Source of the DNA: Amblyomma americanum | Taxonomy: Eukaryota; Arthropoda; Arachnida; Ixodida; Ixodidae | DNA: 64,000 bases | NCBI RefSeq assembly: GCF_052857255.1 | Contig: NC_135497.1 | Span: 350,130,799 to 350,194,798 of the forward strand | Direction of reading: 5' to 3' | Shown: in pieces, positions 1 to 64,000 of the stretch | How positions within the stretch are numbered: the first letter of the stretch is position 1 | Layout of the letters: every line of letters starts with the position of its first letter | The notes under the pieces: generated by a model | What the model saw: only the letters and a program-made list of their open reading frames with translations | What the model was told of the DNA's origin: nothing | The model's database searches: none | Position numbers and translations under genes: made by a program

Positions 1-2
1 CA

Positions 3-410
3 GACAAATATATAACAAGGGATAGCCATATTGGGGACTACCTTGTGCCCGGAGATGAAATCATGGCAGACCGAGGGTTCACCCTTGATGAGGAACTCGA
101 AGTTCAAGGAATTCGGCTGGACACACCAGCCTTCACAAAAGGTATGAATTCATGAATTGTTTGAGCGAATGACTCAGACATTTCAAATGACTTCACAGGG
201 CGGAAGCAGCTGACAGAAAAGGAAGTCACCAAGGCACGACGCATTGCCTCTCTGCCTATCCATGTCGAACGTGCCATTAACCGCATCAAGACATATCGGA
301 TTCTGAAGCAAGCCCTCCCTATCACCTCAAAGAAGATGATTAGTGACATAATGTTTGTGTGTGCAGGGCTTTTGCAATATGAAAGGGCACCTCATAAAGC
401 CCCAAAATGA
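3..410 (+). CDS. HARBI1-like / DDE_4 transposase, 3' part (two exons)
   Basis: C-terminal part of a DDE superfamily endonuclease, the Harbinger-type transposase that cuts and joins DNA. Exon 1 enters from outside the window and reads GDEIMADRGF, the block holding the second catalytic Asp. An intron with GT..AG ends occupies 142-198 (57 bp). Splicing rebuilds TPAFTKGRKQLT and continues to IHVERAINRIK, whose Glu is the third catalytic residue, then FRIL-like TYRIL, ending at TGA 408-410. No stop interrupts the spliced frame. The family match is from motif order only. It could be an active transposon gene or a domesticated one; the 5' part is off the window. The frame has no recognisable TIR nearby on the 3' side. 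Confidence 0.8.
142..198 (+). other. Short intron of the DDE_4 transposase gene
   Basis: Begins GTATGAATT and ends CTTCACAG. Removing it joins ACAAAAG to GGCGGAAGC and keeps the frame (T K G R K Q). Without removal the frame reaches a stop within the intron. Confidence 0.75.
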
Positions 411-2147
411 AACCCCTCTCGAGAGAGGTGCTGCTTGAAGCAGGCCCCACTTGAGCAAATGCAATTTTAGAGCTCTGGTGGGCACTCAATCCTACTGAGG
501 AGCCTTTGAACGAGCTCTTTGCAGTACTGACGCCAAAACCTGCCTCCCAGTCATTGCGTACTAGACGAATATGACAGATAAGTGTGCCTGACTATGCATT
601 TTAATAAAGACGTCTGTTCCCATTCTCTCTATCACATTCATTATTAATTTGATAACTTGTGGAATACCCATCGCATGCTGTATTCAAGAGAAAACCTTTA
701 ATGGCTCATACTCGCGGTGTCTGTCCGGCCATTCGTGACAGTCTCAACTCGATAAGAAAAAAATCTTTGTGCACGATGGGGTTCGAACCACAATGAGTAC
801 GCTAACGACAACGCCACTTCCTGCCAAAGCATATGTGGTTCTTGTCTACGATGCTGGAGAGTGTTTGCAGAAAGGCGTCGAATCAGATGGATGCCTCTCG
901 AATGCCCTCCAGTGTCTCCGGCATTTAAGATTCGCAAAGAACTGTGTACCTAGTTAACATCTTAACCACACATTAGAGACGCGCAAACACTGCGCTAAAG
1001 GCTATCGCCTCACTGCACTTTAGGTCAACATAGTGCCCCCTGAATTTTTTATGTTGCCCACAATGGCTCTTTGGTCCTAGAGCCAGATTTTAACAACAGT
1101 TTAGCAAATGTATCTTATGAGCATGCTTTTGGCTGCCTTTTTGGGGGGTTGAATACTTTTAGCCTCCCCGACAAATCTGTGCCCTGGACTGAGGTCTGCA
1201 ACACTCGACATGCTTTGTGTGAAAGCACCCCTCAAAACTTTTTGAAAGCATGCTGCGAGCAGGACTCTCCCATCGATATCTGTCATTAAATTTGCCCCTA
1301 CTACATGTGAAACAATTCCAACAAACTTTTATCACTGCTGTGGTTTAAGCACTACCAGTGCGTCTTACCACACTCACTTCTGACATTTTCATTGCATGTG
1401 GGCAACAAAATTGAATACAAGAGCTGTACTGCAACCGAAGGCCTCAACTGCTGCTACAAAAATTACTGCATTGTAAATAATATGGCAAACAGGTTTTCAG
1501 TAAAGGTAAAAACATGACAAAAAATCGCAGTAAACCACTTATATAGCACTAAGATGGTTCATGCAAGCTAGGACTTGATTTCCAAGTAGGTACACAATGC
1601 AGAATACTGGAGTGCTAATTAAAGCCACTGTTAATGGAACGCAACCGAAAACAAAACAGTTCAGGCTATGTCATAATAGCTTAAATCCTGCCAAGGAGCA
1701 ATGCTGACATGTAGGTAAAGAACAAGGTGACTTGCACAATGCTGAAAGTTGGTGCCGTGCACATTTTCAGCACTCAAAATGGAAAGACAAGCAAAATACT
1801 TAATTTCAACGAAGCAATGGTATCAAACATCAGTCACATGACAGCCAAATTGTTGCTTCAGAAACTACACAATAAAGTAAAACAATATGCCACACATGAG
1901 AAGCACTGCCATATGTTGACAGGTGGCATACAGTGTTTCACAGATAGCAAAAACAGGGGGATAACGTTCAGTGGGATACATGGATTCCATATTGTGCCTT
2001 TCCCAATAACCAACTATTATTTTATATATCTCGTACCTGCTATTCAAGATTTGAATGTGGCTGCTAAATCTGCTTTGGTCCAGCAGTAATTTCTTTATCA
2101 CGTTCTAGATCTACGCACTTCTTACAGGAGCCTTGTTTTGTTTATTT
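411..2147. other. 3' UTR-like and non-coding stretch
   Basis: AATAAA at 603-608 could be the polyadenylation signal of the upstream transposase gene. On the minus strand around 775-830 there is a tRNA B-box-like GGTTCGAACCCC preceded by GTTGTCGTTAGCGTACTC, suggesting a tRNA-like or SINE fragment, but the T stem does not pair. The rest is AT-rich with no ORF that resembles a known family. Confidence 0.4.
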
Positions 2148-4957
2148 TCAGGTTAGATGCGACAAAATGTTCCACATTAAGCAGATTTGGTTGTACCTCT
2201 CAACTGTGTCTAATTCGTTGCGAACATCGAGGTCTGAAAGACGGGGAAGTAATTCAGAAAAATAGAATTTTTTGAGCCGTTTGAAATTGCTTTCAACGTA
2301 CCCCGCATCAAACGGTACCGGGACAATTACGTCATTTTGTACACTATAGACATAGAAGAAGCATGTTTCTGTTTTTGTGCATAGCATCTGGATCTGTACT
2401 TGACCGTAATAGCCATTTGGGCCATTCTCTGCAAGTAAAAGCCTGCCTTCTTTGTCCCTCCGGACATCGTAATTACCACCATTGATAAGTGGCATGCAGT
2501 CGAGCACATAAGGGCACTATTGTGATCGGAGGCCCCGACAGCGGGAACAGACGAGCCCGGCAGGCGCCATCGAACTATGTTTGACCAAAGGTGCTGTCGT
2601 CCTGAGAAGAGGATTAGGAACGGCTCCTGGCGACGGCGAGCTGTGACGAAAGGCCTCTAATCCCTTCGTCCGGAGTATGGAATGCGGCGTTTCTCCCGAA
2701 CTGCGCCCTCACGTGGACCGGCAGAAAGACCCGAACAAAGGCGCCGGAACCTCCCCGCTCGCTTGCACCTGCGCGGCTAGACAAAGCTGGGGCGGACACG
2801 GCTGATTCATCTTACCCTCTGGAATTCACCAGGACCGTCAGGACGCATCTTTCCCACGGAGGGGATCACCGCCTGCAAAGCAAACGACCTTATGCTCCTG
2901 GTCAACCCGTCGGAAACCGCATTCCAGGACCTCAAGGCGCCAGGATTCCTTATCGCCTGCGCACGTGTTTGTGAGGGCGGAGCGGTCACGGGGTTAGGGC
3001 GGAGACTATGAAGAGTGTGTCTGCCCATTGGACGCTTGATCAGCCACCGGTTTCCCTAGCTAGGTGTCTAGGGAATATCCACTGTATTTAAGCCGCAATT
3101 TGGCTGGTTTCACGGCACTTCATCTCTGACTTTTGGTCTCCCTGCTTCTGTTGTAAATATGTAAATAAACCTTCACGTTTACCAATCCCCCTGAAGGCTT
3201 CCCTCCGTCGTCTGCAGAGTTCATCGTCATGCGGTGAAGACCTCGGTCCCGATACCCAAGCATATCAGCACTTAATCTCAACTATGGCATTTTCGCCTTC
3301 AATTACTCCATCAGGTGAAGCAGAGAGCCACGGGAAGTCGGTGTTTACGACTGTTCCCATTTTCTTAACACGAAATTGTGTTTTCCTCACAAACTGATCC
3401 AGAGCAACTGGCTCCATCTTTTTTCCATGCTTTGTTGCTGCATTCCCAATGAATGTTGGATTCAGCATTCTCGTAGCTGCCTTCTCACAACTTCTTCAGC
3501 CCTTTATTTGGCACTTTACTTACATTGGAGGCAGCCAAACGCAGCTTGCGTGAAAATTGCCACAGTGAGGTAGCTTGGCTGAGAGTCTCAAGCTCCAGAG
3601 CACTGGCTACGAGAGGCGATAAAGACACGTACTTGTCGTAGAACCGCTTGCACTGTGTGCAGCTGTTGTCAGTGGGGTCGCCGTGAGTAGTTTTCACAGG
3701 CAGTGGCGGAGTCTTCAGCTGCCTGTCTGATGCATGTAGTGACTCGTAGAGTATTGTGCCTGCATAATAAGAATAACAATGGCGATGTCATTTGAGCAGG
3801 CCCTTGGTTTTCCGCCGCTGCGGCCACCACATGCCAGTTTGGCTGCCACTGTTATGGCGGATATCGGAGGAACAGATATGCTGTGGTTGGTGAGGTGGAA
3901 AGAACCAAGCATAGACTGATTTTGTGGATATCTCTATGAAGACTAAGAAGACTGTATGGCTTCCTACAAAACTGGCTAGGACACTAACGAAGATTTTTTT
4001 TTTTCATAAGAACCGCCTGATACAATGGGAAAGCCACATATCCAAATCTATGGCCGCTGGCACTGCATTACCTGTGTTTCAGTAATTAAATGCTGGTTGC
4101 AATAATTGATTGCACTGAATGCCTAGCTTCGCTGTGAAAACTAGCACAAAAACAGGCTAGATCCAGAATCGCTCCAATTTTCAAACTATTTGGGTTACAT
4201 TATGCTAATCTGAAGTAAACACCATTTTGAAAATTTCTGTCACACTGATGCATGAAATGAACTGAGGATGAAAATATTTTGCTTATGTTTTGTCTCATGA
4301 ACATAGATTTAAGACATTTTCTGGCGTACCTGCAAGCGTGAAAAGTTCAGTATACGGTGGTTCTTCGTGCATTTTTTTGAATTTCCTCTTGAGTCATGTG
4401 TACAAATCGTGGTCTGGGGCGTTTTCTTGGAGAGCTATCGACAGTCCCTTTCTGCAGCTTGAAGTCAATGTCCTTCAGCATGGCAGGCTCCACATTGCGC
4501 TTAGTGCCGCTATTCCACAGTGCAGCTTTGTCTGTGCATGAAGTGCCAGTTAGTCATTCAGAGACACCGATTTGCACTTTCCAAAGCAGGGCGCCTACAT
4601 GGCTGCATGTTTAGCCGTTGCCAGCCATACATGAGCACCCTGCAGTCACCACTTCTCCTGTGCGTTTAACACATGCCCAGGCATTTCTTGGAGCCGCATT
4701 TACGGACTGCGATGGGCACACCGCTGCCTTGACATAACAAGCATCAGCAGATAGTTTGTGGAATAATACTTTTCCTACATATTCACTCTGCACATAATTG
4801 TATGACTCCAGTGACCTGTAGTTCCTCATTGCCTGCAAGTCACAGGCTTTAGAGCCAAGCAGGTAGAACACAACATCTGGGCTGGAGATCGAGGGCCATT
4901 CCCGGGTGTTGTCTATCCAGGCTGCAATGCCTTCTGGATGTTTGTATGTGCAGTTGT
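2148..4957 (-). pseudogene. SWIM zinc finger + YqaJ-type nuclease gene, disrupted
   Basis: Relic of an arthropod gene type that pairs a SWIM finger with a YqaJ/lambda-exonuclease-like domain. First exon 4957-4330 (acceptor TTTCAG at its 5' edge, donor GTACGC at its end) holds DVVFYLLGSKA, then CSCMAGNG, a TAA, then TCSHVGALLW: the CxC..CxH SWIM motif with a nonsense codon inside, followed by CTDKAALWN. After a 571-bp intron the second exon starts at 3758, carries a +1 shift near 3480, then ATKHGKKMEP and SPDGVIEGENAIVEIKC, the metal-site end of YqaJ (D..ExK). A solo LTR interrupts just after this Cys. Coding resumes at 2513 with PYVLDC..GYYGQVQIQM and FYFSELLPRL. A second frameshift lies near 4345. 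The two domains, the conserved splice sites and the stop codons together make a decayed gene; the N-terminus is not identified. Confidence 0.75.
2519..3267 (+). mobile_element. Solo LTR inside the YqaJ gene
   Basis: A 749-bp insertion flanked by the 5-bp direct repeat GCACT (2514-2518 and 3268-3272). Removing it and one repeat rejoins the host codons ..E I K C P Y V L.. exactly. Inside, on the plus strand, TATTTAAG near 3086 could be a TATA box and AATAAA near 3171 a polyadenylation signal, as in an LTR. There is no gag-pol between, so this is a solo LTR. The ends (ATTGTG..ATATCA) are not a perfect TG..CA pair, so the superfamily is uncertain. Confidence 0.7.
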
Positions 4958-7114
4958 CTGAAAGTAAGATACGGAAAAAATGAATCATTAATGCCCATGG
5001 CTTTTTCAGCACACCTGGCAAAATAATTCTAGCGAGTAACTTTACAAAAGTTGCTTGCGCCCCAAAAATCTTGCATTGCTACTTTTGCAATGGTGCATCC
5101 ATTTACAGAATAACGCTGCCGGTTTACTGCCACAGTATGAATGCCCCTGCATAGCACTGTTCATACTTCATTTGCCAAAACAAAAACTCTACACTCATGC
5201 ACATAATCCACATTTGTACTCCTGGCATTACTTATTTTCGTCTAATGGTAGAAAAAAAAGCAAGGTAGACAGCAAGCCGTGTTTGGCGATAAGTACCATG
5301 CATGCTCAGTGTATGCATACCACGAGCGCTAGAGGCCACGCTCGTAATCAGGCACGCGCCTCTGACTATGGCGGATAGCCAAACCGCATTACACAACGGA
5401 TAGCTGTCAGCTGTGCTTCGTTGTGACTCTGGAGCGGGAAGAAAATATCGCAGTATGCTAGTCGCCCGCAATATGCACTCTACGGCACTGGAAGTCCCTT
5501 CCGGCAGTGAAGCCGCATACACAACCTCGGAAGTAAACTGTTCACATAATCAAACCTCCGAACGAAAGCCCATGCGAAGGAGGCCCCGCCGCGCGAAGAT
5601 TTTGCCCGTATCGCTTGCTTCCTTGCGCAGTTCGGAGTGACTGCTTTCTCGAGCGTTGTTAACCTTCGCCTGTCCTCAATTTCAGCAGCACGCCGCTGGC
5701 TGTGCACAGCCGTAATGTTATTCATTTTTTCTGTGAGATAGAGCCGTTCAAAAAGTGAAGATTACACAAAGGGTAAACGGCAGTCCGTGCCAGCAGCGGG
5801 AGGGTGCTCTGTACGGCTAGTTTCCTGTCGTGCTTGGTACAGGCTTTCGGTCACGTAGATCCCCTTTCCTCCGCTTCAGTGTTCAGCAGAGAATGACTCG
5901 GGGGACATGTATTCACTTGCATGGTTTGTGGACTTCCGCACAGACAGAGGTGACAGCACAGACGGGAGTGCTCACTCAGCCGAAGTGGACAGGCTCCGAA
6001 CGAAAAAAAACTGATTTGTGGCTGTCGCGTATTTCGCCTTGCCCCTACGATTTAGTGAAAACCGCAGTCCTCGCCTCTTCACTCCGTTCTGCGCACGTAT
6101 CGTACCTGGTTAAAGGTCATTTGGTGCATTTAATATCGCGATCAACGCATCTGCGGGATCCACGCGTAACGTAACGCAAGGCGTATACAAGTGACGGGTG
6201 GGTATCGCGTTGGTCTTTCTGCGCAAGCAACGAAGCGGAGTCGGTGGCTGACAGTCACCAAATAGTGCAAAAAGACGTCTTACCTCCAGTGTCCACAAGT
6301 CTGGTTTGCTGAGGTACCACCGCGCACGACGGCAGCGTGCGTACGGCTGTGTCCGTCGAGGCCATCGGGCAATCGCGCATAGTGGATCGGCGTCCAAACA
6401 GTCCGCAATCAAGTACAACCGTGCCTTCGAGAGCAGGGATGTTTCGAAAATCACGGGATTAAAAAAAAAGAACTGCTAGCAAAAACAGTCGCAGGTTGTG
6501 GGCGAAAACCAAGAGGAGACGCAGCAAGCTATGCAAACACCAACGTAGTGCACGGACGCAGGCAGTCCAAGTTGGCGCCGCCGCTAGGCGTCGCCCCTTT
6601 TTGTGGAGGGTTTTAAAAATGCCGCCAACCGCAGGTGCTTCGTTGGAAAAGTGTATAGAACACGCCGATTGCCACACTAAAACAGCGAATGCATCTAAGC
6701 ACTACTCAGCGTTTGTGGAAAGCAACTTGGCTGTATCGTTTAGTGTGTTTCAGGCTATCAGTGAAAGACACTGAAAAAAATCTTGCTAATCTTTTTGCCT
6801 ACCGTGCTCAAGTACGCTTTGGGTATTTGTCGGCTGCCGACAATTTGGCCGCTTGGGCCTACGCATACGCCGGGCTGAGCTTAAGGAGCGAGCCCAAAGG
6901 CCTCAAAGGCGTGTCAATAAGTGGCATTTCCAATGATGGCGACGCCACAGGCGGTAGTGTGACGGGTTCAAGCGGTGTGTGTCTGCATTGCATGATGCCG
7001 TGATTATCCGCCTGGTTATAGGTATAAGCTCAGGCGTGTAATTTTCTGTCAATTTGGCACGTTTTTGTGCAATCCTAACCATGGCAATTCAAGTCAATGT
7101 TTTTAAACATAAAA
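4958..7114. other. Non-coding / possible promoter region
   Basis: No frame matches a known family. 5380-6460 is richer in CpG than its neighbours and lies upstream of the minus-strand YqaJ relic, so it could be its old promoter or first exon (inference). The longest minus frame here, 5725-5480, is of unknown nature and I do not call it. Confidence 0.3.
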
Positions 7115-7357
7115 CATGGTTGGTGGTTTATGGGGGTTTAACGTCCCAAAGCGACTCAGGCAATGAGGGACGCCGTAGTTGAGGGCTCCGGTAATTTCGA
7201 CCACCTGGGGTTCTCTAACATGCACCCACATCCTACAGTACGCGGGCCTCTATAATTTCGCCCGCATTGAAATGCGACCGCCGCGGCCGGGATCGAGACC
7301 GAGTCTTTCGGGTCGGCAGTAGAGCGCCGTAACCACTGAGCCACCGCGGCGGCCGTC
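7115..7357 (-). mobile_element. tRNA-derived SINE, full length
   Basis: Read on the minus strand it starts GCCGCCGCGGTGGCTCAGTG, with A box TGGCTCAGTGGTTA and B box GGTCTCGATCC, and ends in the GGGGGTTTATG type 3' end. Flanked by the near-identical direct repeats AAACATAAAA (7105-7114) and AAACATAGAA (7358-7367), a target-site duplication. Same Pol III head as the Ruka copies below, but a different body. Confidence 0.85.
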
Positions 7358-7880
7358 AAACATAGAAGCCAATTCACGCATTTCACTTGTTGTATTATAT
7401 ACCCGAACATTTGCGGTCTCTCTCGTTGCCGGGAACCGGTATTAAATGCTTTGTCGAACTGGCGGGTCACATTTATGGGTCGGGTTGGAGATGGATCAAG
7501 CGGCAATCTTCAGTAGGACTCTGCTAGGTCATGTGTGTTTCTAGGGAGGCGTTCTCGCTCTTTTATTCGGCCTGTGCAAATGAATGAAAAACTTTATTGG
7601 TTCCTTTACGAAGTAGTAGCGGTAGAGGACGAAGTCTTCGTCTTGAAGCTTGGGTCCTCCTTGGCCGTGAGTGGGCCCCTAGTCCAGGGCTCCACTGAGT
7701 CGGGCCACCTCGCTTGCGTGTGCTATGAGGGCCCTTTGGACCGCTAGCTCGCAGCTGGTGAGCCGGCTCTCCCATTGCTCCGCACTTGGTGTTTTGTGTT
7801 TGTGGAATGTTTGATTTCTTCCTCACTCCCATGTGACATGATATAGTGTTGGTTTTGCTCCGCATCACGGACAGTTGGCG

Positions 7881-8330
7881 CTATACTGTGTGGGGAACAT
7901 TAATCTGCGGCCCCTTCGGGGTTAATGACGTTCCTGCTCGACTGGTCATTCCTCGAGCTAGGTTGTCTGCCCCTTCGTTGCCCCTGATCCCTGCGTGACT
8001 CGGTATCCAGATTATGCTGTGTATTGGTCGTCCCTCAGGGAGCAGAGCTCTACTGAGGATCTTGAGTGCCGTGCTGCCAATTCTGCCTCTAGTATAGTTG
8101 CGGCACGCCTCTTGTGAATCCGTTAATATGTTAAGGGATCTCTCTGTCCTATATCCTTCATTCGCTGCCAGGGCGACAGCAATCTCCTCTGCCGTTATGT
8201 TAGATTCTTCGGCTGTGAGGCATGTGATGTGTTCTCCGTGGTAATTTACAACTACTGCTACCGCGCTATTTTTGTGTGTTTGGGGGTATAGGGAGGCATC
8301 AGTGTAGACTGTGTTGTCCCGATGCCCCAT
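7881..8330 (-). pseudogene. LINE ORF2, RNase H domain
   Basis: VYTDASLYPQ (first Asp), ITAEEIAVALA (Glu), ILTDSQEAC (Asp) and HAGIRGNEGADNLARG (last Asp) give the full D-E-D-D set of an RNase H, which degrades RNA in RNA/DNA hybrids. It is the C-terminal domain of the LINE and is separated from RT by frameshifts. Confidence 0.85.
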
Positions 8331-8525
8331 GTTCCTCTAATAAAATTCTGCCCTAACCTGTCTCCTGTTAGCACGGAGGTTTGGATCCATATTTCCGGGG
8401 ATAGGTTGTATGCATAGCTTCTTTCTTAGCGGGTCTGGTATTGCGGCGCTGCTATTTTGTGGCTTTTCTATTTCCCGACCTAGCTTTGTCAGGAGCGCCC
8501 TTCCAGTCATTGTGTAGCTAAGTCT

Positions 8526-9623
8526 TCATATTTGTGCCTTGAGCTGGAATTCTCTTAATTCTTCGAAGGTGTTGCTGATTCCGAGTTGCATGAGCTTGTC
8601 GTTGGATGTATTTCTTGGGAGATGAAGAGCTGTTTTGTATGCCTTCCGGAGTATTGTCTCCACTTGCTCCTTCTCTGCTTTGATAGTGACATGGTACGGT
8701 AATGAATATGTTACCTGGCTGACCACTAGACTGTTCACTAGCCTCAGTGTGTCCTCCTCCTTCATGCCATGCCTCTTGTGCGTTACTCTGCTGACCATCC
8801 GGCCTACTTGTCCTGCCGCTTTGCTTAGCAGGCTGAGTGTATGACTGCACTTCCGGCTTCCTTGCAGCCACATGCCGAGGATTCTGATCATCTTTTGTTC
8901 CGGGATGTTCTGGCCCTGTAGTTTTATTTCGAGTGGAGCATCCTTAGGGTGCCTACCCACTCTGAGGAGCTCAGATTTTTCCCTGGAGCATTTAACTCCC
9001 CTTTATTTTGTGTATTCTTCAATGCAGGTGGCAGCCTTTTGTAGCGCCTCCTGCTTCTCCCCCAGTGAGCCTTGGGTGGTCCAGATGGTGATATCGTCTG
9101 CGTACATTGCATGACTAATCCCCTGGACTTGGCTGAGTTTCTTGGCGAGGTTGACCATCGCTATGTTAAAGAGTATTGGCGAGATTACTGAGCCTTGCGG
9201 AGTGCTCTTGCATGGCGTTTGAAAGGTGTCACACCGCAGGTCTTCGGCAATCTTCTTCTTTATCTTTCTGTTTAGCTTTTGGCGCTTCCACCGCCTGGTC
9301 AGGCCTCGTCTTGCCTCCCAGAGCCTGAGGAGTCGCTTGTACACTTCTGGTGCTTGTTCTGTTCGATCCACTTCTTTTGTGTAGAGATCCCTGATTTGTC
9401 AAAGCTGTTGGCTCCAATCTTCTGCCGAAGTTATGTCGTCCTTAAGTTGTTTACAGTGGGTGCGGAAGGCATCCCAGTCAGTTAGGTTTGCCTTGCCGAT
9501 CTTCCTTTTGATGCTTTCTGCCTCTGTGCTGACCCTAATGATGTAGTGGTCGCTGCCGAGATTTTCTCGCAGGTTCTCCCATTCGACTTGCTTAGCGCCC
9601 TTACAAAGGTTAGGTCGGGACAT
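8526..9623 (-). pseudogene. LINE ORF2, reverse transcriptase with internal deletion
   Basis: 9623-9399 ends in WSQQL; after a frameshift the frame 9371-9003 runs KRLLRLWEARRGLTRRWKR, then jumps straight to TPQGSVISPILFN and MYADDITIWT. The RT blocks that normally precede PQG (the first catalytic Asp, fingers and palm) are missing, so an internal deletion removed roughly 150-200 residues. 8960-8526 holds the thumb-like region (KMIRILGMWLQG, LVVSQVTYSLPYH). The YADD pair survives but the enzyme cannot work. Confidence 0.8.
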
Positions 9624-10171
9624 GTGTCCACGCTTACGCTATTACCCTGTCTAGTAGGCTGACTTTCATCTGTGAGTGACTCGGAGCCTATGTTTTCCGC
9701 TGCTGTGCAGATGCAGCGCCCCTTTTTATCTTCGATCCTTCCGCCCCATTGTAGGCTTTTCGAATTAAAATCCCCTGATATTATTAGGGTATTCTGCCCT
9801 GCAAGCTTCTTTGCTTCCGCAAAAAGCTTAATGAAGTCTCCTTTATTTTTAGGTGGGCTGTACAAATTTACTATAAAAGTGCTTTTAGCTTTTCTTTTTC
9901 TCTTGGGAATCACTTCAGTTATTGTGTGCTCTAGCTGTGTGTCTTCAAACTCCTTATGAGCTATGTTTGTGATATTGTTGCTAATGAGAGTTGCTGTTCT
10001 TCCGTTCTCCTGACATGAGTATCCTTTTAGGGTTGGGGTGCAATTTGTCTCTTGTAGAAGTATTAGATCTGGTGTGTTTCCTCTAGTGTTAATAAATTGC
10101 TGTAAGAGCCCTTGCTTACGCCTGTAGCACCGGAAATTACACTGCCATAACTCTATTTGTTGTCCTGCCAT
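9482..10171 (-). pseudogene. LINE ORF2, AP endonuclease domain
   Basis: Starts MAGQQIELWQCNFR. LILLQETNC supplies the catalytic Glu and IISGDFNSKSLQWGG the Asp/Asn motif of the exonuclease-endonuclease-phosphatase fold that nicks target DNA. The frame drifts after about residue 150, and the last part, including SDH, lies in the frame that becomes 9623-9399 (GSDHYIIR). A frameshift therefore breaks the enzyme. Confidence 0.8.
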
Positions 10172-10278
10172 GTTATCTTATTGGTACTTATGTTTGTTCC
10201 CTGGTATTCTGATCCAAACATGCGCTCATTGTAGAGGCGGTCCCTAGCGTCATCTACTGTCCTCTGTGTGTTTTGACT

Positions 10279-11565
10279 CTATACATATTTGCGGAAGCTC
10301 TGATCTTGAAGGGCTATCTTTTGAATTAGTTGCTGTATCTGCTGCTGCATCTGCTGCATTTGCTGCTGCATGAATGTCTTTAGATCGTCTATTGTTGAGT
10401 TTTTTCCTTCATTAGTTTGTAAACTTTCTACACTCTGCTGTGGGGGTGAGGGTGCCCTGACAGGCGAGCAGCCTGCCTTTCGCATCTCTTGCATTTCCGC
10501 TATTAATTCGCTTATTTGTTTCTTAAGCTGTCTCTTTTCCTCTCGGGTCTGCTCTTGTTCCTTCCCGATGTTGTTAATTTCGGCAGTAAGCCTTTTTTCA
10601 TTTTCCGTTTGTGTGTCTGTGTTGTTGTTGTTGTGCGGAGCAAAAAGAGCCTTGCGAGGGCCGGTTGCCCAGGTCACCTTGACTCCGCCGCTCTTCTGTT
10701 GCTGCTTCGGCTTCACCCAGGACTGCTGGCCGCCCAGGGGTGGGTAGGACTCGTCCCGCTCCCGGCTTCGGCCCTGGCCCTGGCTGCTGCTGCGCCTTCG
10801 GCTGCCACTCCTGGATTCGCTCCGCTAGTCACCTTGCCGCTCCTTGTCCTCGTTCAGGAACCAGCGCGGTCTCCGCGCCCCGCGTCTGCTTCGGCTGCGG
10901 CCGCGTCGCTGCTGGCTCTGGGGTCCCCAGCGCAGTTCGTTGATTGGCTTCAGTCGTTGTGCACAGTCCTTCGTGCCCGCCGCATGGGAGCCCCCGCATA
11001 GCAGGCACTTGGGTGTACATTGATGTAGTTCTTCCGGATCTTTCTGGCCGCATTGTCTGCATGCCTTGATTCCCGGGTTCGGACAGACGTCCGATCGATG
11101 TCCGTGTTGGCAACAAACGTAGCATATTTGCCGCGTCGGCCTATAGGGGTAGCACCACACCTCTCCCCCGTAGTACAAGACTTGCTTGGGGAGGATGGGG
11201 CCATCAAAGGTGATGACGGCTGTGCTCGATTGGCCTAACATCCTTGCCGCCAGGATCTTCACCCCTTGTGTGCGGGTTCGTAAATTCGCCTTGAGTTCAT
11301 CGGCCGGGGTCCCCGAGTCCACTCCGTGGATGACCCTGCGCAGCGTTCCCTCCGGCGCCGCCACGTGTGCGTTGATTCCGTAGCTATGCTCTCCAAACTT
11401 CAGTTGCGTGATGCGCCTGATTTGTTGAGCTGCGCTTTCGTTATCGGTACTGATAGAAAGCTTTCCTCTGCCTTCGCGTGCGGCCGCATTCTGCAGCCGT
11501 AGCCGATCAGTCGAGCGCTTCCATGCTCCGGCGTCGAACCAGTCACTTAGGGAGACTACATACAA
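10279..11565 (-). pseudogene. LINE ORF1 (gag-like, CCHC zinc knuckles)
   Basis: Two frames, 11565-10825 and 10716-10279, from one ORF1. The first carries CYVCCQHGHRSDVC, then CRQCGQKDPEELHQC and CLLCGGSHAAGTKDC: three cysteine/histidine knuckles that in LINE ORF1 proteins bind the element RNA. It then becomes Arg/Ser-rich. The second frame is Gln-rich with a probable coiled coil (MQQQMQQMQQQIQQLIQK). A frameshift separates them. The upstream start was separated by an insertion carrying a 14-bp target duplication. Confidence 0.75.
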
Positions 11566-11571
11566 CTAGCT

Positions 11572-11891
11572 TCTTCTTCTGTTGTTGCCAGAAAAAAGGA
11601 AAAGGAAAGTGGACAGGCCTGCCCACTGGCTCAAGCTGAGCCACAATCGCTACCACGTGCAGAAAGTAGGAGAGTTTAAAGATAGTATAGGAAAATAGGA
11701 TAGAAAAGACGCGCGCTATAATGTACAAGGCCGATCCCTGAGGCAGTGCAATACCGGGCCAATCGGTGGCGGAAGTGAAGCAACCTTCAAGCACGCCGCC
11801 ACATTTCCAAAAATATGTTGGGTTCAAATGGGACCCGTATCAGATATTCTATAAACCAAAACATCCCACGGGGCTTCGAACGCATCGCTCC
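11572..11891 (-). mobile_element. 5'-truncated non-LTR element with 14-bp target duplication
   Basis: A 320-bp insertion in the 5' part of the LINE, bounded by the direct repeat ACATACAACTAGCT at 11558-11571 and 11892-11905. On the minus strand it ends CAACAACAGAAGAAGA, a simple-repeat tail typical of LINE or SINE 3' ends. No coding domain remains. Confidence 0.65.
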
Positions 11892-12160
11892 ACATACAAC
11901 TAGCTCCGCCGGGCTGGCTTTTATATGTAGAGACACCCCCGCACAACGCTGCCTGAAACAGCCGATAAATTTAACAGGTCACCATACAGAACCCCATCTT
12001 CCATTTGGGGAATTTACCCGCCGCGGTGGCTCAGTGGTTAGGGCGCTCGGCTACTGATCCGCAGTTCCCGGGTTCGAACCCTACTGCGGCGGCTGCGTTT
12101 TTATAGAGGAAAAACGCAAAGGCGCCCGTGTGCTGTGCGATGTCAGTGCACGTTAAAGAT

Positions 12161-12573
<413 letters not shown>

Positions 12574-12751
12574 TAAAGATCCCCAGGTTGTCGAAATTAT
12601 TCCGGAGCCCTCCACTACGGCACCTCTTTCTTCCTTTCTTCTTTCACTTCCTCCTTTATCCCTTCCCTTACGGCGTGGTTCAGGTGTCCGCCGATATATG
12701 AGAGAGATACTGTGGCATTTCTTTTCCCCAAAAACCAATTATTATTATTAT

Positions 12752-13040
12752 ATTGGAGGAATAGGTTGTAAAGAAAGGAAAAGTCACGGTAAATGTATCA
12801 CTCTCAGTGAACCCTGGAACCGTGCCGGGAAGGAAAGGATGAAGTGGGGAAAATAGAAAGAAAAGTGAGAAAGGAGTGCCAGCAATAATCATCAGACAAG
12901 CGCATATAGCAACGTTCACCACGCATTTTGTTTCGCCATAACCTCCTTTCCCTCGCAACTAATAGCGCGCTGGGTGCCAAAGTGTGCTGTTGGGACCTGG
13001 AAACTAGAATGATCGATCAGTCTGGAAACAATCGTATCAT
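12752..13040. other. Diverged SINE body and unassigned sequence
   Basis: 12755-12860 aligns by eye to the inverted 3' body of Ruka (GAAAGGAAAAG .. GGAACCGTGCCGGGAAGG) and is an old fragment. The remainder shows nothing I recognise. Confidence 0.4.
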
Positions 13041-14064
13041 CTTCAGCTCAGCTAAGCTCACTGCAGAGCAAAAGACTCTTCCATACATTTAGAATTAACC
13101 CTGTTCTGTGCCAGCTGCGGCCACTCTATCCCCGCAAGCTTCCCATTCCATCTATTCACCTGACACTGCAGCCCACGTTCTGCTACTTTTGCCTTCGCTA
13201 CCCCAAGGGACCATCGGTAGTTTGCAACCCGCACTAATGCCCAGCCCATGTCGTTTTCTTCTTCTTGATTTCGACTAACGTATTGTTCACCGGCTTTTAT
13301 TCCCTGATCATTCCACCCTCTTTCTGACCCTTAATGTTACACCTTCCATTTTCGTTCGCATAACTCGCTGCGCTGCCCATAATTTCATCTGAATCCTTTT
13401 CGTTAGCCTCCACGTGTCTGTCCAACGGTGAGTACTACTACTGGTGGCGGTACTGGATACTTGTACGTTGCTATATGTGAAACGTGATTATGTGCCAAAT
13501 TCTTTCAACCCTGATTATTGTTTCGCTCGTATACGGTCCGGATCTGCGGTCAAAATTTGTGGCAGATGTACTCCCTTACCACTTCCAATGCCTCGGCGAA
13601 TATCGTGAATCGTGAATATCTGGACCTTTCCCAGATTCTTGAACAAGACTTTAGTCTTCTTCATACTAATTCTTTCTCCCACCGTCCCGCTTTGAGTGTT
13701 CAAGCCATGAATTATGCGCCGCAATTGCTCCGTTGAGTTACCTAGCAGGACAATGTCATCCGCAAATCGGATATTAATGAGGTTTACGAGGGAGTTGTTG
13801 CGGGCTAGTCGGTTTAACATTGCTTAAAAGGGAACACCGCAAACACAGGACGAAGAGAGCGCACCTGTGTTGTGCTTCCCTCTCATAGTCCTGTGTTTGC
13901 GAAGTTCCCTTCTAATCAATTACTGAGGTGTTCTCATAAAACTTTATTTCCGGCTCTTCCGAATCCAGCCCTCTGAATACCTCTTGCAAACACGCCGTGA
14001 ACAGCCGCGTGCATAGATTGTGTCTCCATGCCTGACACTGCGCATAGCCGAGAAATAACTCCTT
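13041..14064 (-). mobile_element. RTE-type LINE fragment
   Basis: Minus-strand relic of reverse transcriptase: LFTACLQEVFRGLD (14030-13960), then after a hairpin insertion NIRFADDIVLLGNSTEQL with the FADD catalytic pair and SMKKTKVLF (13780-13640). The order and motifs are those of RTE clade RT. Further down, 13249-13058 resembles the C-terminal tail of such an ORF. Frames are broken, so it is inactive. Confidence 0.7.
13828..13912. repeat. Hairpin-forming insertion in the RTE relic
   Basis: Inverted repeat: AGGGAACACCGCAAACACAG on the left and its near complement CTGTGTTTGCGAAGTTCCCT on the right, arms about 30 bp. It lies between two pieces of the same RT, so it is probably a small insertion or MITE-like element. 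Confidence 0.6.
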
Positions 14065-14560
14065 TTCGAACCCGACCGCGGCGGCCGCGTTTCGATGGAG
14101 GCGAAACACACCTGGACACATTTCTTATTGTATAAACAGTTTGTATATATTACTTCTCCCACTATCCTCTCTTCCTGTCCCCTAACCTCTTTCATTTAAT
14201 TTCTCCATTCTGCCTGCTATCCTTTATTTCCGCTGCCCCAGCTCAGGTGCTTGAGTATCGATGGCAGATGCCGCGGCTAGCAAAAATCTTTTCCTTCCTT
14301 TTTAATATTATTTTAATGAAAAAAACCACTACCACCACATAGAGGCGAAACGCAAACGGCACCCGAGTGCTGTGCGATGTGAAAGAACGTTGAAGATCCC
14401 CAAGTGGTCGAAATTATTCCGAGCCCTCTACTACGGCACGTCTTTCTTCTCTCAGTCCCTCTTTTATACCTTCCTTACGGCGCGATTCGGGTGTCCGCCA
14501 AGAAGTGTGAGACAGTTACTGTGCCATTTCCTTTCCTCAAAACCATTTTTTTCCAGCGCG
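14065..14560 (+). mobile_element. Ruka SINE fragment split by a LINE tail
   Basis: Begins at the B box (CGAACCCGACCGCGG), runs to GAGGCGAAAC, is interrupted at 14108-14341, and resumes with GAGGCGAAACGCAAACGGC and the usual SINE body. The A box is missing. Confidence 0.75.
14108..14341 (+). mobile_element. LINE 3' end inserted in Ruka
   Basis: 234 bp flanked by GAGGCGAAAC (14098-14107, 14342-14351). Its sequence matches the 3' UTR of the RNase H LINE at 37545-37769 almost base for base, ending AACCACTACCACCACA. It is a dead-on-arrival copy of that family. Confidence 0.8.
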
Positions 14561-15181
14561 CCTCTCTCTCTTCCTTTCTCTTTCTTCCTTCTCGCGCTTC
14601 ATTCCCTTCATATCCCTTCTCCTTGCCGGCCGATATTAAAGTGGCAGCCCTGAGCTCGGCAGTTACGTTGCCCCAGCCGGCTTCTTTCTTTTTATTTTTA
14701 CAATAACAAATATTACCATCACCAACACCATGGCATGGTTCCCATGGCAATTATGCATTGGAAATTTACATCTTTAGAGGCCGCTGCCAAGAGGCGCTTC
14801 AAAGGCTGCAGGGTGTTTCAATGCTTCGATACCTACACCGCCGCGATGACACCCTTTGTTCGATCGGGAGACACCATTCTGAGTCATACAGATTACACAC
14901 ACCCCTGGTATGAACACTCGAAGCTTCTAAATTTCTGCCTGAAATGAGATTTTACGCTTGGAAGCAGTGTCGAACGGGCTTGTGGCCCGGAAAGCCGAAA
15001 ATACTGTCTTCTGGAATGATACTGTGGCGTCGCTACGTTGAGTTTCTGCCGCAGAATAGCGTAAGAGTCTCCACTTTGAACGCCGACGCTAAACACCCAG
15101 TATCTAAGGCAACCAAAGGACGCCGCCAGCGCAACGCCATTCGTTATCCGTGCGCTAATCTACTTTCTAACGAGCCGCGCG
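14561..15181. other. LINE tail remnant, then unassigned sequence
   Basis: 14561-14735 is a pyrimidine-rich 3' UTR-like stretch ending ACCATCACCAACACCA, related in style to the LINE tail above. 14736-15181 holds nothing I recognise. Confidence 0.4.
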
Positions 15182-15440
15182 TACAGCTACAAAGTGCGTA
15201 CGTGCCACCAGCAAGTGCCCGTGCTGTTCCTGCGATGGCCAGGCGGTTGTCTAGTGCGCCAGTTTTGCACTAAGAAAAAATCTGAGGAAGGAATGCGAAA
15301 GCATGTGTTTTGAGGACATGCTTTCGCATTCCTTCCTCAGATTTTTTCTTAGTGCAAAACTGGCGCACTAGACAACCACCTGGTCATCGCAGCAACTGCA
15401 CGCGCACTTGCTTGTGGCACGTATGCACTTTGTAGCTGTA
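15182..15440. repeat. Perfectly registered 124-bp palindrome
   Basis: Left arm 15182-15305, 11-nt loop 15306-15316, right arm 15317-15440. The arms have equal length without indels; the inner ~65 bp are identical and the outer ~60 bp carry about 7 mismatches. The last 12 bp of the left arm plus the loop (23 bp, 15294-15316) are repeated directly at 15441-15463. Confidence 0.9.
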
Positions 15441-15467
15441 TGCGAAAGCATGTGTTTTGAGGACCCC

Positions 15468-15779
15468 GCCGCGGTGGCTCAGTGGTTAGGGCGCTCGACT
15501 ACTGATCCGGAGTTCCCGGGTTCGAACCCGACCGCGGCGGCTGCGTTTTTATGGAGGAAAAACGCTAAGGCGCCCGTGTGCTGTGCGATGTCAGTGCACG
15601 TTAAAGATCCCCAGGTGGTCGAAATTATTCCGGAGCCCTCCACTACGGCACCTCTCTCTTCCTTTCTTCTTTCACTCCCTCCTTCACCCTTCCCTTACGG
15701 CGCGGTTCAGGTGTCCAACGATACATGAGACAGATACTGCGCCATTTCCTTTCCCCCCCCAAAACCAATTATTATTATT
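15468..15779 (+). mobile_element. Ruka SINE, full length
   Basis: Uninterrupted copy: head GCCGCGGTGGCTCAGTGGTT, B box GGTTCGAACCC, body GTGCACGTTAAAGATCCCC, tail CCAATTATTATTATT. It serves as the reference for the broken copies in this window. Confidence 0.9.
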
Positions 15780-15836
15780 TGAGGAAAGGGCGCAGTAGCT
15801 CTCAGATCTCATCTCGCTGGACACCTTACCGCGCCT
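15780..15836 (-). mobile_element. Inverted Ruka 3' fragment
   Basis: Reads like the reversed SINE body (AAAGGGCGCAGTAGCTCTCA .. TGGACACCTTACCGCGCC), directly after the tail of the full copy. Confidence 0.6.
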
Positions 15837-16480
15837 TAAATCATGCAATTGAAGGGGTGCGTATGTCATTGGTACGAACCCCTGACTTTAGCTAGCCTCC
15901 AACTTGACTAAAACATGTAAGCTATGTGCAAAGAGAAATGCTATGACACCACCCAGAAGGCTGTAAAACGAACGGTTGATCAGAATTTTGGTGCATGTAG
16001 TCGGGAATACTGTCACCACATTGCAGTCCACTAGTGATGATATAGCGGGGATTTCATCTGCTAAAGCGATATCGGTTGTTCAGTTCATACTCAGCAGCTC
16101 TATTCTCGTTTCGAAGAACGCGGTTTTGCGCCCCGCGTCGCTTTCCATCATTAAATAGTGATGATGTTACCGTTATTGAATTTTTGAAACTTTACTAATC
16201 CATTTCTTAACCGCTTTTACTAATTATCGGTGTGACATCATTATTCATCATGGTACATAACACCATTCATTTATTACTCGTTATCACTAAACTTTTACAC
16301 ATAATTGTGTGGACACATTTCGCGGGCAACTGAGCCATATAAAGGTTTCGCAGGAACCCTTTACTGCACGAATTTTTGTTTCATCATAAAATTATTTCAG
16401 GAGACGTAGGCTGCCGAAAGAATCACGATGTGCACATGGAAAATTGATTCAGTGGTTTCGTTCACTTTTTATTAACCCAA
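15837..16480. other. Unassigned AT-rich sequence
   Basis: No coding similarity or repeat structure seen. Confidence 0.4.
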
Positions 16481-16559
16481 AATAGGTATACTTGCAACAA
16501 CATGCAATAAAACAAAGCATATTTCAAAATGAACACCGCTGTTGAATATTATGAAATAC

Positions 16560-16750
16560 AAATAATTAGTATTGAATATGACACAACAAAAGCGTCATTT
16601 CGCCGTGCGGTTCAAAAGAAAACAATTGCTCTTCTTTGTCGATGAGAGGCAAGTACCACATTTCCAGCAGTAGCTCACAAAGATTCCTGTGCATTTGTTA
16701 AACTTGCAAAGCTGCCTCTTCTGGCTCCAAAAGACCAAGTGACCAATCTG
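16560..16750 (-). pseudogene. Possible piggyBac-type transposase C-terminal finger
   Basis: On the minus strand, after an acceptor-like TTCTGTTTTCAG, the frame reads FWSQKRQLCKFNKCTGIF, SYCWKCGTCL and KKSNCFL. The Cys spacing resembles the cysteine-rich end of piggyBac-derived transposases. No catalytic Asp blocks are near, so at most this is a last-exon relic. Confidence 0.35.
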
Positions 16751-16858
16751 AAAACAGAAATGCAATTATTAGCATTGAAATGAGGCATGATGATTCAGAT
16801 ATTATACCTGTTCTAGCTTGGCATCCTGTGGTGGAGTGGGTGCTTGTTGGGCCATTTT

Positions 16859-18140
16859 CAGAAGAGATAACCTACGAACATGAGATTTATGCTTATGTTT
16901 ATGGGGTTTACCGTCCCAAAGCAACTCAGGCTATGAGGAACGCCGTAGTGAAGGGCTCCGGATAATTTCCATTACCTGGTGTTATTTAACATGCACTGAC
17001 ATCGCACAGTACGCAGATATTTATAATTTCACTTCCATCAGTTTTATGATAGCATCGCCAAACCGTATAAGAGCAGCCCGGCGCGTTCACGCGAAGCAAC
17101 CACCACACAAAACAGAAGCAAACGCGGGTTACAAAAGGAAATAACAAATAATTTTCAGAGAAATACCAGCGCCTATGCAAACTAGGCTATCAGGTGCGCA
17201 GTTTATTTACTTATGGGTTGGGTGATGGTCTCATGGTTTCATGATTACTCTGAAATTTGCACTCTATTTTTGGGTCCTTAGGCCTTCAGAGAAAAGTATC
17301 TTGATATGATCGACGGCTGGGAGGGATGAATTTGTTTGCTTTGGTCTCAAAAATATTCAAGTTTCAGAACGGTGCGGTATCTTTACGTCTTTCTTCCTCT
17401 GCTGTGTTTTTTCGCTCTGGTTTCTTCGAACTCTTGATGAGCGCTCCTCCTGCCCGAGAGATCAGCTGCTAAAGCCCCGCGAAAATTATTCACGGCATAC
17501 AGCTCTAGTGCTAATCACCGCGCCTGTTTTAGCGCTTTCGGTAGACATCCTTGTTAATACAGGCCAAACTAAGAAATTGGAAGGTTCTTCGGTCAGCAGA
17601 CAATAACCCAGCAGCTAGCACGAGGCTGGTCGAATCTATGTCGGTAACATTGTCGTGAACGTATACCTTCGCAATCTAAGGCATGACCATCAGTCCATCT
17701 TGTTTTACACGTAGACAGCAGAGGCGGCAGAAAACAAAAACAGCCGCTCTTTTTCGCTCACGAACTTACTTGAAAACTCAGAATTTTACGTTTATTTCAT
17801 TTTGCTTGTGGCTTTTTCCCTGCATTTGAGCAGAGTGGTCGTCATGTCAAAGACAGGACCGATCCAATTTCTAAGAACAACGCGAAAAGGACGGCACAAC
17901 TTAGAAAGAACACATAATGAAGAGACAGGCGCTGACAGGACAGCATTCACAGTCTTCGCAGTGCACGCCAAGGCCCTACAGGCACATGCTTGACATTATA
18001 CTGATGTTTTTTAAGGGGATGCTGAGGAGGAACTGAAGTCGGCTTGTGCTGATAGATTACCACTTTCTAACGGCTGTGTAAAACCTTTCTCTAAAAACAC
18101 AATTTTTATAAGCTGGAAAGCGCAAAAACAAGACAAAATA
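16859..18140 (+). repeat. Inverted repeat, left copy (1.28 kb)
   Basis: Matches the reverse complement of 49700-50977 along its whole length with scattered substitutions and small indels. It starts CAGAAGAGATAACC and ends near AAGACAAAAT. It contains a SINE 3' fragment (16885-17065) and no intact ORF. It may be an uncharacterised transposon or the arm of an old inverted duplication. Confidence 0.85.
16885..17065 (-). mobile_element. SINE 3' fragment inside the inverted repeat
   Basis: TATGGGGTTTACCGTCCCAA .. GTGAAGGGCTCCGGATAATT matches the body of the SINE at 7115-7357 but lacks the tRNA head. The same fragment is present in the right copy, so it predates the duplication. Confidence 0.75.
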
Positions 18141-18925
18141 CAGGCACTGACTACAGTGACCAATCTCACAAGCAATGCCCAATTAGAGCAATGTTTTTTT
18201 TGTGCTTCCGGATATCTAAGGCTGTCACAGCGCTATTCACTTCCAGTCTTCGATCACTGAGTGGTTTTCATCACTAGATTCGACGAAAATTTTTCTGGTC
18301 AGGCACACAAGTAAATTTTTTTTCCAGTCGCTGACCAAGTCACACAATGACGAAAGATGTTCCGGAACCCGTACGGGTAGCTTGCTCACAATGAGGCGGA
18401 CAAAGCAAGTAGGCGCATTTTAGGCGGAAATTTTGTGACATAATGACTGGTAATAGATTATCGGTATGTTTCCTGCAGTGCGGTTTATGGTACCGGTTGA
18501 CGATTCGATGAACGATGATTCAAGGAGAAGCTGCGTTGTCAGGTTCCGTTCTTTGGCTAAAATTGTAGAGAGCGTATCCTATATAAGTGACGTGTTTAAG
18601 AACCAAAATGAGCCACCATAGTGGCTTTCAGTAATAGACGACCTGGTACCGCTAAAACTCTTTTGATCGTCTGGCGTGAGAGAAGCAGATTTGCGCTCGC
18701 GCTTTTTACTTGTCAAGTGATGTAGACGCAGTACATATGTATGGGAGTTTTGTTACGTTCAAAGAAGGTAATAAAACAAAAATTGGACAAGACACTTAAG
18801 CTCCGCCTTAAGGCTATGTCGCCATAGAGTTGTAGGTAAGGTTTTCCATTCTGAACAGTTTGACACCTTTGAATCATTTTTCTTTTTTTTTTCAATTGTT
18901 CCCATTAACTAATTGATCTTTTCTG
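18141..18925. other. Unassigned sequence before LINE copy A
   Basis: Frames are short and none resembles a known protein. It may hold a decayed 5' part of the Tx1 copy that follows. Confidence 0.3.
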
Positions 18926-19103
18926 TGTGATTGATGACGTAAAGAAAATTTAACAAAAGATAGAAGTTTTGGAAAAAGAGCGTTATTGCGGTGCGCTGAT
19001 GCGCGCGAAAGCTGAAGAGGAGGTTTTCGGTGAAGAACCAACAAAACGAGCCTTGCTCACGGAAAAAAACCCGGGCTGAGCGCAACCGGGTTGATAAGAT
19101 TGA

Positions 19104-19694
19104 ATGGGGAGGTGTCATAGCAGGCCGATTTCATTCACTAACGTGGACTACAAATTATTTATGAAGGTATTAGTAAGGCGGTTACAAAGGGTAATGAATA
19201 TGATAGTAGGTGCTCATCACACGTGTGGCATCAAAGGCCGTTCTATTATGACTAATATTCTTCAAGCAAGATGTGTGCTTGAGTGTTTTAATTTTACAGA
19301 CAGTCGTGTTGCTATTCTTCAGTTAGACCAGGAAAAGGCATTCGACTGCGTGGCACATGAACTTTTGTTTTTAATTTTGGATGAGGTGAATGTTTGATTG
19401 GCCATCAGGGAGGGAGTGACCATGGCGTACGGCAACTGCGCAACTAGACTAATAATAAATAAGAGTTTGGTGTGCCAGGGCTGCTCCCTCCGCCCTCTTT
19501 TGTTTGGTGTATACATAGAAGCCCTGTGTTTGAGCATAATACAGATTGGCGGTATTCATAGTATTAGGTTACAAGCGACAGAATTTAGGTTGCTAGCTTA
19601 TGCCTTCGACGTAGCCGTTTTCGTGGTTGATGAGAGCATAAAAAAGCCATCGATTGTGTTCGGCAATTTAGCCAATCGAACGGAAGACGAGTAA
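19104..19694 (+). pseudogene. Tx1-like RT, copy A
   Basis: NVDYKLFMKVLVRRLQ, HHTCGIKGRSIMTN and LQLDQEKAFDCVAH are RT blocks with the first catalytic Asp; CQGCSLRPLLFGVYIEALCL follows after a TGA. The motif that should read YADD is YAFDVAVF, so one catalytic Asp is replaced by Phe. The CGIKGRS and DQEKAFD blocks are typical of the Tx1 group. Confidence 0.8.
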
Positions 19695-20138
19695 ATGTTG
19701 GAAAATGTGTTTGCATCTGGCATGATGAATGGCCAGCGACTCCAGTTAACTTTGCGAATGTGTCCTGGGTGACGACCTCGATGAAGAGTTAGGTGTCCCA
19801 CTGGAGTGTTATCAAGACAGATAACCGTACTGGAAAAGCCAGTTTGAAGACACACGTGCAAAAGCTGACAGGTGGAGAGGGACTCAGTTATCGACTTTCG
19901 CGAGGGCTACAGTGTGCAACTTATTCTTCATCAGAAAGCTGTGCTACGTGATGCAGGTACTGCACTGTTCACGAGCCAACGTGCAGAAACTGCAGCCCAT
20001 TTTTTCATTGTTTGTCTGGACCTTGAGCTGGGAACGATGCAGAGGCACAAATTTGTTTAGAAGTGTAAAAGATGGAGGCTTAGACCTGAGCCATCTCTTC
20101 TTGCGCCAAGACATGAGAAGGTTTTATTTTTTCGTGTT

Positions 20139-20867
20139 TTGAGTGATCCCTTCTTGCGTACAATCTGGCAAGTAAGGCTGGGCCGTGCGTTACCAGAATC
20201 GATTGCGGGAACAGGTAACATTCAAGGTCGGATTTATGGATACAGCAGAGAAGTGGTAATGAGTGTTAGATTTTTAGCTGCTCGTTTTTCGCTGCAGTAC
20301 CTCTCTACTGTAAAAAGGAAAACACTCTATCGAGATTTACGTGATGTTGTTCTGCCTGAACCATTGTACAGGGCCATGTACCGTGGAGGCCAGGGCGGTA
20401 ATGTGTCGAAGAGGGTGAAGAAAATACAGGTACCACCGGCCTCTGAATCTTTCTTTTTTAAGTTACACATAAAAACACTGGCCGTGAAAGCATCTATAGA
20501 GAAAAAGAGAATGGTTCGGCCTTGGGGCTCAGACTGTTCGATTTGCAAGAAGCCAGAGACAATCAATCATGTATTGCCCTGCTGGGAAGGCGTCTACTAC
20601 TGGGATGTCTTGCAAAGAACGCTCAAGAAAGACTTGCTTGCAGACACATATAGAATATGGTGTCTCCCTGTACAAAACGACGAGGGCGTACCAATTATGA
20701 CTCAATACTGCTTTTGGGTCTCCACGCTATTTGGCGCTCGCGAATGGCTCAATACTACTGCCAACCGGATGCGAGGCGTGCCCGAATTTACTTTCGTGAG
20801 AGTGTGCACTCGTTTATTGAAATGCAAAAAACGGCCGATCAAGTTCCTGAATGGCTCTCGAGGGTAG
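20139..20867 (+). pseudogene. Tx1-like ORF2 C-terminal domain, copy A
   Basis: Open for 242 codons. Contains RGGQGGNVSKRVKKIQV, FFFKLHIKTLAVKA and the finger CSICKKPETINHVLPC (C-x2-C-x7-H-x4-C), a nucleic-acid-binding knuckle shared with copies B, C and F. The last 60 residues are in a shifted frame relative to the other copies (GLHAIWRSRMAQYYCQPD is in the +2 frame from 20657). Confidence 0.75.
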
Positions 20868-21008
20868 AGCCCTTGGTGTTCCTGAGGGACTTTCAACATG
20901 ACGAAGCCAGCAGCAGCGGCTGGTTGAGTGTCAGATTCCCCCTGAATGATGTATCATGTAAATTTTTTTTTGTATACTCTGTCGAAGCCCGGCAATAAAA
21001 GGAAAAGA

Positions 21009-21080
21009 GGTCGCATGGTGTAATGGTTAGCACTCTGGACTCTAAATCCAGCGATCTGAGTTCAAATGTCGATGAGACCT
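21009..21080 (+). tRNA. tRNA-Gln-like gene with CTA anticodon (probable pseudogene)
   Basis: 72 nt, A box TGGTGTAATGG, B-box region AGTTCAAATG. The anticodon arm is perfect (CTGGA / TCCAG) around loop CTCTAAA, giving anticodon CTA, which would read UAG, instead of CTG seen in the sister units. The acceptor has one mismatch and the T stem two, so it is probably dead. T6 terminator at 21085. Confidence 0.75.
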
Positions 21081-21084
21081 GCGC

Positions 21085-21090
21085 TTTTTT
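21085..21090 (+). terminator. Pol III T-run after tRNA-Gln
   Basis: Six T residues 4 nt after the tRNA 3' end, the normal Pol III stop. The equivalent place in the other two units also has a T-run. Confidence 0.7.
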
Positions 21091-21153
21091 ATTTTTCTCA
21101 CTTATACTGCCTTCGACATTTCTTGTGCACCTGCTTGCACCGCTTCCCCTCGT

Positions 21154-21225
21154 TTCGGCGTGGTCTAGTGGCTAGGATACCTAGCTTTCACCTAGGCGGT
21201 CCGGGTTCGATTCCCGGCGTCGGAA
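21154..21225 (+). tRNA. tRNA-Glu (TTC)
   Basis: 72 nt. Acceptor TTCGGCG pairs with CGTCGGA (two G-U), anticodon stem CCTAG/CTAGG is perfect with loop CTTTCAC (anticodon TTC), and the T arm CCGGG-TTCGATT-CCCGG is perfect. A box TGGTCTAGTGGCTAGG. Of the six tRNA-like genes here it is the only one with no defect visible. Five nt separate it from the next tRNA-Gln start. Confidence 0.9.
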
Positions 21226-21230
21226 GGTGC

Positions 21231-21248
21231 GGTCTCATGGTGTAATGG
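21231..21248 (+). repeat. tRNA-Gln 5' fragment, 5' target duplication of LINE copy B
   Basis: GGTCTCATGGTGTAATGG: acceptor strand and A box of tRNA-Gln, cut where LINE copy B begins. The same 5' sequence begins the tRNA-like gene at the other end of copy B (38001). Confidence 0.85.
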
Positions 21249-21417
21249 ATGCTTCAGCTTCCGGCCACGCTTGTGAACGGACGTATAATGCCGGGCTCCG
21301 TAGGAGCGGCTTCGGCGGCCATGTCTCGCCGCGGTAACAGGACTGCGGAAGAGGAAAGTGAATACCAGGCTTGATTACAGGGCGTTTCGTTTTAAATACA
21401 GTTTTTTTTTTTGCATG

Positions 21418-22365
21418 CTGATGTCGCGTCCGATCGTACCGTATGGAAGATTTCCGCGACGCATTGGCGGAACATTCGATGCTCCCGGATGTTACACCCT
21501 GGGGGCGTATCGCATGAGTAACGTCTGGGCCATCATTTTAAAGGATGCCGAGGCGGTAAAGCGGATTACAGGCATCGGCGAGCTACTTGAAAAAGTGTCG
21601 CTGCCTGGTGACTGACCCGGCGAATGAGGACGTGCTGCTGAAGCTGCACTAGCTTCTACACAGTGTGGCCGACGAAGAGGTGCGAGCAGCCTTCGCACCG
21701 TATGGAAAAGTTTCGGAAACTCCCGGGAGCGCTGGCGGGCACATGGCATGACAGAAAAGGGCTCAAGGACACGGTTGGTCACCCTAAAGATGAAAGCCGG
21801 CGTGAAACGCGACGACCTGCCACACCAGCTGAACGTCGGCGGTGAGTTGGCCCTTGTCGTCGTTCCTGGCAGGCCTCCCTTGTGCCTCCGCTGTCGGCGT
21901 ACCGGCCACATCCGTAAAGAGTGCCGGGTTCCACGTTGTGGAGTTTGTCGACGGTTCGGCCACGAAGATGGCCAGTGTGCACTCACTTACGCGAGCACTG
22001 CTGGACCCGGGACAAGTGAGGACTCATCTGAGCTTCTAATTGACGAGGCGGATGCGGAGGAAGCAGCTGGTTCTGCAGGGCTGAAAGTGAAACAGGATGC
22101 GCCTTCCTTGACGATTAAAACGAAGCAGAAAGTTACGGCATCCAGCGATGATAAGGCTGCTGAGAATGTCGTTGATGCTTCCTCCGAAGAAGATCATGAT
22201 TCGCAGAAAGAAACGACGAAATTTGCGTCGAAACACCTGCAGGCGGGGAGTCTCCGAGGACTGACGTCATGGGCGTCAGCCAGGAAACGGAGGCCTCAAT
22301 GGCTGGGAAACGCTCACATGAAGAGACCGTCGGTAAAAGCCGCAGTCTGGCGATGGCAACAATGA
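21418..22365 (+). pseudogene. Tx1-like ORF1, copy B
   Basis: Frames 21418-21615 and 21748-22365 correspond to ORF1 of copies C, D and E (LGAYRMSNVWAVILKDAEAV, then KLKAGVKRDDLPHQL). Two knuckles are intact: CLRCRRTGHIRKEC and CGVCRRFGHEDGQC, both C-x2-C-x4-H-x4-C. The tail is acidic then basic. A frameshift and a TGA near 21615 break it. ORF1 of LINEs coats the element RNA. Confidence 0.8.
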
Positions 22366-22665
22366 GCCGCCGCCGAAGACACCTGGGATAAGACGTTCAA
22401 CGTTAAATCCGCGGCCGAATTAATCACCTGAAACACAGCAGGCGGGGAAACCGCCTGCGTAGTTGTGTGGTGCTCTGGAAGATCTGTGTATCGGTTTTCA
22501 GCTGACTAACGTCAAGCGGCCTCAACATCCAAGCTGGGAATGTGCGCGAAATGGGGTGCAGTGGATGGACATGCTTGCGAATGTATCCCCGCTGTTCGCT
22601 GGGAGAATGTGTGCGCTCCGGATCTTCAAACGTGGAAGGCTACGTGACTGCGAAGGTGGGCAATA

Positions 22666-23200
22666 CAGGCGCCCAAATCTTTAACTGGCGTGCGCGAGCG
22701 GCGACTTTTCTGTGCGTCAGCGCCGAATGACGGGGCGAGGCTGGAAACAGTCTGAGGCTAAGCGCATGCGGACAAAGCGCGCTCAGCTGGGCCCATCGTC
22801 TGCTAGGCTGTTCCCTCTTATGGACGTCACCCCACATTATCGCACTTGAGACGATTAGGCAGCGTGAGTAGGCGAATGGTTTTGCTCGCATTTCAAATTT
22901 CGAAGATCAGCTTCGGTGCACCCAAGCAAAGAAATTAAATAAACGATAAATCACGCTCAAACAATCTATCACGCGAGAAACCAAAGAACATGGCTCGTTC
23001 GCTTGTTACCTGCTGACGTAGACGCTTTTTCATGTCTAGAAAAAAAGAGGGCGGTTGTCGACACACTGCGTTATTTAGTCTTCCGCGCGGCGGCGAAGCT
23101 GTAAGACAGCTGTGAGACCTCAGTGAAGCTGCTCTACAGGCCGTGCTCGCGGGAGCTTCTAGCTGCTACCAAAATGCCACCCCGTATACCTCAAACGAAG
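22666..23200 (+). repeat. Left TIR of the Tc1 element
   Basis: About 530 bp, inverted copy of 28866-29423 with substitutions and small gaps. It includes the transposase start (ATG at 23174) and the codons just after it. Confidence 0.8.
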
Positions 23201-23549
23201 AGAGTTCGAATTATAGGAATGCCAATATACGGCTCATCGCAGAAGGAAATTGCTGAAGCAACTGGAGTGGCTCCAGCTTCTGTGGGCAGAATAATACGTG
23301 CCTACCAGGACGAAGAACTAATTGCAGATGCTCCTCGCTGCCTCACCAGAAAAACAAGCGAAGAAGAAGATTTGCAGATTCTTGTCTGCGCTAGTGGCAA
23401 CAACAGCCACCACCACCACCACCGGTCGTTCGTGGACGTGGCTGTCCCTGTTCCCACAGGCGGGCGTGGTCTCACTGGGCGGTGACTGTTCGTATCACTA
23501 GCTTCTGATTGCTTGATTGTCTTTCGCTTTTGCAGGTCGCTAGGGGCGC

Positions 23550-23846
23550 ATGTCGACGTCCTCTCCTGGCCAGGGGAACTCCCCCTGGTCGGCCAGCCTC
23601 CCCCCTAACCAACTCCCCCTGGACGCCTTCTTTCGGGGTGGTGTCGGCACTACTCCCGTGGCCTTGGTTCCATCGAATGTTGGCGCCATTCGACTCAATA
23701 ACCCGGATGCGGTTCAGACTGCGCTACAGGCGATTACGCCTCACTTCTTAAAAATCTGTGATGTCCGGCAGTACGGCAGAGGAGGCGTGGTCCCTGAAAA
23801 CCAGGGGCCACACCTTCAACTCAGATGGACAGGAGAGACCCGCTAA
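23550..23846 (+). pseudogene. LINE ORF1, N-terminal fragment
   Basis: Starts MSTSSPGQGNSPW, Pro- and Ser-rich, no knuckle. It ends early because the rest of ORF1 and the start of ORF2 are deleted; the overlapping frame from 23758 runs through this deletion into the endonuclease. Confidence 0.5.
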
Positions 23847-24660
23847 GGTGGCAATTACCGTTTCAGTTGGAAGTTTTGTTTCCTCAACGACCCGAGTGCA
23901 CCGATGTACAGAAATCACCCCTGCGGAGGAGAGTTTCTCTAGCGTTTCCTTAGGGCTAAGGCGTGGGTCAACCCCTCGCACCAGCTCTTTAGAGCACGCC
24001 ATGTGCGGCGGTATAAATGCGCTTACCGACTGGCTTCCAAAAGCTGTGCACATTAACAAATCCATGATGCAGGCCTGGTCGGCCGACCTGCACACCACGC
24101 CTCCTCCTCCTAGTTTCCATCCCATTACTGTCGCAAATGTATATTTTCCATCTGGGGTTCATGACACACGGCCATTAGATTCCTTACTCTCTGTCAGCAG
24201 ATCACATGTGTTGCTTGTTGGGGATTTCAATTCGCATAACTTGACTTGGGGTTATCGAACAGACCAGTGCGGTTTGCGTTTATGGGATTGGGCTTGTGTG
24301 AATAACCTAAACTGTCATAACTCGGGTTTTCCGACCTTTCTCCGTGGGCACTCCCGATCAGCATTGGATTTAACGTTTTCAACCCCAGGGGTAGCAGTTT
24401 CCTCCTGGACTCCGGTTGACTCTGCAACAAACAGTGACCATTTCCCACTCACTTTTGACATTGTGTGTCCGATGACTTCTATCGGCGGATTCAGTTGCAC
24501 CCTAGTCGATTACAACAAGTTCAAAAGTTCACTCAGTTCAGAACTACACTCTTTGCCGAATTTGTCTCAGGAGAGCAGGGTGTTAGGCTTATGCTCTATT
24601 TTAGATCGGGTACGGAGGCAATTAGAGTTTACAGTGTGCGATAGCATAGGCACTTCCAGA
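23758..24660 (+). pseudogene. LINE endonuclease, N-terminally truncated
   Basis: From about 24061: TVANVYFPSG, LLVGDFNSHNLTWG (catalytic Asp/Asn), RSALDLTFS and NSDHFPLTF (SDH). The first blocks with the catalytic Glu are missing. The upstream codons (23758-24060) belong to fused ORF1 debris. A frameshift near 24650 separates it from RT. Confidence 0.75.
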
Positions 24661-26162
24661 GCCCTTGGTGGAATGCAGAATGTTCAAAGGATTATAGGCG
24701 GCGCAAGGCAGACTGGAAGAAACTTATCCATAATCAATGTCCCCGGAATTGGATCGATTATAAGTTTCTTGCAGCTACCTTCAAGCGCACAGTCGCTAGG
24801 GCAAAAGAAAAATATGATGAAGAGAATTATGACCGTCTATCAAAATCTAATAACAGACAAGCCTTGTTTCGCTTTCTGAGGTTGCCACCGCCTAACAACA
24901 TTCCCTCTAATGTGCTGACTCCAGTAGAGCTTGCCAGGTCATTAGAAGAAATTGGCAAAGGCTTGGAACACCGTTTTTCGGCTGCGCTCTCTCGCCCACA
25001 ACTGCTTGGGAATCACTATGATGATTTCCTTACTGGCTCGGTTTCTGAGCTCTCCCAGGTGATAAATCGGTTACCTTCTGCAGCTCCTGGTCCTGACCGT
25101 GTCACCTCTGCGATGATTAAAATACTTTTCGACGAATCCCCTAATGCTATATTGGAGCTGGTAAATTACTCTATTAGAACCCCATGGATCCTGGATGTAT
25201 GGCGTGTTTCCAAAATTATCCCGGTGCTTAAAAAGCCAGGCGAAGGGTTGGTCTTAGACAACATTCGACCAATTTCATTGACATCGAATCTGGTGAAATT
25301 GGTTGAACGCATGCTGTATGGACGAATCATGCCCATTATTACTGAAAAGGGACTAGTTAACCCCTGTCAGATTGGTTTCAAGCCTGGGTGCTCTATAAAG
25401 TTTGCGCATACTGACCTCGAAAGCCGTGTCCGACTAGCGCGCCGGCGTCGACAGTATGCTGCGCTGGTAACTCTAGACATCTCGAAAGCATATGACAGTG
25501 TCGAACATGGGCCTCTGATGTACAGACTACGTGCTCTGGGCTTGCCAAGTTATTTTGTGGAATGGGTGTCAGCTTTCCTGGCTGACAGAGAATTTTATTG
25601 TTGTCAACGCGGAGTTTCTACAAGGAAATTTCATCAATCTAGAGGTGTGCCTCAAGGTGCAGTTCTCTCCCCTGTTCTATTCAACCTCTTACTCAGTTCG
25701 ATTCCGACTTCCCCTGACGTGACTACGTACGTGTATGCAGACGATATAGCTTTCTTTGCTGCTGCAAGTGATTTACATTCTGTGTATATGGTTTTACAGT
25801 CATATTTAAATTCCCTTGATCGATGGTTATCTGAATTACACTTAAGTCTTAATGTAAACAAGTGCGCTTTGTTACCTTTTCCGGTTACTCAACAGGTACA
25901 CATTTCATTGTCTTATCGTCATCATGTCATTCCTCAGGTATGTTCCCTAAAGTATCTAGGGGTAACTTATGACTCCTCTCTCTATTGGCGGTCACATATA
26001 GATCAGGTTGCTGCGAAAGGGATTCGGGCGGTAGGCCTTCTGCGAAGGATGAGTAGCCCCCGCTGCGGTATGCGCAGACATGCTCTGCTGCTGATTTATA
26101 AAATGTATATCCGGCCAATCTTGGAATTAGGTTGCGTTTTGTTTTCTGTAACAGCTGCATAA
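24660..26162 (+). pseudogene. LINE reverse transcriptase, nearly intact
   Basis: The frame reads WWNAECSKDYRRRKADWKK and continues as an open frame to 26162. RT blocks: AAPGPDRVTSAMIK, NIRPISLTSNLVK, CQIGFKPGCS, LDISKAYDSVEH (Asp), RGVPQGAVLSPVLFN and YVYADDIAFF (Asp-Asp), then LKYLGVTYDS. All three catalytic Asp are present. It ends at a TAA (26160-26162) after VTAA; the next frame continues the same protein, so one nonsense codon separates RT from RNase H. Confidence 0.85.
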
Positions 26163-26210
26163 AAACTGCGCCCACTTCTGCTTTTAGAGCGAGAAGCTCT
26201 GCGCCTGTTT

Positions 26211-27437
26211 TTGGGTCTCCCTAAATACGTGGCAAACAATGTTTTGTATCTGGAAGCGCGGGTGCCGTCTCTTACTGCAAGGTTTCGCCTTTTGACAGTA
26301 CAAACGTTTTTAAAGTTTTTCGACTCGGAGCAGCATGCATTCGAGTTAATCTTCCTAGGGCAGCGAGCGGAGTTCTTGGGTGTCGGATGGTCTCGCCTTC
26401 AAACTCCCCAAATCTGTTTCGTTGAATCTTTGCTGGGCCCACTCAACGTGCGAATACCTGAAATTTTTCCGGTGCGGTCCATTCCTGCAAATGTGTCTAT
26501 CATCTACGACGACATTTATCCACGTAATGCAAAATTGCTGCCTTTCTCATGGTTAAATGGTATGTTGCAGGATTACTTGTCGACCTTCAGCTCACATGTT
26601 GCAATTGCGACTGATGGCTCGGTGTGTGCAGAAAAGGCAGGTGTAGGTATTTACTCCCAGTCCCTTGACTGGTCTTTTTCTCTCCGTCTCCAAGATTTCA
26701 CTCCTATCTATCTGGCTGAGTTTCTAGCAGTGGTTCTCGCTCTGCGCAAGGTACCAATTTCTTTATCAGCAGTAATAATAATTACGGACTCGTTATCTTT
26801 ATGCACTTCCCTTTCGGCGTCCACTGAATCGCAGCTCTTTCGGATTCTAAAATTTCTGATCCCTCCACACATCACATCACTTCGATTTCTTTGGGTTCCT
26901 GGGCACAGGGGTCTTCTATTAAATGAATCAGCTGATGGTTTAGCGAAGGCAGCCCTGAGTGGACCGATTGTTGACCCGCTTCCAACAACTGCTTACATCA
27001 CGGCGGCACGCTTTCCATGGTACATTGTAATGAACGAATTGGGCGCATCAGCGCTTACTTCCTTGGACGACTTCCAGCACCTACTGTTCCCATGGAGAAG
27101 CTCAGTCTGGCGATCGCGCAATCATGAAGTTTCCTTCACGAGGCTTGGTTGCCGAGTGCCGCAACTAAATTTTTACCTATACAGGCCTGGTCTGGCGATC
27201 TCCCCATTGTGTCCGTATTGTGCGGAGCCGGAAACAATAGAGCACTTTCTTCTTTTTTGCCGTCGATATTCATCGATTAGGAGGCGACTATTAGAAGTTC
27301 CAATACAGAATCTCAGTTTGCACCTGTCTTCTGCGTTTGTTCTGTCTCTTGGCGCTTCTATGCTTGGCCATACCAATGGGAACGTTTGCTCTGCCGTTCA
27401 AAATTATCTACTAGAATCAAAACGTCTACCTTCATGA
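26211..27437 (+). pseudogene. LINE RNase H and C-terminal finger
   Basis: IATDGSVCAEKAG (Asp), YLAEFLAVVLA (Glu), IITDSLSLC (Asp) and NESADGLAKA (Asp) give a complete RNase H active site. CPYCAEPETIEHFLLFC is a C-x2-C-x7-H-x4-C finger. In frame with the RT, interrupted only by the TAA at 26160. Confidence 0.85.
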
Positions 27438-28865
27438 GCTTTCGTCCTGCCCATCCCATTATCAGCTTCTGTATTTCGGTTTTTACAACCACTTATAGTA
27501 ATCCCTACCCCTTCTTTGCCTAAAGTTTAGTTTGTATGACCCCCCTAACCTCCTGCATCCACCTCGGCTACGAAAACTGTGCAATCCAAATTTTGGTAGG
27601 TCATCCCATGCTTGCCACATGCAAGTGGTCATTTAAATAGTCGCCGCCTGGTTATGGCCAATCCCCCTTGTGGGTATGTGCCACTGTGTGAGGTCAACAA
27701 CAACAACAACAATAGTGACAACCCGTTCATCACAGCGGGGGAAATAAGGGCTGCCCTCGGCTTTAATGTGTCACATGAATTAATTAGGCAAAGGCTAAGG
27801 GAAGCAGGAATCAGAAACAGGACAGCTGCGCAGAAGCCTCTACTTTCCGACAGTGCCAGAGCAAAAAGGCTAGCCTTTGCTCACGAACATCTCCAATGGA
27901 CCGTCGACGATTGGCGAAACGTTGCGTTTACAGATGAGAGCACCTTCTGCTCTCAGTGGGACCAGAAACAAAGTATACCGGCCAATAGCAAAAAGGTAAA
28001 TCAATAACTTTTGCCTTTTCTCTCGTGGCTTCTTTTATTATCCACGATAATACTATATTGCTACCCACTCTCATTAATTCGCATTAAATGCTGCTTTTTT
28101 TAAGGTATGATCCCCGTTACATCTAAGACGTCAAGGCAAGTGGCCGAACATCTGTGAACGTGTGGGGGGTCATCACGAAGGATGGCCTCGGGCCTCTTCA
28201 CCGCATTGATGGTCGGCTGTGCTCCACAACATATATTGCCATCATTGACCACCAGCTACTTCCTCACGTGCTGGATGGATCCTACAGAGATGGAGATTTC
28301 CTGCTACAACATGATCTTTCACCGATCCACACGGCGCACGCAGTGACCGCAAACCTCGAAAACCTTGGAGGGATGACGCTAGATTGGCATTTCAAGGGCG
28401 CAGATATGAACATTATTGAAAATGTTTGGGGCATTTTAAAAGCCAACATGTCAAAAATGGGCCTCCATACCGCTACTCCGTATGAGTTGTGGGAGGCCAC
28501 CAGCAGACAGTGGGAAGAGCTGAAGGCCGACAGCGACCTTGTGCCGGCGCTCTACGACTCCTTGCCACGACGCATGTCTTGCTGTGGTCGGGAATGGCGG
28601 TGACTTCCTCCGCTACTGAACGACCTGTGTGCGCCCATTATTGGTCACACCATTGCTTTTGTTTCTTAGCATTTCAGCAAGAATGAAGCGCAGAGTAAAA
28701 TGGTTTACGATCTCAATTTTCGTTCTTTCACTGAGATGCATGCAAAGTGGTGCAATATTCTTAAGACTAACACAGAATATTTCTTACAGTCCTCACAAAT
28801 AATGCGCGAGACAGGTCGAGTTTTTAGCAGCGTCTCTTGCGATTACATCCTGTTTTGTTTGTCTT

Positions 28866-29423
28866 TCCCCTTGACGTATACGGGGAGCATTTTGATAACT
28901 GTCGCAAACTGCCGTGAACGCGTCGTGCAGAGCAGCATCACTGAAGTTTCCCCACAGCGGTCTTCAAGCTTCACAATTTCTTTCTCTATGGCTTCACCTC
29001 CGCTCGGAAGCATATAGAACGCAGTGTGTTGAAAACTGCCATTTTTTTCTAGACATGCAAAACAGCATTTACGTCAGCAGGTAACAAACGAACGAGCCAT
29101 GTTCTTTGGTTTCTCGCGTGATAGATCGTTTGAGCGTGAGTTATCGTTTATTTAATTTCTTTGCTTGGTTGCAACGACGCTGATCTTCGAAATTTGAAAT
29201 GCGAGCAAAACCATTGCCTACTCACGCTGCCTAATTGTCTCAAGTGCGATAATGTGGGGCGACGTCCATAAGAGGGAACAGACTAGCAGACGATGGGCCC
29301 AGCTGAGCGCGCCTTGTCCGCATGCGCTTAGCCTCAGGCTGTTTCCAGCCTGGCTTCGGCATACGGCGCTCACGCACAGAAAAGTCGCCGCTCGCGCACG
29401 CCAGTTAAAGGTTTGGGCGCCTG
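28866..29423 (-). repeat. Right TIR of the Tc1 element
   Basis: Inverted copy of 22666-23200, ending GGTTTGGGCGCCTG before TA. It includes a copy of the transposase start region in reverse. Confidence 0.8.
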
Positions 29424-29450
29424 TACGTCTACTGGTGACGCTTCTAACGC

Positions 29451-30174
29451 ATGGCGCATAAGCTAAAGACACTACTTCTCGTAACTACTTTGAATGTCAG
29501 AGGGCTAGGAGCTAGAAGGCGACAATGCCAGCTTAATCGGCTCCTTTTGGATAACAATATAGATATAGTAGCTTTGCAAGAGCCAAAGATAGACTCAAGA
29601 GCATACGAACGCATGGTGTCTTCTTTTCAAAAATACACTGATGTGTTTGTATGACATTCCGTTAGTGCATCTGGTGGATGCTTGCTACTTATTCGTAATT
29701 CGTTAGAAATAAGCGACGAGTCAGTGTTCGCCTGTGAAAGCGGTCGTCTTTTGGTAACTAATTTCACTTTCTCGAATTTATGTTGGCGTGTTGTATGTTT
29801 GCATGCTCCTAATTTATAAAGCAAGCGTCAATTGTTTTTTAATGATCTTGAGCCATGGTTGCAAAGCGACAAGATTTTGCTTGTACTCGGTGACAACAAT
29901 TGTGTGTGCACAGCTGTCGACATAGTGAAACGCAGATCGCGAAAAGACAAAAGCTCCGAACTCCTGAAGACATTAGTGCATGATTACGGTCTTGAGGATG
30001 TTGGCAGCGTGTTCTCCACTGGAAACCAGCCAGAATTCACGCACTTTCAGCGGGATAGTCACGCTAGACTCGACAGTATGTACGTAGCAGTCGATCATGT
30101 GCCCCTCAACTCTGAGTACACTGTGAAACTTGTGTCTTTCAGTGACCAGTGCCTAGTGAGTGCGACTTTTTGAA
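29451..30174 (+). pseudogene. Tx1-like ORF2 endonuclease, copy B
   Basis: TLNVRGLGARRRQCQLNRLL, VALQEPKID (Glu), then a TGA after TDVFV, then SASGGCLLLIRNS. LVLGDNNCVC replaces the usual GDFN, HARLDSMYV follows, and SDQCLVS stands where SDH is expected, so the catalytic His is lost. AP-type endonuclease that would nick the tRNA target. Confidence 0.8.
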
Positions 30175-30330
30175 TGAAGAAAAAAAAATCTAGCTTCAAC
30201 TGGCATCTATGGAAACTGGACGCAAAAATTCTTGACAATGAGGAGTTTCTTTCGGAAGTTGCAACCGAGATTAAAAAGCGGCTTGCTGCGTACCCAAAAG
30301 TTTTACAGCTGAATAGGATGGCTTCAAAGA

Positions 30331-31634
30331 ATGGGTGAAGATAAAGAAATAGCAGAAAGTACTGTAATTCGTTACAAAGGGAAAGAAAAAGAAAGAGAAC
30401 TGAATGCACAACTTGAGTGTTTACTGAGCATGGAAAGTATTCAGCCGGGAAACTTTGCTACAGAAATACAGGACATGAAAAGTCAGCTCGAAAGAATTGA
30501 TAACATCAGGTACAGAGCGGTCGTTATACGGTCAAGGTCTGAAAAATTGTGGGCCGTCGAAGCGCCGACAAAGAGAGCGCTATCAGACGAAAAAATATAC
30601 GCTTGCCAGAAAGAAATTTGAAGCATCAGTTATGAAGGTCGCTTCGCGGAAGATGCCAACGAAATTCAAAGCGCTGTAGAAGACCACTTCAAACACCTGC
30701 TTAGCAATAAGCTTGAGACTGTAGACGGCTTTCAGCGGTTTTTTTAAAATCTGGTGAAAAGACTAGATGACGAAACTAAAGAGCGTCTAGAATGGCCTAT
30801 TTCTTTGCAAGAGATAGAAAACGCAATTGAGGACCTACCATCTGGGAAAACACCTGGGCCGGACGGACTAAGTGCTGTTTTCTTTCAAACGTTCAAACAA
30901 CATGTGGCCCAGTTTTTGCTTCATGTGGTTACGGAAGCCTATGAACGAAAAAAAGTTCCGTTGTCCTTCTCTACCTTCCACATTGTTTTAATCCCCAAGA
31001 CTGATGACCCAGAGAAACGAATGTTGGTTGGGTCATATCGACCGATTGATCTCACCAACGTGGACTATAAAGTGTACATAAAGATTTTAGCAAAAAGAAT
31101 GCAGACCGTAATCACCAAAATGGTTGGGCCTCGCCACACATGTGGCATCAAATGTCACAGCATCGCCACAAATACGCATCTTGCAAGAACAATATTAGAA
31201 TGTGTTGACGTGGTTGATGGTTAGATAGCTATGATGCAGTTAGACTTGGCAAGGCCTTTGACCGGGTTTCCCATGAAATTCTTTTTGCTTTCCTCGGTCA
31301 CTGTAACCTTGGTAGTGTGATAGAGAAGGGTGTTAAAATGGCTTACAGAAACTGCAAGACCAGAATTATAGTTAATGGAGATCTCACTGATAGCATCGCA
31401 GTACACTCATCGGTTAGGCAGGGCTTCCCGCTTTCACCCCTGCTTTTTGCAATTTATTTAGAACCACTTTGCTTATCGATCATAAACAACGACCACATCA
31501 CGGGTTACCAGCTGCAGTCAGCACGTATAAAAATGCTGGCGTATGCTGATGATATAGCAGTGTTTTGCTCAAATAGGGAGAGCATCTGTGAAGTGATGAG
31601 TGTCGTGCAAAAATTCTGTGATCAAACAGGATAA
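30331..31634 (+). pseudogene. Tx1-like ORF2 reverse transcriptase, copy B
   Basis: Pieces in several frames: KERELNAQLECLLSMESIQP, then 30754-31224 with EDLPSGKTPGPDGLSAVF, SYRPIDLTNVDYKVYIK and RHTCGIKCHSIATN. After a frameshift: RQGFPLSPLLFAIYLEPLCL and KMLAYADDIAVFC with both catalytic Asp. It stops at KFCDQTG and is cut by the CR1 insertion. Confidence 0.8.
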
Positions 31635-32348
31635 AAGAAAAATTGGGAAAAGAGCTCTGCGTTTTGGCACGGTGAATGGGACGCTGCAGCAGAATTATTC
31701 TTTTTTTTATTTGATACTGTAAGTCCCATCAGGGACTGTAACAGGAAGGGCTCTGAATGATACAGTTGTAGTGCACATGTTGGTAAGTAAACAATTTGAA
31801 CAATAACATATGGCAAAAATAGATACAAAATCGGTTAGAGAATTAAAGTTGAGGTACAAATAATAGGCGGAAAACATGATGACAAGCATACCAAAAAAGG
31901 AAGTCGGCTGCAGTTAGTGTTGTATTTTCAATCTAGGCACAAACAAAACGGTAAAAATAAACAGGGCAGAAAAGTGTGGAAATGAGAATAACTACTGGGA
32001 AACAAACAGGTGATCTATAGCCAGGGCACTGAACGCATCTAATGAGGAGCTGTTAGTAATATCTATGTTTAGATTGTTTCATTCTCGTGTAGCTCGAGGA
32101 GAAATGAATATTTGAATATGTCAGTACGGAATGGAAACTCGTTTAATTTGTGTGTGAGGTTGTGGCGGGTCGATCTAGTTTTTGTGGTCGTTATGTATTT
32201 TGTAGCGGCGCTTTTAGTTGGTTGCGTGTTAGCTGATACATAATTTTAAGTCTTGCGAATTTTGCTCTGTTCTCCAGGGTTAGGAGTTCTGCACGTTTTA
32301 GTTATTGGGTTGGTGAGTCTGTAAGGGAGTGTTTATTATATACACATC

Positions 32349-33041
32349 TTAGGGCCTTTCTCTGCGCCCCTTCAAGTTTTTTATGAGCTTGTTAGTAAAG
32401 GGAAAGCAAACAATGTTGCCGTATTCAAGAATTGGTCTGACAATAGTTTTATATGCTAGTAATTTTGTTTCAGAGGGTACTAGTTTAAGGCGTCTGTTAA
32501 TGAAAAAGACTTGTTTTAGTGCATTAGATGTTATGATATCAATGTTCGAATCCCATCTGAAAACAGAGGTTAGTGTCACACCAAGGTACTTATGCTCAAG
32601 GACAAATGCAAGATGAATAATATTAAGCGTGTACTGAAAAGCTGATGTGTGTTTTTTCCTAGTTATAGATAAAAGAACAGATTTATTTAAATTGATGTCC
32701 ATCTGCCAGTCCTGACACCACCGGTAAACTGCTGTTAAGGCGTTATTTAAAGCTATATGATCATCAAAAGAGTTAATTTCCTTGTAAAGGACGCAGTCAT
32801 CTGCTAAAAGTTTAATATTCTGTGAAACACAAGCAGGTAGGTCATTTATGAATATTAGGAACAGTAAGGGTGCTAGGACACTTCCTTGGGGTACTCCCGA
32901 TGGAACTTTAGTTGTGGCTGATTTCTCATCGTTAATTTCAACAAATTGCATGCGATTACTAAGATAGTCCTTAATCCAGTTTAGAATAGGGCCAGCTCCC
33001 AAAATAAGTTGAAGTTTTGCAATAAGTTTAGTATGCGACAC
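32349..33041 (-). pseudogene. CR1 LINE reverse transcriptase, C-terminal half
   Basis: KVPSGVPQGSVLAPLLFLIF and KLLADDCVLYKEIN (ADD; the preceding Phe is lost) followed by HKYLGVTLTS and RPILEYGN: CR1-type. The first half of RT lies between 34070 and 33041 in broken frames. Confidence 0.85.
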
Positions 33042-34073
33042 ACGGTCAAATGCTTTCGAGAAGTCTCGAAATATATGGTCAATTTGTTTCTGGTTATCAA
33101 TGTTCGTGGGTATGTCATGTGTTAATTCGATTAGTTGAGTAATAGTAGAACGACGCTTACGAAAGCCGTGTCGACACGGGGTTAAAATGTCATTTACTTG
33201 AAGATAAGCGTTTATGTGTTTTAAAACAATATGTTCTAATAACTTGCATACTGTGCTCGTTAGTGATATAGGTCTGAAGTCCGAAGGGTCGGATTTATTT
33301 CCTGATTTGTGTATTGGTGTTATCTTGGCGGTTTGGCAATCCCTAGGGAGGGTGCAAGGGGATAATGATTTGTTGAAAAGTAGTACCAGGAATTTAGCTA
33401 TCCACTAGGCATATCTATGTAGGAATATGTTTGAGATGTTATCAGGCCCTGGTGCTTTCTTAGTGTCCAGATTTAGTAAAATGTTTAACACTCGGGGTTC
33501 AGTTACCGTTAGTGGTTCGATTGTCACGCCTGCGCTAGAGTTCACTCCTGGTAGCTCTCCGTTATCCGTTGTGAAGATGGAGCAGAAGTAGTTATTTAAA
33601 TTAGTTGCTGCATTTCTGTTATCCTCCGGCGATGCCTGTTTTTCACCTTGTTTTTTGGGTTCATATACGCCAGAATTTTTGGGGAGAATTTTTTTTAGAA
33701 ATTTAGGAAGTGTTTGTGTAAAATAAAGTCTTGGCCTTCTTCATTTTTGATTTCAAATCATCAACAGCGGAAATAAGTTTTAGAACTGTTCGTTGTGACG
33801 GATGGTCTTTCTGTCTCTTTCTTAGTCATCGAACATTTCTTTTTGCGTGGATTACGGTTCGAGTTATCCAGGGGTTATGTTTGTGGGTCCTTTTAGTTTT
33901 CAATGGTATGTAGTTAGTGACACAGTATGACACAACTGTTTTAAATTTATGCTATAGGGTTTTGATGTTTGTGTTTGCATCGTGTGCAAGGTGATGAAGG
34001 ATGAGGGTTCGAGTGATAGTATATCAACGATGCCTGTATCATCGGCTCTGCTGTAATTTTTATACATTATTGT

Positions 34074-35030
34074 TTATCGTGAAGAAGGTAGAGAACCATT
34101 ATATGGGACCGCACTATAGACCAGTTCGTGGTCCGACAGGCCGGCTGACACTTCATATTTTGCCTCATGGATAGGCAAACGATTACTAAGAAATACTAGG
34201 TCTAAAATGTTCGAGCAAGATCCTAGTACCCGCGTAGGCTCGTTTATTATCTGGGTTAGATCGTAAGAAAGCATGATATAAAGAAGAACATCGGCGCAAG
34301 GTGATCGATGATGTAGTGTGTGCCAGTTAATGTCAGGTAGATTGAAGTCGCCCAGTAATATCAGCTTGTTTCCTTTCACATGCTGCTGCATATACGCGTA
34401 CAAAGATTGCATTGTAATCAGATCGGAAGAAGAATAGCGATAGATGCATCCCACAGTAATGGTAGTATCTACAAGGCAAAGTTTACAAAAAACTGCTTCA
34501 ACTCCTCCAACGTCCGGCAAGGTAATGAACGGTATTTTTTTTATCAACAGAGCAACGCCTCCGCCTCGTGTTGGCCGATCTTTGCGAATAATGACATAGT
34601 TTGGGGGAGTTATTTCAAAGTCTTTGACGTCTTTGGTTAGCCAAGTTTCTGTTATGGCGTTGAATTCTGGCTCAAAATATAATATTATCGATTCGAGGGG
34701 ATCAAGCTTGTTAATTATACTTCGAGAGTTAACATTAACGAAGGTTATTTTGGACTCTGGGGGCGGCGTGGACGCAGGTTGCGCGTATCGGTGTCCTGGT
34801 TTTTGGTTCATTAAAAGCGGATATTGTGGGAGACACAGCATTTTTTCTTCATCCCAAAAATAAAGGCGACTGTTGATCTTTAGTTTGCCAGAAACCAAAG
34901 CCACTTTATTACCAGAGTCCTTCTTTGGTTTCCCATATTCCCATAGCCTCCGCCTAATGTCTCGAATACGTGGTGAAAAATCTTCCATGATGACGTAGTC
35001 GCTCCCCTTCAGTTTGTGACAGCTTCGCAA
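34074..35030 (-). pseudogene. CR1 LINE endonuclease with ORF1-like N-terminus
   Basis: Open for 318 codons. The N-terminus (SPRIRDIRRRLWEYGK) resembles the end of an ORF1 coiled-coil domain. Then FVNVNSRSIINKLDPLES, FNAITETWL (Glu), KLILLGDFNLPDINW (Asp), NILDLVFLS and AGLSDHELV (SDH): a complete AP endonuclease. It ends at TAA before RT, so the ORF2 frame is broken. Confidence 0.8.
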
Positions 35031-35344
35031 AATTTTTGTTTTCTCTCAGAAATCTAACAGCTTTAAAATTAATGCCCATGTTTTATTTGCCTCCGGTTTG
35101 CCTAGTCCATGGATCCGATCGAATGAGACCTCATCTAACTTTAAAGTATCCTTAATGACCTTTTCGTTCACTGCCTGTTCCAGGGATTCGGAGTTTTCTT
35201 CTTCATCTTCTGGCATACCATACACGATGAGGTTAGATCTTCTGAATCGATTTTCTAAGTCATGTATTCTAATCTCCAGGGATCACAATTGTTTTTGTAG
35301 GCTAGCCAGTTGTTTAGTGCAGGCTGATACATTATTTTCAAGGC

Positions 35345-36353
35345 ATGTTCTGTAGGCTGCGATGGTCCACCTTGCCAACACGGTACCTAGGCGTGCCGTT
35401 AGATTGCTATCGGGACCGCAGTCTGCACTGGATAGAAGAAACTTCCAGAGCAAAAGAGAAATCCGATGCGTGGCAAGGAAGACAACTATCAATGCTTTCT
35501 CGTGCTTCTATTTGCAATGTTTTTCTGATTTCAAAGCTGTGGTACCTTATCAATGTATTGTGTGCATCGCGGACAGCTATTCATAAAAAAACACGTTTTT
35601 GCTGTTTTTATTTGGGCATCGACATGGGTAAATCCAGCGGAACGAATTTGTTTCGTACTGTCAAAATCGGAGGGCTTGGTCTGGCACACATGTTTTGCGT
35701 CAAGTTGTTTCGCGATTTATTTTCCTCCGTGATCAAAGTGATGTCTTTCTAAGAACGATTATGCAAGTGCGCTTGCAGAGGCTGCTGCCTGGAAGAATAG
35801 TGTAATGCGAAAACATGAAAGGTGCTGTGACTAGCTACTTGCGCGAGGTTGCTCTGTCGTGCAAGATGTTTTATGTACGCTTCTTCCTAGAGTACCTATG
35901 CAATGTCACGAAGAAAAAATTGAGCACAGACCTTGTTAATATGACGCTGCCGGTACCTTTGTACCGGTCACTTCACCGTCGAGGGCCTGGGCAAGATGTT
36001 TTAAAGTGAGTTAGTAGGATGCCCGTTAAGTCAGGAGTTAAAACATTCTTTTTCAAACTCAATATTAATACGCTCCCTGTTAAAACATGGCTGAATGATA
36101 AAGGGATCTCCGTGCCGTGGACAACAAATTGTTTGTTGTGTAAAAAACCTGAATTGATCGAGCACGTTTTCTTAGAGTGCTGGGACCCTATCTTTCTTTG
36201 GGATATCCTCCAAAGAACGATTAAAAAAGATCTTCCTTTACACCCTTATGGAATCCGATTCCTCCCAGTCGAAAATGAGGAAGTGCCCTATGATTTCATT
36301 ATGCTTCTCGGCCTCAACGGTCTGTGGAAAACGCGAATGCAGGTGCGACACGC
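35345..36353 (+). pseudogene. Tx1-like ORF2 thumb and C-terminal finger, copy B
   Basis: LRWSTLPTRYLGVPLDCYRD, AWQGRQLSMLSRASICNVFL, then, after a frameshift, SYLREVALSCKMFYVRFFLE and CLLCKKPELIEHVFLEC (finger). LLGLNGLWKTRMQVRHA is cut by the RNase H LINE and resumes after 37770. Confidence 0.8.
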
Positions 36354-37406
36354 TCACGAATGGGCGCGGCGCTGCTCGAGTATGAGCAATTGACCCAAGG
36401 CCCACCCCCCTACGGCTCCTGCGCGCCCTGGCCTGCTGCCTCGGAGGTACAGCGAGAGATCGTCGGCATCGCGGGAAAGCGGAGCACACCCCTCTGCGCT
36501 GTGCAGCAGCTGGCCAGAGCCGTCATACACGAGGAGCTCCAGGACCATCTCCTCGTGTACACCGACGGCTCAGTGGCCCGCGACAGCTGCTCCCTTGCTG
36601 CGGCGGCGACCATCCCCGCCCTGCGACTGCACAGCCAGCAACACGCAACCTTCCTGGGCTCCTCCACCACGGCGGAGTTGATGGGGATCCGGCTCGGGCT
36701 GGACCTGCTGCTCACCCTCGGCCCTCCGCCGCCCAGGAGTGCTCTGCTGTGCGACTCCCGCGCCGCCCTCAGCCGCCTGCAATCTAACGGCCGCGGTACT
36801 CCACTAGTGCGGGAAATTCGCTCGCGCATCGAGCGCCTCGCGCAGAGAGGTTGTGCCGTGCGTGCACAGTGGGTGCCCGGTCACTGCGGCATCGCCGGCA
36901 ACGAAGAAGCTGACGACCTCGCGACCGCTGCACACCAACTACCTGCCAGCGATCTGCCCCTTGCGCTGGAGGACGTGCGTGCGGCCATTCACGACCATCT
37001 CCGAAAGCAGCACCCCGACCCACGCATCGCGGGAGGTGAGCGCATCGACAGTGTCACCGGCTGTCGCGCACTTACACGGTCGCAACGTGCAATGATCCTC
37101 CGCGCGCGCATTGGCTGCGTGTGGCCCGGGGAACGACGGGTGCGGCACGGAATCGCGATGAGTGATGTGTGTGACGGATGCGGTGCAGTGGAAACACTAG
37201 AACATCTGCTCCTTCGCTGCTCCGCGTTCGCCGATGCTCGTCGCGATATGCTCGCGGCCTATAGGGCGCAGGGCATACTACCAGACTCCATCAAGACGCT
37301 ATTGTGGCCGCAGGGCAGTGCGCGCACTCGTGAGCGAACTGTGGTGAGCCTCTGTGCATTCCTCGAACACACGGGCTTGACGTCCCGTCTGTTCTCCGTC
37401 AGGTAG
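36354..37406 (+). CDS. LINE RNase H and C-terminal domain, open frame
   Basis: The open frame begins upstream in host LINE codons, so only the part from 36354 belongs to the element. LLVYTDGSVARDS (Asp), TAELMGIRLGLDLL (Glu), LLCDSRAAL (Asp) and NEEADDLATA (Asp) form a full RNase H site. CDGCGAVETLEHLLLRC is the finger. No stop or frameshift, ending SVR and TAG. A 5'-truncated copy has no promoter of its own, so function is unlikely despite the clean frame; it suggests a young insertion. Confidence 0.8.
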   Translation, partial: SRMGAALLEYEQLTQGPPPYGSCAPWPAASEVQREIVGIAGKRSTPLCAVQQLARAVIHEELQDHLLVYTDGSVARDSCSLAAAATIPALRLHSQQHATFLGSSTTAELMGIRLGLDLLLTLGPPPPRSALLCDSRAALSRLQSNGRGTPLVREIRSRIERLAQRGCAVRAQWVPGHCGIAGNEEADDLATAAHQLPASDLPLALEDVRAAIHDHLRKQHPDPRIAGGERIDSVTGCRALTRSQRAMILRARIGCVWPGERRVRHGIAMSDVCDGCGAVETLEHLLLRCSAFADARRDMLAAYRAQGILPDSIKTLLWPQGSARTRERTVVSLCAFLEHTGLTSRLFSVR

Positions 37407-37769
37407 TTACACGCAGTGACCGAACGCTCCGCGAGTTCTACCTTGAACGATTAATAACTGGACGCCCCACTCCAGTTGTAACCTACACAGTGCTGTGCGC
37501 GTGTGTGATTTAATTCCTCTAAACTGAACTAATCACGCGCACAACCTGGACACATTACTTATTGTGTAAATAGTTTGTACATATTACTTCTCCCCCTGTC
37601 CTCTATTCCTGTCCCCTCACTTCTTTCATTTCATTTCTCCATTCTGCCTGCTGTCCTTTATTTCCGCTGCCCCAGCTCAGGTGCTTCAGTATCGATGGCA
37701 GATGCCGGGGCTAGCAAAAATCTTTTCCTTCCTTTTTACTATTATTTTCAATAAAACCACTATTACCAC
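36354..37769 (+). mobile_element. 5'-truncated RNase H LINE in Tx1 copy B
   Basis: Flanked by CAGGTGCGACACGC at 36340-36353 and 37770-37783 (14-bp target duplication). It contains an RNase H and a C-terminal finger, then a 3' UTR ending CCACTATTACCACC. Its tail is the same as that of the copy at 14108-14341. GC content is clearly higher than the surrounding LINE. Confidence 0.9.
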
Positions 37770-38000
37770 CAGGTGCGACACGCAGATGTCAACATTCGCT
37801 CTGCACGTGAAAACTTCATTGAGAGGGCTGTTTATCTACACGAAGCTTTCAGGGTGCAGACTGACCCACCAGAGTGGGTTTCTGTGTTTGATGATTTGGT
37901 TATTTTGAAAAGATTTTAATTCCTTTGTACCTACTCAAGTGTAGCTGAGGTGATTTTATTAATTGTTACTTGTGTTTCTCAAGGCAATAAAGAAAAAAAA

Positions 38001-38071
38001 GGCTCATGGTGTAATGGTTAGCACTCTGGACTCTGAGTCCACCGATCCGAGTTCAAATCTCAGTGAGACCT
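38001..38071 (+). tRNA. tRNA-Gln (CTG), damaged
   Basis: 71 nt; one T is missing from the acceptor (GGCTCA for GGTCTCA), the first anticodon-stem pair is C/C and one T-stem pair is C/A. Anticodon CTG in loop CTCTGAG. It lies directly after the 3' tail of LINE copy B. Confidence 0.8.
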
Positions 38072-38075
38072 ACGC

Positions 38076-38085
38076 TTTTTTTTTT
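38076..38085 (+). terminator. Pol III T-run after tRNA-Gln
   Basis: Ten T residues 4 nt downstream of the tRNA. Confidence 0.7.
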
Positions 38086-38148
38086 CTTTTTCCCACTTAA
38101 ACTGCCTTGCACGTTTCTTGTGCACCTGCTTGCACCGCTTATCCTCTT

Positions 38149-38220
38149 TCTGGCGTGGTCTAGTGGCTACGATACCTGGCTTTCTCCCAGGAGGCCCGGG
38201 TTCGGTTCCCGGCGTCGGAA
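38149..38220 (+). tRNA. tRNA-Glu (TTC)
   Basis: 72 nt. Acceptor TCTGGCG with CGTCGGA pairs (two G-U), anticodon stem CCTGG/CCAGG, T arm perfect. Loop CTTTCTC has U instead of the usual purine at 37, so activity is doubtful. Five nt then separate it from the tRNA-Gln fragment. Confidence 0.85.
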
Positions 38221-38225
38221 GGTGC

Positions 38226-38243
38226 GGTCTCATGGCGCAATGG
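38226..38243 (+). repeat. tRNA-Gln 5' fragment, 5' target duplication of copy C
   Basis: GGTCTCATGGCGCAATGG, then the LINE 5' end. Same cut point as at 21248 and 42541. Confidence 0.85.
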
Positions 38244-38453
38244 ATTCGACTTCCGGCCACCGAGCGTGACGGACGTGCGATGACGGGCTCCGTTGAAGAA
38301 GCTACAGCGGCCATGTGTGGCCGCGTAAACCGGATTTTTGCACCTGACAGTGATTATCAGGTCGTACTGCCGAGTTTGCCTAAAGAGAGTTTTATCGAGA
38401 ACACTTTTTTTTTGCTCAGCGATATCAGGGCCCGCCCATTCAGGGTTAAAGAT

Positions 38454-38829
38454 TATATCATGAGTCAAGAATAAATCCTTACAACGCGATTTCAGAACTG
38501 TGTGATTAACCGAAAAAACACGAGACAGCCAGAAAAAAACAAAGGAACTAAAAACAAAGGTACTACAAAAAACAAAACACAAATCACGTGTTGTCAAGAA
38601 AAGCGACCTCTTTATCGACCATCAATGGTCGATGATGGTCGATAAAGAGGTCGCTTTTCTTGACAACACGTGATTTGTGTTTTGTTTTTTTTTAGTACCT
38701 GTGTTTTGTTTTTTTTTAGTACCTTTGTTTTTTAGTACCCTTGTTTTTTTCTGGCTGTCTCGTGTTTTTTCGGTTAATCACAGAGTTCTGAAATCGCGTT
38801 GTAAGGTTTTATTCTTGACTCATGATATA
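38454..38829. repeat. Long palindrome in LINE copy C
   Basis: Left arm 38454-38623 and right arm 38634-38829 are reverse complements with a few substitutions. The right arm is longer because TTTTTTTTAGTACC-type units are repeated there (38684-38740). Central loop about 10 nt. Sequence from 38830 to about 39015 has AATATAAATGT and may belong to the same insertion. Confidence 0.8.
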
Positions 38830-39017
38830 GTCTTAGACTGTTGTATTTCTGGGCATGTGCGCGAGTGACGTCAGGTCATGTGACTTTTTAAATATAAATG
38901 TCGGTTTTTTTCTGAATAAAAAATAGTTGTGAGTCAGCGCTCGTCCGTGTGGTTTCCTTCTTCTTTGTCTTCCGTCCCTTTCGCGCTGTTTTTTCCACCC
39001 AAAATGAACGCATACCA

Positions 39018-39821
39018 ACTCGCCCAACTTTCCATTCTACTACAGTTGAAGATTGCCTCGACGCGCTCGCTGCGCTTTCTCTCATGCCTGAAGTTATCGC
39101 CCTGGGGGCGTACCGCATGAAGCATGTGTGGGCCGTGACGTTTAAGGACGCCGATGCTGTGAAGAAAATCGTCACCGCGGGTGACCTGCAAGTGAAAAAC
39201 GCCCGGTGTCTTGTCATTGATCCTGCCAATCGAGATGTCGGGATGAAGCTTCACTGGCTCCTTCACAGTGTACCGGACGACGATGTGCGGCTCGCCTTCG
39301 CAGCATTCTGGAAGGTGACCGACATTTCAAGGGAGTGGTGGCGAGCACTGGGCGTCTCCGACAAGAGCTCAACAACGAGGATTGAGACCCTTAAGTTGAA
39401 TGCTGGTGTTCAGCTTGATGACCTTCCGCACCAGTTGAGCGTCATCGGCAAGTTGGCTCTTGTGGTTGTGTCTGGCAGGGCTCCGCTTTGCCTGCGCTGC
39501 AGCGGCACAGGTCATATTCGGCGTGAGTGTCGCATTCCTCGCTGCGGAACCTGCCGACGGTTCGTTCACCAGGAAGGCCAGTGTCCTCGCACTTATGCCA
39601 GTGTAACCGGCCCTGGGAATGGTGACAGGTCTTCCGAGCTATACATGGATGAGGCTGATGCAGAAGAGGCCTCGCAGGCAGAAAAACCCGCTGCGGTACT
39701 CACGAAACCCACGCTTTATGTTCAGGTAGCGGCAGAGCCTTGCCCCAGCGTCAGCACAATCCCAAGTTTGAAGAAAGATGCTGGGCAAGAAGCGAGTGCG
39801 GCAAAGGAGGTCACACTTTAA
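39018..39821 (+). pseudogene. Tx1-like ORF1, copy C
   Basis: ALSLMPEVIALGAYRMKHVW, DADAVKKIVTAGDLQVKNAR and LKLNAGVQLDDLPHQL match the other ORF1 copies. Knuckles CLRCSGTGHIRREC and CGTCRRFVHQEGQC are intact. The reading frame runs back to 38949, but those codons are foreign. It ends at TAA 39819-39821 where the deletion joins ORF2 material. Confidence 0.8.
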
Positions 39822-41251
39822 CTGGCATGTGTGCAAGTTCAACGCGGAACTTTTAGAAAACGAAAATTTTGTAAAAGTGACCACGAAGGAACATAAAAAA
39901 CTACTTTCAGCGCAGCACTAAAGTTATGCAGTTGAATTAGGGGAGAAGAAACAGCGAGTAAAGAATATGGCGATGGAAAATGCCAGTACACTTCGATATG
40001 CTGAGAAGCAAAAAAGAGAAAGAAATGCACAAAGAACTCGATTCTTTGCTTAGCATGGATATCTTTCATCCAGGAATGTACACGAGTGAAATAAAACGTG
40101 AAAGGCAGATTGAATCCCTTGACACTGATAGGTACAAGGCAGCACTGATCCGGGCGAGGTCTGAAACTCTGGGCGGGAGACACGCCAACAAAACGAGCGC
40201 TGTCCGACAAGAAAAGATACTCGAATCAAAACAAAATACGAAATACCCGCTGAGATCAAAAACGTGATTTTAGAACACTACAAAGAATTGCTTGGCCACA
40301 CACGCGAAGTGAAAGACGACTTCCTGACCGACTTTTTGCACCAAATGCCAAAACTTCATGGTGAAGTCAGAACACGTCTCGATCAACCCATTACTTTGGC
40401 TAAAATTGAACAAGCAATCGACGAACTGCCAAAAGGAAAGTCGCCAGGACCTGATGGCCTAGGCGCTGCATTCTACAAAGCATTTAAGCTCCCGGTCGCC
40501 CACATTCTGCTCAGAGTGCTAGTCGAAGCATATGAGCGTAAGCAAGTTCCTCTGTCATTTACCAGCTCGCACATTGTTTTAATTCCAAAGTTTGAGGATC
40601 CAGAAAAACTCTTGTTGGTAGGGTCTAATCACCCGATAAGCCTCACCAACGTGGATTACAAAATATTCATGAAAGTACTGGCCAAAAGGCTACAAAGAGT
40701 GATAGCAAATCTAGTTGGGCCACACCAGACGTGCCGCATTAAAGGCCACAGCATCGCAACAAACGTACACGTTGTACGGACAGTTTTTGAATGCGGTGAC
40801 GTGGCAATGATGCAACTGAACCCCGCCAATGCCTTCGACCGGGTTTCGCATGACGCCCTGTTTCTGTTACTGGAACACTCAAACGTTGGCCGCGTCTTGG
40901 AGGGCGTTAGAATGGCGTATGCGAACTGCACGACGAGAATTATTGTTCATGGGGAGCTCACTGATAGTAATCGCGTGAGATCGTCACTAAGACAAGGCTG
41001 CCCTTTGTGATTCTTATTGTTTGCAGCCTATCTCGAGCCTTTGTTTGGCGATCATAAATACCGACCGTATAAATGGTTTTAGGCTACAGTCAGCGCATGT
41101 GAAAATACTAGCGTACGCAGATGACATTGCTCTGTTTTGTTCGTACAGAGAAAGTGTTCAAGAAACTACGACTGTTGTGGAAAAATTCTGTCAACAGACA
41201 GGGTGCAAAGTGAACTGGGAAAAGAGAGCTGGGTTTTGGCACGGCGACTAG
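39822..41251 (+). pseudogene. Tx1-like ORF2 linker and reverse transcriptase, copy C
   Basis: FNWHVCKFNAELLENENF marks the post-endonuclease linker. 40264-41010 gives LPKGKSPGPDGLGAAFYKAF, TNVDYKIFMKVLAKRLQ, CRIKGHSIATN and NAFDRVSHDALFLLLE. After a frameshift at 41010: ILAYADDIALFC and NWEKRAGFWHGD. All RT Asp remain. Breaks are few, so this RT is one of the better preserved in the family. Confidence 0.8.
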
Positions 41252-42416
41252 GACGTCACACCTCAGCACTTTTCACGTTTGCAATGGTCGAACTTGCCGA
41301 CTCAGTATCTGGGCGTGCCAATCGATTCATACCGTGATCCCACCCACTGCTGGGGCAACGAAGCGGAGAGGGCGAGAGAGAAGACAAATGAATGGCAAGG
41401 CAAACCACTGTCAATGTTTTCGCGTGCTTATGTGTGTAATGTGTTCCTTGTTGCCAAGATATGGTATGTCATGAATGTGCTTTCCGCTGCTCGGGTTAGC
41501 ATCCAGAAAATAAACCACGTCTTTGCAGTTTTCATGTGGTCATCAACGTGAGAAAAATGTCGCCGAACAAATTTGTTTCTTCCAATAAAGGCTGGTGGGT
41601 TGGGGCTTGTGCATTATTTTTGCGACAGGTTGTTTCACGCTATTTTTTTCTTCGTGACCAGGGCGACGCCTTCTTGCGGACAGTCATCCAGCCACGACTG
41701 CAAAAAAGGCTCCCTCAGTTTGTGGTCTCCTCCAGTGAGAATATGGGTGGCGCAGTGACAGGTTACATGCGCGAAGTAGTCCGGTCGTACAGAATGTTGC
41801 ACGCGCGTTTTTCAATGAACTACTTGAGCAATGTGTGCAAACGGAAACTCTATAAGGATCTTGTGGATGTGATGATTCCATTGCCAGTGTACCGTTTACC
41901 GCACCGTGGAGGCCCTGGACAAGATGTCTTATAACGTGTGAAAAGGATGCCACTTAGACCCTCAGTTAAAACTTTCTTCTTTAAGTTACATTCCAACACA
42001 CTCCCAGTTAAAACTTGATTGCATGAAAACGGCATTTTAGTTCCTTTGACAAAAAACTGCCCTCTTTGCAAGAAGCCTGAAACAATAGAGAACGTCTTTC
42101 TGGACAGTTGGGACCCAATCTTTCATTGGGACGTCCTCCAGAGAACACTGAAAAAGAACTTCCTTTAGACCCATCTGGGATTCGGTTAGTACCAGTTGAA
42201 AGTGAGGGCATACCTTTGGATTTAATCATGCTCCTGGGCCTCCACAGCCTGTGGAAAACGAGGATGCAAATTCGACATGCAGATCACAATACACGTCCCG
42301 AGCGCGAAAACTTCATAGAAAGGGTGGTGCTCCTTAGAGAAGTATACAGCGCACAGCTCGATCCACCTGAGTGGATTACCTCACTGGACGAACTTGTGTG
42401 TTTGAAGAGATTTTAA
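41252..42416 (+). pseudogene. Tx1-like ORF2 thumb and C-terminal finger, copy C
   Basis: LQWSNLPTQYLGVPIDSYRD, WQGKPLSMFSRAYVCNVFLV, MREVVRSYRMLHARFSMNYL, then NCPLCKKPETIENVFLDSWD, in which the finger His is Asn and the last Cys is Ser. The end reads PPEWITSLDELVCLKRF and stops at TAA. Several frameshifts. Confidence 0.8.
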
Positions 42417-42509
42417 ACCTTTCGTGATAACCAACGTGTCGCTGTCGCATTTTAAAATTTATGTGAAAATTGTTTTGTTTCTATGTCAAATTATGCAATA
42501 AAGAAAAAG

Positions 42510-42541
42510 TTTCATGGCGTAATGGTTTCATAGTGTAATGG
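42510..42541 (+). repeat. Two tRNA-Gln 5' fragments between LINE copies C and D
   Basis: TTTCATGGCGTAATGG and TTTCATAGTGTAATGG in tandem, 16 nt each. The first is the 3' flank of copy C, the second the 5' flank of copy D. Nothing else lies between the two elements. Confidence 0.85.
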
Positions 42542-42821
42542 ATTCCACTTCCAGCCACCGAGCGTGACGGACGTGTAATGACTGGCTCCGTCAGAGCGGC
42601 TACAGCGGCGATATCTGGCCGCGGAAACAGGGATTTCACATCGAGAAACGATGATCAGGTCGTACTTCCTAGTCTGCCAACAGGGCGTTTTGTTTTGAAT
42701 ACTCTTTTTCTGATGAAGAAAACATACACTCGCCAAGGTTCAAAGAAAATAAGAATGAATTGACGTTTCGGCGCCCGTACGGGTGCCTTGATCACAAAGA
42801 AGCGAAGGACGGGCAGGTGAG

Positions 42822-45050
42822 CTATATATGGGCAGTTTTTTGAAGGGTGCGCAGGTATATCTCTGGGAGATTGCCACGGGTCCGGTTAATCGTGTTTGGC
42901 GTGGATTGAATGCACAATGATTCTATGAGAAGGCGTTTTGGTAATGATTTTTCCTTTGCAATTACACGTGCTGCGTCCCAGTCGATCGTATGGCCAGTTT
43001 CTTGATGATGTTGCGCCAAAGCGTTTGAGATAGATTTTCCTTTGGCGACGTCATTTTGGTGCTGTTTGAGCCTTGTCTTAAATTTGCCTGTTTCTCCGAT
43101 ATAGGAAGCGTCGCAATCATGACAGGGGATCTTGTAGATCACGCCTGGAAAGATATCGATGTCAAGAGGGTCCTTGACTCGCAAGAGTCGTTGCCGAAGT
43201 TTGCACGACGGGACGTGGGCCACATGAATGTTATAATCTGAAAAGATGCGAGCAAGGTTCTCACTCACACCGTGGGCATACGGAATCGGCACCCGCTTCT
43301 TTGCGCATGCGTCAGTTCGGATAGTCGGAGCAGAGGCGCGTCGTTCCTGGGATCGTAGTATTTGGGCTGGGTAACCGTTCCGTATCAGGTCTTGCCTGAC
43401 CTGTTTCACTTCTGCTGCTCTGCGCTTAGGACTTGAGCATATCCTAAATGCGCGGTTGAACAGAGACGCCGCGACTGAGCGCTTGTGCCCGATGGGATGA
43501 GATGACTGAAAGTTTAGGTACCTTCCGGTGTGAGTGGGTTTACGATAGACGGTGGTTTGCAGAGAATGCGGTGAGCGTTCCACGAGGACGTCGAGGAAAG
43601 CGATGTGGCCATCCACTTCCTCCTCTAGGGTGAACTGAATGCTTTGCTGGAACGTGTTGAGGTGCGCTAGAAACCTGTGTACGTCTGGCCGGTTGATGAC
43701 AGAGAAGCAGTCATCGACATAGCGTACAAAAAACTGCGGTGGGGGGTCGAATGAGGCAAGTGCTGCGGATTCTATTGATTCTAAGGCAAGGTTAGCACAT
43801 ACTACAGAAACTGAGGCACCCATGGCTGTTCCGAAAGTCTGTCTGTAGAAGTTCTTGTTGAAGGTGAAATAAGTATTCGAGAGGCAGAATTTTAGGAGTC
43901 GGCAGAGGTCGTCGGCTTCAATCGGGGTTCGTTCAGGCAAAGTCGTGTCTTCGTTCAGGGCTTTCTTGCAACACTCCACCGCAAAATCCACAGGCACAGA
44001 TGTGAACAGAGACTTCACATCGAAAGAAGCCATTACTTGGGTGTCGTCAATGGGCACATTCTTCAGCTTCTCGACGAAGTCGCTTGCATTCCGGACGTGC
44101 GTGGCGGTTTTTCCCGCTAGAGGGGCCAGCACCCGGTGAAGGTAGCCAGAGAGCTTGTTCAACGGGGACCGTGTAAAGTCCACAATTGGACGGAGCGGTG
44201 TGCCCTTCTTGTGCACTTTTGGTACGCCGTAGATGGCAGGAGCGGCGCCATTGTGACACAGTAGCTTGTTGTAGATATATTGACCGTCGGATGGGGGGAC
44301 GTATTTGAATACATCAGCGAGAAGCTTCTGAAGTTCAGCTTCTATCTTTCTGGTCGGGTCCCGGTTTATCTTTGTATAGGTATTTTTGTCTTCCAAAAGT
44401 GCCGACATCTTTTTTATATATTCAGTCCGATCTAGCACCACGGTGGCGTTCCCCTTGTCGGCCGGAAGGATCACGACTGCCTCATTCTTTTGTAATCTTT
44501 TGAGGGCTTCCTTTTCAGGGCGTGGGAGTGCGCTGTCTTTTTCTTTTCGTAACTTTGAAAGTGCTCCGATGGCACGAGAACGTGCTTGGTAGCGTAGGCT
44601 GGCGTCAATCTTTCGCACTGCTAGCTCAACGGCACATGTCATGCTTTTCGCATCAGGGACGGGTCCAGTGTTGAAGTTGAGTCCCTTGTTAAGAAGCGAG
44701 AGTTCAGCATGGTCTAGCTTGTACGAAGACAGGTTGTGTACGCAAGAGGTTGCTGTCTCTTCTGTCTGCCGCCCTAGGAGCAACCGGAACTTCGTTTCTT
44801 GATTCTGCTGTCTTTGTTCCTGAGTGTTCGCTGCCACACTGTTCGCGTAGAGCAGGACATCAAAGGCGTCCATAGCTAGGGTACGTTCTAGTGCCTGTTG
44901 AGCGAAGAAGATGTCGTTCTCCAGACGCCTAATCGTTGATCTTGTCTCCAGAATTCTCGCTTGTAGTAGAAGTTTTTCGGCTCGAGCGATAACATTTTCC
45001 CCAAACGGGGTACATACCAGAATTGGTAGACGCATGGACTTCGGGACCAA
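42822..45050 (-). CDS. Penelope-like protein: RT + GIY-YIG endonuclease, intact frame
   Basis: 742 codons without a stop. Residues ~1-200 are the N-terminal domain, with PADKGNATVVLDRTEY near 205. RT core: GVPKVHKKGTPLRPIVD, ASFDVKSLFTSVPV (first Asp), TFGTAMGASVSVVCANL and FVRYVDDCFSV (YVDD near 445). The last ~105 residues carry a GIY-YIG nuclease, VIYKIPCHDCDASYIGETGK, with the CxxC insertion known from Penelope elements. RT copies the element RNA and the nuclease nicks the target. The true start may lie upstream, since the frame ends at the junction with the opposite copy. It is the best candidate for an active TE protein in this window. Confidence 0.9.
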   Translation of the reverse strand: MVPKSMRLPILVCTPFGENVIARAEKLLLQARILETRSTIRRLENDIFFAQQALERTLAMDAFDVLLYANSVAANTQEQRQQNQETKFRLLLGRQTEETATSCVHNLSSYKLDHAELSLLNKGLNFNTGPVPDAKSMTCAVELAVRKIDASLRYQARSRAIGALSKLRKEKDSALPRPEKEALKRLQKNEAVVILPADKGNATVVLDRTEYIKKMSALLEDKNTYTKINRDPTRKIEAELQKLLADVFKYVPPSDGQYIYNKLLCHNGAAPAIYGVPKVHKKGTPLRPIVDFTRSPLNKLSGYLHRVLAPLAGKTATHVRNASDFVEKLKNVPIDDTQVMASFDVKSLFTSVPVDFAVECCKKALNEDTTLPERTPIEADDLCRLLKFCLSNTYFTFNKNFYRQTFGTAMGASVSVVCANLALESIESAALASFDPPPQFFVRYVDDCFSVINRPDVHRFLAHLNTFQQSIQFTLEEEVDGHIAFLDVLVERSPHSLQTTVYRKPTHTGRYLNFQSSHPIGHKRSVAASLFNRAFRICSSPKRRAAEVKQVRQDLIRNGYPAQILRSQERRASAPTIRTDACAKKRVPIPYAHGVSENLARIFSDYNIHVAHVPSCKLRQRLLRVKDPLDIDIFPGVIYKIPCHDCDASYIGETGKFKTRLKQHQNDVAKGKSISNALAQHHQETGHTIDWDAARVIAKEKSLPKRLLIESLCIQSTPNTINRTRGNLPEIYLRTLQKTAHI

Positions 45051-45057
45051 CCCATTT

Positions 45058-45984
45058 GACCCCCCACCGCAGTTTTTTGTACGCTATGTCGATGACTGCT
45101 TCTCTGTCATCAACCAGCCAGACGTACACAGGTTTCTAGCGCACCTCAACACGTTCCAGCAAAGCATTCAGTTCACCCTAGAGGAGGAAGTGGATGGCCA
45201 CATCGCTTTCCTCGACGTCCTCGTGGAACGCTCACCGCATTCTCTGCAAACCACCGTCTATCGTAAACCCACTCACACCGGAAGGTACCTAAACTTTCAG
45301 TCATCTCATCCCATCGGGCACAAGCGCTCAGTCGCGGCGTCTCTGTTCAACCGCGCATTTAGGATATGCTCAAGTCCTAAGCGCAGAGCAGCAGAAGTGA
45401 AACAGGTCAGGCAAGACCTGATACGGAACGGTTACCCAGCTCAAATACTACGATCCCAGGAACGACGCGCCTCTGCTCCGACTATCCGAACTGACGCATG
45501 CGCAAAGAAGCGGGTGCCGATTCCGTATGCCCACGGTGTGAGTGAGAACCTTGCTCGCATCTTTTCAGATTATAACATTCATGTGGCCCACGTCCCGTCG
45601 TGCAAACTTCGGCAACGACTCTTGCGAGTCAAGGACCCTCTTGACATCGATATCTTTCCAGGCGTAATCTACAAGATCCCCTGTCATGATTGCGACGCTT
45701 CCTATATCGGAGAAACAGGCAAAATCAAGACAAGGCTCAAACAGCACCAATATGACGTCGCCAAAGGAAAATCTATCTCAAACGCTTTGGCGCAACATCA
45801 TCAAGAAACTGGCCATACCATCGACTGGGACGCAGCACGTGTAATTGCAAAGGAAAAATCATTACCAAAACGCCTTCTCATAGAATCATTGTGCATTCAA
45901 TCCACGCCAAACACGATTAACCGGACCCGTGGCAATCTCCCAGAGATATACCTGCGCACCCTTCAAAAAACTGCCCATATATAG
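45058..45984 (+). pseudogene. Penelope-like protein, 5'-truncated second copy
   Basis: Begins at FDPPPQFFVRYVDDCF and continues open to the same C-terminus (LRTLQKTAHI). Over about 310 residues it differs from the minus-strand copy at only three positions that I can find (Q/R, I/F, Y/N). It lacks the first half of RT. The open frame starts upstream (44911) in reverse-strand sequence of the partner. Confidence 0.85.
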
Positions 45985-46142
45985 CTCACCTGCCCGTCCT
46001 TCGCTTCTTTGTGATCAAGGCACCCGTACGGGCGCCGAAACGTCAATTCAGTCTTATTTTCTTTGAACCTTGGCGAGTGTATGTTTTCTTCATCAGTATG
46101 AATTTTCCCCGCCAGACGGGATTCCGTCGAACCCTAGACTTC

Positions 46143-47121
46143 ATACTCTTTTTCTGCACGTGGACATCAGTGTGCGCCCTTACAGAGTGGAAGAGTTTCG
46201 AGATCCGCTCGTTCCGCTGTCTCTCCTTCCGGAAGTTATCGCCCTAAGCGCTTATCGCATGAGCCATGTGTGGGCGGTAACCTTTAAGGACGCTGAGGCT
46301 GTGAAGAAGATTGTAAACGTCGGCGAGCTCAATGTGAAGGGTGCCCGATGCCTGGTGATCGACCCCGCCAACTATGATGTCCGAATGAAGCAGCACTGGC
46401 GGCTACAGAGCGTACCGGAAGAAGACGTGCGGCTTGCCTTCGAGTCTTTTGGGAAGGTGACCGACGTCTCAAGAGAGCCATGGCGCGCTCAAGGCGTGTC
46501 TGAAGATGGCTACGAGGCTGGTGACCCGTAAGTTAAACGCCGGCGTGAAGGTGGACGACCTGCCCCACCAGGTGAGCGTAGCCGGAGAGCTTGCGCTTGT
46601 GGTCGAGTCAGGCAGGCCTGCGCTGCTGCGGCACAAGGTATAATCGGCGAGATTGTCGGATTCCACGGTGCGGAGTTTGCCGTCGCTTCGGCCAAGAGAG
46701 CCAGTGCGCTTGAACGTACGCCAGCGTCGCAGGGCCCGTGAACAGTGAGGACACGTCTTCACTTCTCATGGAAGAGGCAGATGCAGACAATGCATTGAAA
46801 GAAGCGAGTGTTCAAGTAGCGCAGCCGTCTACGTCTACTGTTCCTCAAGCCGAACAGTTAGTGGCACTTCCCAGTAATGGAGCAACGCTTGGACAGCCGG
46901 TGGGACCTGCAGTACAAGCGGACGTTGCGCCAAAAGATGAGGCTGCAGCGCGAAAGGAATCTACACTGAGTGTCACCCATCCTGGTGCTGAGCCCATGGA
47001 CGTTCCCCCGACTGCAACCAGCCTTATGTCCGGAAAGCGTTCACATAAGGACGGCACAGGCATTGAGGCACAGCAGGACCTCAAAGATGGAGACGAGCGT
47101 CCTCCTAAACGCCAGGTATGA
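46143..47121 (+). pseudogene. Tx1-like ORF1, copy D
   Basis: VDISVRPYRVEEFRDPLVPL, LSAYRMSHVWAVTFKDAEAV and AFESFGKVTDVSREPWRAQG correspond to ORF1 of C and E. Frameshift near 46520. The knuckle region is destroyed: only SGRPALLRHKV, a stop and scattered Arg remain. The tail, SSLLMEEADADNALKEASVQ, is open from 46738 to 47121. Confidence 0.75.
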
Positions 47122-47284
47122 GGCGGGCGAGCTTTAAACCGCGGCCGAACATTCCGGTCGACTCACGGCAGGCGGGGAAACCGCCTCCGTAGCTTTATCC
47201 TGTTAAGCCCGCATTAGCGTTTGTGGGGTCGCGGTGCTTTGTGTGAGGGCAGACACTATAGGATATTGTCCATTATCTTTCCAA

Positions 47285-47701
47285 ATGGCGATTTATTTTC
47301 CAGAATCGCTTCGTGTAGCGACTTTAAACGTGCGAGGCCTCGGAACAAGAAGGCGACAGTGTCAGCTTAGTCGCCTTTTCTTAGAAAATGAGCTACACAT
47401 AATAGCCATTCAAGAAACGAAAATTGCGAGCCAAAAAACGACAGATCGCATGGTGTCCGCTTTCCGTATGCATTTTTATGTTTGCGTGTGCCACTCTGTA
47501 GGCGCCTCAGGCGGCTGTGCCCTTTTCATACGAAATAATGTCGAAATAACGGTGCAGTCACTTTTTCTTGTCAAAGCGGCTGCCTCCTGGTTGTTGACTT
47601 TCTGCATCTTGGCCTTAACTTCCGAGTTATCTGTGCATACGCTCCGAATGTGGAGTCAGAGAGAAAAGAGTTTTTCGAACGTTTCCAGAACGTTTCCTTA
47701 G
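47285..47701 (+). pseudogene. Tx1-like ORF2 endonuclease N-terminus, copy D
   Basis: Starts MAIYFPESLRVATLNVRGLG, then RRRQCQLSRLFLENELHIIA, IQETKIAS (Glu) and GASGGCALFIRNNVEI. It is cut at 47701 by the minus-strand copy E, before the GDFN block. Confidence 0.8.
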
Positions 47702-48808
47702 TTCCACGCTGGTAACGAAAACTCTTTTCCCCGTCTTGACGGGGGCGTAGTTCCCGCAGATCTCCGTTCCGGTGGGGTGGTAGTCTTTGGCTTGAAGCTT
47801 GGGCGCCGAGTCAGGCCCGTCTTTGTAGGCGGTTCCTCATTCTCGGCGTTCTCTGAAGTACCTGTCAAGATGCCGTCATCCTCACGAATACGCTTCGCCG
47901 CACCGCCGCTGCACACATCCTCACTCGCGTCCATGGGGCCTGTGTCATCCCTGGCAACGGCCCCCAAAACGTCGCCTAAGTAATTCTCTCGTTCGCTCAT
48001 TTCCCGTGCAGGAGCATGTTCATGTTGTACGGTGGGTGGTGCCTGAACAGTGTTTTCACGGTTTTCAGGCACCCGCTCAGAATTAGACGAGCTGGCCACC
48101 GCATCCGTTTCTGTGAGACCCCGTTGGGTTCCTGACGCCTCTTCGGCCTCCGCCTCATCCATTAAGTGCTCCGTGAAGCCATCATCTTTTCCAGGCCCCG
48201 CCGCACTTGCGTATGTTTGCACACACTGCCCCTTGTTATGTGCGAAGCGACGGCACAGGCTACAGCGTGGCACCTTGCAATCCCGTCGAATGTGCCCGGT
48301 CGACCTGCACCGCAAGCAAAGCGGCAGCCTTCCCGGAACAACAATAAGTGCGAGCTCACCTGAGATTCTCAGCTGGTGTGGAATGTCGTAAGTCTTGACT
48401 CCGGCCTTCAGTTTCAAGGTGACGGTACGCGTTGTGGTTCCTTTGTCCCCCACGCATTGATCCCGCCACCTTTCCTTCGTCACGTTCGTCGCATTTACGT
48501 ACGGGGACAGGGCCTCGTGCGCATCCTCCTCAGGGACGCCGTACAGCACCCAGTGAATCTTAAGCTGAAGGTATTGCTTGTTCGGATCCACGAATATACA
48601 CTGGCTGTTTTTCACTTTAACATCGCTGGCAGTCAAAAGCTACTTCGTCGCTTCGGCGCTCTTCATGGTGACAGCCCACACATGGTTCATCTGATACGCC
48701 CTCAAAGCCAGCACTTCGGGGAGCAAACCTAGACGAACCAGTGACCCGGAAATGTTCGACACGGTAAGGCCTGTACTTCGGATCAGCGTGCATAAAGCTG
48801 GCATTCAA
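47698..48808 (-). pseudogene. Tx1-like ORF1, copy E
   Basis: Starts MNASFMHADPKYRPYRVEHF, shifts frame, then LPEVLALRAYQMNHVWAVTM, a stop, and MTASDVKVKNSQCIFVDPNK open for 312 codons. Knuckles CLRCRSTGHIRRDC and CSLCRRFAHNKGQC are intact. The C-terminus is basic (RRPSFKPKTTTPPERRSAG). Longest open ORF1 in the family here. Confidence 0.85.
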
Positions 48809-48947
48809 AACAATTTTTCCTGTTGGCAGTGTTGGTAAGATGACCTGCTAATCTTCCTAACCAGCAACCAGAAACGGCCACTGGCACCGCTCCGTCGGAG
48901 CACATGATAGCACGTCAATACGCTCCGGCGTCCGGAAGTGGAATTCT
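47702..48947 (-). mobile_element. Tx1-like LINE copy E (5' end and ORF1)
   Basis: 5' end AATTCCACTTCCGGACGCCG follows a tRNA-Gln fragment on the minus strand; ORF1 follows and the copy ends right after its stop near 47700, where plus-strand copy D ends too. Confidence 0.8.
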
Positions 48948-48964
48948 CATTACACCATGAGACC
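48948..48964 (-). repeat. tRNA-Gln 5' fragment, target duplication of copy E
   Basis: Minus strand GGTCTCATGGTGTAATG directly before the LINE 5' end. Confidence 0.85.
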
Positions 48965-48969
48965 ACATC

Positions 48970-49041
48970 TGCTGATGCCGGGAATCGAACGCGGGCCTCC
49001 TGGGTGAGAGCCAGGTTTCCTAGCCCCTAGACAACGCCGGA
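48970..49041 (-). tRNA. tRNA-Glu (CTC), damaged
   Basis: 72 nt on the minus strand; anticodon stem CCTGG/CCAGG with loop CTCTCAC (anticodon CTC). One T-stem mismatch, and the 3' acceptor strand no longer pairs, so probably a pseudogene. Confidence 0.75.
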
Positions 49042-49104
49042 ACGAGAAGCGGTGCAAGCGGGTGCTCAAGAAACGCCCAAGGCAGTTTAAGTGGTGAAAA
49101 GAAA

Positions 49105-49117
49105 AAAAAAGGAAAAA
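49105..49117 (-). terminator. Pol III T-runs after tRNA-Gln
   Basis: A-runs on the plus strand, T-runs on the minus, a few nt after the tRNA-Gln 3' end. Confidence 0.6.
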
Positions 49118-49122
49118 AGCGC

Positions 49123-49194
49123 AGGTCGCATTGAGGTTTGAACTGGGATCGCTGGATTCAGAGTCCGGAGTGCTAAACATTACACCATGAGATC
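49123..49194 (-). tRNA. tRNA-Gln (CTG), damaged
   Basis: 72 nt on the minus strand, A box TGGTGTAATG, anticodon CTG in loop CTCTGAA. First anticodon stem pairs intact; acceptor and T stem have mismatches. It directly follows the tail of LINE copy F. Confidence 0.8.
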
Positions 49195-49699
49195 TTTTTT
49201 TTTGCTTTATTGCCGGTATTTTGGACCACATGAAAAAAAACACTGATTCATACATAAGCACTTCAGATTCATGCATAAGGCTCATGCTAAAATTCCTTCG
49301 TCGCCAATAAATATTCAACACGTGACAGCCACTCTGGAATATATTCCATCATCTTTTTCTCCTGAACAAAATTCCTTATGCTCTCTTTAAAGTATTGACG
49401 GGCCGGTCTTGCGTCGATATCGGCGTGCCTTACTGCCATTCTGCATTTCCATATGCTGTGTAGGGCAATTAGCATGATCGAATCAAATCGGGTACCGTCA
49501 TCACTTTCAATTGGCAAGTAGCGAATTCCATGCTCATTGAGAGGAAATTTGTTTTTAATTTGCTTTCGAGCACTTCCTAAAGGAACACAGCATCCCAGCA
49601 TTGAACAAAAACATGCTCAATTGTCTCCTCATTTCTGAATATTATACAGTGAGTGCTCCAGGGAACGAAAAAACCTCTTTCAGCCATCCACGGTTTGAA
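49195..49699 (-). mobile_element. Tx1-like LINE copy F, 3' end only
   Basis: Minus strand: FKPWMAERGFFVPWSTHC, ETIEHVFVQCWDAV (finger remnant), YLPIESDDGTRFDSIMLIAL, HSIWKCRMAVRHADIDARPA, RVEYLLATKEF, then AATAAAGC and an A-tail before tRNA-Gln. It is joined at 49699 to the right inverted repeat. Confidence 0.85.
49287..49601 (-). pseudogene. Tx1-like ORF2 C-terminus, copy F
   Basis: 104 open codons ending in RVEYLLATKEF; homologous to the ends of copies B and C (LLGLHSLWKTRMQIRHAD; LDELVCLKRF). A frameshift separates it from the finger just upstream. Confidence 0.8.
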
Positions 49700-50977
49700 T
49701 TTTGTCTTGTTCTTGCGCTTTCCAGCGTATAAAAATTGTGTTTTTAGAGAAAGGTTTTACTCTGCCGTTAGAATGTGGTAATCTATCAGCACAAGCCGAC
49801 TTCAGTTCCTCCTCAGCATCCTCTTAAAAAAACATCAGTATAACGTCAAGCATGTGCCTGGAGGACCTTGGCGTGCACTGCGAAGACTGTGAATGCTGTC
49901 CTGTCAGCGCCTGTCCCTTCATTATGTGTTCTTTCTACGTTGTCCCGTCTTTTCGCGTTGTTCTTAGAAAACATTGAAGCTGTCCTGTCTTTGACATGAC
50001 GACCGCTCTGCTGAAATGCAGGGATAAAGCCACAAGCAAAATGAAACAAACGTAAAAATTCTGAGTTTTCAGGTAAGTTCGTGAGCGAAAAAGAGCGGCT
50101 GTTTTCGTTTTCTGCCGGCTCTGCTGTCTACGTGTAAAACAAGCTGGACTGATGGTCATGCCATGGATTGCGAAGTTATACGTTCACGACAATGTTACCG
50201 GCATAGATTCGACAAGCCTCGTGCCATCTGCTGTGTTCTTGTGTGCTCACCGAAGAACCTTCCAATTTCTTATTTTGGCCTGTATTAACAACGATGCCTT
50301 CCGAAAGCGCTAAAATAGGCGCAGTGATTACCACGACAGCTGCATTCCGTGAATAATTTGCGCGTGGCTTTAGCAGCTGATCTCTCGGACAAGCGGAGCG
50401 CACATCAAGAGATCGAAGAAACCAGAGCGAAAACACACAGCAGAGGAAGAAAGATGCAAAGATGACGCACCATGCTACCAATTGAATATTTTTGAGACCA
50501 AAGCAAACAAATTCATATCTCAAAGCCAACGATCACATCAAGATACATTTCTCTGGAGGCCTAAGGACACAAAAAAATAGAGTGCAAATTTCAGAGTAAT
50601 CATGAGGCCGTCACCTAACCCTTAAGTAAAAAACCTGCGCACCTGAAAGCCTAGTTTGCATACGCGCTGGTATTTCTCTGAAAGTTATTTGTTAGTTCCT
50701 TATGGAACCCGTGTATGCTTCGGTTTTGTGCGGTGGCTGCTTCGTGTGAACGCACTGGGCTGCTCTTACACGGTGTGGCGATGCTGTCATAAATCTGATG
50801 GAGGTGACATTATAGAGACCCGCCTACTTTGCGATGTCAGTGCATGTTAAATAACCCCAGGTGGTGGAAATTATCCGGAGCCCTTCACTACGTCGTTCTT
50901 CATAGCCTGAGTTGCTTTGGGACGGTAAACCCCATAAAAATAAGCATAAATCTCATGTTCGTTGGTTATCTCTTCTG
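49700..50977 (-). repeat. Inverted repeat, right copy (1.28 kb)
   Basis: Reverse complement of 16859-18140 over its whole length. It contains the same SINE fragment (50770-50960, plus orientation here). Confidence 0.85.
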
Positions 50978-51944
50978 ACCAAGTTATTTCAAAGGAAAAC
51001 GTACTTTAGTGGGACTGCTGACTGTACGAAATAAATTTTCTTTGCTTTTGCATCAATAAATTCAGTCGGTGTCCGGTGTAACGTGTGTGTGCTTCTTCTC
51101 CGTAACATCCTTGTGTGTTTTCTCACTGTTTTCGTAAATTCATCAAACCGCTCTTTGTAATGTTTTCGTGGAAATCATATGTCATCAGAAACAAACCAGA
51201 AAGACCGGAACACTCAGGTGGCGGACTTCCAGCTACGATGAAATGGTCGGCAACGAGGATGTTCGCATTTTTCATAGGCATCATCGACAGACGGGCGCGT
51301 TTCTTGACACATGAATGTGATTTGCCCAAGCTCATCCACGTTTATCATAGGTCCGTCTACATTACAAAGGCGGCACGACAATTTTCATGGGGACTGTGAG
51401 AGAAATAGCGGAGAATATTCTACGTTATCGGTGAAAAGTAAGACTCTGGCACCAATACAAACCGGGAGAGCATTAGGAAGAAATTGGCTTACTGGAGCTG
51501 TACGATGAAGTTGAAACGACGTCACCGAATTGAGAAATATGGCATAGCTTTTCAGATAGCCACTAGCGTCAAGTGCTGGCTGCGCACAGGAACTGCGCGC
51601 ATGCGCAGAGGTAGTCAAGTGGTTTAACTTACTTCGACCCCACTACCGCTACCGAGCCGCCAAGGAACTGCGCATGCACGCGCTGCTTGTGTACAGCTAG
51701 CAGCCGCTGGCAGCGTCAAATCCATGCGGTAAAGCTATGCTAAACCTCTCAAATGATCAGACCCAGTGGGCGTGAATCTCGTTCAGCAGACCACGGTCTG
51801 AATGTTAATAAGACCAAGGCAGCAAAATAAAATTCAGGTCGGATCGGCTAGGACCAGAACAGGGTTACCAAGAGGCCTTTAGAATATACGCCGAAACGCC
51901 AAGAGCTACACTGCCTCGGAAGGCTATGCAGCAGACATGTGGCG
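50978..51944. other. Unassigned sequence
   Basis: No recognised domain. AATAAA occurs twice near 51030-51060. Frames near 51123-51400 on both strands are open for 70-94 codons but match nothing I know. Confidence 0.3.
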
Positions 51945-52240
51945 GGGGTGGTGATGGGAAAGAACTTTTATTTCATTAAAAGGAAGGGTGACTGTGGGAC
52001 CGGTTCAAGTTGGTGGTGTCCTCAGTCCACGTCTCAGATGGCTTTAGCCATCCTGCGTGCTTGCCAGGTCAGCCATTGCTTATCGCACAGGCTTGAGCTG
52101 GAGAGAGCCGCTTCCCATGAGGAGGTAGTGAGGTGAAACATAGGTGATCGCTAAGATGTGGCACTCCCACGTGGAGGGGTATAGAATGTGTTGGGCGGTG
52201 TTGCATGACGAGCAGTGCGAGGGGGTGTACCGGTGTTCTT
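51945..52240 (-). mobile_element. LINE 3' end, 5'-truncated
   Basis: The minus strand encodes WEAALSSSSLCDKQWLTWQA, like the C-terminus of I-group LINEs, then a 3' UTR with AATAAA and an end similar to that at 7570. It lies in the intron just before an alpha-mannosidase exon. Confidence 0.6.
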
Positions 52241-52256
52241 CCCCTTTCTTTTGCAG

Positions 52257-52332
52257 TCAGAAAAGCAGCAAGCGAGAACTACGCCATTTTCAAGATTGAC
52301 TTGGAAGAAGTGTTCATAGAAAACGAGAGACA
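52257..52332 (+). CDS. MAN2B1-like: Lysosomal alpha-mannosidase exon 1 of 4 seen
   Basis: After the acceptor TTTCTTTTGCAG the frame reads NYAIFKIDLEEVFIENER, matching the stretch before the GH38 C-terminal domain (..IENE.YR..). It would precede the next exon's RYRLILDVTTGLL without a gap. The only donor-like GT (52333) gives the wrong phase, so the donor is altered or I have the edge wrong. Confidence 0.6.
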
Positions 52333-52689
52333 GTATTGGTTGCGACTTAATTAGTCAGGGTTTCCGGAACTTCAAATCGTATCAGATTTATTATAGCATG
52401 TTAGATGGGATTACATAGATTTCAAACAGAAAGAGGTCCCTGAGTGACTATTGGAAAGCGGCACGTAATGTCAATTCCGGCAACGACATTCCTTGCTAGC
52501 TCTCAGCAATGACATCACAGGCGGCAGCTACAAGTGATAAAGGGACAAAAGATTTTCTGTACTGGCTCCACTCCACAGCTTTTTCGTGGAGATGGTAAGG
52601 CTGTCTCTCTTCTGCTTGTGCAGTAAGAAGGACATTAGAAGACCCCGCGCACGCAATGTGTATGCACACCAATGTTTTTTGGCCTGCAG

Positions 52690-52913
52690 CGGTACCGCCT
52701 CATCCTGGACGTTACCACTGGCCTTCTGAAGGAGTTCATAATCTGGAGAGGGGCGAAACGCTGCCGCTGCGCCAGTCCTACTGCTACGAGGCACAGCGCT
52801 CTGGAGGCAAAGCGGGTCTCGGTGGTCCTTCTACCTCCGGCGCCTACATCTTCAGCCCAGCGGACGATGAGCCGTACGACCTTGGCATGCATGCGACGCA
52901 CAGGATCGTCAAA
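52690..52913 (+). CDS. MAN2B1-like: Lysosomal alpha-mannosidase exon 2 of 4 seen, with frameshift
   Basis: Acceptor TTTTTGGCCTGCAG, donor GTATAC. Part of the GH38 C-terminal domain of the enzyme that trims mannose from N-glycans in lysosomes. It reads RYRLILDVTTGLLKE, then, one frame over, VHNLERGETLPLRQSYCY and STSGAYIFSPADDEPYDLG, ending HRIVK. SGAYIF is a hallmark of the family. A G seems missing at about 52731 (GAGTTCAT for GAGGTTCAT); it could be a real lesion or an assembly error. Confidence 0.85.
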
Positions 52914-55759
52914 GTATACTTTGAGGCCGCCGCTTCAAGTGACATTATTGGCTACAATGAAGCGGACCATTAAAATGACGGTACTTAACCACAACAGAGT
53001 TGTTCGGGTTAGGGCTGCGGTTCTCTAACATGCGCAGCAAAGCATTCCATGTTCAAGACTCGTACGGAGAGGATGCTAGCGGTAGGTTTACAACTCTAGA
53101 TGGCGTATCTATGCGACACCATAGCTGCTTAGAGCGAGCGGAAGAACCACTTCAGAATAAGGAAAGCATTGGTTTTGCGAAACCTACCGTGTTTTTTTTG
53201 CGTTCTTGTTTTCGTCAATAGGATGAAAAGGGGAAGGAAAGTCGGGGAGATTAACCGGGACAAGAAACTGGTTTCCTACTCTGCACTGGTGGAACAGATT
53301 GGGGTGGGGGGGGGAGGGTATGTCGAGCAATTTCAGCTTCGTCTTTACAGTGCAGGCTCTCTGTATCGTTGTCGCATTTGAACGAGAGTCAGCGCAGGAA
53401 CTCAGTTTTTTTTTTGCTAGGCATACCGGCGCAGTCTTACCCGCTCTTTTATCATTGATCGCCGGGGCTACTTTCTAAAACCGAGGCGCAATCAAAAGCT
53501 TCCCGCGGTTTCCGTCAGTGAAGGAACCTTCACAAGACGCGGAACGAGCGCGCCCGACGGAGCCGAATTTTTCCAACAGACGGCATTTTTTTTTCCACTG
53601 CACCCAGCTTGCAAACAACACTCGAAGGAGTGATGTCTTAGAGGACAGGGTGACACATGTCCAAGTGCATTTAACTTCGTTTTACCGGATCTGAAGCCAA
53701 TATGAGCCGCAAGAGTGCCGCGGCGGCGATGCCGTCGCGAGATCCGTTTTAGTTTGCTTCCCCGCATGATACATAAGCAGGCCGGCCGTAGCACTTCTTT
53801 GCACATGACAGTAGCGTCTAGCGAAGAACCAGTACGCCAGACTCCCAGAAGGCTACCGAAACACCACTCTATTATTTGAAAAGGGCTCACTCCACTGCCT
53901 CGAAGGAAAATCTGATCTCAGCTTCCTTCTTGATCCTTTCGCGCTGCGGGAGTTAGGGATTGCTTCTCTGTTGAGGAAGATCGTAGACATCGTCCTCGAA
54001 GCTGCACCAAAGGCCATCGCTGCCTGACACTTCTCTTCGCGCCTCAAGGAACCGAATGTGTTATGGCCGCTTTCGTTTTTGGTCGCTGTCCCAAACTTGA
54101 CCTCGTCAAACCCACCGGCGCGCCGATACCGTTGGACACACCAAACACACTGCTAAGCGGTCCGACCCACGCCGTGAAAAGCAAAAGCAAACTGCAATAG
54201 GCGCCTCTGTAGCACAGCGGGCCCGCAGCGGGCAGCGAGGAGGTTGTAGAACGGGGAAGTACAATCACTTCAACGCGGACCTATCCAAATCGATCTAGGC
54301 TCCGCAGGGCCGTGCGCACTGCGCTGCGAGACATCGTTCAGCGGGCCGTGTGCCTGAGCTTCGGCGAAGGTTAGCGCGTACCGGCATCAAAACTTGGTCG
54401 CGCCTAAGCCGACGAATCGCCCTGAGAAACGCTCCGTGCGGGCCCGGCTGGAGGTGTAAAAAATTTTAGGCACGTCTCAAGCCCAGAAATTCCGGACTAG
54501 CGCATTTTTCAACGGGAAATAGTTTATGAACGCATTTTTTTTCACACATAGTAATATTTCACCCTAGCAATTCAACATATCTACAGATCTCTCGTCGGCA
54601 AGCTTCCATTTTTTTTGCTATTAACGTTTTTGCTATAGCCGAAAACATTCCCTGTATGTTTTCTCTGGCGGACATAACCACTCGATGCGAGCGATGAACA
54701 AACTTTAATACAAAGATTTGGCTACGTATCACAATAATAGACCATTACCTTCAATATTTATCTTAGCAGTGCCCCACATATTCCCCAGATGCCTCACAAT
54801 TGAAATTGATGTCTAAGAATCCTGCACATTGTGCGATTCTCGATAGTTCTGGTGGTTATGCGCACTAATTGCAATTTACCGCGTCGAATGGATGCGTCCA
54901 GTCATTTAACTTCAGTCCAATTGGTGAGAAAACATGCTTCATCGATGAACCAGCGTAGCGAAATACCACAGGAACGTGAAGTGGGCACACACGATACGCT
55001 CTGTATGTGTTTAAAAACAAAATAAGAATTTAAAAGCAAAAGTTATGCGTTATAGTTTCGCGCGTGCGCATTTATAACCCACGTTCCAAGCGGCTCCAGG
55101 ACAAGCGTCTGTTCGGCCAGGCCTTTCTTAAACCGCCCTTACTCTGCTCCCCATAGACTACTGCATCACACAGGCAGATTAGCGCATATGGTTCTGTCGA
55201 GAAAAGAGCAGGCTCGTTCACTCTCTAATTCACAATGATGTGGAATTTTGCGATGGGTTTTGCTTAATACCACGTTTGATTGCAGGGGTAGCCACTACGC
55301 AGAGTTCACGAAGTGATATTCTTTTTTGGGCAGGGAGACCAATAGCATATGTTTCTGCGGCTGTCATTCAGTGTCTGTATAATCCCTCTAAATAAGTTAT
55401 CCTTGTTTTTTATCATGATTTTCGAACCCTTCAATTTTGTACTGCCGCAGGAAATATCAGCTGTGAATACCCAGGTGTCTCGATATAACTGTTTCTAACC
55501 TGTATTTTCGCAAAGTCTCTCATTCATTCCCCCTGTCTTCCCAATCCAAGCCCGTTATACTTAGTGGTGCGGGCAGGGACACTATTTTTTGTTCTTTTTT
55601 TATGTCCTACAATAATTTTCGTCTTCCCATTCCGACTTTTTCTTCACCCTCTTGTTCAGCACATCCGCCATGTGAGGGGCTAGACCTGGTCGACAATCAA
55701 CGTCCCGAGGGCCCTGAGGGTAAGATAAAGTTAACCTTTTGCTTTTTGCGCTCTCACAG
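52914..55759. other. Intron of the alpha-mannosidase gene
   Basis: No exon or recognised repeat seen. 53480-54420 is GC-richer than the rest, without a recognisable gene. Confidence 0.5.
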
Positions 55760-55878
55760 GGTCTAGTGGTACAGGAGATCCAGCAAGTGTTTGACTCAAG
55801 GCTCACCCAGGTCATCCGGCACTGCAGGGTCCCAGATATCATTGAATTCGAGTGGATGCTGGGACCCATCCCGGTCGA
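55760..55878 (+). CDS. MAN2B1-like: Lysosomal alpha-mannosidase exon 3 of 4 seen
   Basis: Acceptor GCGCTCTCACAG, donor GTGAGG. It reads GLVVQEIQQVFDSRLTQVIR and IIEFEWMLGPIPV, the block that follows SGAYIF in family members (..VQEV.Q.F..W..QVVRLY, ..ELEW.VGPIPV). Joins in phase 0 to exon 2 and with two bases (GA) to exon 4. No defect. Confidence 0.85.
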
Positions 55879-56229
55879 GTGAGGCACTTGAATTTGAAGC
55901 GATCGACTCCAAGGCTTAGCAAACGAACTCCGCATTTAGCTTGCCTTTGGCTTATAGGGGAGCCCCGTAGAAATCTCGCCTCTAGAGGCTTATTTATGCT
56001 TTCATACGTGCCGATATGCACCGAAATACAATAATAGCTCTCACTAATTGCCCAGGCCAGGAATCTCGCTTCTGAGCTATAGAAAATTATAAATATAATG
56101 CCGGTTAAGAATGGAGCGGCAACCGCAGGTAATACCGTTTGCACGCTTGACACGAATGCTCGAGCGCGTGTCTTCCACTGACATTATTGGCGCTGGGCTT
56201 CGGCCGCTGGGTCTGAGACAATATTTGAG
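55879..56229. other. Intron sequence, unassigned
   Basis: Nothing recognised. Confidence 0.4.
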
Positions 56230-57285
56230 TGGAAGCAGGGCGCGAGCTTGCTCTAACCGCCGCAGACACACCACACAGTGCGGTGTGGTCTTGGACTCAG
56301 GGCCCAGCGCTCAGGCCTTCCAATCCTAAGAACATGCACCCCGAGGACGACGGAGAACGAAGGACAGCCCGAACCAAAGCCCTGCATAAGCTCTACGGCA
56401 ACAGTCCCTAGGTAACCTACGTGGACGCGGCAGCGTGCTCGTCGGGCTTCCGCATGGTTCTCGCCGTCGCTAATTCTCAGGCCCGACTATTCGCATCAGG
56501 ATCCGTCACAACAGACTCATCGGAAATTGCAGAGGAAGCGGCCATTCCACACGCTCTTGCCTCCACCTCTGGCACCAAAATTATCTCCGACTCAAAATCC
56601 GCCTTATCCAATTTCTCCAAAGACCTGATATCCCGCACCGCGGCTCGGCTTCTACGCTTCTGGCACCGCACCCACCCCGTAACCCTTATCTGGACCCCCG
56701 CACACGCACACCTCCCGTGTAACGAGGAGGTCCACTCCCTCGCCCGAGGTCTCACTTTCCGGGCTAGAGTTGGACCTCCTCCGCCATCCCGGGAGCGTCT
56801 ACTTACGTTCAAAGATATTCTTGCCTACTACCGAGATACCCGGCGCGTTTACGCACCGCCGGCTCCCTCCCTAACCTTTATCCAGGCCTCCCACTGACGC
56901 CGACTCCAGACACGAACTGCTCCCTACCCTATTCTCATTCATGCACGCTACCCCGATCAATTCCTTTCTTCTTGTAAGCTCTGCGGGAAACTGGGAGACT
57001 TCCTTCATGTCCTCCTCACATGTCCTGCCTTCGCACACCCTCCATCACCCACCACGGCGGAGTCATACTGGGAGACTCTCCTGGCCAGCTCCTCTGCTGC
57101 TGACCAGCGCCGGATAATTACCGACGCCCTGAAGCGGATAGCCCTCCAAGGGCTGTCCTTTGCCCTGTAAGGGCAGCCCCCTAAGGGTTGCCTCGTGCCA
57201 TGTTAGGGGGTTTGCGCCCCCCTCCCCCCTCGGTATTTTGCAATAAATGTTTCCACCACCACCAAAACCACCACCGCTCAGGGGC
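56230..57285 (+). mobile_element. RNase H LINE, 5'-truncated, in the mannosidase intron
   Basis: NPKNMHPEDDGERRTARTKA, a stop, VTYVDAAACSSGFRM (Asp), EIAEEAAIPHALA (Glu), IISDSKSAL (Asp) and CNEEVHSLARG (last Asp replaced by Val): RNase H. Then CKLCGKLGDFLHVLLTC finger, DALKRIALQGLSFAL and a 3' end with AATAAA and CCACCACCACC. Boundaries approximate; no clear target duplication. Confidence 0.75.
56421..56897 (+). pseudogene. LINE RNase H domain in the mannosidase intron
   Basis: 158 open codons. Active-site order as above, with the final Asp position reading NEEVHSLARG instead of NE.AD. The finger that should follow is in another frame from 56960. I see no sign that it is used by the host gene, which has the same orientation. 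Confidence 0.75.
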
Positions 57286-58786
57286 TGTAATATAAGCGCA
57301 GGACGCGCAATCGAGCGTTCCTGTTAAGCGTGCTGTCGCAGGTAAATTCAGTGTCGTAGACAGTGAGCAAGCTCTTAAAGCCATACCGGGCAGAGATGCC
57401 CTGATTATTTCCTTTTTGAGCGCCCTTCACCCCGTCCCCACTTCCCACGAATGAAATAATTATGGCAGCCGGCTGATATAAAAAGAGACTTAAAGTAGCG
57501 CAAAGCCACTCAACAGACTTCGGTGTTCTTCTAGAAGCGGATGCACTGAATGGCAGAGGGTACACACGCCGTGCCAGAACTGAAAGCGAGCTACCACTAT
57601 TACCGTCTGGCGGCTTGTTGCAGCTATCGAAAGAAGCTATCCGTGTATTTTCATGCCGTATGCGTCCGTGCTTTTTTAAAAAAAAACTTTACGGGCCAGC
57701 TACTTGTTAAAAATTTCGAACACCCGAGCGGCTGCTTCCTTACTTTATGTTCTGATTACTATATGAAGTGCGCGGTATTGGCAATAGACGTCGAAACCTG
57801 GGGCAGCGATCCCTTCGATATTGTAATTTTTTATTTATTTATATTTAAGCATACTCTTGGCCGTGAGAATATAACAGTGATGGGACATAACACGAAAAGA
57901 CTAACATGATCACTCGCAAATACTGCACATAAAAATAAAGAGTTCTCCATATTCCACAAAACTCCCATTTCATGCAATGTAATCGATTGCACATTATAAT
58001 GTTTCGAGTAAACACCCAATTAGCACAGGTCATCGGCCCAGTATTCGAACAGGATAGTCCCATCCTCGTCCTTTGTAGGGCCAGCTCTTTGCCAATACAG
58101 TTCCAATGTTGGGCCAATTACTGGTGCTTCTTGGGTATGGTTAAAGAATTGATCCCTTCTAAACACAAGTGCAATGAAATCACACAAGAAAAAAAAAAGA
58201 AACAAATATTAAGCAATTATAAACCCCCAAGTGCAAAGGCAGAGGTATTACATTTTTAACGTCAAGTTTTCTGTTGGCAATAAATCTTTTCAAATGCAGT
58301 TGAACTACTTGGCTTTAGTAAGAATTAGAAGAAAGTAAGAATTAGCGTATACTTTATTAGGGGCGCTTGGCAACGATATTCATTACTTGCTGTTAGGTTT
58401 TAACTCGTTTCAGGGCTAAGTAACAGGAACTATTGATAATGATAGAATTTCTTGAAAGCTGAACTAATAACTTTGATCTGGTCAACGGCCGACGTTTGGC
58501 AAGAGGTGGCAGGTAAAGCAGACGCAGCATCTCTGTGACAAAGTCAATGCGTGTATCCAGACATTGAGCCTAGCGGCTCTTCTTTTCAAGGTTTTAAATA
58601 ATCCATGCACGTTCTACAGGATCCCATATAGTGTTGTAATATTAGAACGTCGGTCGTAAATATGCAAAATAGCTGTTAATTTGACAAATTGCGAGGCATG
58701 TTTAAATCTTCGACGCAAAAAGCTAGTTTCTTTACCTAAACAAATTTTCGAAACGCGCTTTTATCTGCTTAAATCCCGAAAAATTA
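57286..58786. other. Intron sequence, unassigned
   Basis: AT-rich; AATAAA at several places. No coding similarity seen. Confidence 0.4.
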
Positions 58787-58935
58787 TGGTTTGGTTTATG
58801 GTTTATGGGGGTTTAACTTCCGAAAGAGACTCATGCTATGAGAGACGCCGTTGTGAAGGGCTCCGGGAATTTCGACCACCTGGGGTTTTTTGACGTGCAC
58901 TGACATCGCACAGTACACGGGCCCCTAGAATTTCC
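58787..58935 (-). mobile_element. SINE 3' fragment with target duplication
   Basis: TTTATGGGGGTTTAACTTCC .. GTGAAGGGCTCCGGGAATTT matches the body of the SINE at 7115-7357; no tRNA head. Flanked by CCGAAAAATTATG (58776-58788) and CCGAGAAATTATG (58936-58948), so it inserted as a truncated copy. Confidence 0.8.
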
Positions 58936-59029
58936 GAGAAATTATGAGCTGAGCCCATAACTGTCCTGCGCTCTGCGTCCAGTGTACATATGTTTCTTTC
59001 TTATCCGTGTTTTTTTTTCGAGCATCTAA

Positions 59030-59215
59030 AGGTATGAACGTCCACCATTACAGTAATCATAGATACCCTCGTTGTTGTTCGTGACCCCCAGAGCCGCTGT
59101 TTTTTCGTCATTTATCTTAAATTCCAAATGTTCGCATCAATTTTCAACTGCTCTGAGAGCATCAATAAGCGCTTAATGGTTATCTTTATTAGTTATACTG
59201 TGGAGAAGAAAGCCG
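59030..59215 (-). pseudogene. LINE RT remnant
   Basis: The minus strand reads FADGFLLHSITNKDNH and, in the next frame, ALRAVEN..EHLEFKINDEKT, like the region after the FADD block of a CR1/Jockey RT, with the second catalytic Asp replaced by Gly. Short and decayed. Confidence 0.35.
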
Positions 59216-60094
59216 TCGGCGAAAAGTCGTAATTCAACAAACTACAGAAAAAGCGTAATTCAACAACCTCGCTTCCGTTTTGGCCGCTCCGGTTGCTGCA
59301 AGGATAACGTCTTGGCCAACTGCCAAAATGCCAACTTGAAAAATTCTCAACCAAGTGTCGTGGAGCGACTAATAAAAAGAAAAGCATAGACCACTTGTCT
59401 ACAGTCTTTGTCTATTCATAATGGTTATGCCATGCAGCGTCAATTCTGGATACTAACCATTTAAACCAATTCGACGGAGGCCAGGGCGAAAAAAATGGAC
59501 GAACTGATCTTCTTGAAACATGAATAAAGAACAGGAGGAAAATTGCAATCGTTGCAAAAAGTTGCCGCGGAATGTGAAGCCAGTTGCAAACATTAGGAGT
59601 TTTGTTCAAGTTTAACTCCCTTCACGCCTCAACCAAAATTATGTGACGCCGCATGTTCCTCGAACAGTCCCGTAATGCTGCAACGACCACTTAGCGGACT
59701 AAGCTTAGCCCACTGACTTTCGGAAACACCAACTGCGGAGAAGTTTTACCATCAACAGGGTACATGCTAGATTCCCCGAGGTTTTTGCTCGAAGCCAAAC
59801 AGTTAACAACTGACGCCCCGCTCAGACAACGCTGCCCCAAACTAGACTAGGCCGCTCCACAGGGAGAAATCAAGCATTCGCTGGCAGCTATCCATCACAA
59901 GTCTGCACCGGGATCTGTTAGTTTGGCAATATGCCCTTTTTGAAACGTTGGGCCTACAGCAACCATTCCTTGGAAGCACATAACGGCCCGTAGTAATACA
60001 TTCCCGCTATTAGAGCGAAAGCTCTACTTCACGACAGAAGCAGCAACAGCCGGCCCATCGCTGAAGCCTTGACCTTGGCCTTGAATAAATGAAT

Positions 60095-60201
60095 AAAATA
60101 AATATTGCGGCGACTGGGATTCGAACCCGTGACGGCGCGAACATATCCGCTTCGCTGGCCACTGCACGAGAGCACTATGCTATCGCCACAGTATTTATTT
60201 T
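60095..60201 (-). repeat. tRNA-like element with terminal inverted repeats
   Basis: Ends AAAATAAATATTGCGGCGA and TCGCCACAGTATTTATTTT are 19-bp inverted repeats with two mismatches. On the minus strand 60189-60107 (83 nt) it starts GTGGCGATAGCATAGTGCTC and ends GGGTTCGAATCCCAGTCGCC, with a 7-bp acceptor-like stem and A/B-box-like motifs. The T stem and anticodon arm do not fold normally, so it is not a plain tRNA gene. Confidence 0.6.
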
Positions 60202-61026
60202 CTTGATTGCATATAAAAATTGCCTCAAAGGAAAATCTGAATGTGCTTGCGCCACAAAACACTAGGCTGTGTAATACGAGTCCACCATACCCCCGCAAGT
60301 CCCCACATTCCCAAACATCAAAATTCTGGGAGGCACATGCATCCAGATAGGGGAGTCAGCTAGGCGGCTCTTCCTGGGCACCATATACTAACCGCACCAA
60401 AGCGCACTGCTCACGGAACAAAGATTTCGACGACCTTGGTGATTCGGCGTGGCGGTCCATAATGCTGCTCTTGCAGAGGCTCAGGTCTCGTGTTAAACTG
60501 CAACACGCTCTCCTGGTGTACATCGTCGTCTTCAACAACTACCATCTGCGGCGCGAAGAGATCACATAAGCTTAACCTCGTTCAGAGCTTATAACCTGAC
60601 TCTAATATCATCTCCCGACGTACCGACGACCCAGCAAAGCAAAACCATGAGTCAATCAGGCTAAACGCATGTTTTCGCAAGTCTACTCGGTTTAACTGCG
60701 TAAAATCTTACCGTTTTTTTATAAATGCAAGGACGGTTTGTGCTATAAAGCCTAGCAAGCCTTCCTTTTCAGTGGATTATTTTCTTTCAAGCTCTTACGG
60801 TTACGTGCGTTTTCAATCTTCATTTTGCGCACAGTTAGCTTATATGGCATAGAGTACTTGTTTCCTTCTTCCGACTTTGATATCCCTTTGACGCACTTCG
60901 CATGTGATCTTCGCTTGAGCCTCGATTTCCTAAAAGCGCAAGGAAATAGCTGGTATTCCTACGAGTGAAACCCGCATCGTGCATTTAATAAAATAGTGCT
61001 TCTTTGAAACGTCACTTTCCTTGCAG
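60202..61026. other. Intron sequence, unassigned
   Basis: No recognised feature; it ends with the acceptor TCACTTTCCTTGCAG of the next exon. Confidence 0.4.
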
Positions 61027-61140
61027 GAGTCGACGAAGCAAGTTCGTGGCCCGCGAGATCGTTACGCGTTTCATGACGAACCTTCTCAACGATGGGGTCT
61101 TCTACACGGACTCCAACAGTCGAACAACGATCGAGAGGAG
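61027..61140 (+). CDS. MAN2B1-like: Lysosomal alpha-mannosidase exon 4 of 4 seen
   Basis: Acceptor CTTTCCTTGCAG, donor GTACTC. With GA from exon 3 it reads ESRRSKFVAREIVTRFMTNL, LNDGVFYTDSNSRTTIERR, the well-conserved block around FYTDSNGRE in family members. In frame and without defects. Later exons are not in the window up to where I can read; the intron after this exon may contain the THAP-like gene, or the gene may be cut here. Confidence 0.85.
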
Positions 61141-61841
61141 GTACTCACGCGAGCTACGAGCGGCGGAACCTACGTGGAAACGGTCAGACGACCGGCAAGG
61201 ATTTGTAGGCCGACTGGCTGACGGCATCACGCACATGCTGATAGCGAAGAGCACGCGAGGCCTTGTGCATTATTATGACTCCTATTTAACAGTCACGTAC
61301 TTCGCATCTATCTTTGTCGAAAGCAACTCTCAGTTTTGCAATCAAGCTTCAAGAGCACAGCACTTCGATCGGTAGAGGAGGTCAAGAGGTTTTGGAAAAT
61401 AGCGTAAACATTATGTGGTCAGATGGGTTGGTGGCGCTCACGCCATAATGCACAATTTAGCGGGTTAGTACTAGCTGTTTTCCAAAATTTGTTTTCTATG
61501 ACGAGCTCTTTATTGAGTCTATTTCGCGACGCGCCACCTAACCGAAAAGCGCAACATAAAAGTTGAATTCTCGTTGTTGCCCGGATGAGGATGAAGCCTT
61601 TACGCAGGTATTCGCGCGGAAGTTTTGCGCTTGCCTAATGAACTTTTAAACTACATACCCTTCGAGCTTCTCCACCAAGTATTGGTCCGGGCCGTGACAT
61701 TAGCCTGGAATAACCCGGTATCCAGTGGCTTTTAATCAATTATCGAAGGATTACAGCGAATGCAACATCCACCTTTTTCGACGCCGCGCGTGCATTTCTC
61801 AGGAGGGTATGTATGAACAGTGCTAGTTCGCGACATCAGCG
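61141..61841. other. Sequence after the last mannosidase exon
   Basis: The frame stays open past the donor to 61375 but no longer resembles alpha-mannosidase. Nothing else recognised. Confidence 0.4.
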
Positions 61842-62366
61842 TTGGTGTATGTGATCTGGCGGCGGCCTATACACGTTTCTATCGTGAGGAGCGCCATCTT
61901 ACAAAGCAAGCCTCAAACCAGGAATCAAAAAGCCAGCAGAAGCACACTGGCACCGAGAGTAACATACATCCCAGTGTTGCCCGGTCGCTTTGGACTGCTC
62001 CGAGTGGTGAAACTTGCTGCTGGCGTGCATGTGCGTGATAGTTTTCGATGTCGAAAAGCTACAAAACTTCTTCTGGACAGCACTGTGCTGTTTAAGGATG
62101 CACCAGTAACAAAAAAAAAAAGAAATGCGGCGAGAAAAGTGCTTTGCACAACTCACGCCGTTCTTCAAGAAGATTGCGGGTGCAACATGTTTTTGTTGCA
62201 CCGATTTCCCGCGGACCCTCATCTGAGGCAGCGTTGGATAAGTGCTGTGAATCGAAAAGATTTCATCCCTTCAGAGTCTTCCCGCATATGCTCCCTTCAT
62301 TTTGTTGATGGGAAGAGAAGGGACAAAAATCCGGAACCTATGCTTCGCCTTGGCTACCGAAGAAAG
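61842..62366 (+). CDS. THAP-type zinc finger exon
   Basis: THAP domains are C2CH DNA-binding fingers found in host regulators and transposase relatives. From about 62145 the frame reads CTTHAVLQEDCGC, FLLHRFPADPHLRQRWISAV, NRKDFIPSESSRICSLHFVD and GKRRDKNPEPM. The FP..P..R..W and C-x2-H-F blocks are typical. Residues before 62145 are of unclear status; the true start may be an upstream exon or a later codon. The donor AAAG/GTAAGA at 62366/62367 is strong. The usual C-terminal partner (transposase or repressor domain) is not visible. Confidence 0.7.
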
Positions 62367-62428
62367 GTAAGACGTGCAGCGAGTAGTGCAATAACGGCTC
62401 GCTGAATGCTACCAAACTTTTATTGCAG

Positions 62429-62491
62429 GTTGTGGAAGAGAGACGACGAATAAATAAACAGGAGCCTGTTGTGCCCAAAAAGGCGTGTTAA
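62429..62491 (+). CDS. Exon after the THAP exon
   Basis: Acceptor CAAACTTTTATTGCAG, phase 0 with the THAP exon. It reads VVEERRRINKQEPVVPKKAC then TAA at 62489-62491. No obvious GT donor, so it may be the last exon of a short isoform. Confidence 0.5.
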   Translation, partial: VVEERRRINKQEPVVPKKAC

Positions 62492-63356
62492 GACGCGGCG
62501 TACTAGGGAGACAATGATAATAGAGTGCTTGTTTTCAGCGAGCAAAGAATCTCTATGTGGGACCAGCTTCCATGCGAAGCCCTCCCCAATCAGCCGGGCT
62601 GAATGCGGCGAGTGGTTCTCCGATACAAGAACCACCGCAAACGGTAAAAACTTCATATCCTGCCATTTGCTCCTTTTTGTTTGCACCAACGATCACCGTG
62701 GTCCTATGAATTCACAGATTATTACCGCACACTTGCAGCCTGGAACGGACTCAAATGCTTTGAAAATGCTCTGCGATGCCGCCCTAGTAATGGTAGGCGT
62801 TCTTTTCGTTGCCCTAGAGCAAGTTAACTTAAGAGTGAAACTGCAGAACATCTGACACGCGGTGTTCAGTGCCAGTGGAGGCTTGAACCCGTGTGTCCAA
62901 CGAGGCGGAGCTTTGATGACCGTTTGCCTAGTGTGGCAGCGATATAGCCGTAGAATAATCAGCCCGGGAGGCTTTTCTTTTACCAATGTCCGGGCATTTG
63001 CAGTGCTCTTTGCCACACGATCTTTTTCCCGCCCGTCTTCGGACTGGAGTGACCGTTAACACGAACTCACCGCTATCACCTGTCTATCCACTTTTCTAAA
63101 ACTGCATATTACGTATATTAGTCACAAAGACATTTGCACCTACTCTGTTTTAACCATGTAATCAGTATGTGTTCCCATTTTGCGATATTCCAAGCATGAA
63201 GCTTTTAAGAATAAATGTGAAATGTAGTTACGTCTATTCATATCCTCGTATGGTAGATAGCACCTTCTTTTAAAACTAACTGGACTCAACAGATATTTTC
63301 GTTTGCAAAACATTGCAGTCTATATTAAGGAACTTCAGCTCAATCTCTCCTCGCAG
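62492..63356. other. Unassigned sequence
   Basis: Frames of 90-128 codons on both strands without family resemblance. Possibly intron of the THAP-like gene. Confidence 0.3.
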
Positions 63357-63431
63357 GCATCAAAGTATGAAATCATCATTTCAGACCAGCTAGCAGAGGA
63401 ACTGAAGATCAGCGAAACTGTGAGTAAACAG
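63357..63431 (+). CDS. Duplicated 75-nt exon, copy 1
   Basis: Acceptor CAATCTCTCCTCGCAG, donor CAG/GTGTCGG. 25 codons, ASKYEIIISDQLAEELKISE then TVSKQ, phase 0 at both ends. Function unknown; it may belong to the THAP-like gene. Confidence 0.5.
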
Positions 63432-63779
63432 GTGTCGGGACTGACTTGCAGGCCTTTTGGAATGGTTTCTGTAGTGCACATGCATAGACTTGTCCAACGA
63501 GTATGCCACATTTGTGCGCTATATATTTGTGGTGGTAATGTCAAACCTTTTTATTTTGAACAAAAAAGACAACGGTGCAAGTCTCTGGCAGCATTGGCAA
63601 TGAGGCAAGCTCTTCTATGCAACTTGCAGATAGAGTAAGTAGAGCAACTGTCGTTCTTTACAATCGAAGCACTTACTTTTTTCAAATCTAACTGTACCCA
63701 AGAGGTTTTCTGTGGTAATTCTCATCAGACATTGCTCTTTATTTTAAGAAACGTAGTTCAGCTTGATCTCTCCTTCCAG

Positions 63780-63854
63780 GAATCTGAGGACAAAATCGCT
63801 GTTTGTGCCCAGCCAGCACCGGAAGTGCAGACCAGTGAAATGGAGAGTGAACAG
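63780..63854 (+). CDS. Duplicated 75-nt exon, copy 2
   Basis: Acceptor GATCTCTCCTTCCAG, donor CAG/GTGACGA. 25 codons, ESEDKIAVCAQPAPEVQTSE then MESEQ, phase 0. Intron sequence on both sides is also alike in the two copies (ACTTGC.TGCAG after the donor, TGTGC.CTATATATT further on). Confidence 0.5.
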
Positions 63855-64000
63855 GTGACGAGACTTGCTTGCAGACTTTTTTGCAATAGTTTCAGTGCTG
63901 CACTTGCATTTACTTCAATTATCAGCGTGCCACATATGTGCTCTATATATTATTGGTCATAATGCGAAACTTTGTTTTGGGCAAAACAGACACCCGTGGC

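Follow-up and report, generated by a model that had tools for sequence, protein, structure and literature searches.

A probable family of L1-group LINEs specific for tRNA-Gln in a tandem tRNA locus of the tick Amblyomma americanum

Dewa, Keno and Mutsu are members of the Tx1 clade, and Kojima and Fujiwara reportedly treated the Tx1-clade elements Dewa, Keno, Mutsu and Tx1 in 2004. According to the portions available of PMC3706591, the targets are the tRNA-Leu spacer for Dewa, U2 for Keno and 5S rRNA for Mutsu. The LINEs described here, found in a 64,000-nucleotide stretch of A. americanum DNA (the window), share with Tx1-clade elements an APE endonuclease and multicopy RNA-gene arrays as targets, and differ from Dewa, Keno, Mutsu and Tx1 in that their target lies within tRNA-Gln. 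Other tRNA-gene-specific non-LTR elements belong to the NeSL group, namely NeSL-1_TV (tRNA-Pro), LIN15_SM (tRNA-Arg) and LIN25_SM (tRNA-Glu), as given in excerpts of PMC4640811. This group represents a restriction-like endonuclease lineage, whereas the tick elements possess an N-terminal APE domain, which separates them from the restriction-like-endonuclease type (NeSL/R2), and an L1-type RT.

The Dictyostelium TRE5 and TRE3 elements are likewise L1-type LINEs for which tRNA genes serve as landing sites, and both insert some distance away, TRE5 at 40–54 bp upstream (PMC5911963, accessible sections), whereas the tick insertion is intragenic, after nt 18. R1 and R2 in rDNA also occupy one site in a tandem RNA-gene array, but they belong to other clades and target 28S, while in the tick locus insertion restores the target gene downstream of the element. 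Finally, Dada elements insert at fixed sites within tRNA genes (PMC3706591, PMC8869645, both in the parts available) and are similar in this respect, but they are DNA transposons with 6–7 bp duplications. Among the matches listed from excerpts of open PMC text, a scope that lies apart from Repbase Reports, there was neither a tRNA-Gln-specific LINE nor a tRNA-targeting LINE in ticks, and Tx1 is not mentioned in the available main-text portions of the tick genome papers PMC10561763 and PMC12341941.

Junctions between LINE copies and tRNA-Gln

The element copies and neighbouring tRNA genes are listed in Table 1. E1 to E4 are arranged head to tail with near-regular units between them. Nested repeats are abundant throughout the region.

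Table 1. Positions of LINE copies, tRNA features and leaders in the window
Feature	Position	Strand	Basis
E0: related ORF2 C-terminus and tail; non-tRNA 3' flank	18517..18785	+	
E1: LINE 3' part (ORF2 fragments, 3' UTR, GCAATAAA, A-rich tail)	18933..21008	+	tblastn, sequence
Decayed tRNA-Gln behind E1; present anticodon CTA	21009..21082	+	ARAGORN; Rfam 46.9 bits
tRNA-Glu, host unit	21153..21226	+	ARAGORN; Rfam 56.8 bits
5' fragment of tRNA-Gln; E2 left target duplication	21231..21248	+	18-mer match
E2: LINE with ORF1, APE/RT ORF2 pieces and 3' tail; interrupted by several other insertions	21249..37999	+	
tRNA-Gln behind E2, decayed; begins with E2 right duplication	38000..38073	+	ARAGORN; Rfam 40.4 bits
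tRNA-Glu, host unit	38148..38221	+	ARAGORN; Rfam 47.7 bits
5' fragment of tRNA-Gln; E3 left duplication	38226..38243	+	18-mer match
E3: LINE without endonuclease region; ORF1 split by palindrome	38244..42507	+	
E3 leader, 36 nt: ATTC at +1, GGACGTG at +28 to +34, Inr/DPE-like	38244..38279	+	
Two tandem tRNA-Gln 5' fragments, 16-bp period, between E3 and E4	42508..42541	+	18-mer match
E4: LINE 5' part (ORF1, endonuclease start); interrupted by Penelope-like palindrome; truncated near 47700	42542..47700	+	
E4 leader, like that of E3: ATTC at +1, GGACGTG at +28 to +34	42542..42577	+	
E5: LINE 5' part, most of ORF1; joined head-on to E4	47700..48946	-	
5' fragment of tRNA-Gln; E5 left duplication	48947..48964	-	18-mer match
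tRNA-Glu, host unit	48971..49040	-	ARAGORN; below Rfam gathering score
tRNA-Gln behind E6, decayed	49121..49194	-	alignment alone
E6: ORF2 C-terminus, 3' UTR, tail	49195..49711	-	

The junctions are real. All four 5' ends visible in the window, those of E2 to E5 at 21249(+), 38244(+), 42542(+) and 48946(-), are preceded by the tRNA-Gln 5' 18-mer GGTCTCATGGTGTAATGG with 0, 2, 2 and 1 mismatches, respectively. The 3' ends of E1, E2, E3 and E6, at 21008(+), 37999(+), 42507(+) and 49195(-), each carry GCAATAAA and an A-rich tail and abut the tRNA-Gln 18-mer with 1, 2, 3 and 2 mismatches. The first-pass annotation had described four 5' ends following a tRNA-Gln 5' fragment and four 3' ends running into the start of a tRNA-Gln, and both sets were recovered, with 0–2 and 1–3 mismatches. 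At up to three mismatches, the 18-mer matched nine times in the window (shuffle mean 0.05, maximum 1), and eight of these matches were LINE junctions, the exception being located at 17227; at up to two mismatches, all seven were. All junction copies are confined to a single 31-kb stretch.

One nucleotide position is shared by 4/4 of the 5' ends and 4/6 of the 3' ends visible in the window. It is situated inside tRNA-Gln, after nt 18 and just past box A, with tRNA nt 1–18 duplicated. The target duplication of 16–18 bp claimed earlier was borne out within this locus, the repeated segment rebuilding the gene start. It counts against the proposal that the two duplications of the same element were no more similar than duplications from different elements.

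Because Pol III transcribes the target and the insertion lies at box A, targeting might proceed through contact with the Pol III machinery rather than through DNA sequence recognition, as reported for TRE5-A, whose ORF1 protein binds TFIIIB subunits (PMC5911963, accessible sections). This route appears unlikely, given that insertion occurs at a single intragenic point and that the adjacent tRNA-Glu, likewise transcribed by Pol III, bears no insertion in the window. We consider it likely that the locus harbours a tick L1-group non-LTR family that is site-specific for tRNA-Gln within a tandem unit array.

An additional related 3' end, E0, overlooked at first pass, ends near 18785 and is a counter-example to the tRNA-Gln junctions. 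An Rfam search of its 3' flank at E <=5 gave no match, and its interpretation as a decayed tRNA-Gln was not supported, as 238, 78 and 93 of 500 shuffles reached the score obtained with the three Gln copies. A further, doubtful 3' end near 60192 on the minus strand (E7), likewise overlooked, adjoins a tRNA-like stretch scoring 20.8 bits against a cut-off of 29, and was discounted, being flanked by an inverted repeat. The tRNA-Gln-specific family proposed at first pass is retained as probable: one position was used by separate lineages in this locus, but E0 lacks a tRNA flank.

Host tRNA units and separate lineages

Of the four gaps separating adjacent LINE ends, three contained a host unit of approximately 222–230 bp, composed of tRNA-Gln, a spacer, tRNA-Glu and the beginning of the next tRNA-Gln, while the E3–E4 gap contained just two tRNA-Gln 5' fragments, 16 bp apart. 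Across the three junctions, host units were 70–91% identical (Gln 84–85%, spacer 70–82%, Glu 82–88%, link plus Gln fragment 77–91%), compared with 42–61% for the flanking LINE sequence (tail 42–48%, leader 51–61%, ORF1 start 44–60%). When the flanks of E2 were joined and one duplication was removed, an adjacent tRNA-Glu and tRNA-Gln(CTG) were obtained. This divergence contrast speaks against the possibility, named earlier, that the tRNA-Gln/Glu segment is internal to the element, and within this locus the data support its being host DNA.

The recurrence of an identical type of segment in three of four gaps could also reflect an internal LINE module, such as a head or tail of tRNA origin, moving with the LINE. 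We regard this as very improbable: the segment is far more alike than the adjoining LINE ends, it is common to elements just 44% alike in ORF1, it is missing from the E3–E4 gap, and rejoining the E2 flanks yields an ordinary Glu–Gln gene pair.

E5 and E3 have 44% of their ORF1 residues in common and thus represent separate lineages at the same site. Of 98 ORF1 matches, 79 were 300 aa or longer and went into preparation, and ten fragmentary, fused or distant sequences were removed by hand, giving, with P0002 added back, a final set of 70 relatives plus four window copies. The ORF2 tree comprised those 54 of the 60 proteins P0099–P0158 that exceeded 1000 aa, three window copies and four outgroups. 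Both were quick trees with SH-aLRT as the sole support measure. In the ORF1 tree, E5 grouped with Amblyomma P0002 (SH-aLRT 100) and E2–E4 with Dermacentor P0012 (SH-aLRT 99). In the ORF2 tree, E1 fell in a different tick clade from E2/E3, and 24 of the 25 best-listed blastp matches to E1 ORF2 were also situated outside the E2/E3 clade; the AU test did not reject E1 grouped with E2/E3 (p 0.184). Among the ORF1 matches listed, all those bearing an organism name were from hard ticks. Viral and bacterial contigs, scanned at the DNA level, yielded no further copy or relative; 36 plasmid records matched, of which the five listed were reverse transcriptases of group II introns (26.8% identity), and one phage record matched at 24.7% identity.

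Slightly less probable still is a single LINE insertion into a tRNA unit followed by tandem duplication of LINE and unit, for although the head-to-tail order and near-regular units of E1–E4 suit it, the ORF1 tree contradicts it, E5, E2–E4 and probably E1 fall into distinct tick lineages spanning other genera, and the LINE sequence is much more diverged than the host units. On the divergence contrast and the trees, tandem duplication and a LINE-borne tRNA module were both rejected. Least probable of all is mere clustering, in which unspecific LINEs lie by chance beside tRNA genes, as repeat density and the E0 flank would allow, since so many ends share a single nucleotide position and nine 18-mer matches stand against 0.05 expected. 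The insertion of separate LINE lineages at one tRNA-Gln position is, by comparison, supported within this locus.

Predicted proteins and leader

By their predicted domains, the elements are L1-group LINEs with an APE-type endonuclease. The RT piece of E3 matched L1 ORF2p at 4.2e-29 versus 9.9e-12 for the best R2, and relative P0099 matched L1 at 1e-72 versus 3.2e-32 for the best R2. PF03372 (APE endonuclease) was identified above the cut-off in E4 (30.4 bits) and in P0099 and P0127, and slightly below it in P0123 (23 versus 24.5), while a search of solved structures with the E4 endonuclease piece gave no match. ORF1 is predicted to encode two RRMs and CCHC knuckles, the RRM fold preceding the knuckles (fold comparison over residues 36–200); RRM-plus-CCHC is a recognised type of LINE ORF1. 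No Tx1-named match occurred among the 120 listed of 395 relatives in the protein search, so the placement supported here extends to the L1 group and stops short of the Tx1-like family named at first pass.

Regarding the leaders, the distance from TTC to GACGT was 27 nt in all four, with GGACGTG at +28 in E3 and E4, while the start of GACGT counted from the junction varied (+29, +29, +31, +32). The DPE consensus is RGWCGTG, matched by just two of the four leaders. The fixed spacing and the Inr/DPE-like motifs suggest an internal Pol II promoter. Insect LINEs carry a DPE at the corresponding downstream position (PMC4748587, in the part available).

Proposed insertion route and its meaning

The array unit would consist of tRNA-Glu, approximately 5 nt, tRNA-Gln, a T run and a spacer, and target-primed reverse transcription would carry LINEs into tRNA-Gln. 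In this scheme, the APE endonuclease may nick the lower strand at the 5' edge of the tRNA, where copying of the A-rich 3' end of the RNA would start, and the upper strand would be cut 16–18 nt downstream, in the D-loop immediately past box A. Such staggered cuts would duplicate the gene start, so that a complete tRNA-Gln, internal promoter included, would remain downstream of the element. In full-length copies, the first positions (+1 to +34) probably make up the Inr/DPE-like promoter, and with a promoter of their own their transcription could be independent of tRNA read-through.

A full tRNA-Gln behind each element, as originally described, was found for E1, E2 and E6; E3 is followed by the two 5' fragments and then E4. 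Survival of the target upon insertion, as suggested at first pass, is plausible, but all three of these downstream copies are decayed.

More tentatively, and with somewhat less than even confidence, a tick-wide L1-group clade may have kept its specificity for the tRNA-Gln D-loop since before the hard-tick genera split, with tRNA-Gln as the second gene of a two-gene Glu–Gln transcription unit, leading an R1/R2-like array life in which the target is rebuilt at each insertion. If the site-specific reading is true, the family would provide a well-defined target on which to examine the origin of sequence specificity in L1-group endonucleases, and would exemplify in nature how an essential RNA gene can receive an insert almost without harm. 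Should the specificity be tick-wide, tRNA-Gln arrays would be a lasting refuge on a par with rDNA, and any tally of tRNA-Gln genes in ticks would need to take LINE insertions into account.

LINE copies and their junctions with tRNA-Gln

At least six LINE copies of one family (E1–E6) were found within 18.5–49.7 kb of the window, together with a related 3′ remnant (E0), and all six copies were broken or incomplete. The sequence GGTCTCATGGTGTAATGG directly adjoined the 5′ ends of E2, E3, E4, and E5 on their upstream side (0–2 mismatches) and lay directly behind the 3′ ends of E1, E2, E3, and E6 (1–3 mismatches), each of these 3′ ends carrying GCAATAAA and an A-rich tail. The first-pass annotation had described four 5′ ends preceded by one tRNA-Gln 5′ fragment and four 3′ ends entering the start of a tRNA-Gln, and both sets of junctions were recovered; its reading of the repeated 16–18 bp as a target duplication agreed with the presence of the tRNA-Gln start on both sides. 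Nine GGTCTCATGGTGTAATGG matches were observed in the window versus 0.05 expected from shuffles, and LINE junctions accounted for 7 of 7 matches with at most two mismatches and 8 of 9 with at most three.

Coordinates of LINE copies, remnants, and neighbouring repeats in the window
Feature	Position	Strand	Observation
E1, E2, E3, E4		+	LINE copies
E5, E6		−	LINE copies
tRNA-like sequence	12020–12091		in repeats; perhaps tick SINE Ruka
tRNA-like sequence	12499–12570	−	in repeats; perhaps tick SINE Ruka
tRNA-like sequence	15467–15541		in repeats, called tRNA-Ser; perhaps tick SINE Ruka
Repeat of ~1.3 kb	16858–18142 and 49696–50978		near E1 and E6; two inverted copies, 90% identical
Stretch between inverted arms	22664–29425		within E2; arms ~438 bp, 92% alike; other LINE-like and transposase-like frames inside
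Palindrome	38449–38834		in E3 ORF1; 133-bp arms, 87% complementary
tRNA-Gln fragments	42508–42541		two, 16 bp apart, between E3 and E4
Palindromic element, which we take to be Penelope-like	42710–46096		inside E4 ORF1; 1044-bp arms, 99% complementary; 753-aa RT-like frame
E4 (+)/E5 (−) head-on join	47690–47710		both cut off; rearrangement breakpoint inside the tRNA/LINE array
E7	60106–60481	−	doubtful remnant of a related ORF2 C-terminus, at 60.3 kb; AATAAATAC, then a weak tRNA-like stretch (20.8 bits), with flanking inverted repeat

The tRNA-Gln/tRNA-Glu unit and the proposed insertion mechanism

Neighbouring LINE ends were separated by four gaps, three of which contained one common unit with a Gln-to-Gln length of 222–230 bp. 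In order, it comprised tRNA-Gln, a T run, a spacer, tRNA-Glu, a link of about 5 nt, and nt 1–18 of the following tRNA-Gln. Both tRNAs were detected by ARAGORN and Rfam in the two plus-strand units; in the minus-strand unit, tRNA-Glu was detected by ARAGORN only, tRNA-Gln by alignment, and neither by Rfam. Pairwise identity over these three junctions was 84–85% for Gln, 70–82% for the spacer, 82–88% for Glu, and 77–91% for the link plus Gln fragment, compared with LINE identities of 42–48% in the 50 nt before the unit and 51–61% in the leader after it, and the LINE starts were the limits of sequence conservation around the unit. In our reading, the unit is a tandem repeat of the host, and all five visible tRNA-Gln targets in this repeat are occupied. 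Rejoining the E2 flanks minus one duplication placed tRNA-Glu directly before tRNA-Gln(CTG). Because runs of four T were absent between Glu and Gln and present after Gln, we infer from sequence a putative two-gene Pol III unit. All three full tRNA-Gln copies behind elements were decayed, with mispaired stems and one anticodon now CTA.

In the proposed target-primed reverse transcription, the first nick would cut the lower strand at the tRNA gene's 5′ boundary, placed there because the A-tail joins tRNA nt 1, and the second cut would follow nt 18, directly past box A. The sequence TGGTGTAATGG fits the box A motif, TRGYNNANNNG, which was kept in three of the four fragments preceding elements. 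Behind the element, the 16–18 bp duplication would leave tRNA-Gln complete, its two internal promoter boxes included. A full tRNA-Gln, initially proposed behind every element, was present in three of four gaps but not between E3 and E4, where two tRNA-Gln fragments occurred without a tRNA body. One of these would be expected from an element inserting at the target left beside another element, and the second may represent a staggered cut filled in with no insert. A C at position 11 was common to the left and right E3 fragments and absent from the others; overall, duplications flanking one element resembled each other no more closely than did duplications from different elements.

Encoded proteins and leader

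The ORF1 start codon lay 36–41 nt downstream of the junction. ORF1 carried two CCHC knuckles whose C and H residues were invariant or nearly so among 31 relatives, the Pfam zinc-knuckle model scoring below cut-off, and two predicted RRM domains at residues 36–200 with UP1-type matches (Foldseek E 2e-07), the only high-confidence region of a structure model with mean pLDDT 67. Intact relatives had an ORF2 of about 1130 aa. Among the ORF2 relatives, P0099 and P0127 showed an APE endonuclease, RT, and zinc-binding C-terminus all above Pfam cut-offs, and P0123 the RT alone; the YADD motif was invariant in 10 of 10 aligned relatives. The nearest solved structure to the RT was human L1 ORF2p, and the endonuclease piece of E4 matched no solved structure. 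ORF1 hits bearing an organism name were all from hard ticks, and named ORF2 hits comprised Ixodes species, a distant coral protein (22% identity), and one Anaplasma MAG protein that is probably tick DNA. The window elements are an L1-group LINE family, for which the originally proposed Tx1 placement would be a guess by analogy.

In the E3 and E4 leaders, ATTC stood at +1 and positions +28 to +34 read GGACGTG; the leaders of E2 and E5 started 2–3 nt longer and had no match to the 7-mer consensus RGWCGTG, which had 23 occurrences across the two strands of the window (about 1.8e-4 per position). The TTC-to-GACGT distance was exactly 27 nt in all four copies (E2–E5). A DPE is present at about +28 to +32 in insect LINEs, including jockey, Doc, G, I, F, SART1, and TRAS1 (PMC4748587). 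We infer a predicted internal Inr/DPE Pol II promoter, which would make copies independent of their target's transcription.

Scope, known systems, and separate insertions

Unrelated DNA followed the E0 3′ end; therefore, at least one related 3′ end lies off tRNA-Gln, unless later rearranged. E7 might be another tRNA-associated insertion. Since the junction evidence comes from one locus, family-wide tRNA-Gln specificity would be an extrapolation. No relatives were found in the public viral and bacterial contig collections scanned.

LINEs specific for tRNA-Pro, tRNA-Arg, and tRNA-Glu belong to the restriction-like endonuclease group (PMC4640811), whereas the tick elements are APE-type; Dewa targets the tRNA-Leu spacer (PMC3706591) and the insertion sites of Dictyostelium TRE5 lie upstream of tRNA genes (PMC5911963), in contrast to the position of the tick elements inside the tRNA-Gln gene. 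The literature matches listed, drawn from open PMC text and exclusive of Repbase Reports, included no APE-type LINE within a tRNA-Gln gene.

ORF1 identity between E5 and E3 was 44%, and in the ORF1 tree (74 rows) E2–E4 clustered with a protein from Dermacentor (SH-aLRT 99) and E5 joined one from Amblyomma americanum (SH-aLRT 100). The ORF2 tree (61 rows) placed E1 and E2/E3 in different large tick clades, a separation supported by 24 of the 25 top-ranked blastp matches listed, with E1 on a long branch and its alternative placement not rejected by the AU test (p 0.184). The same nucleotide was thus hit by at least two, perhaps three, old LINE lineages.
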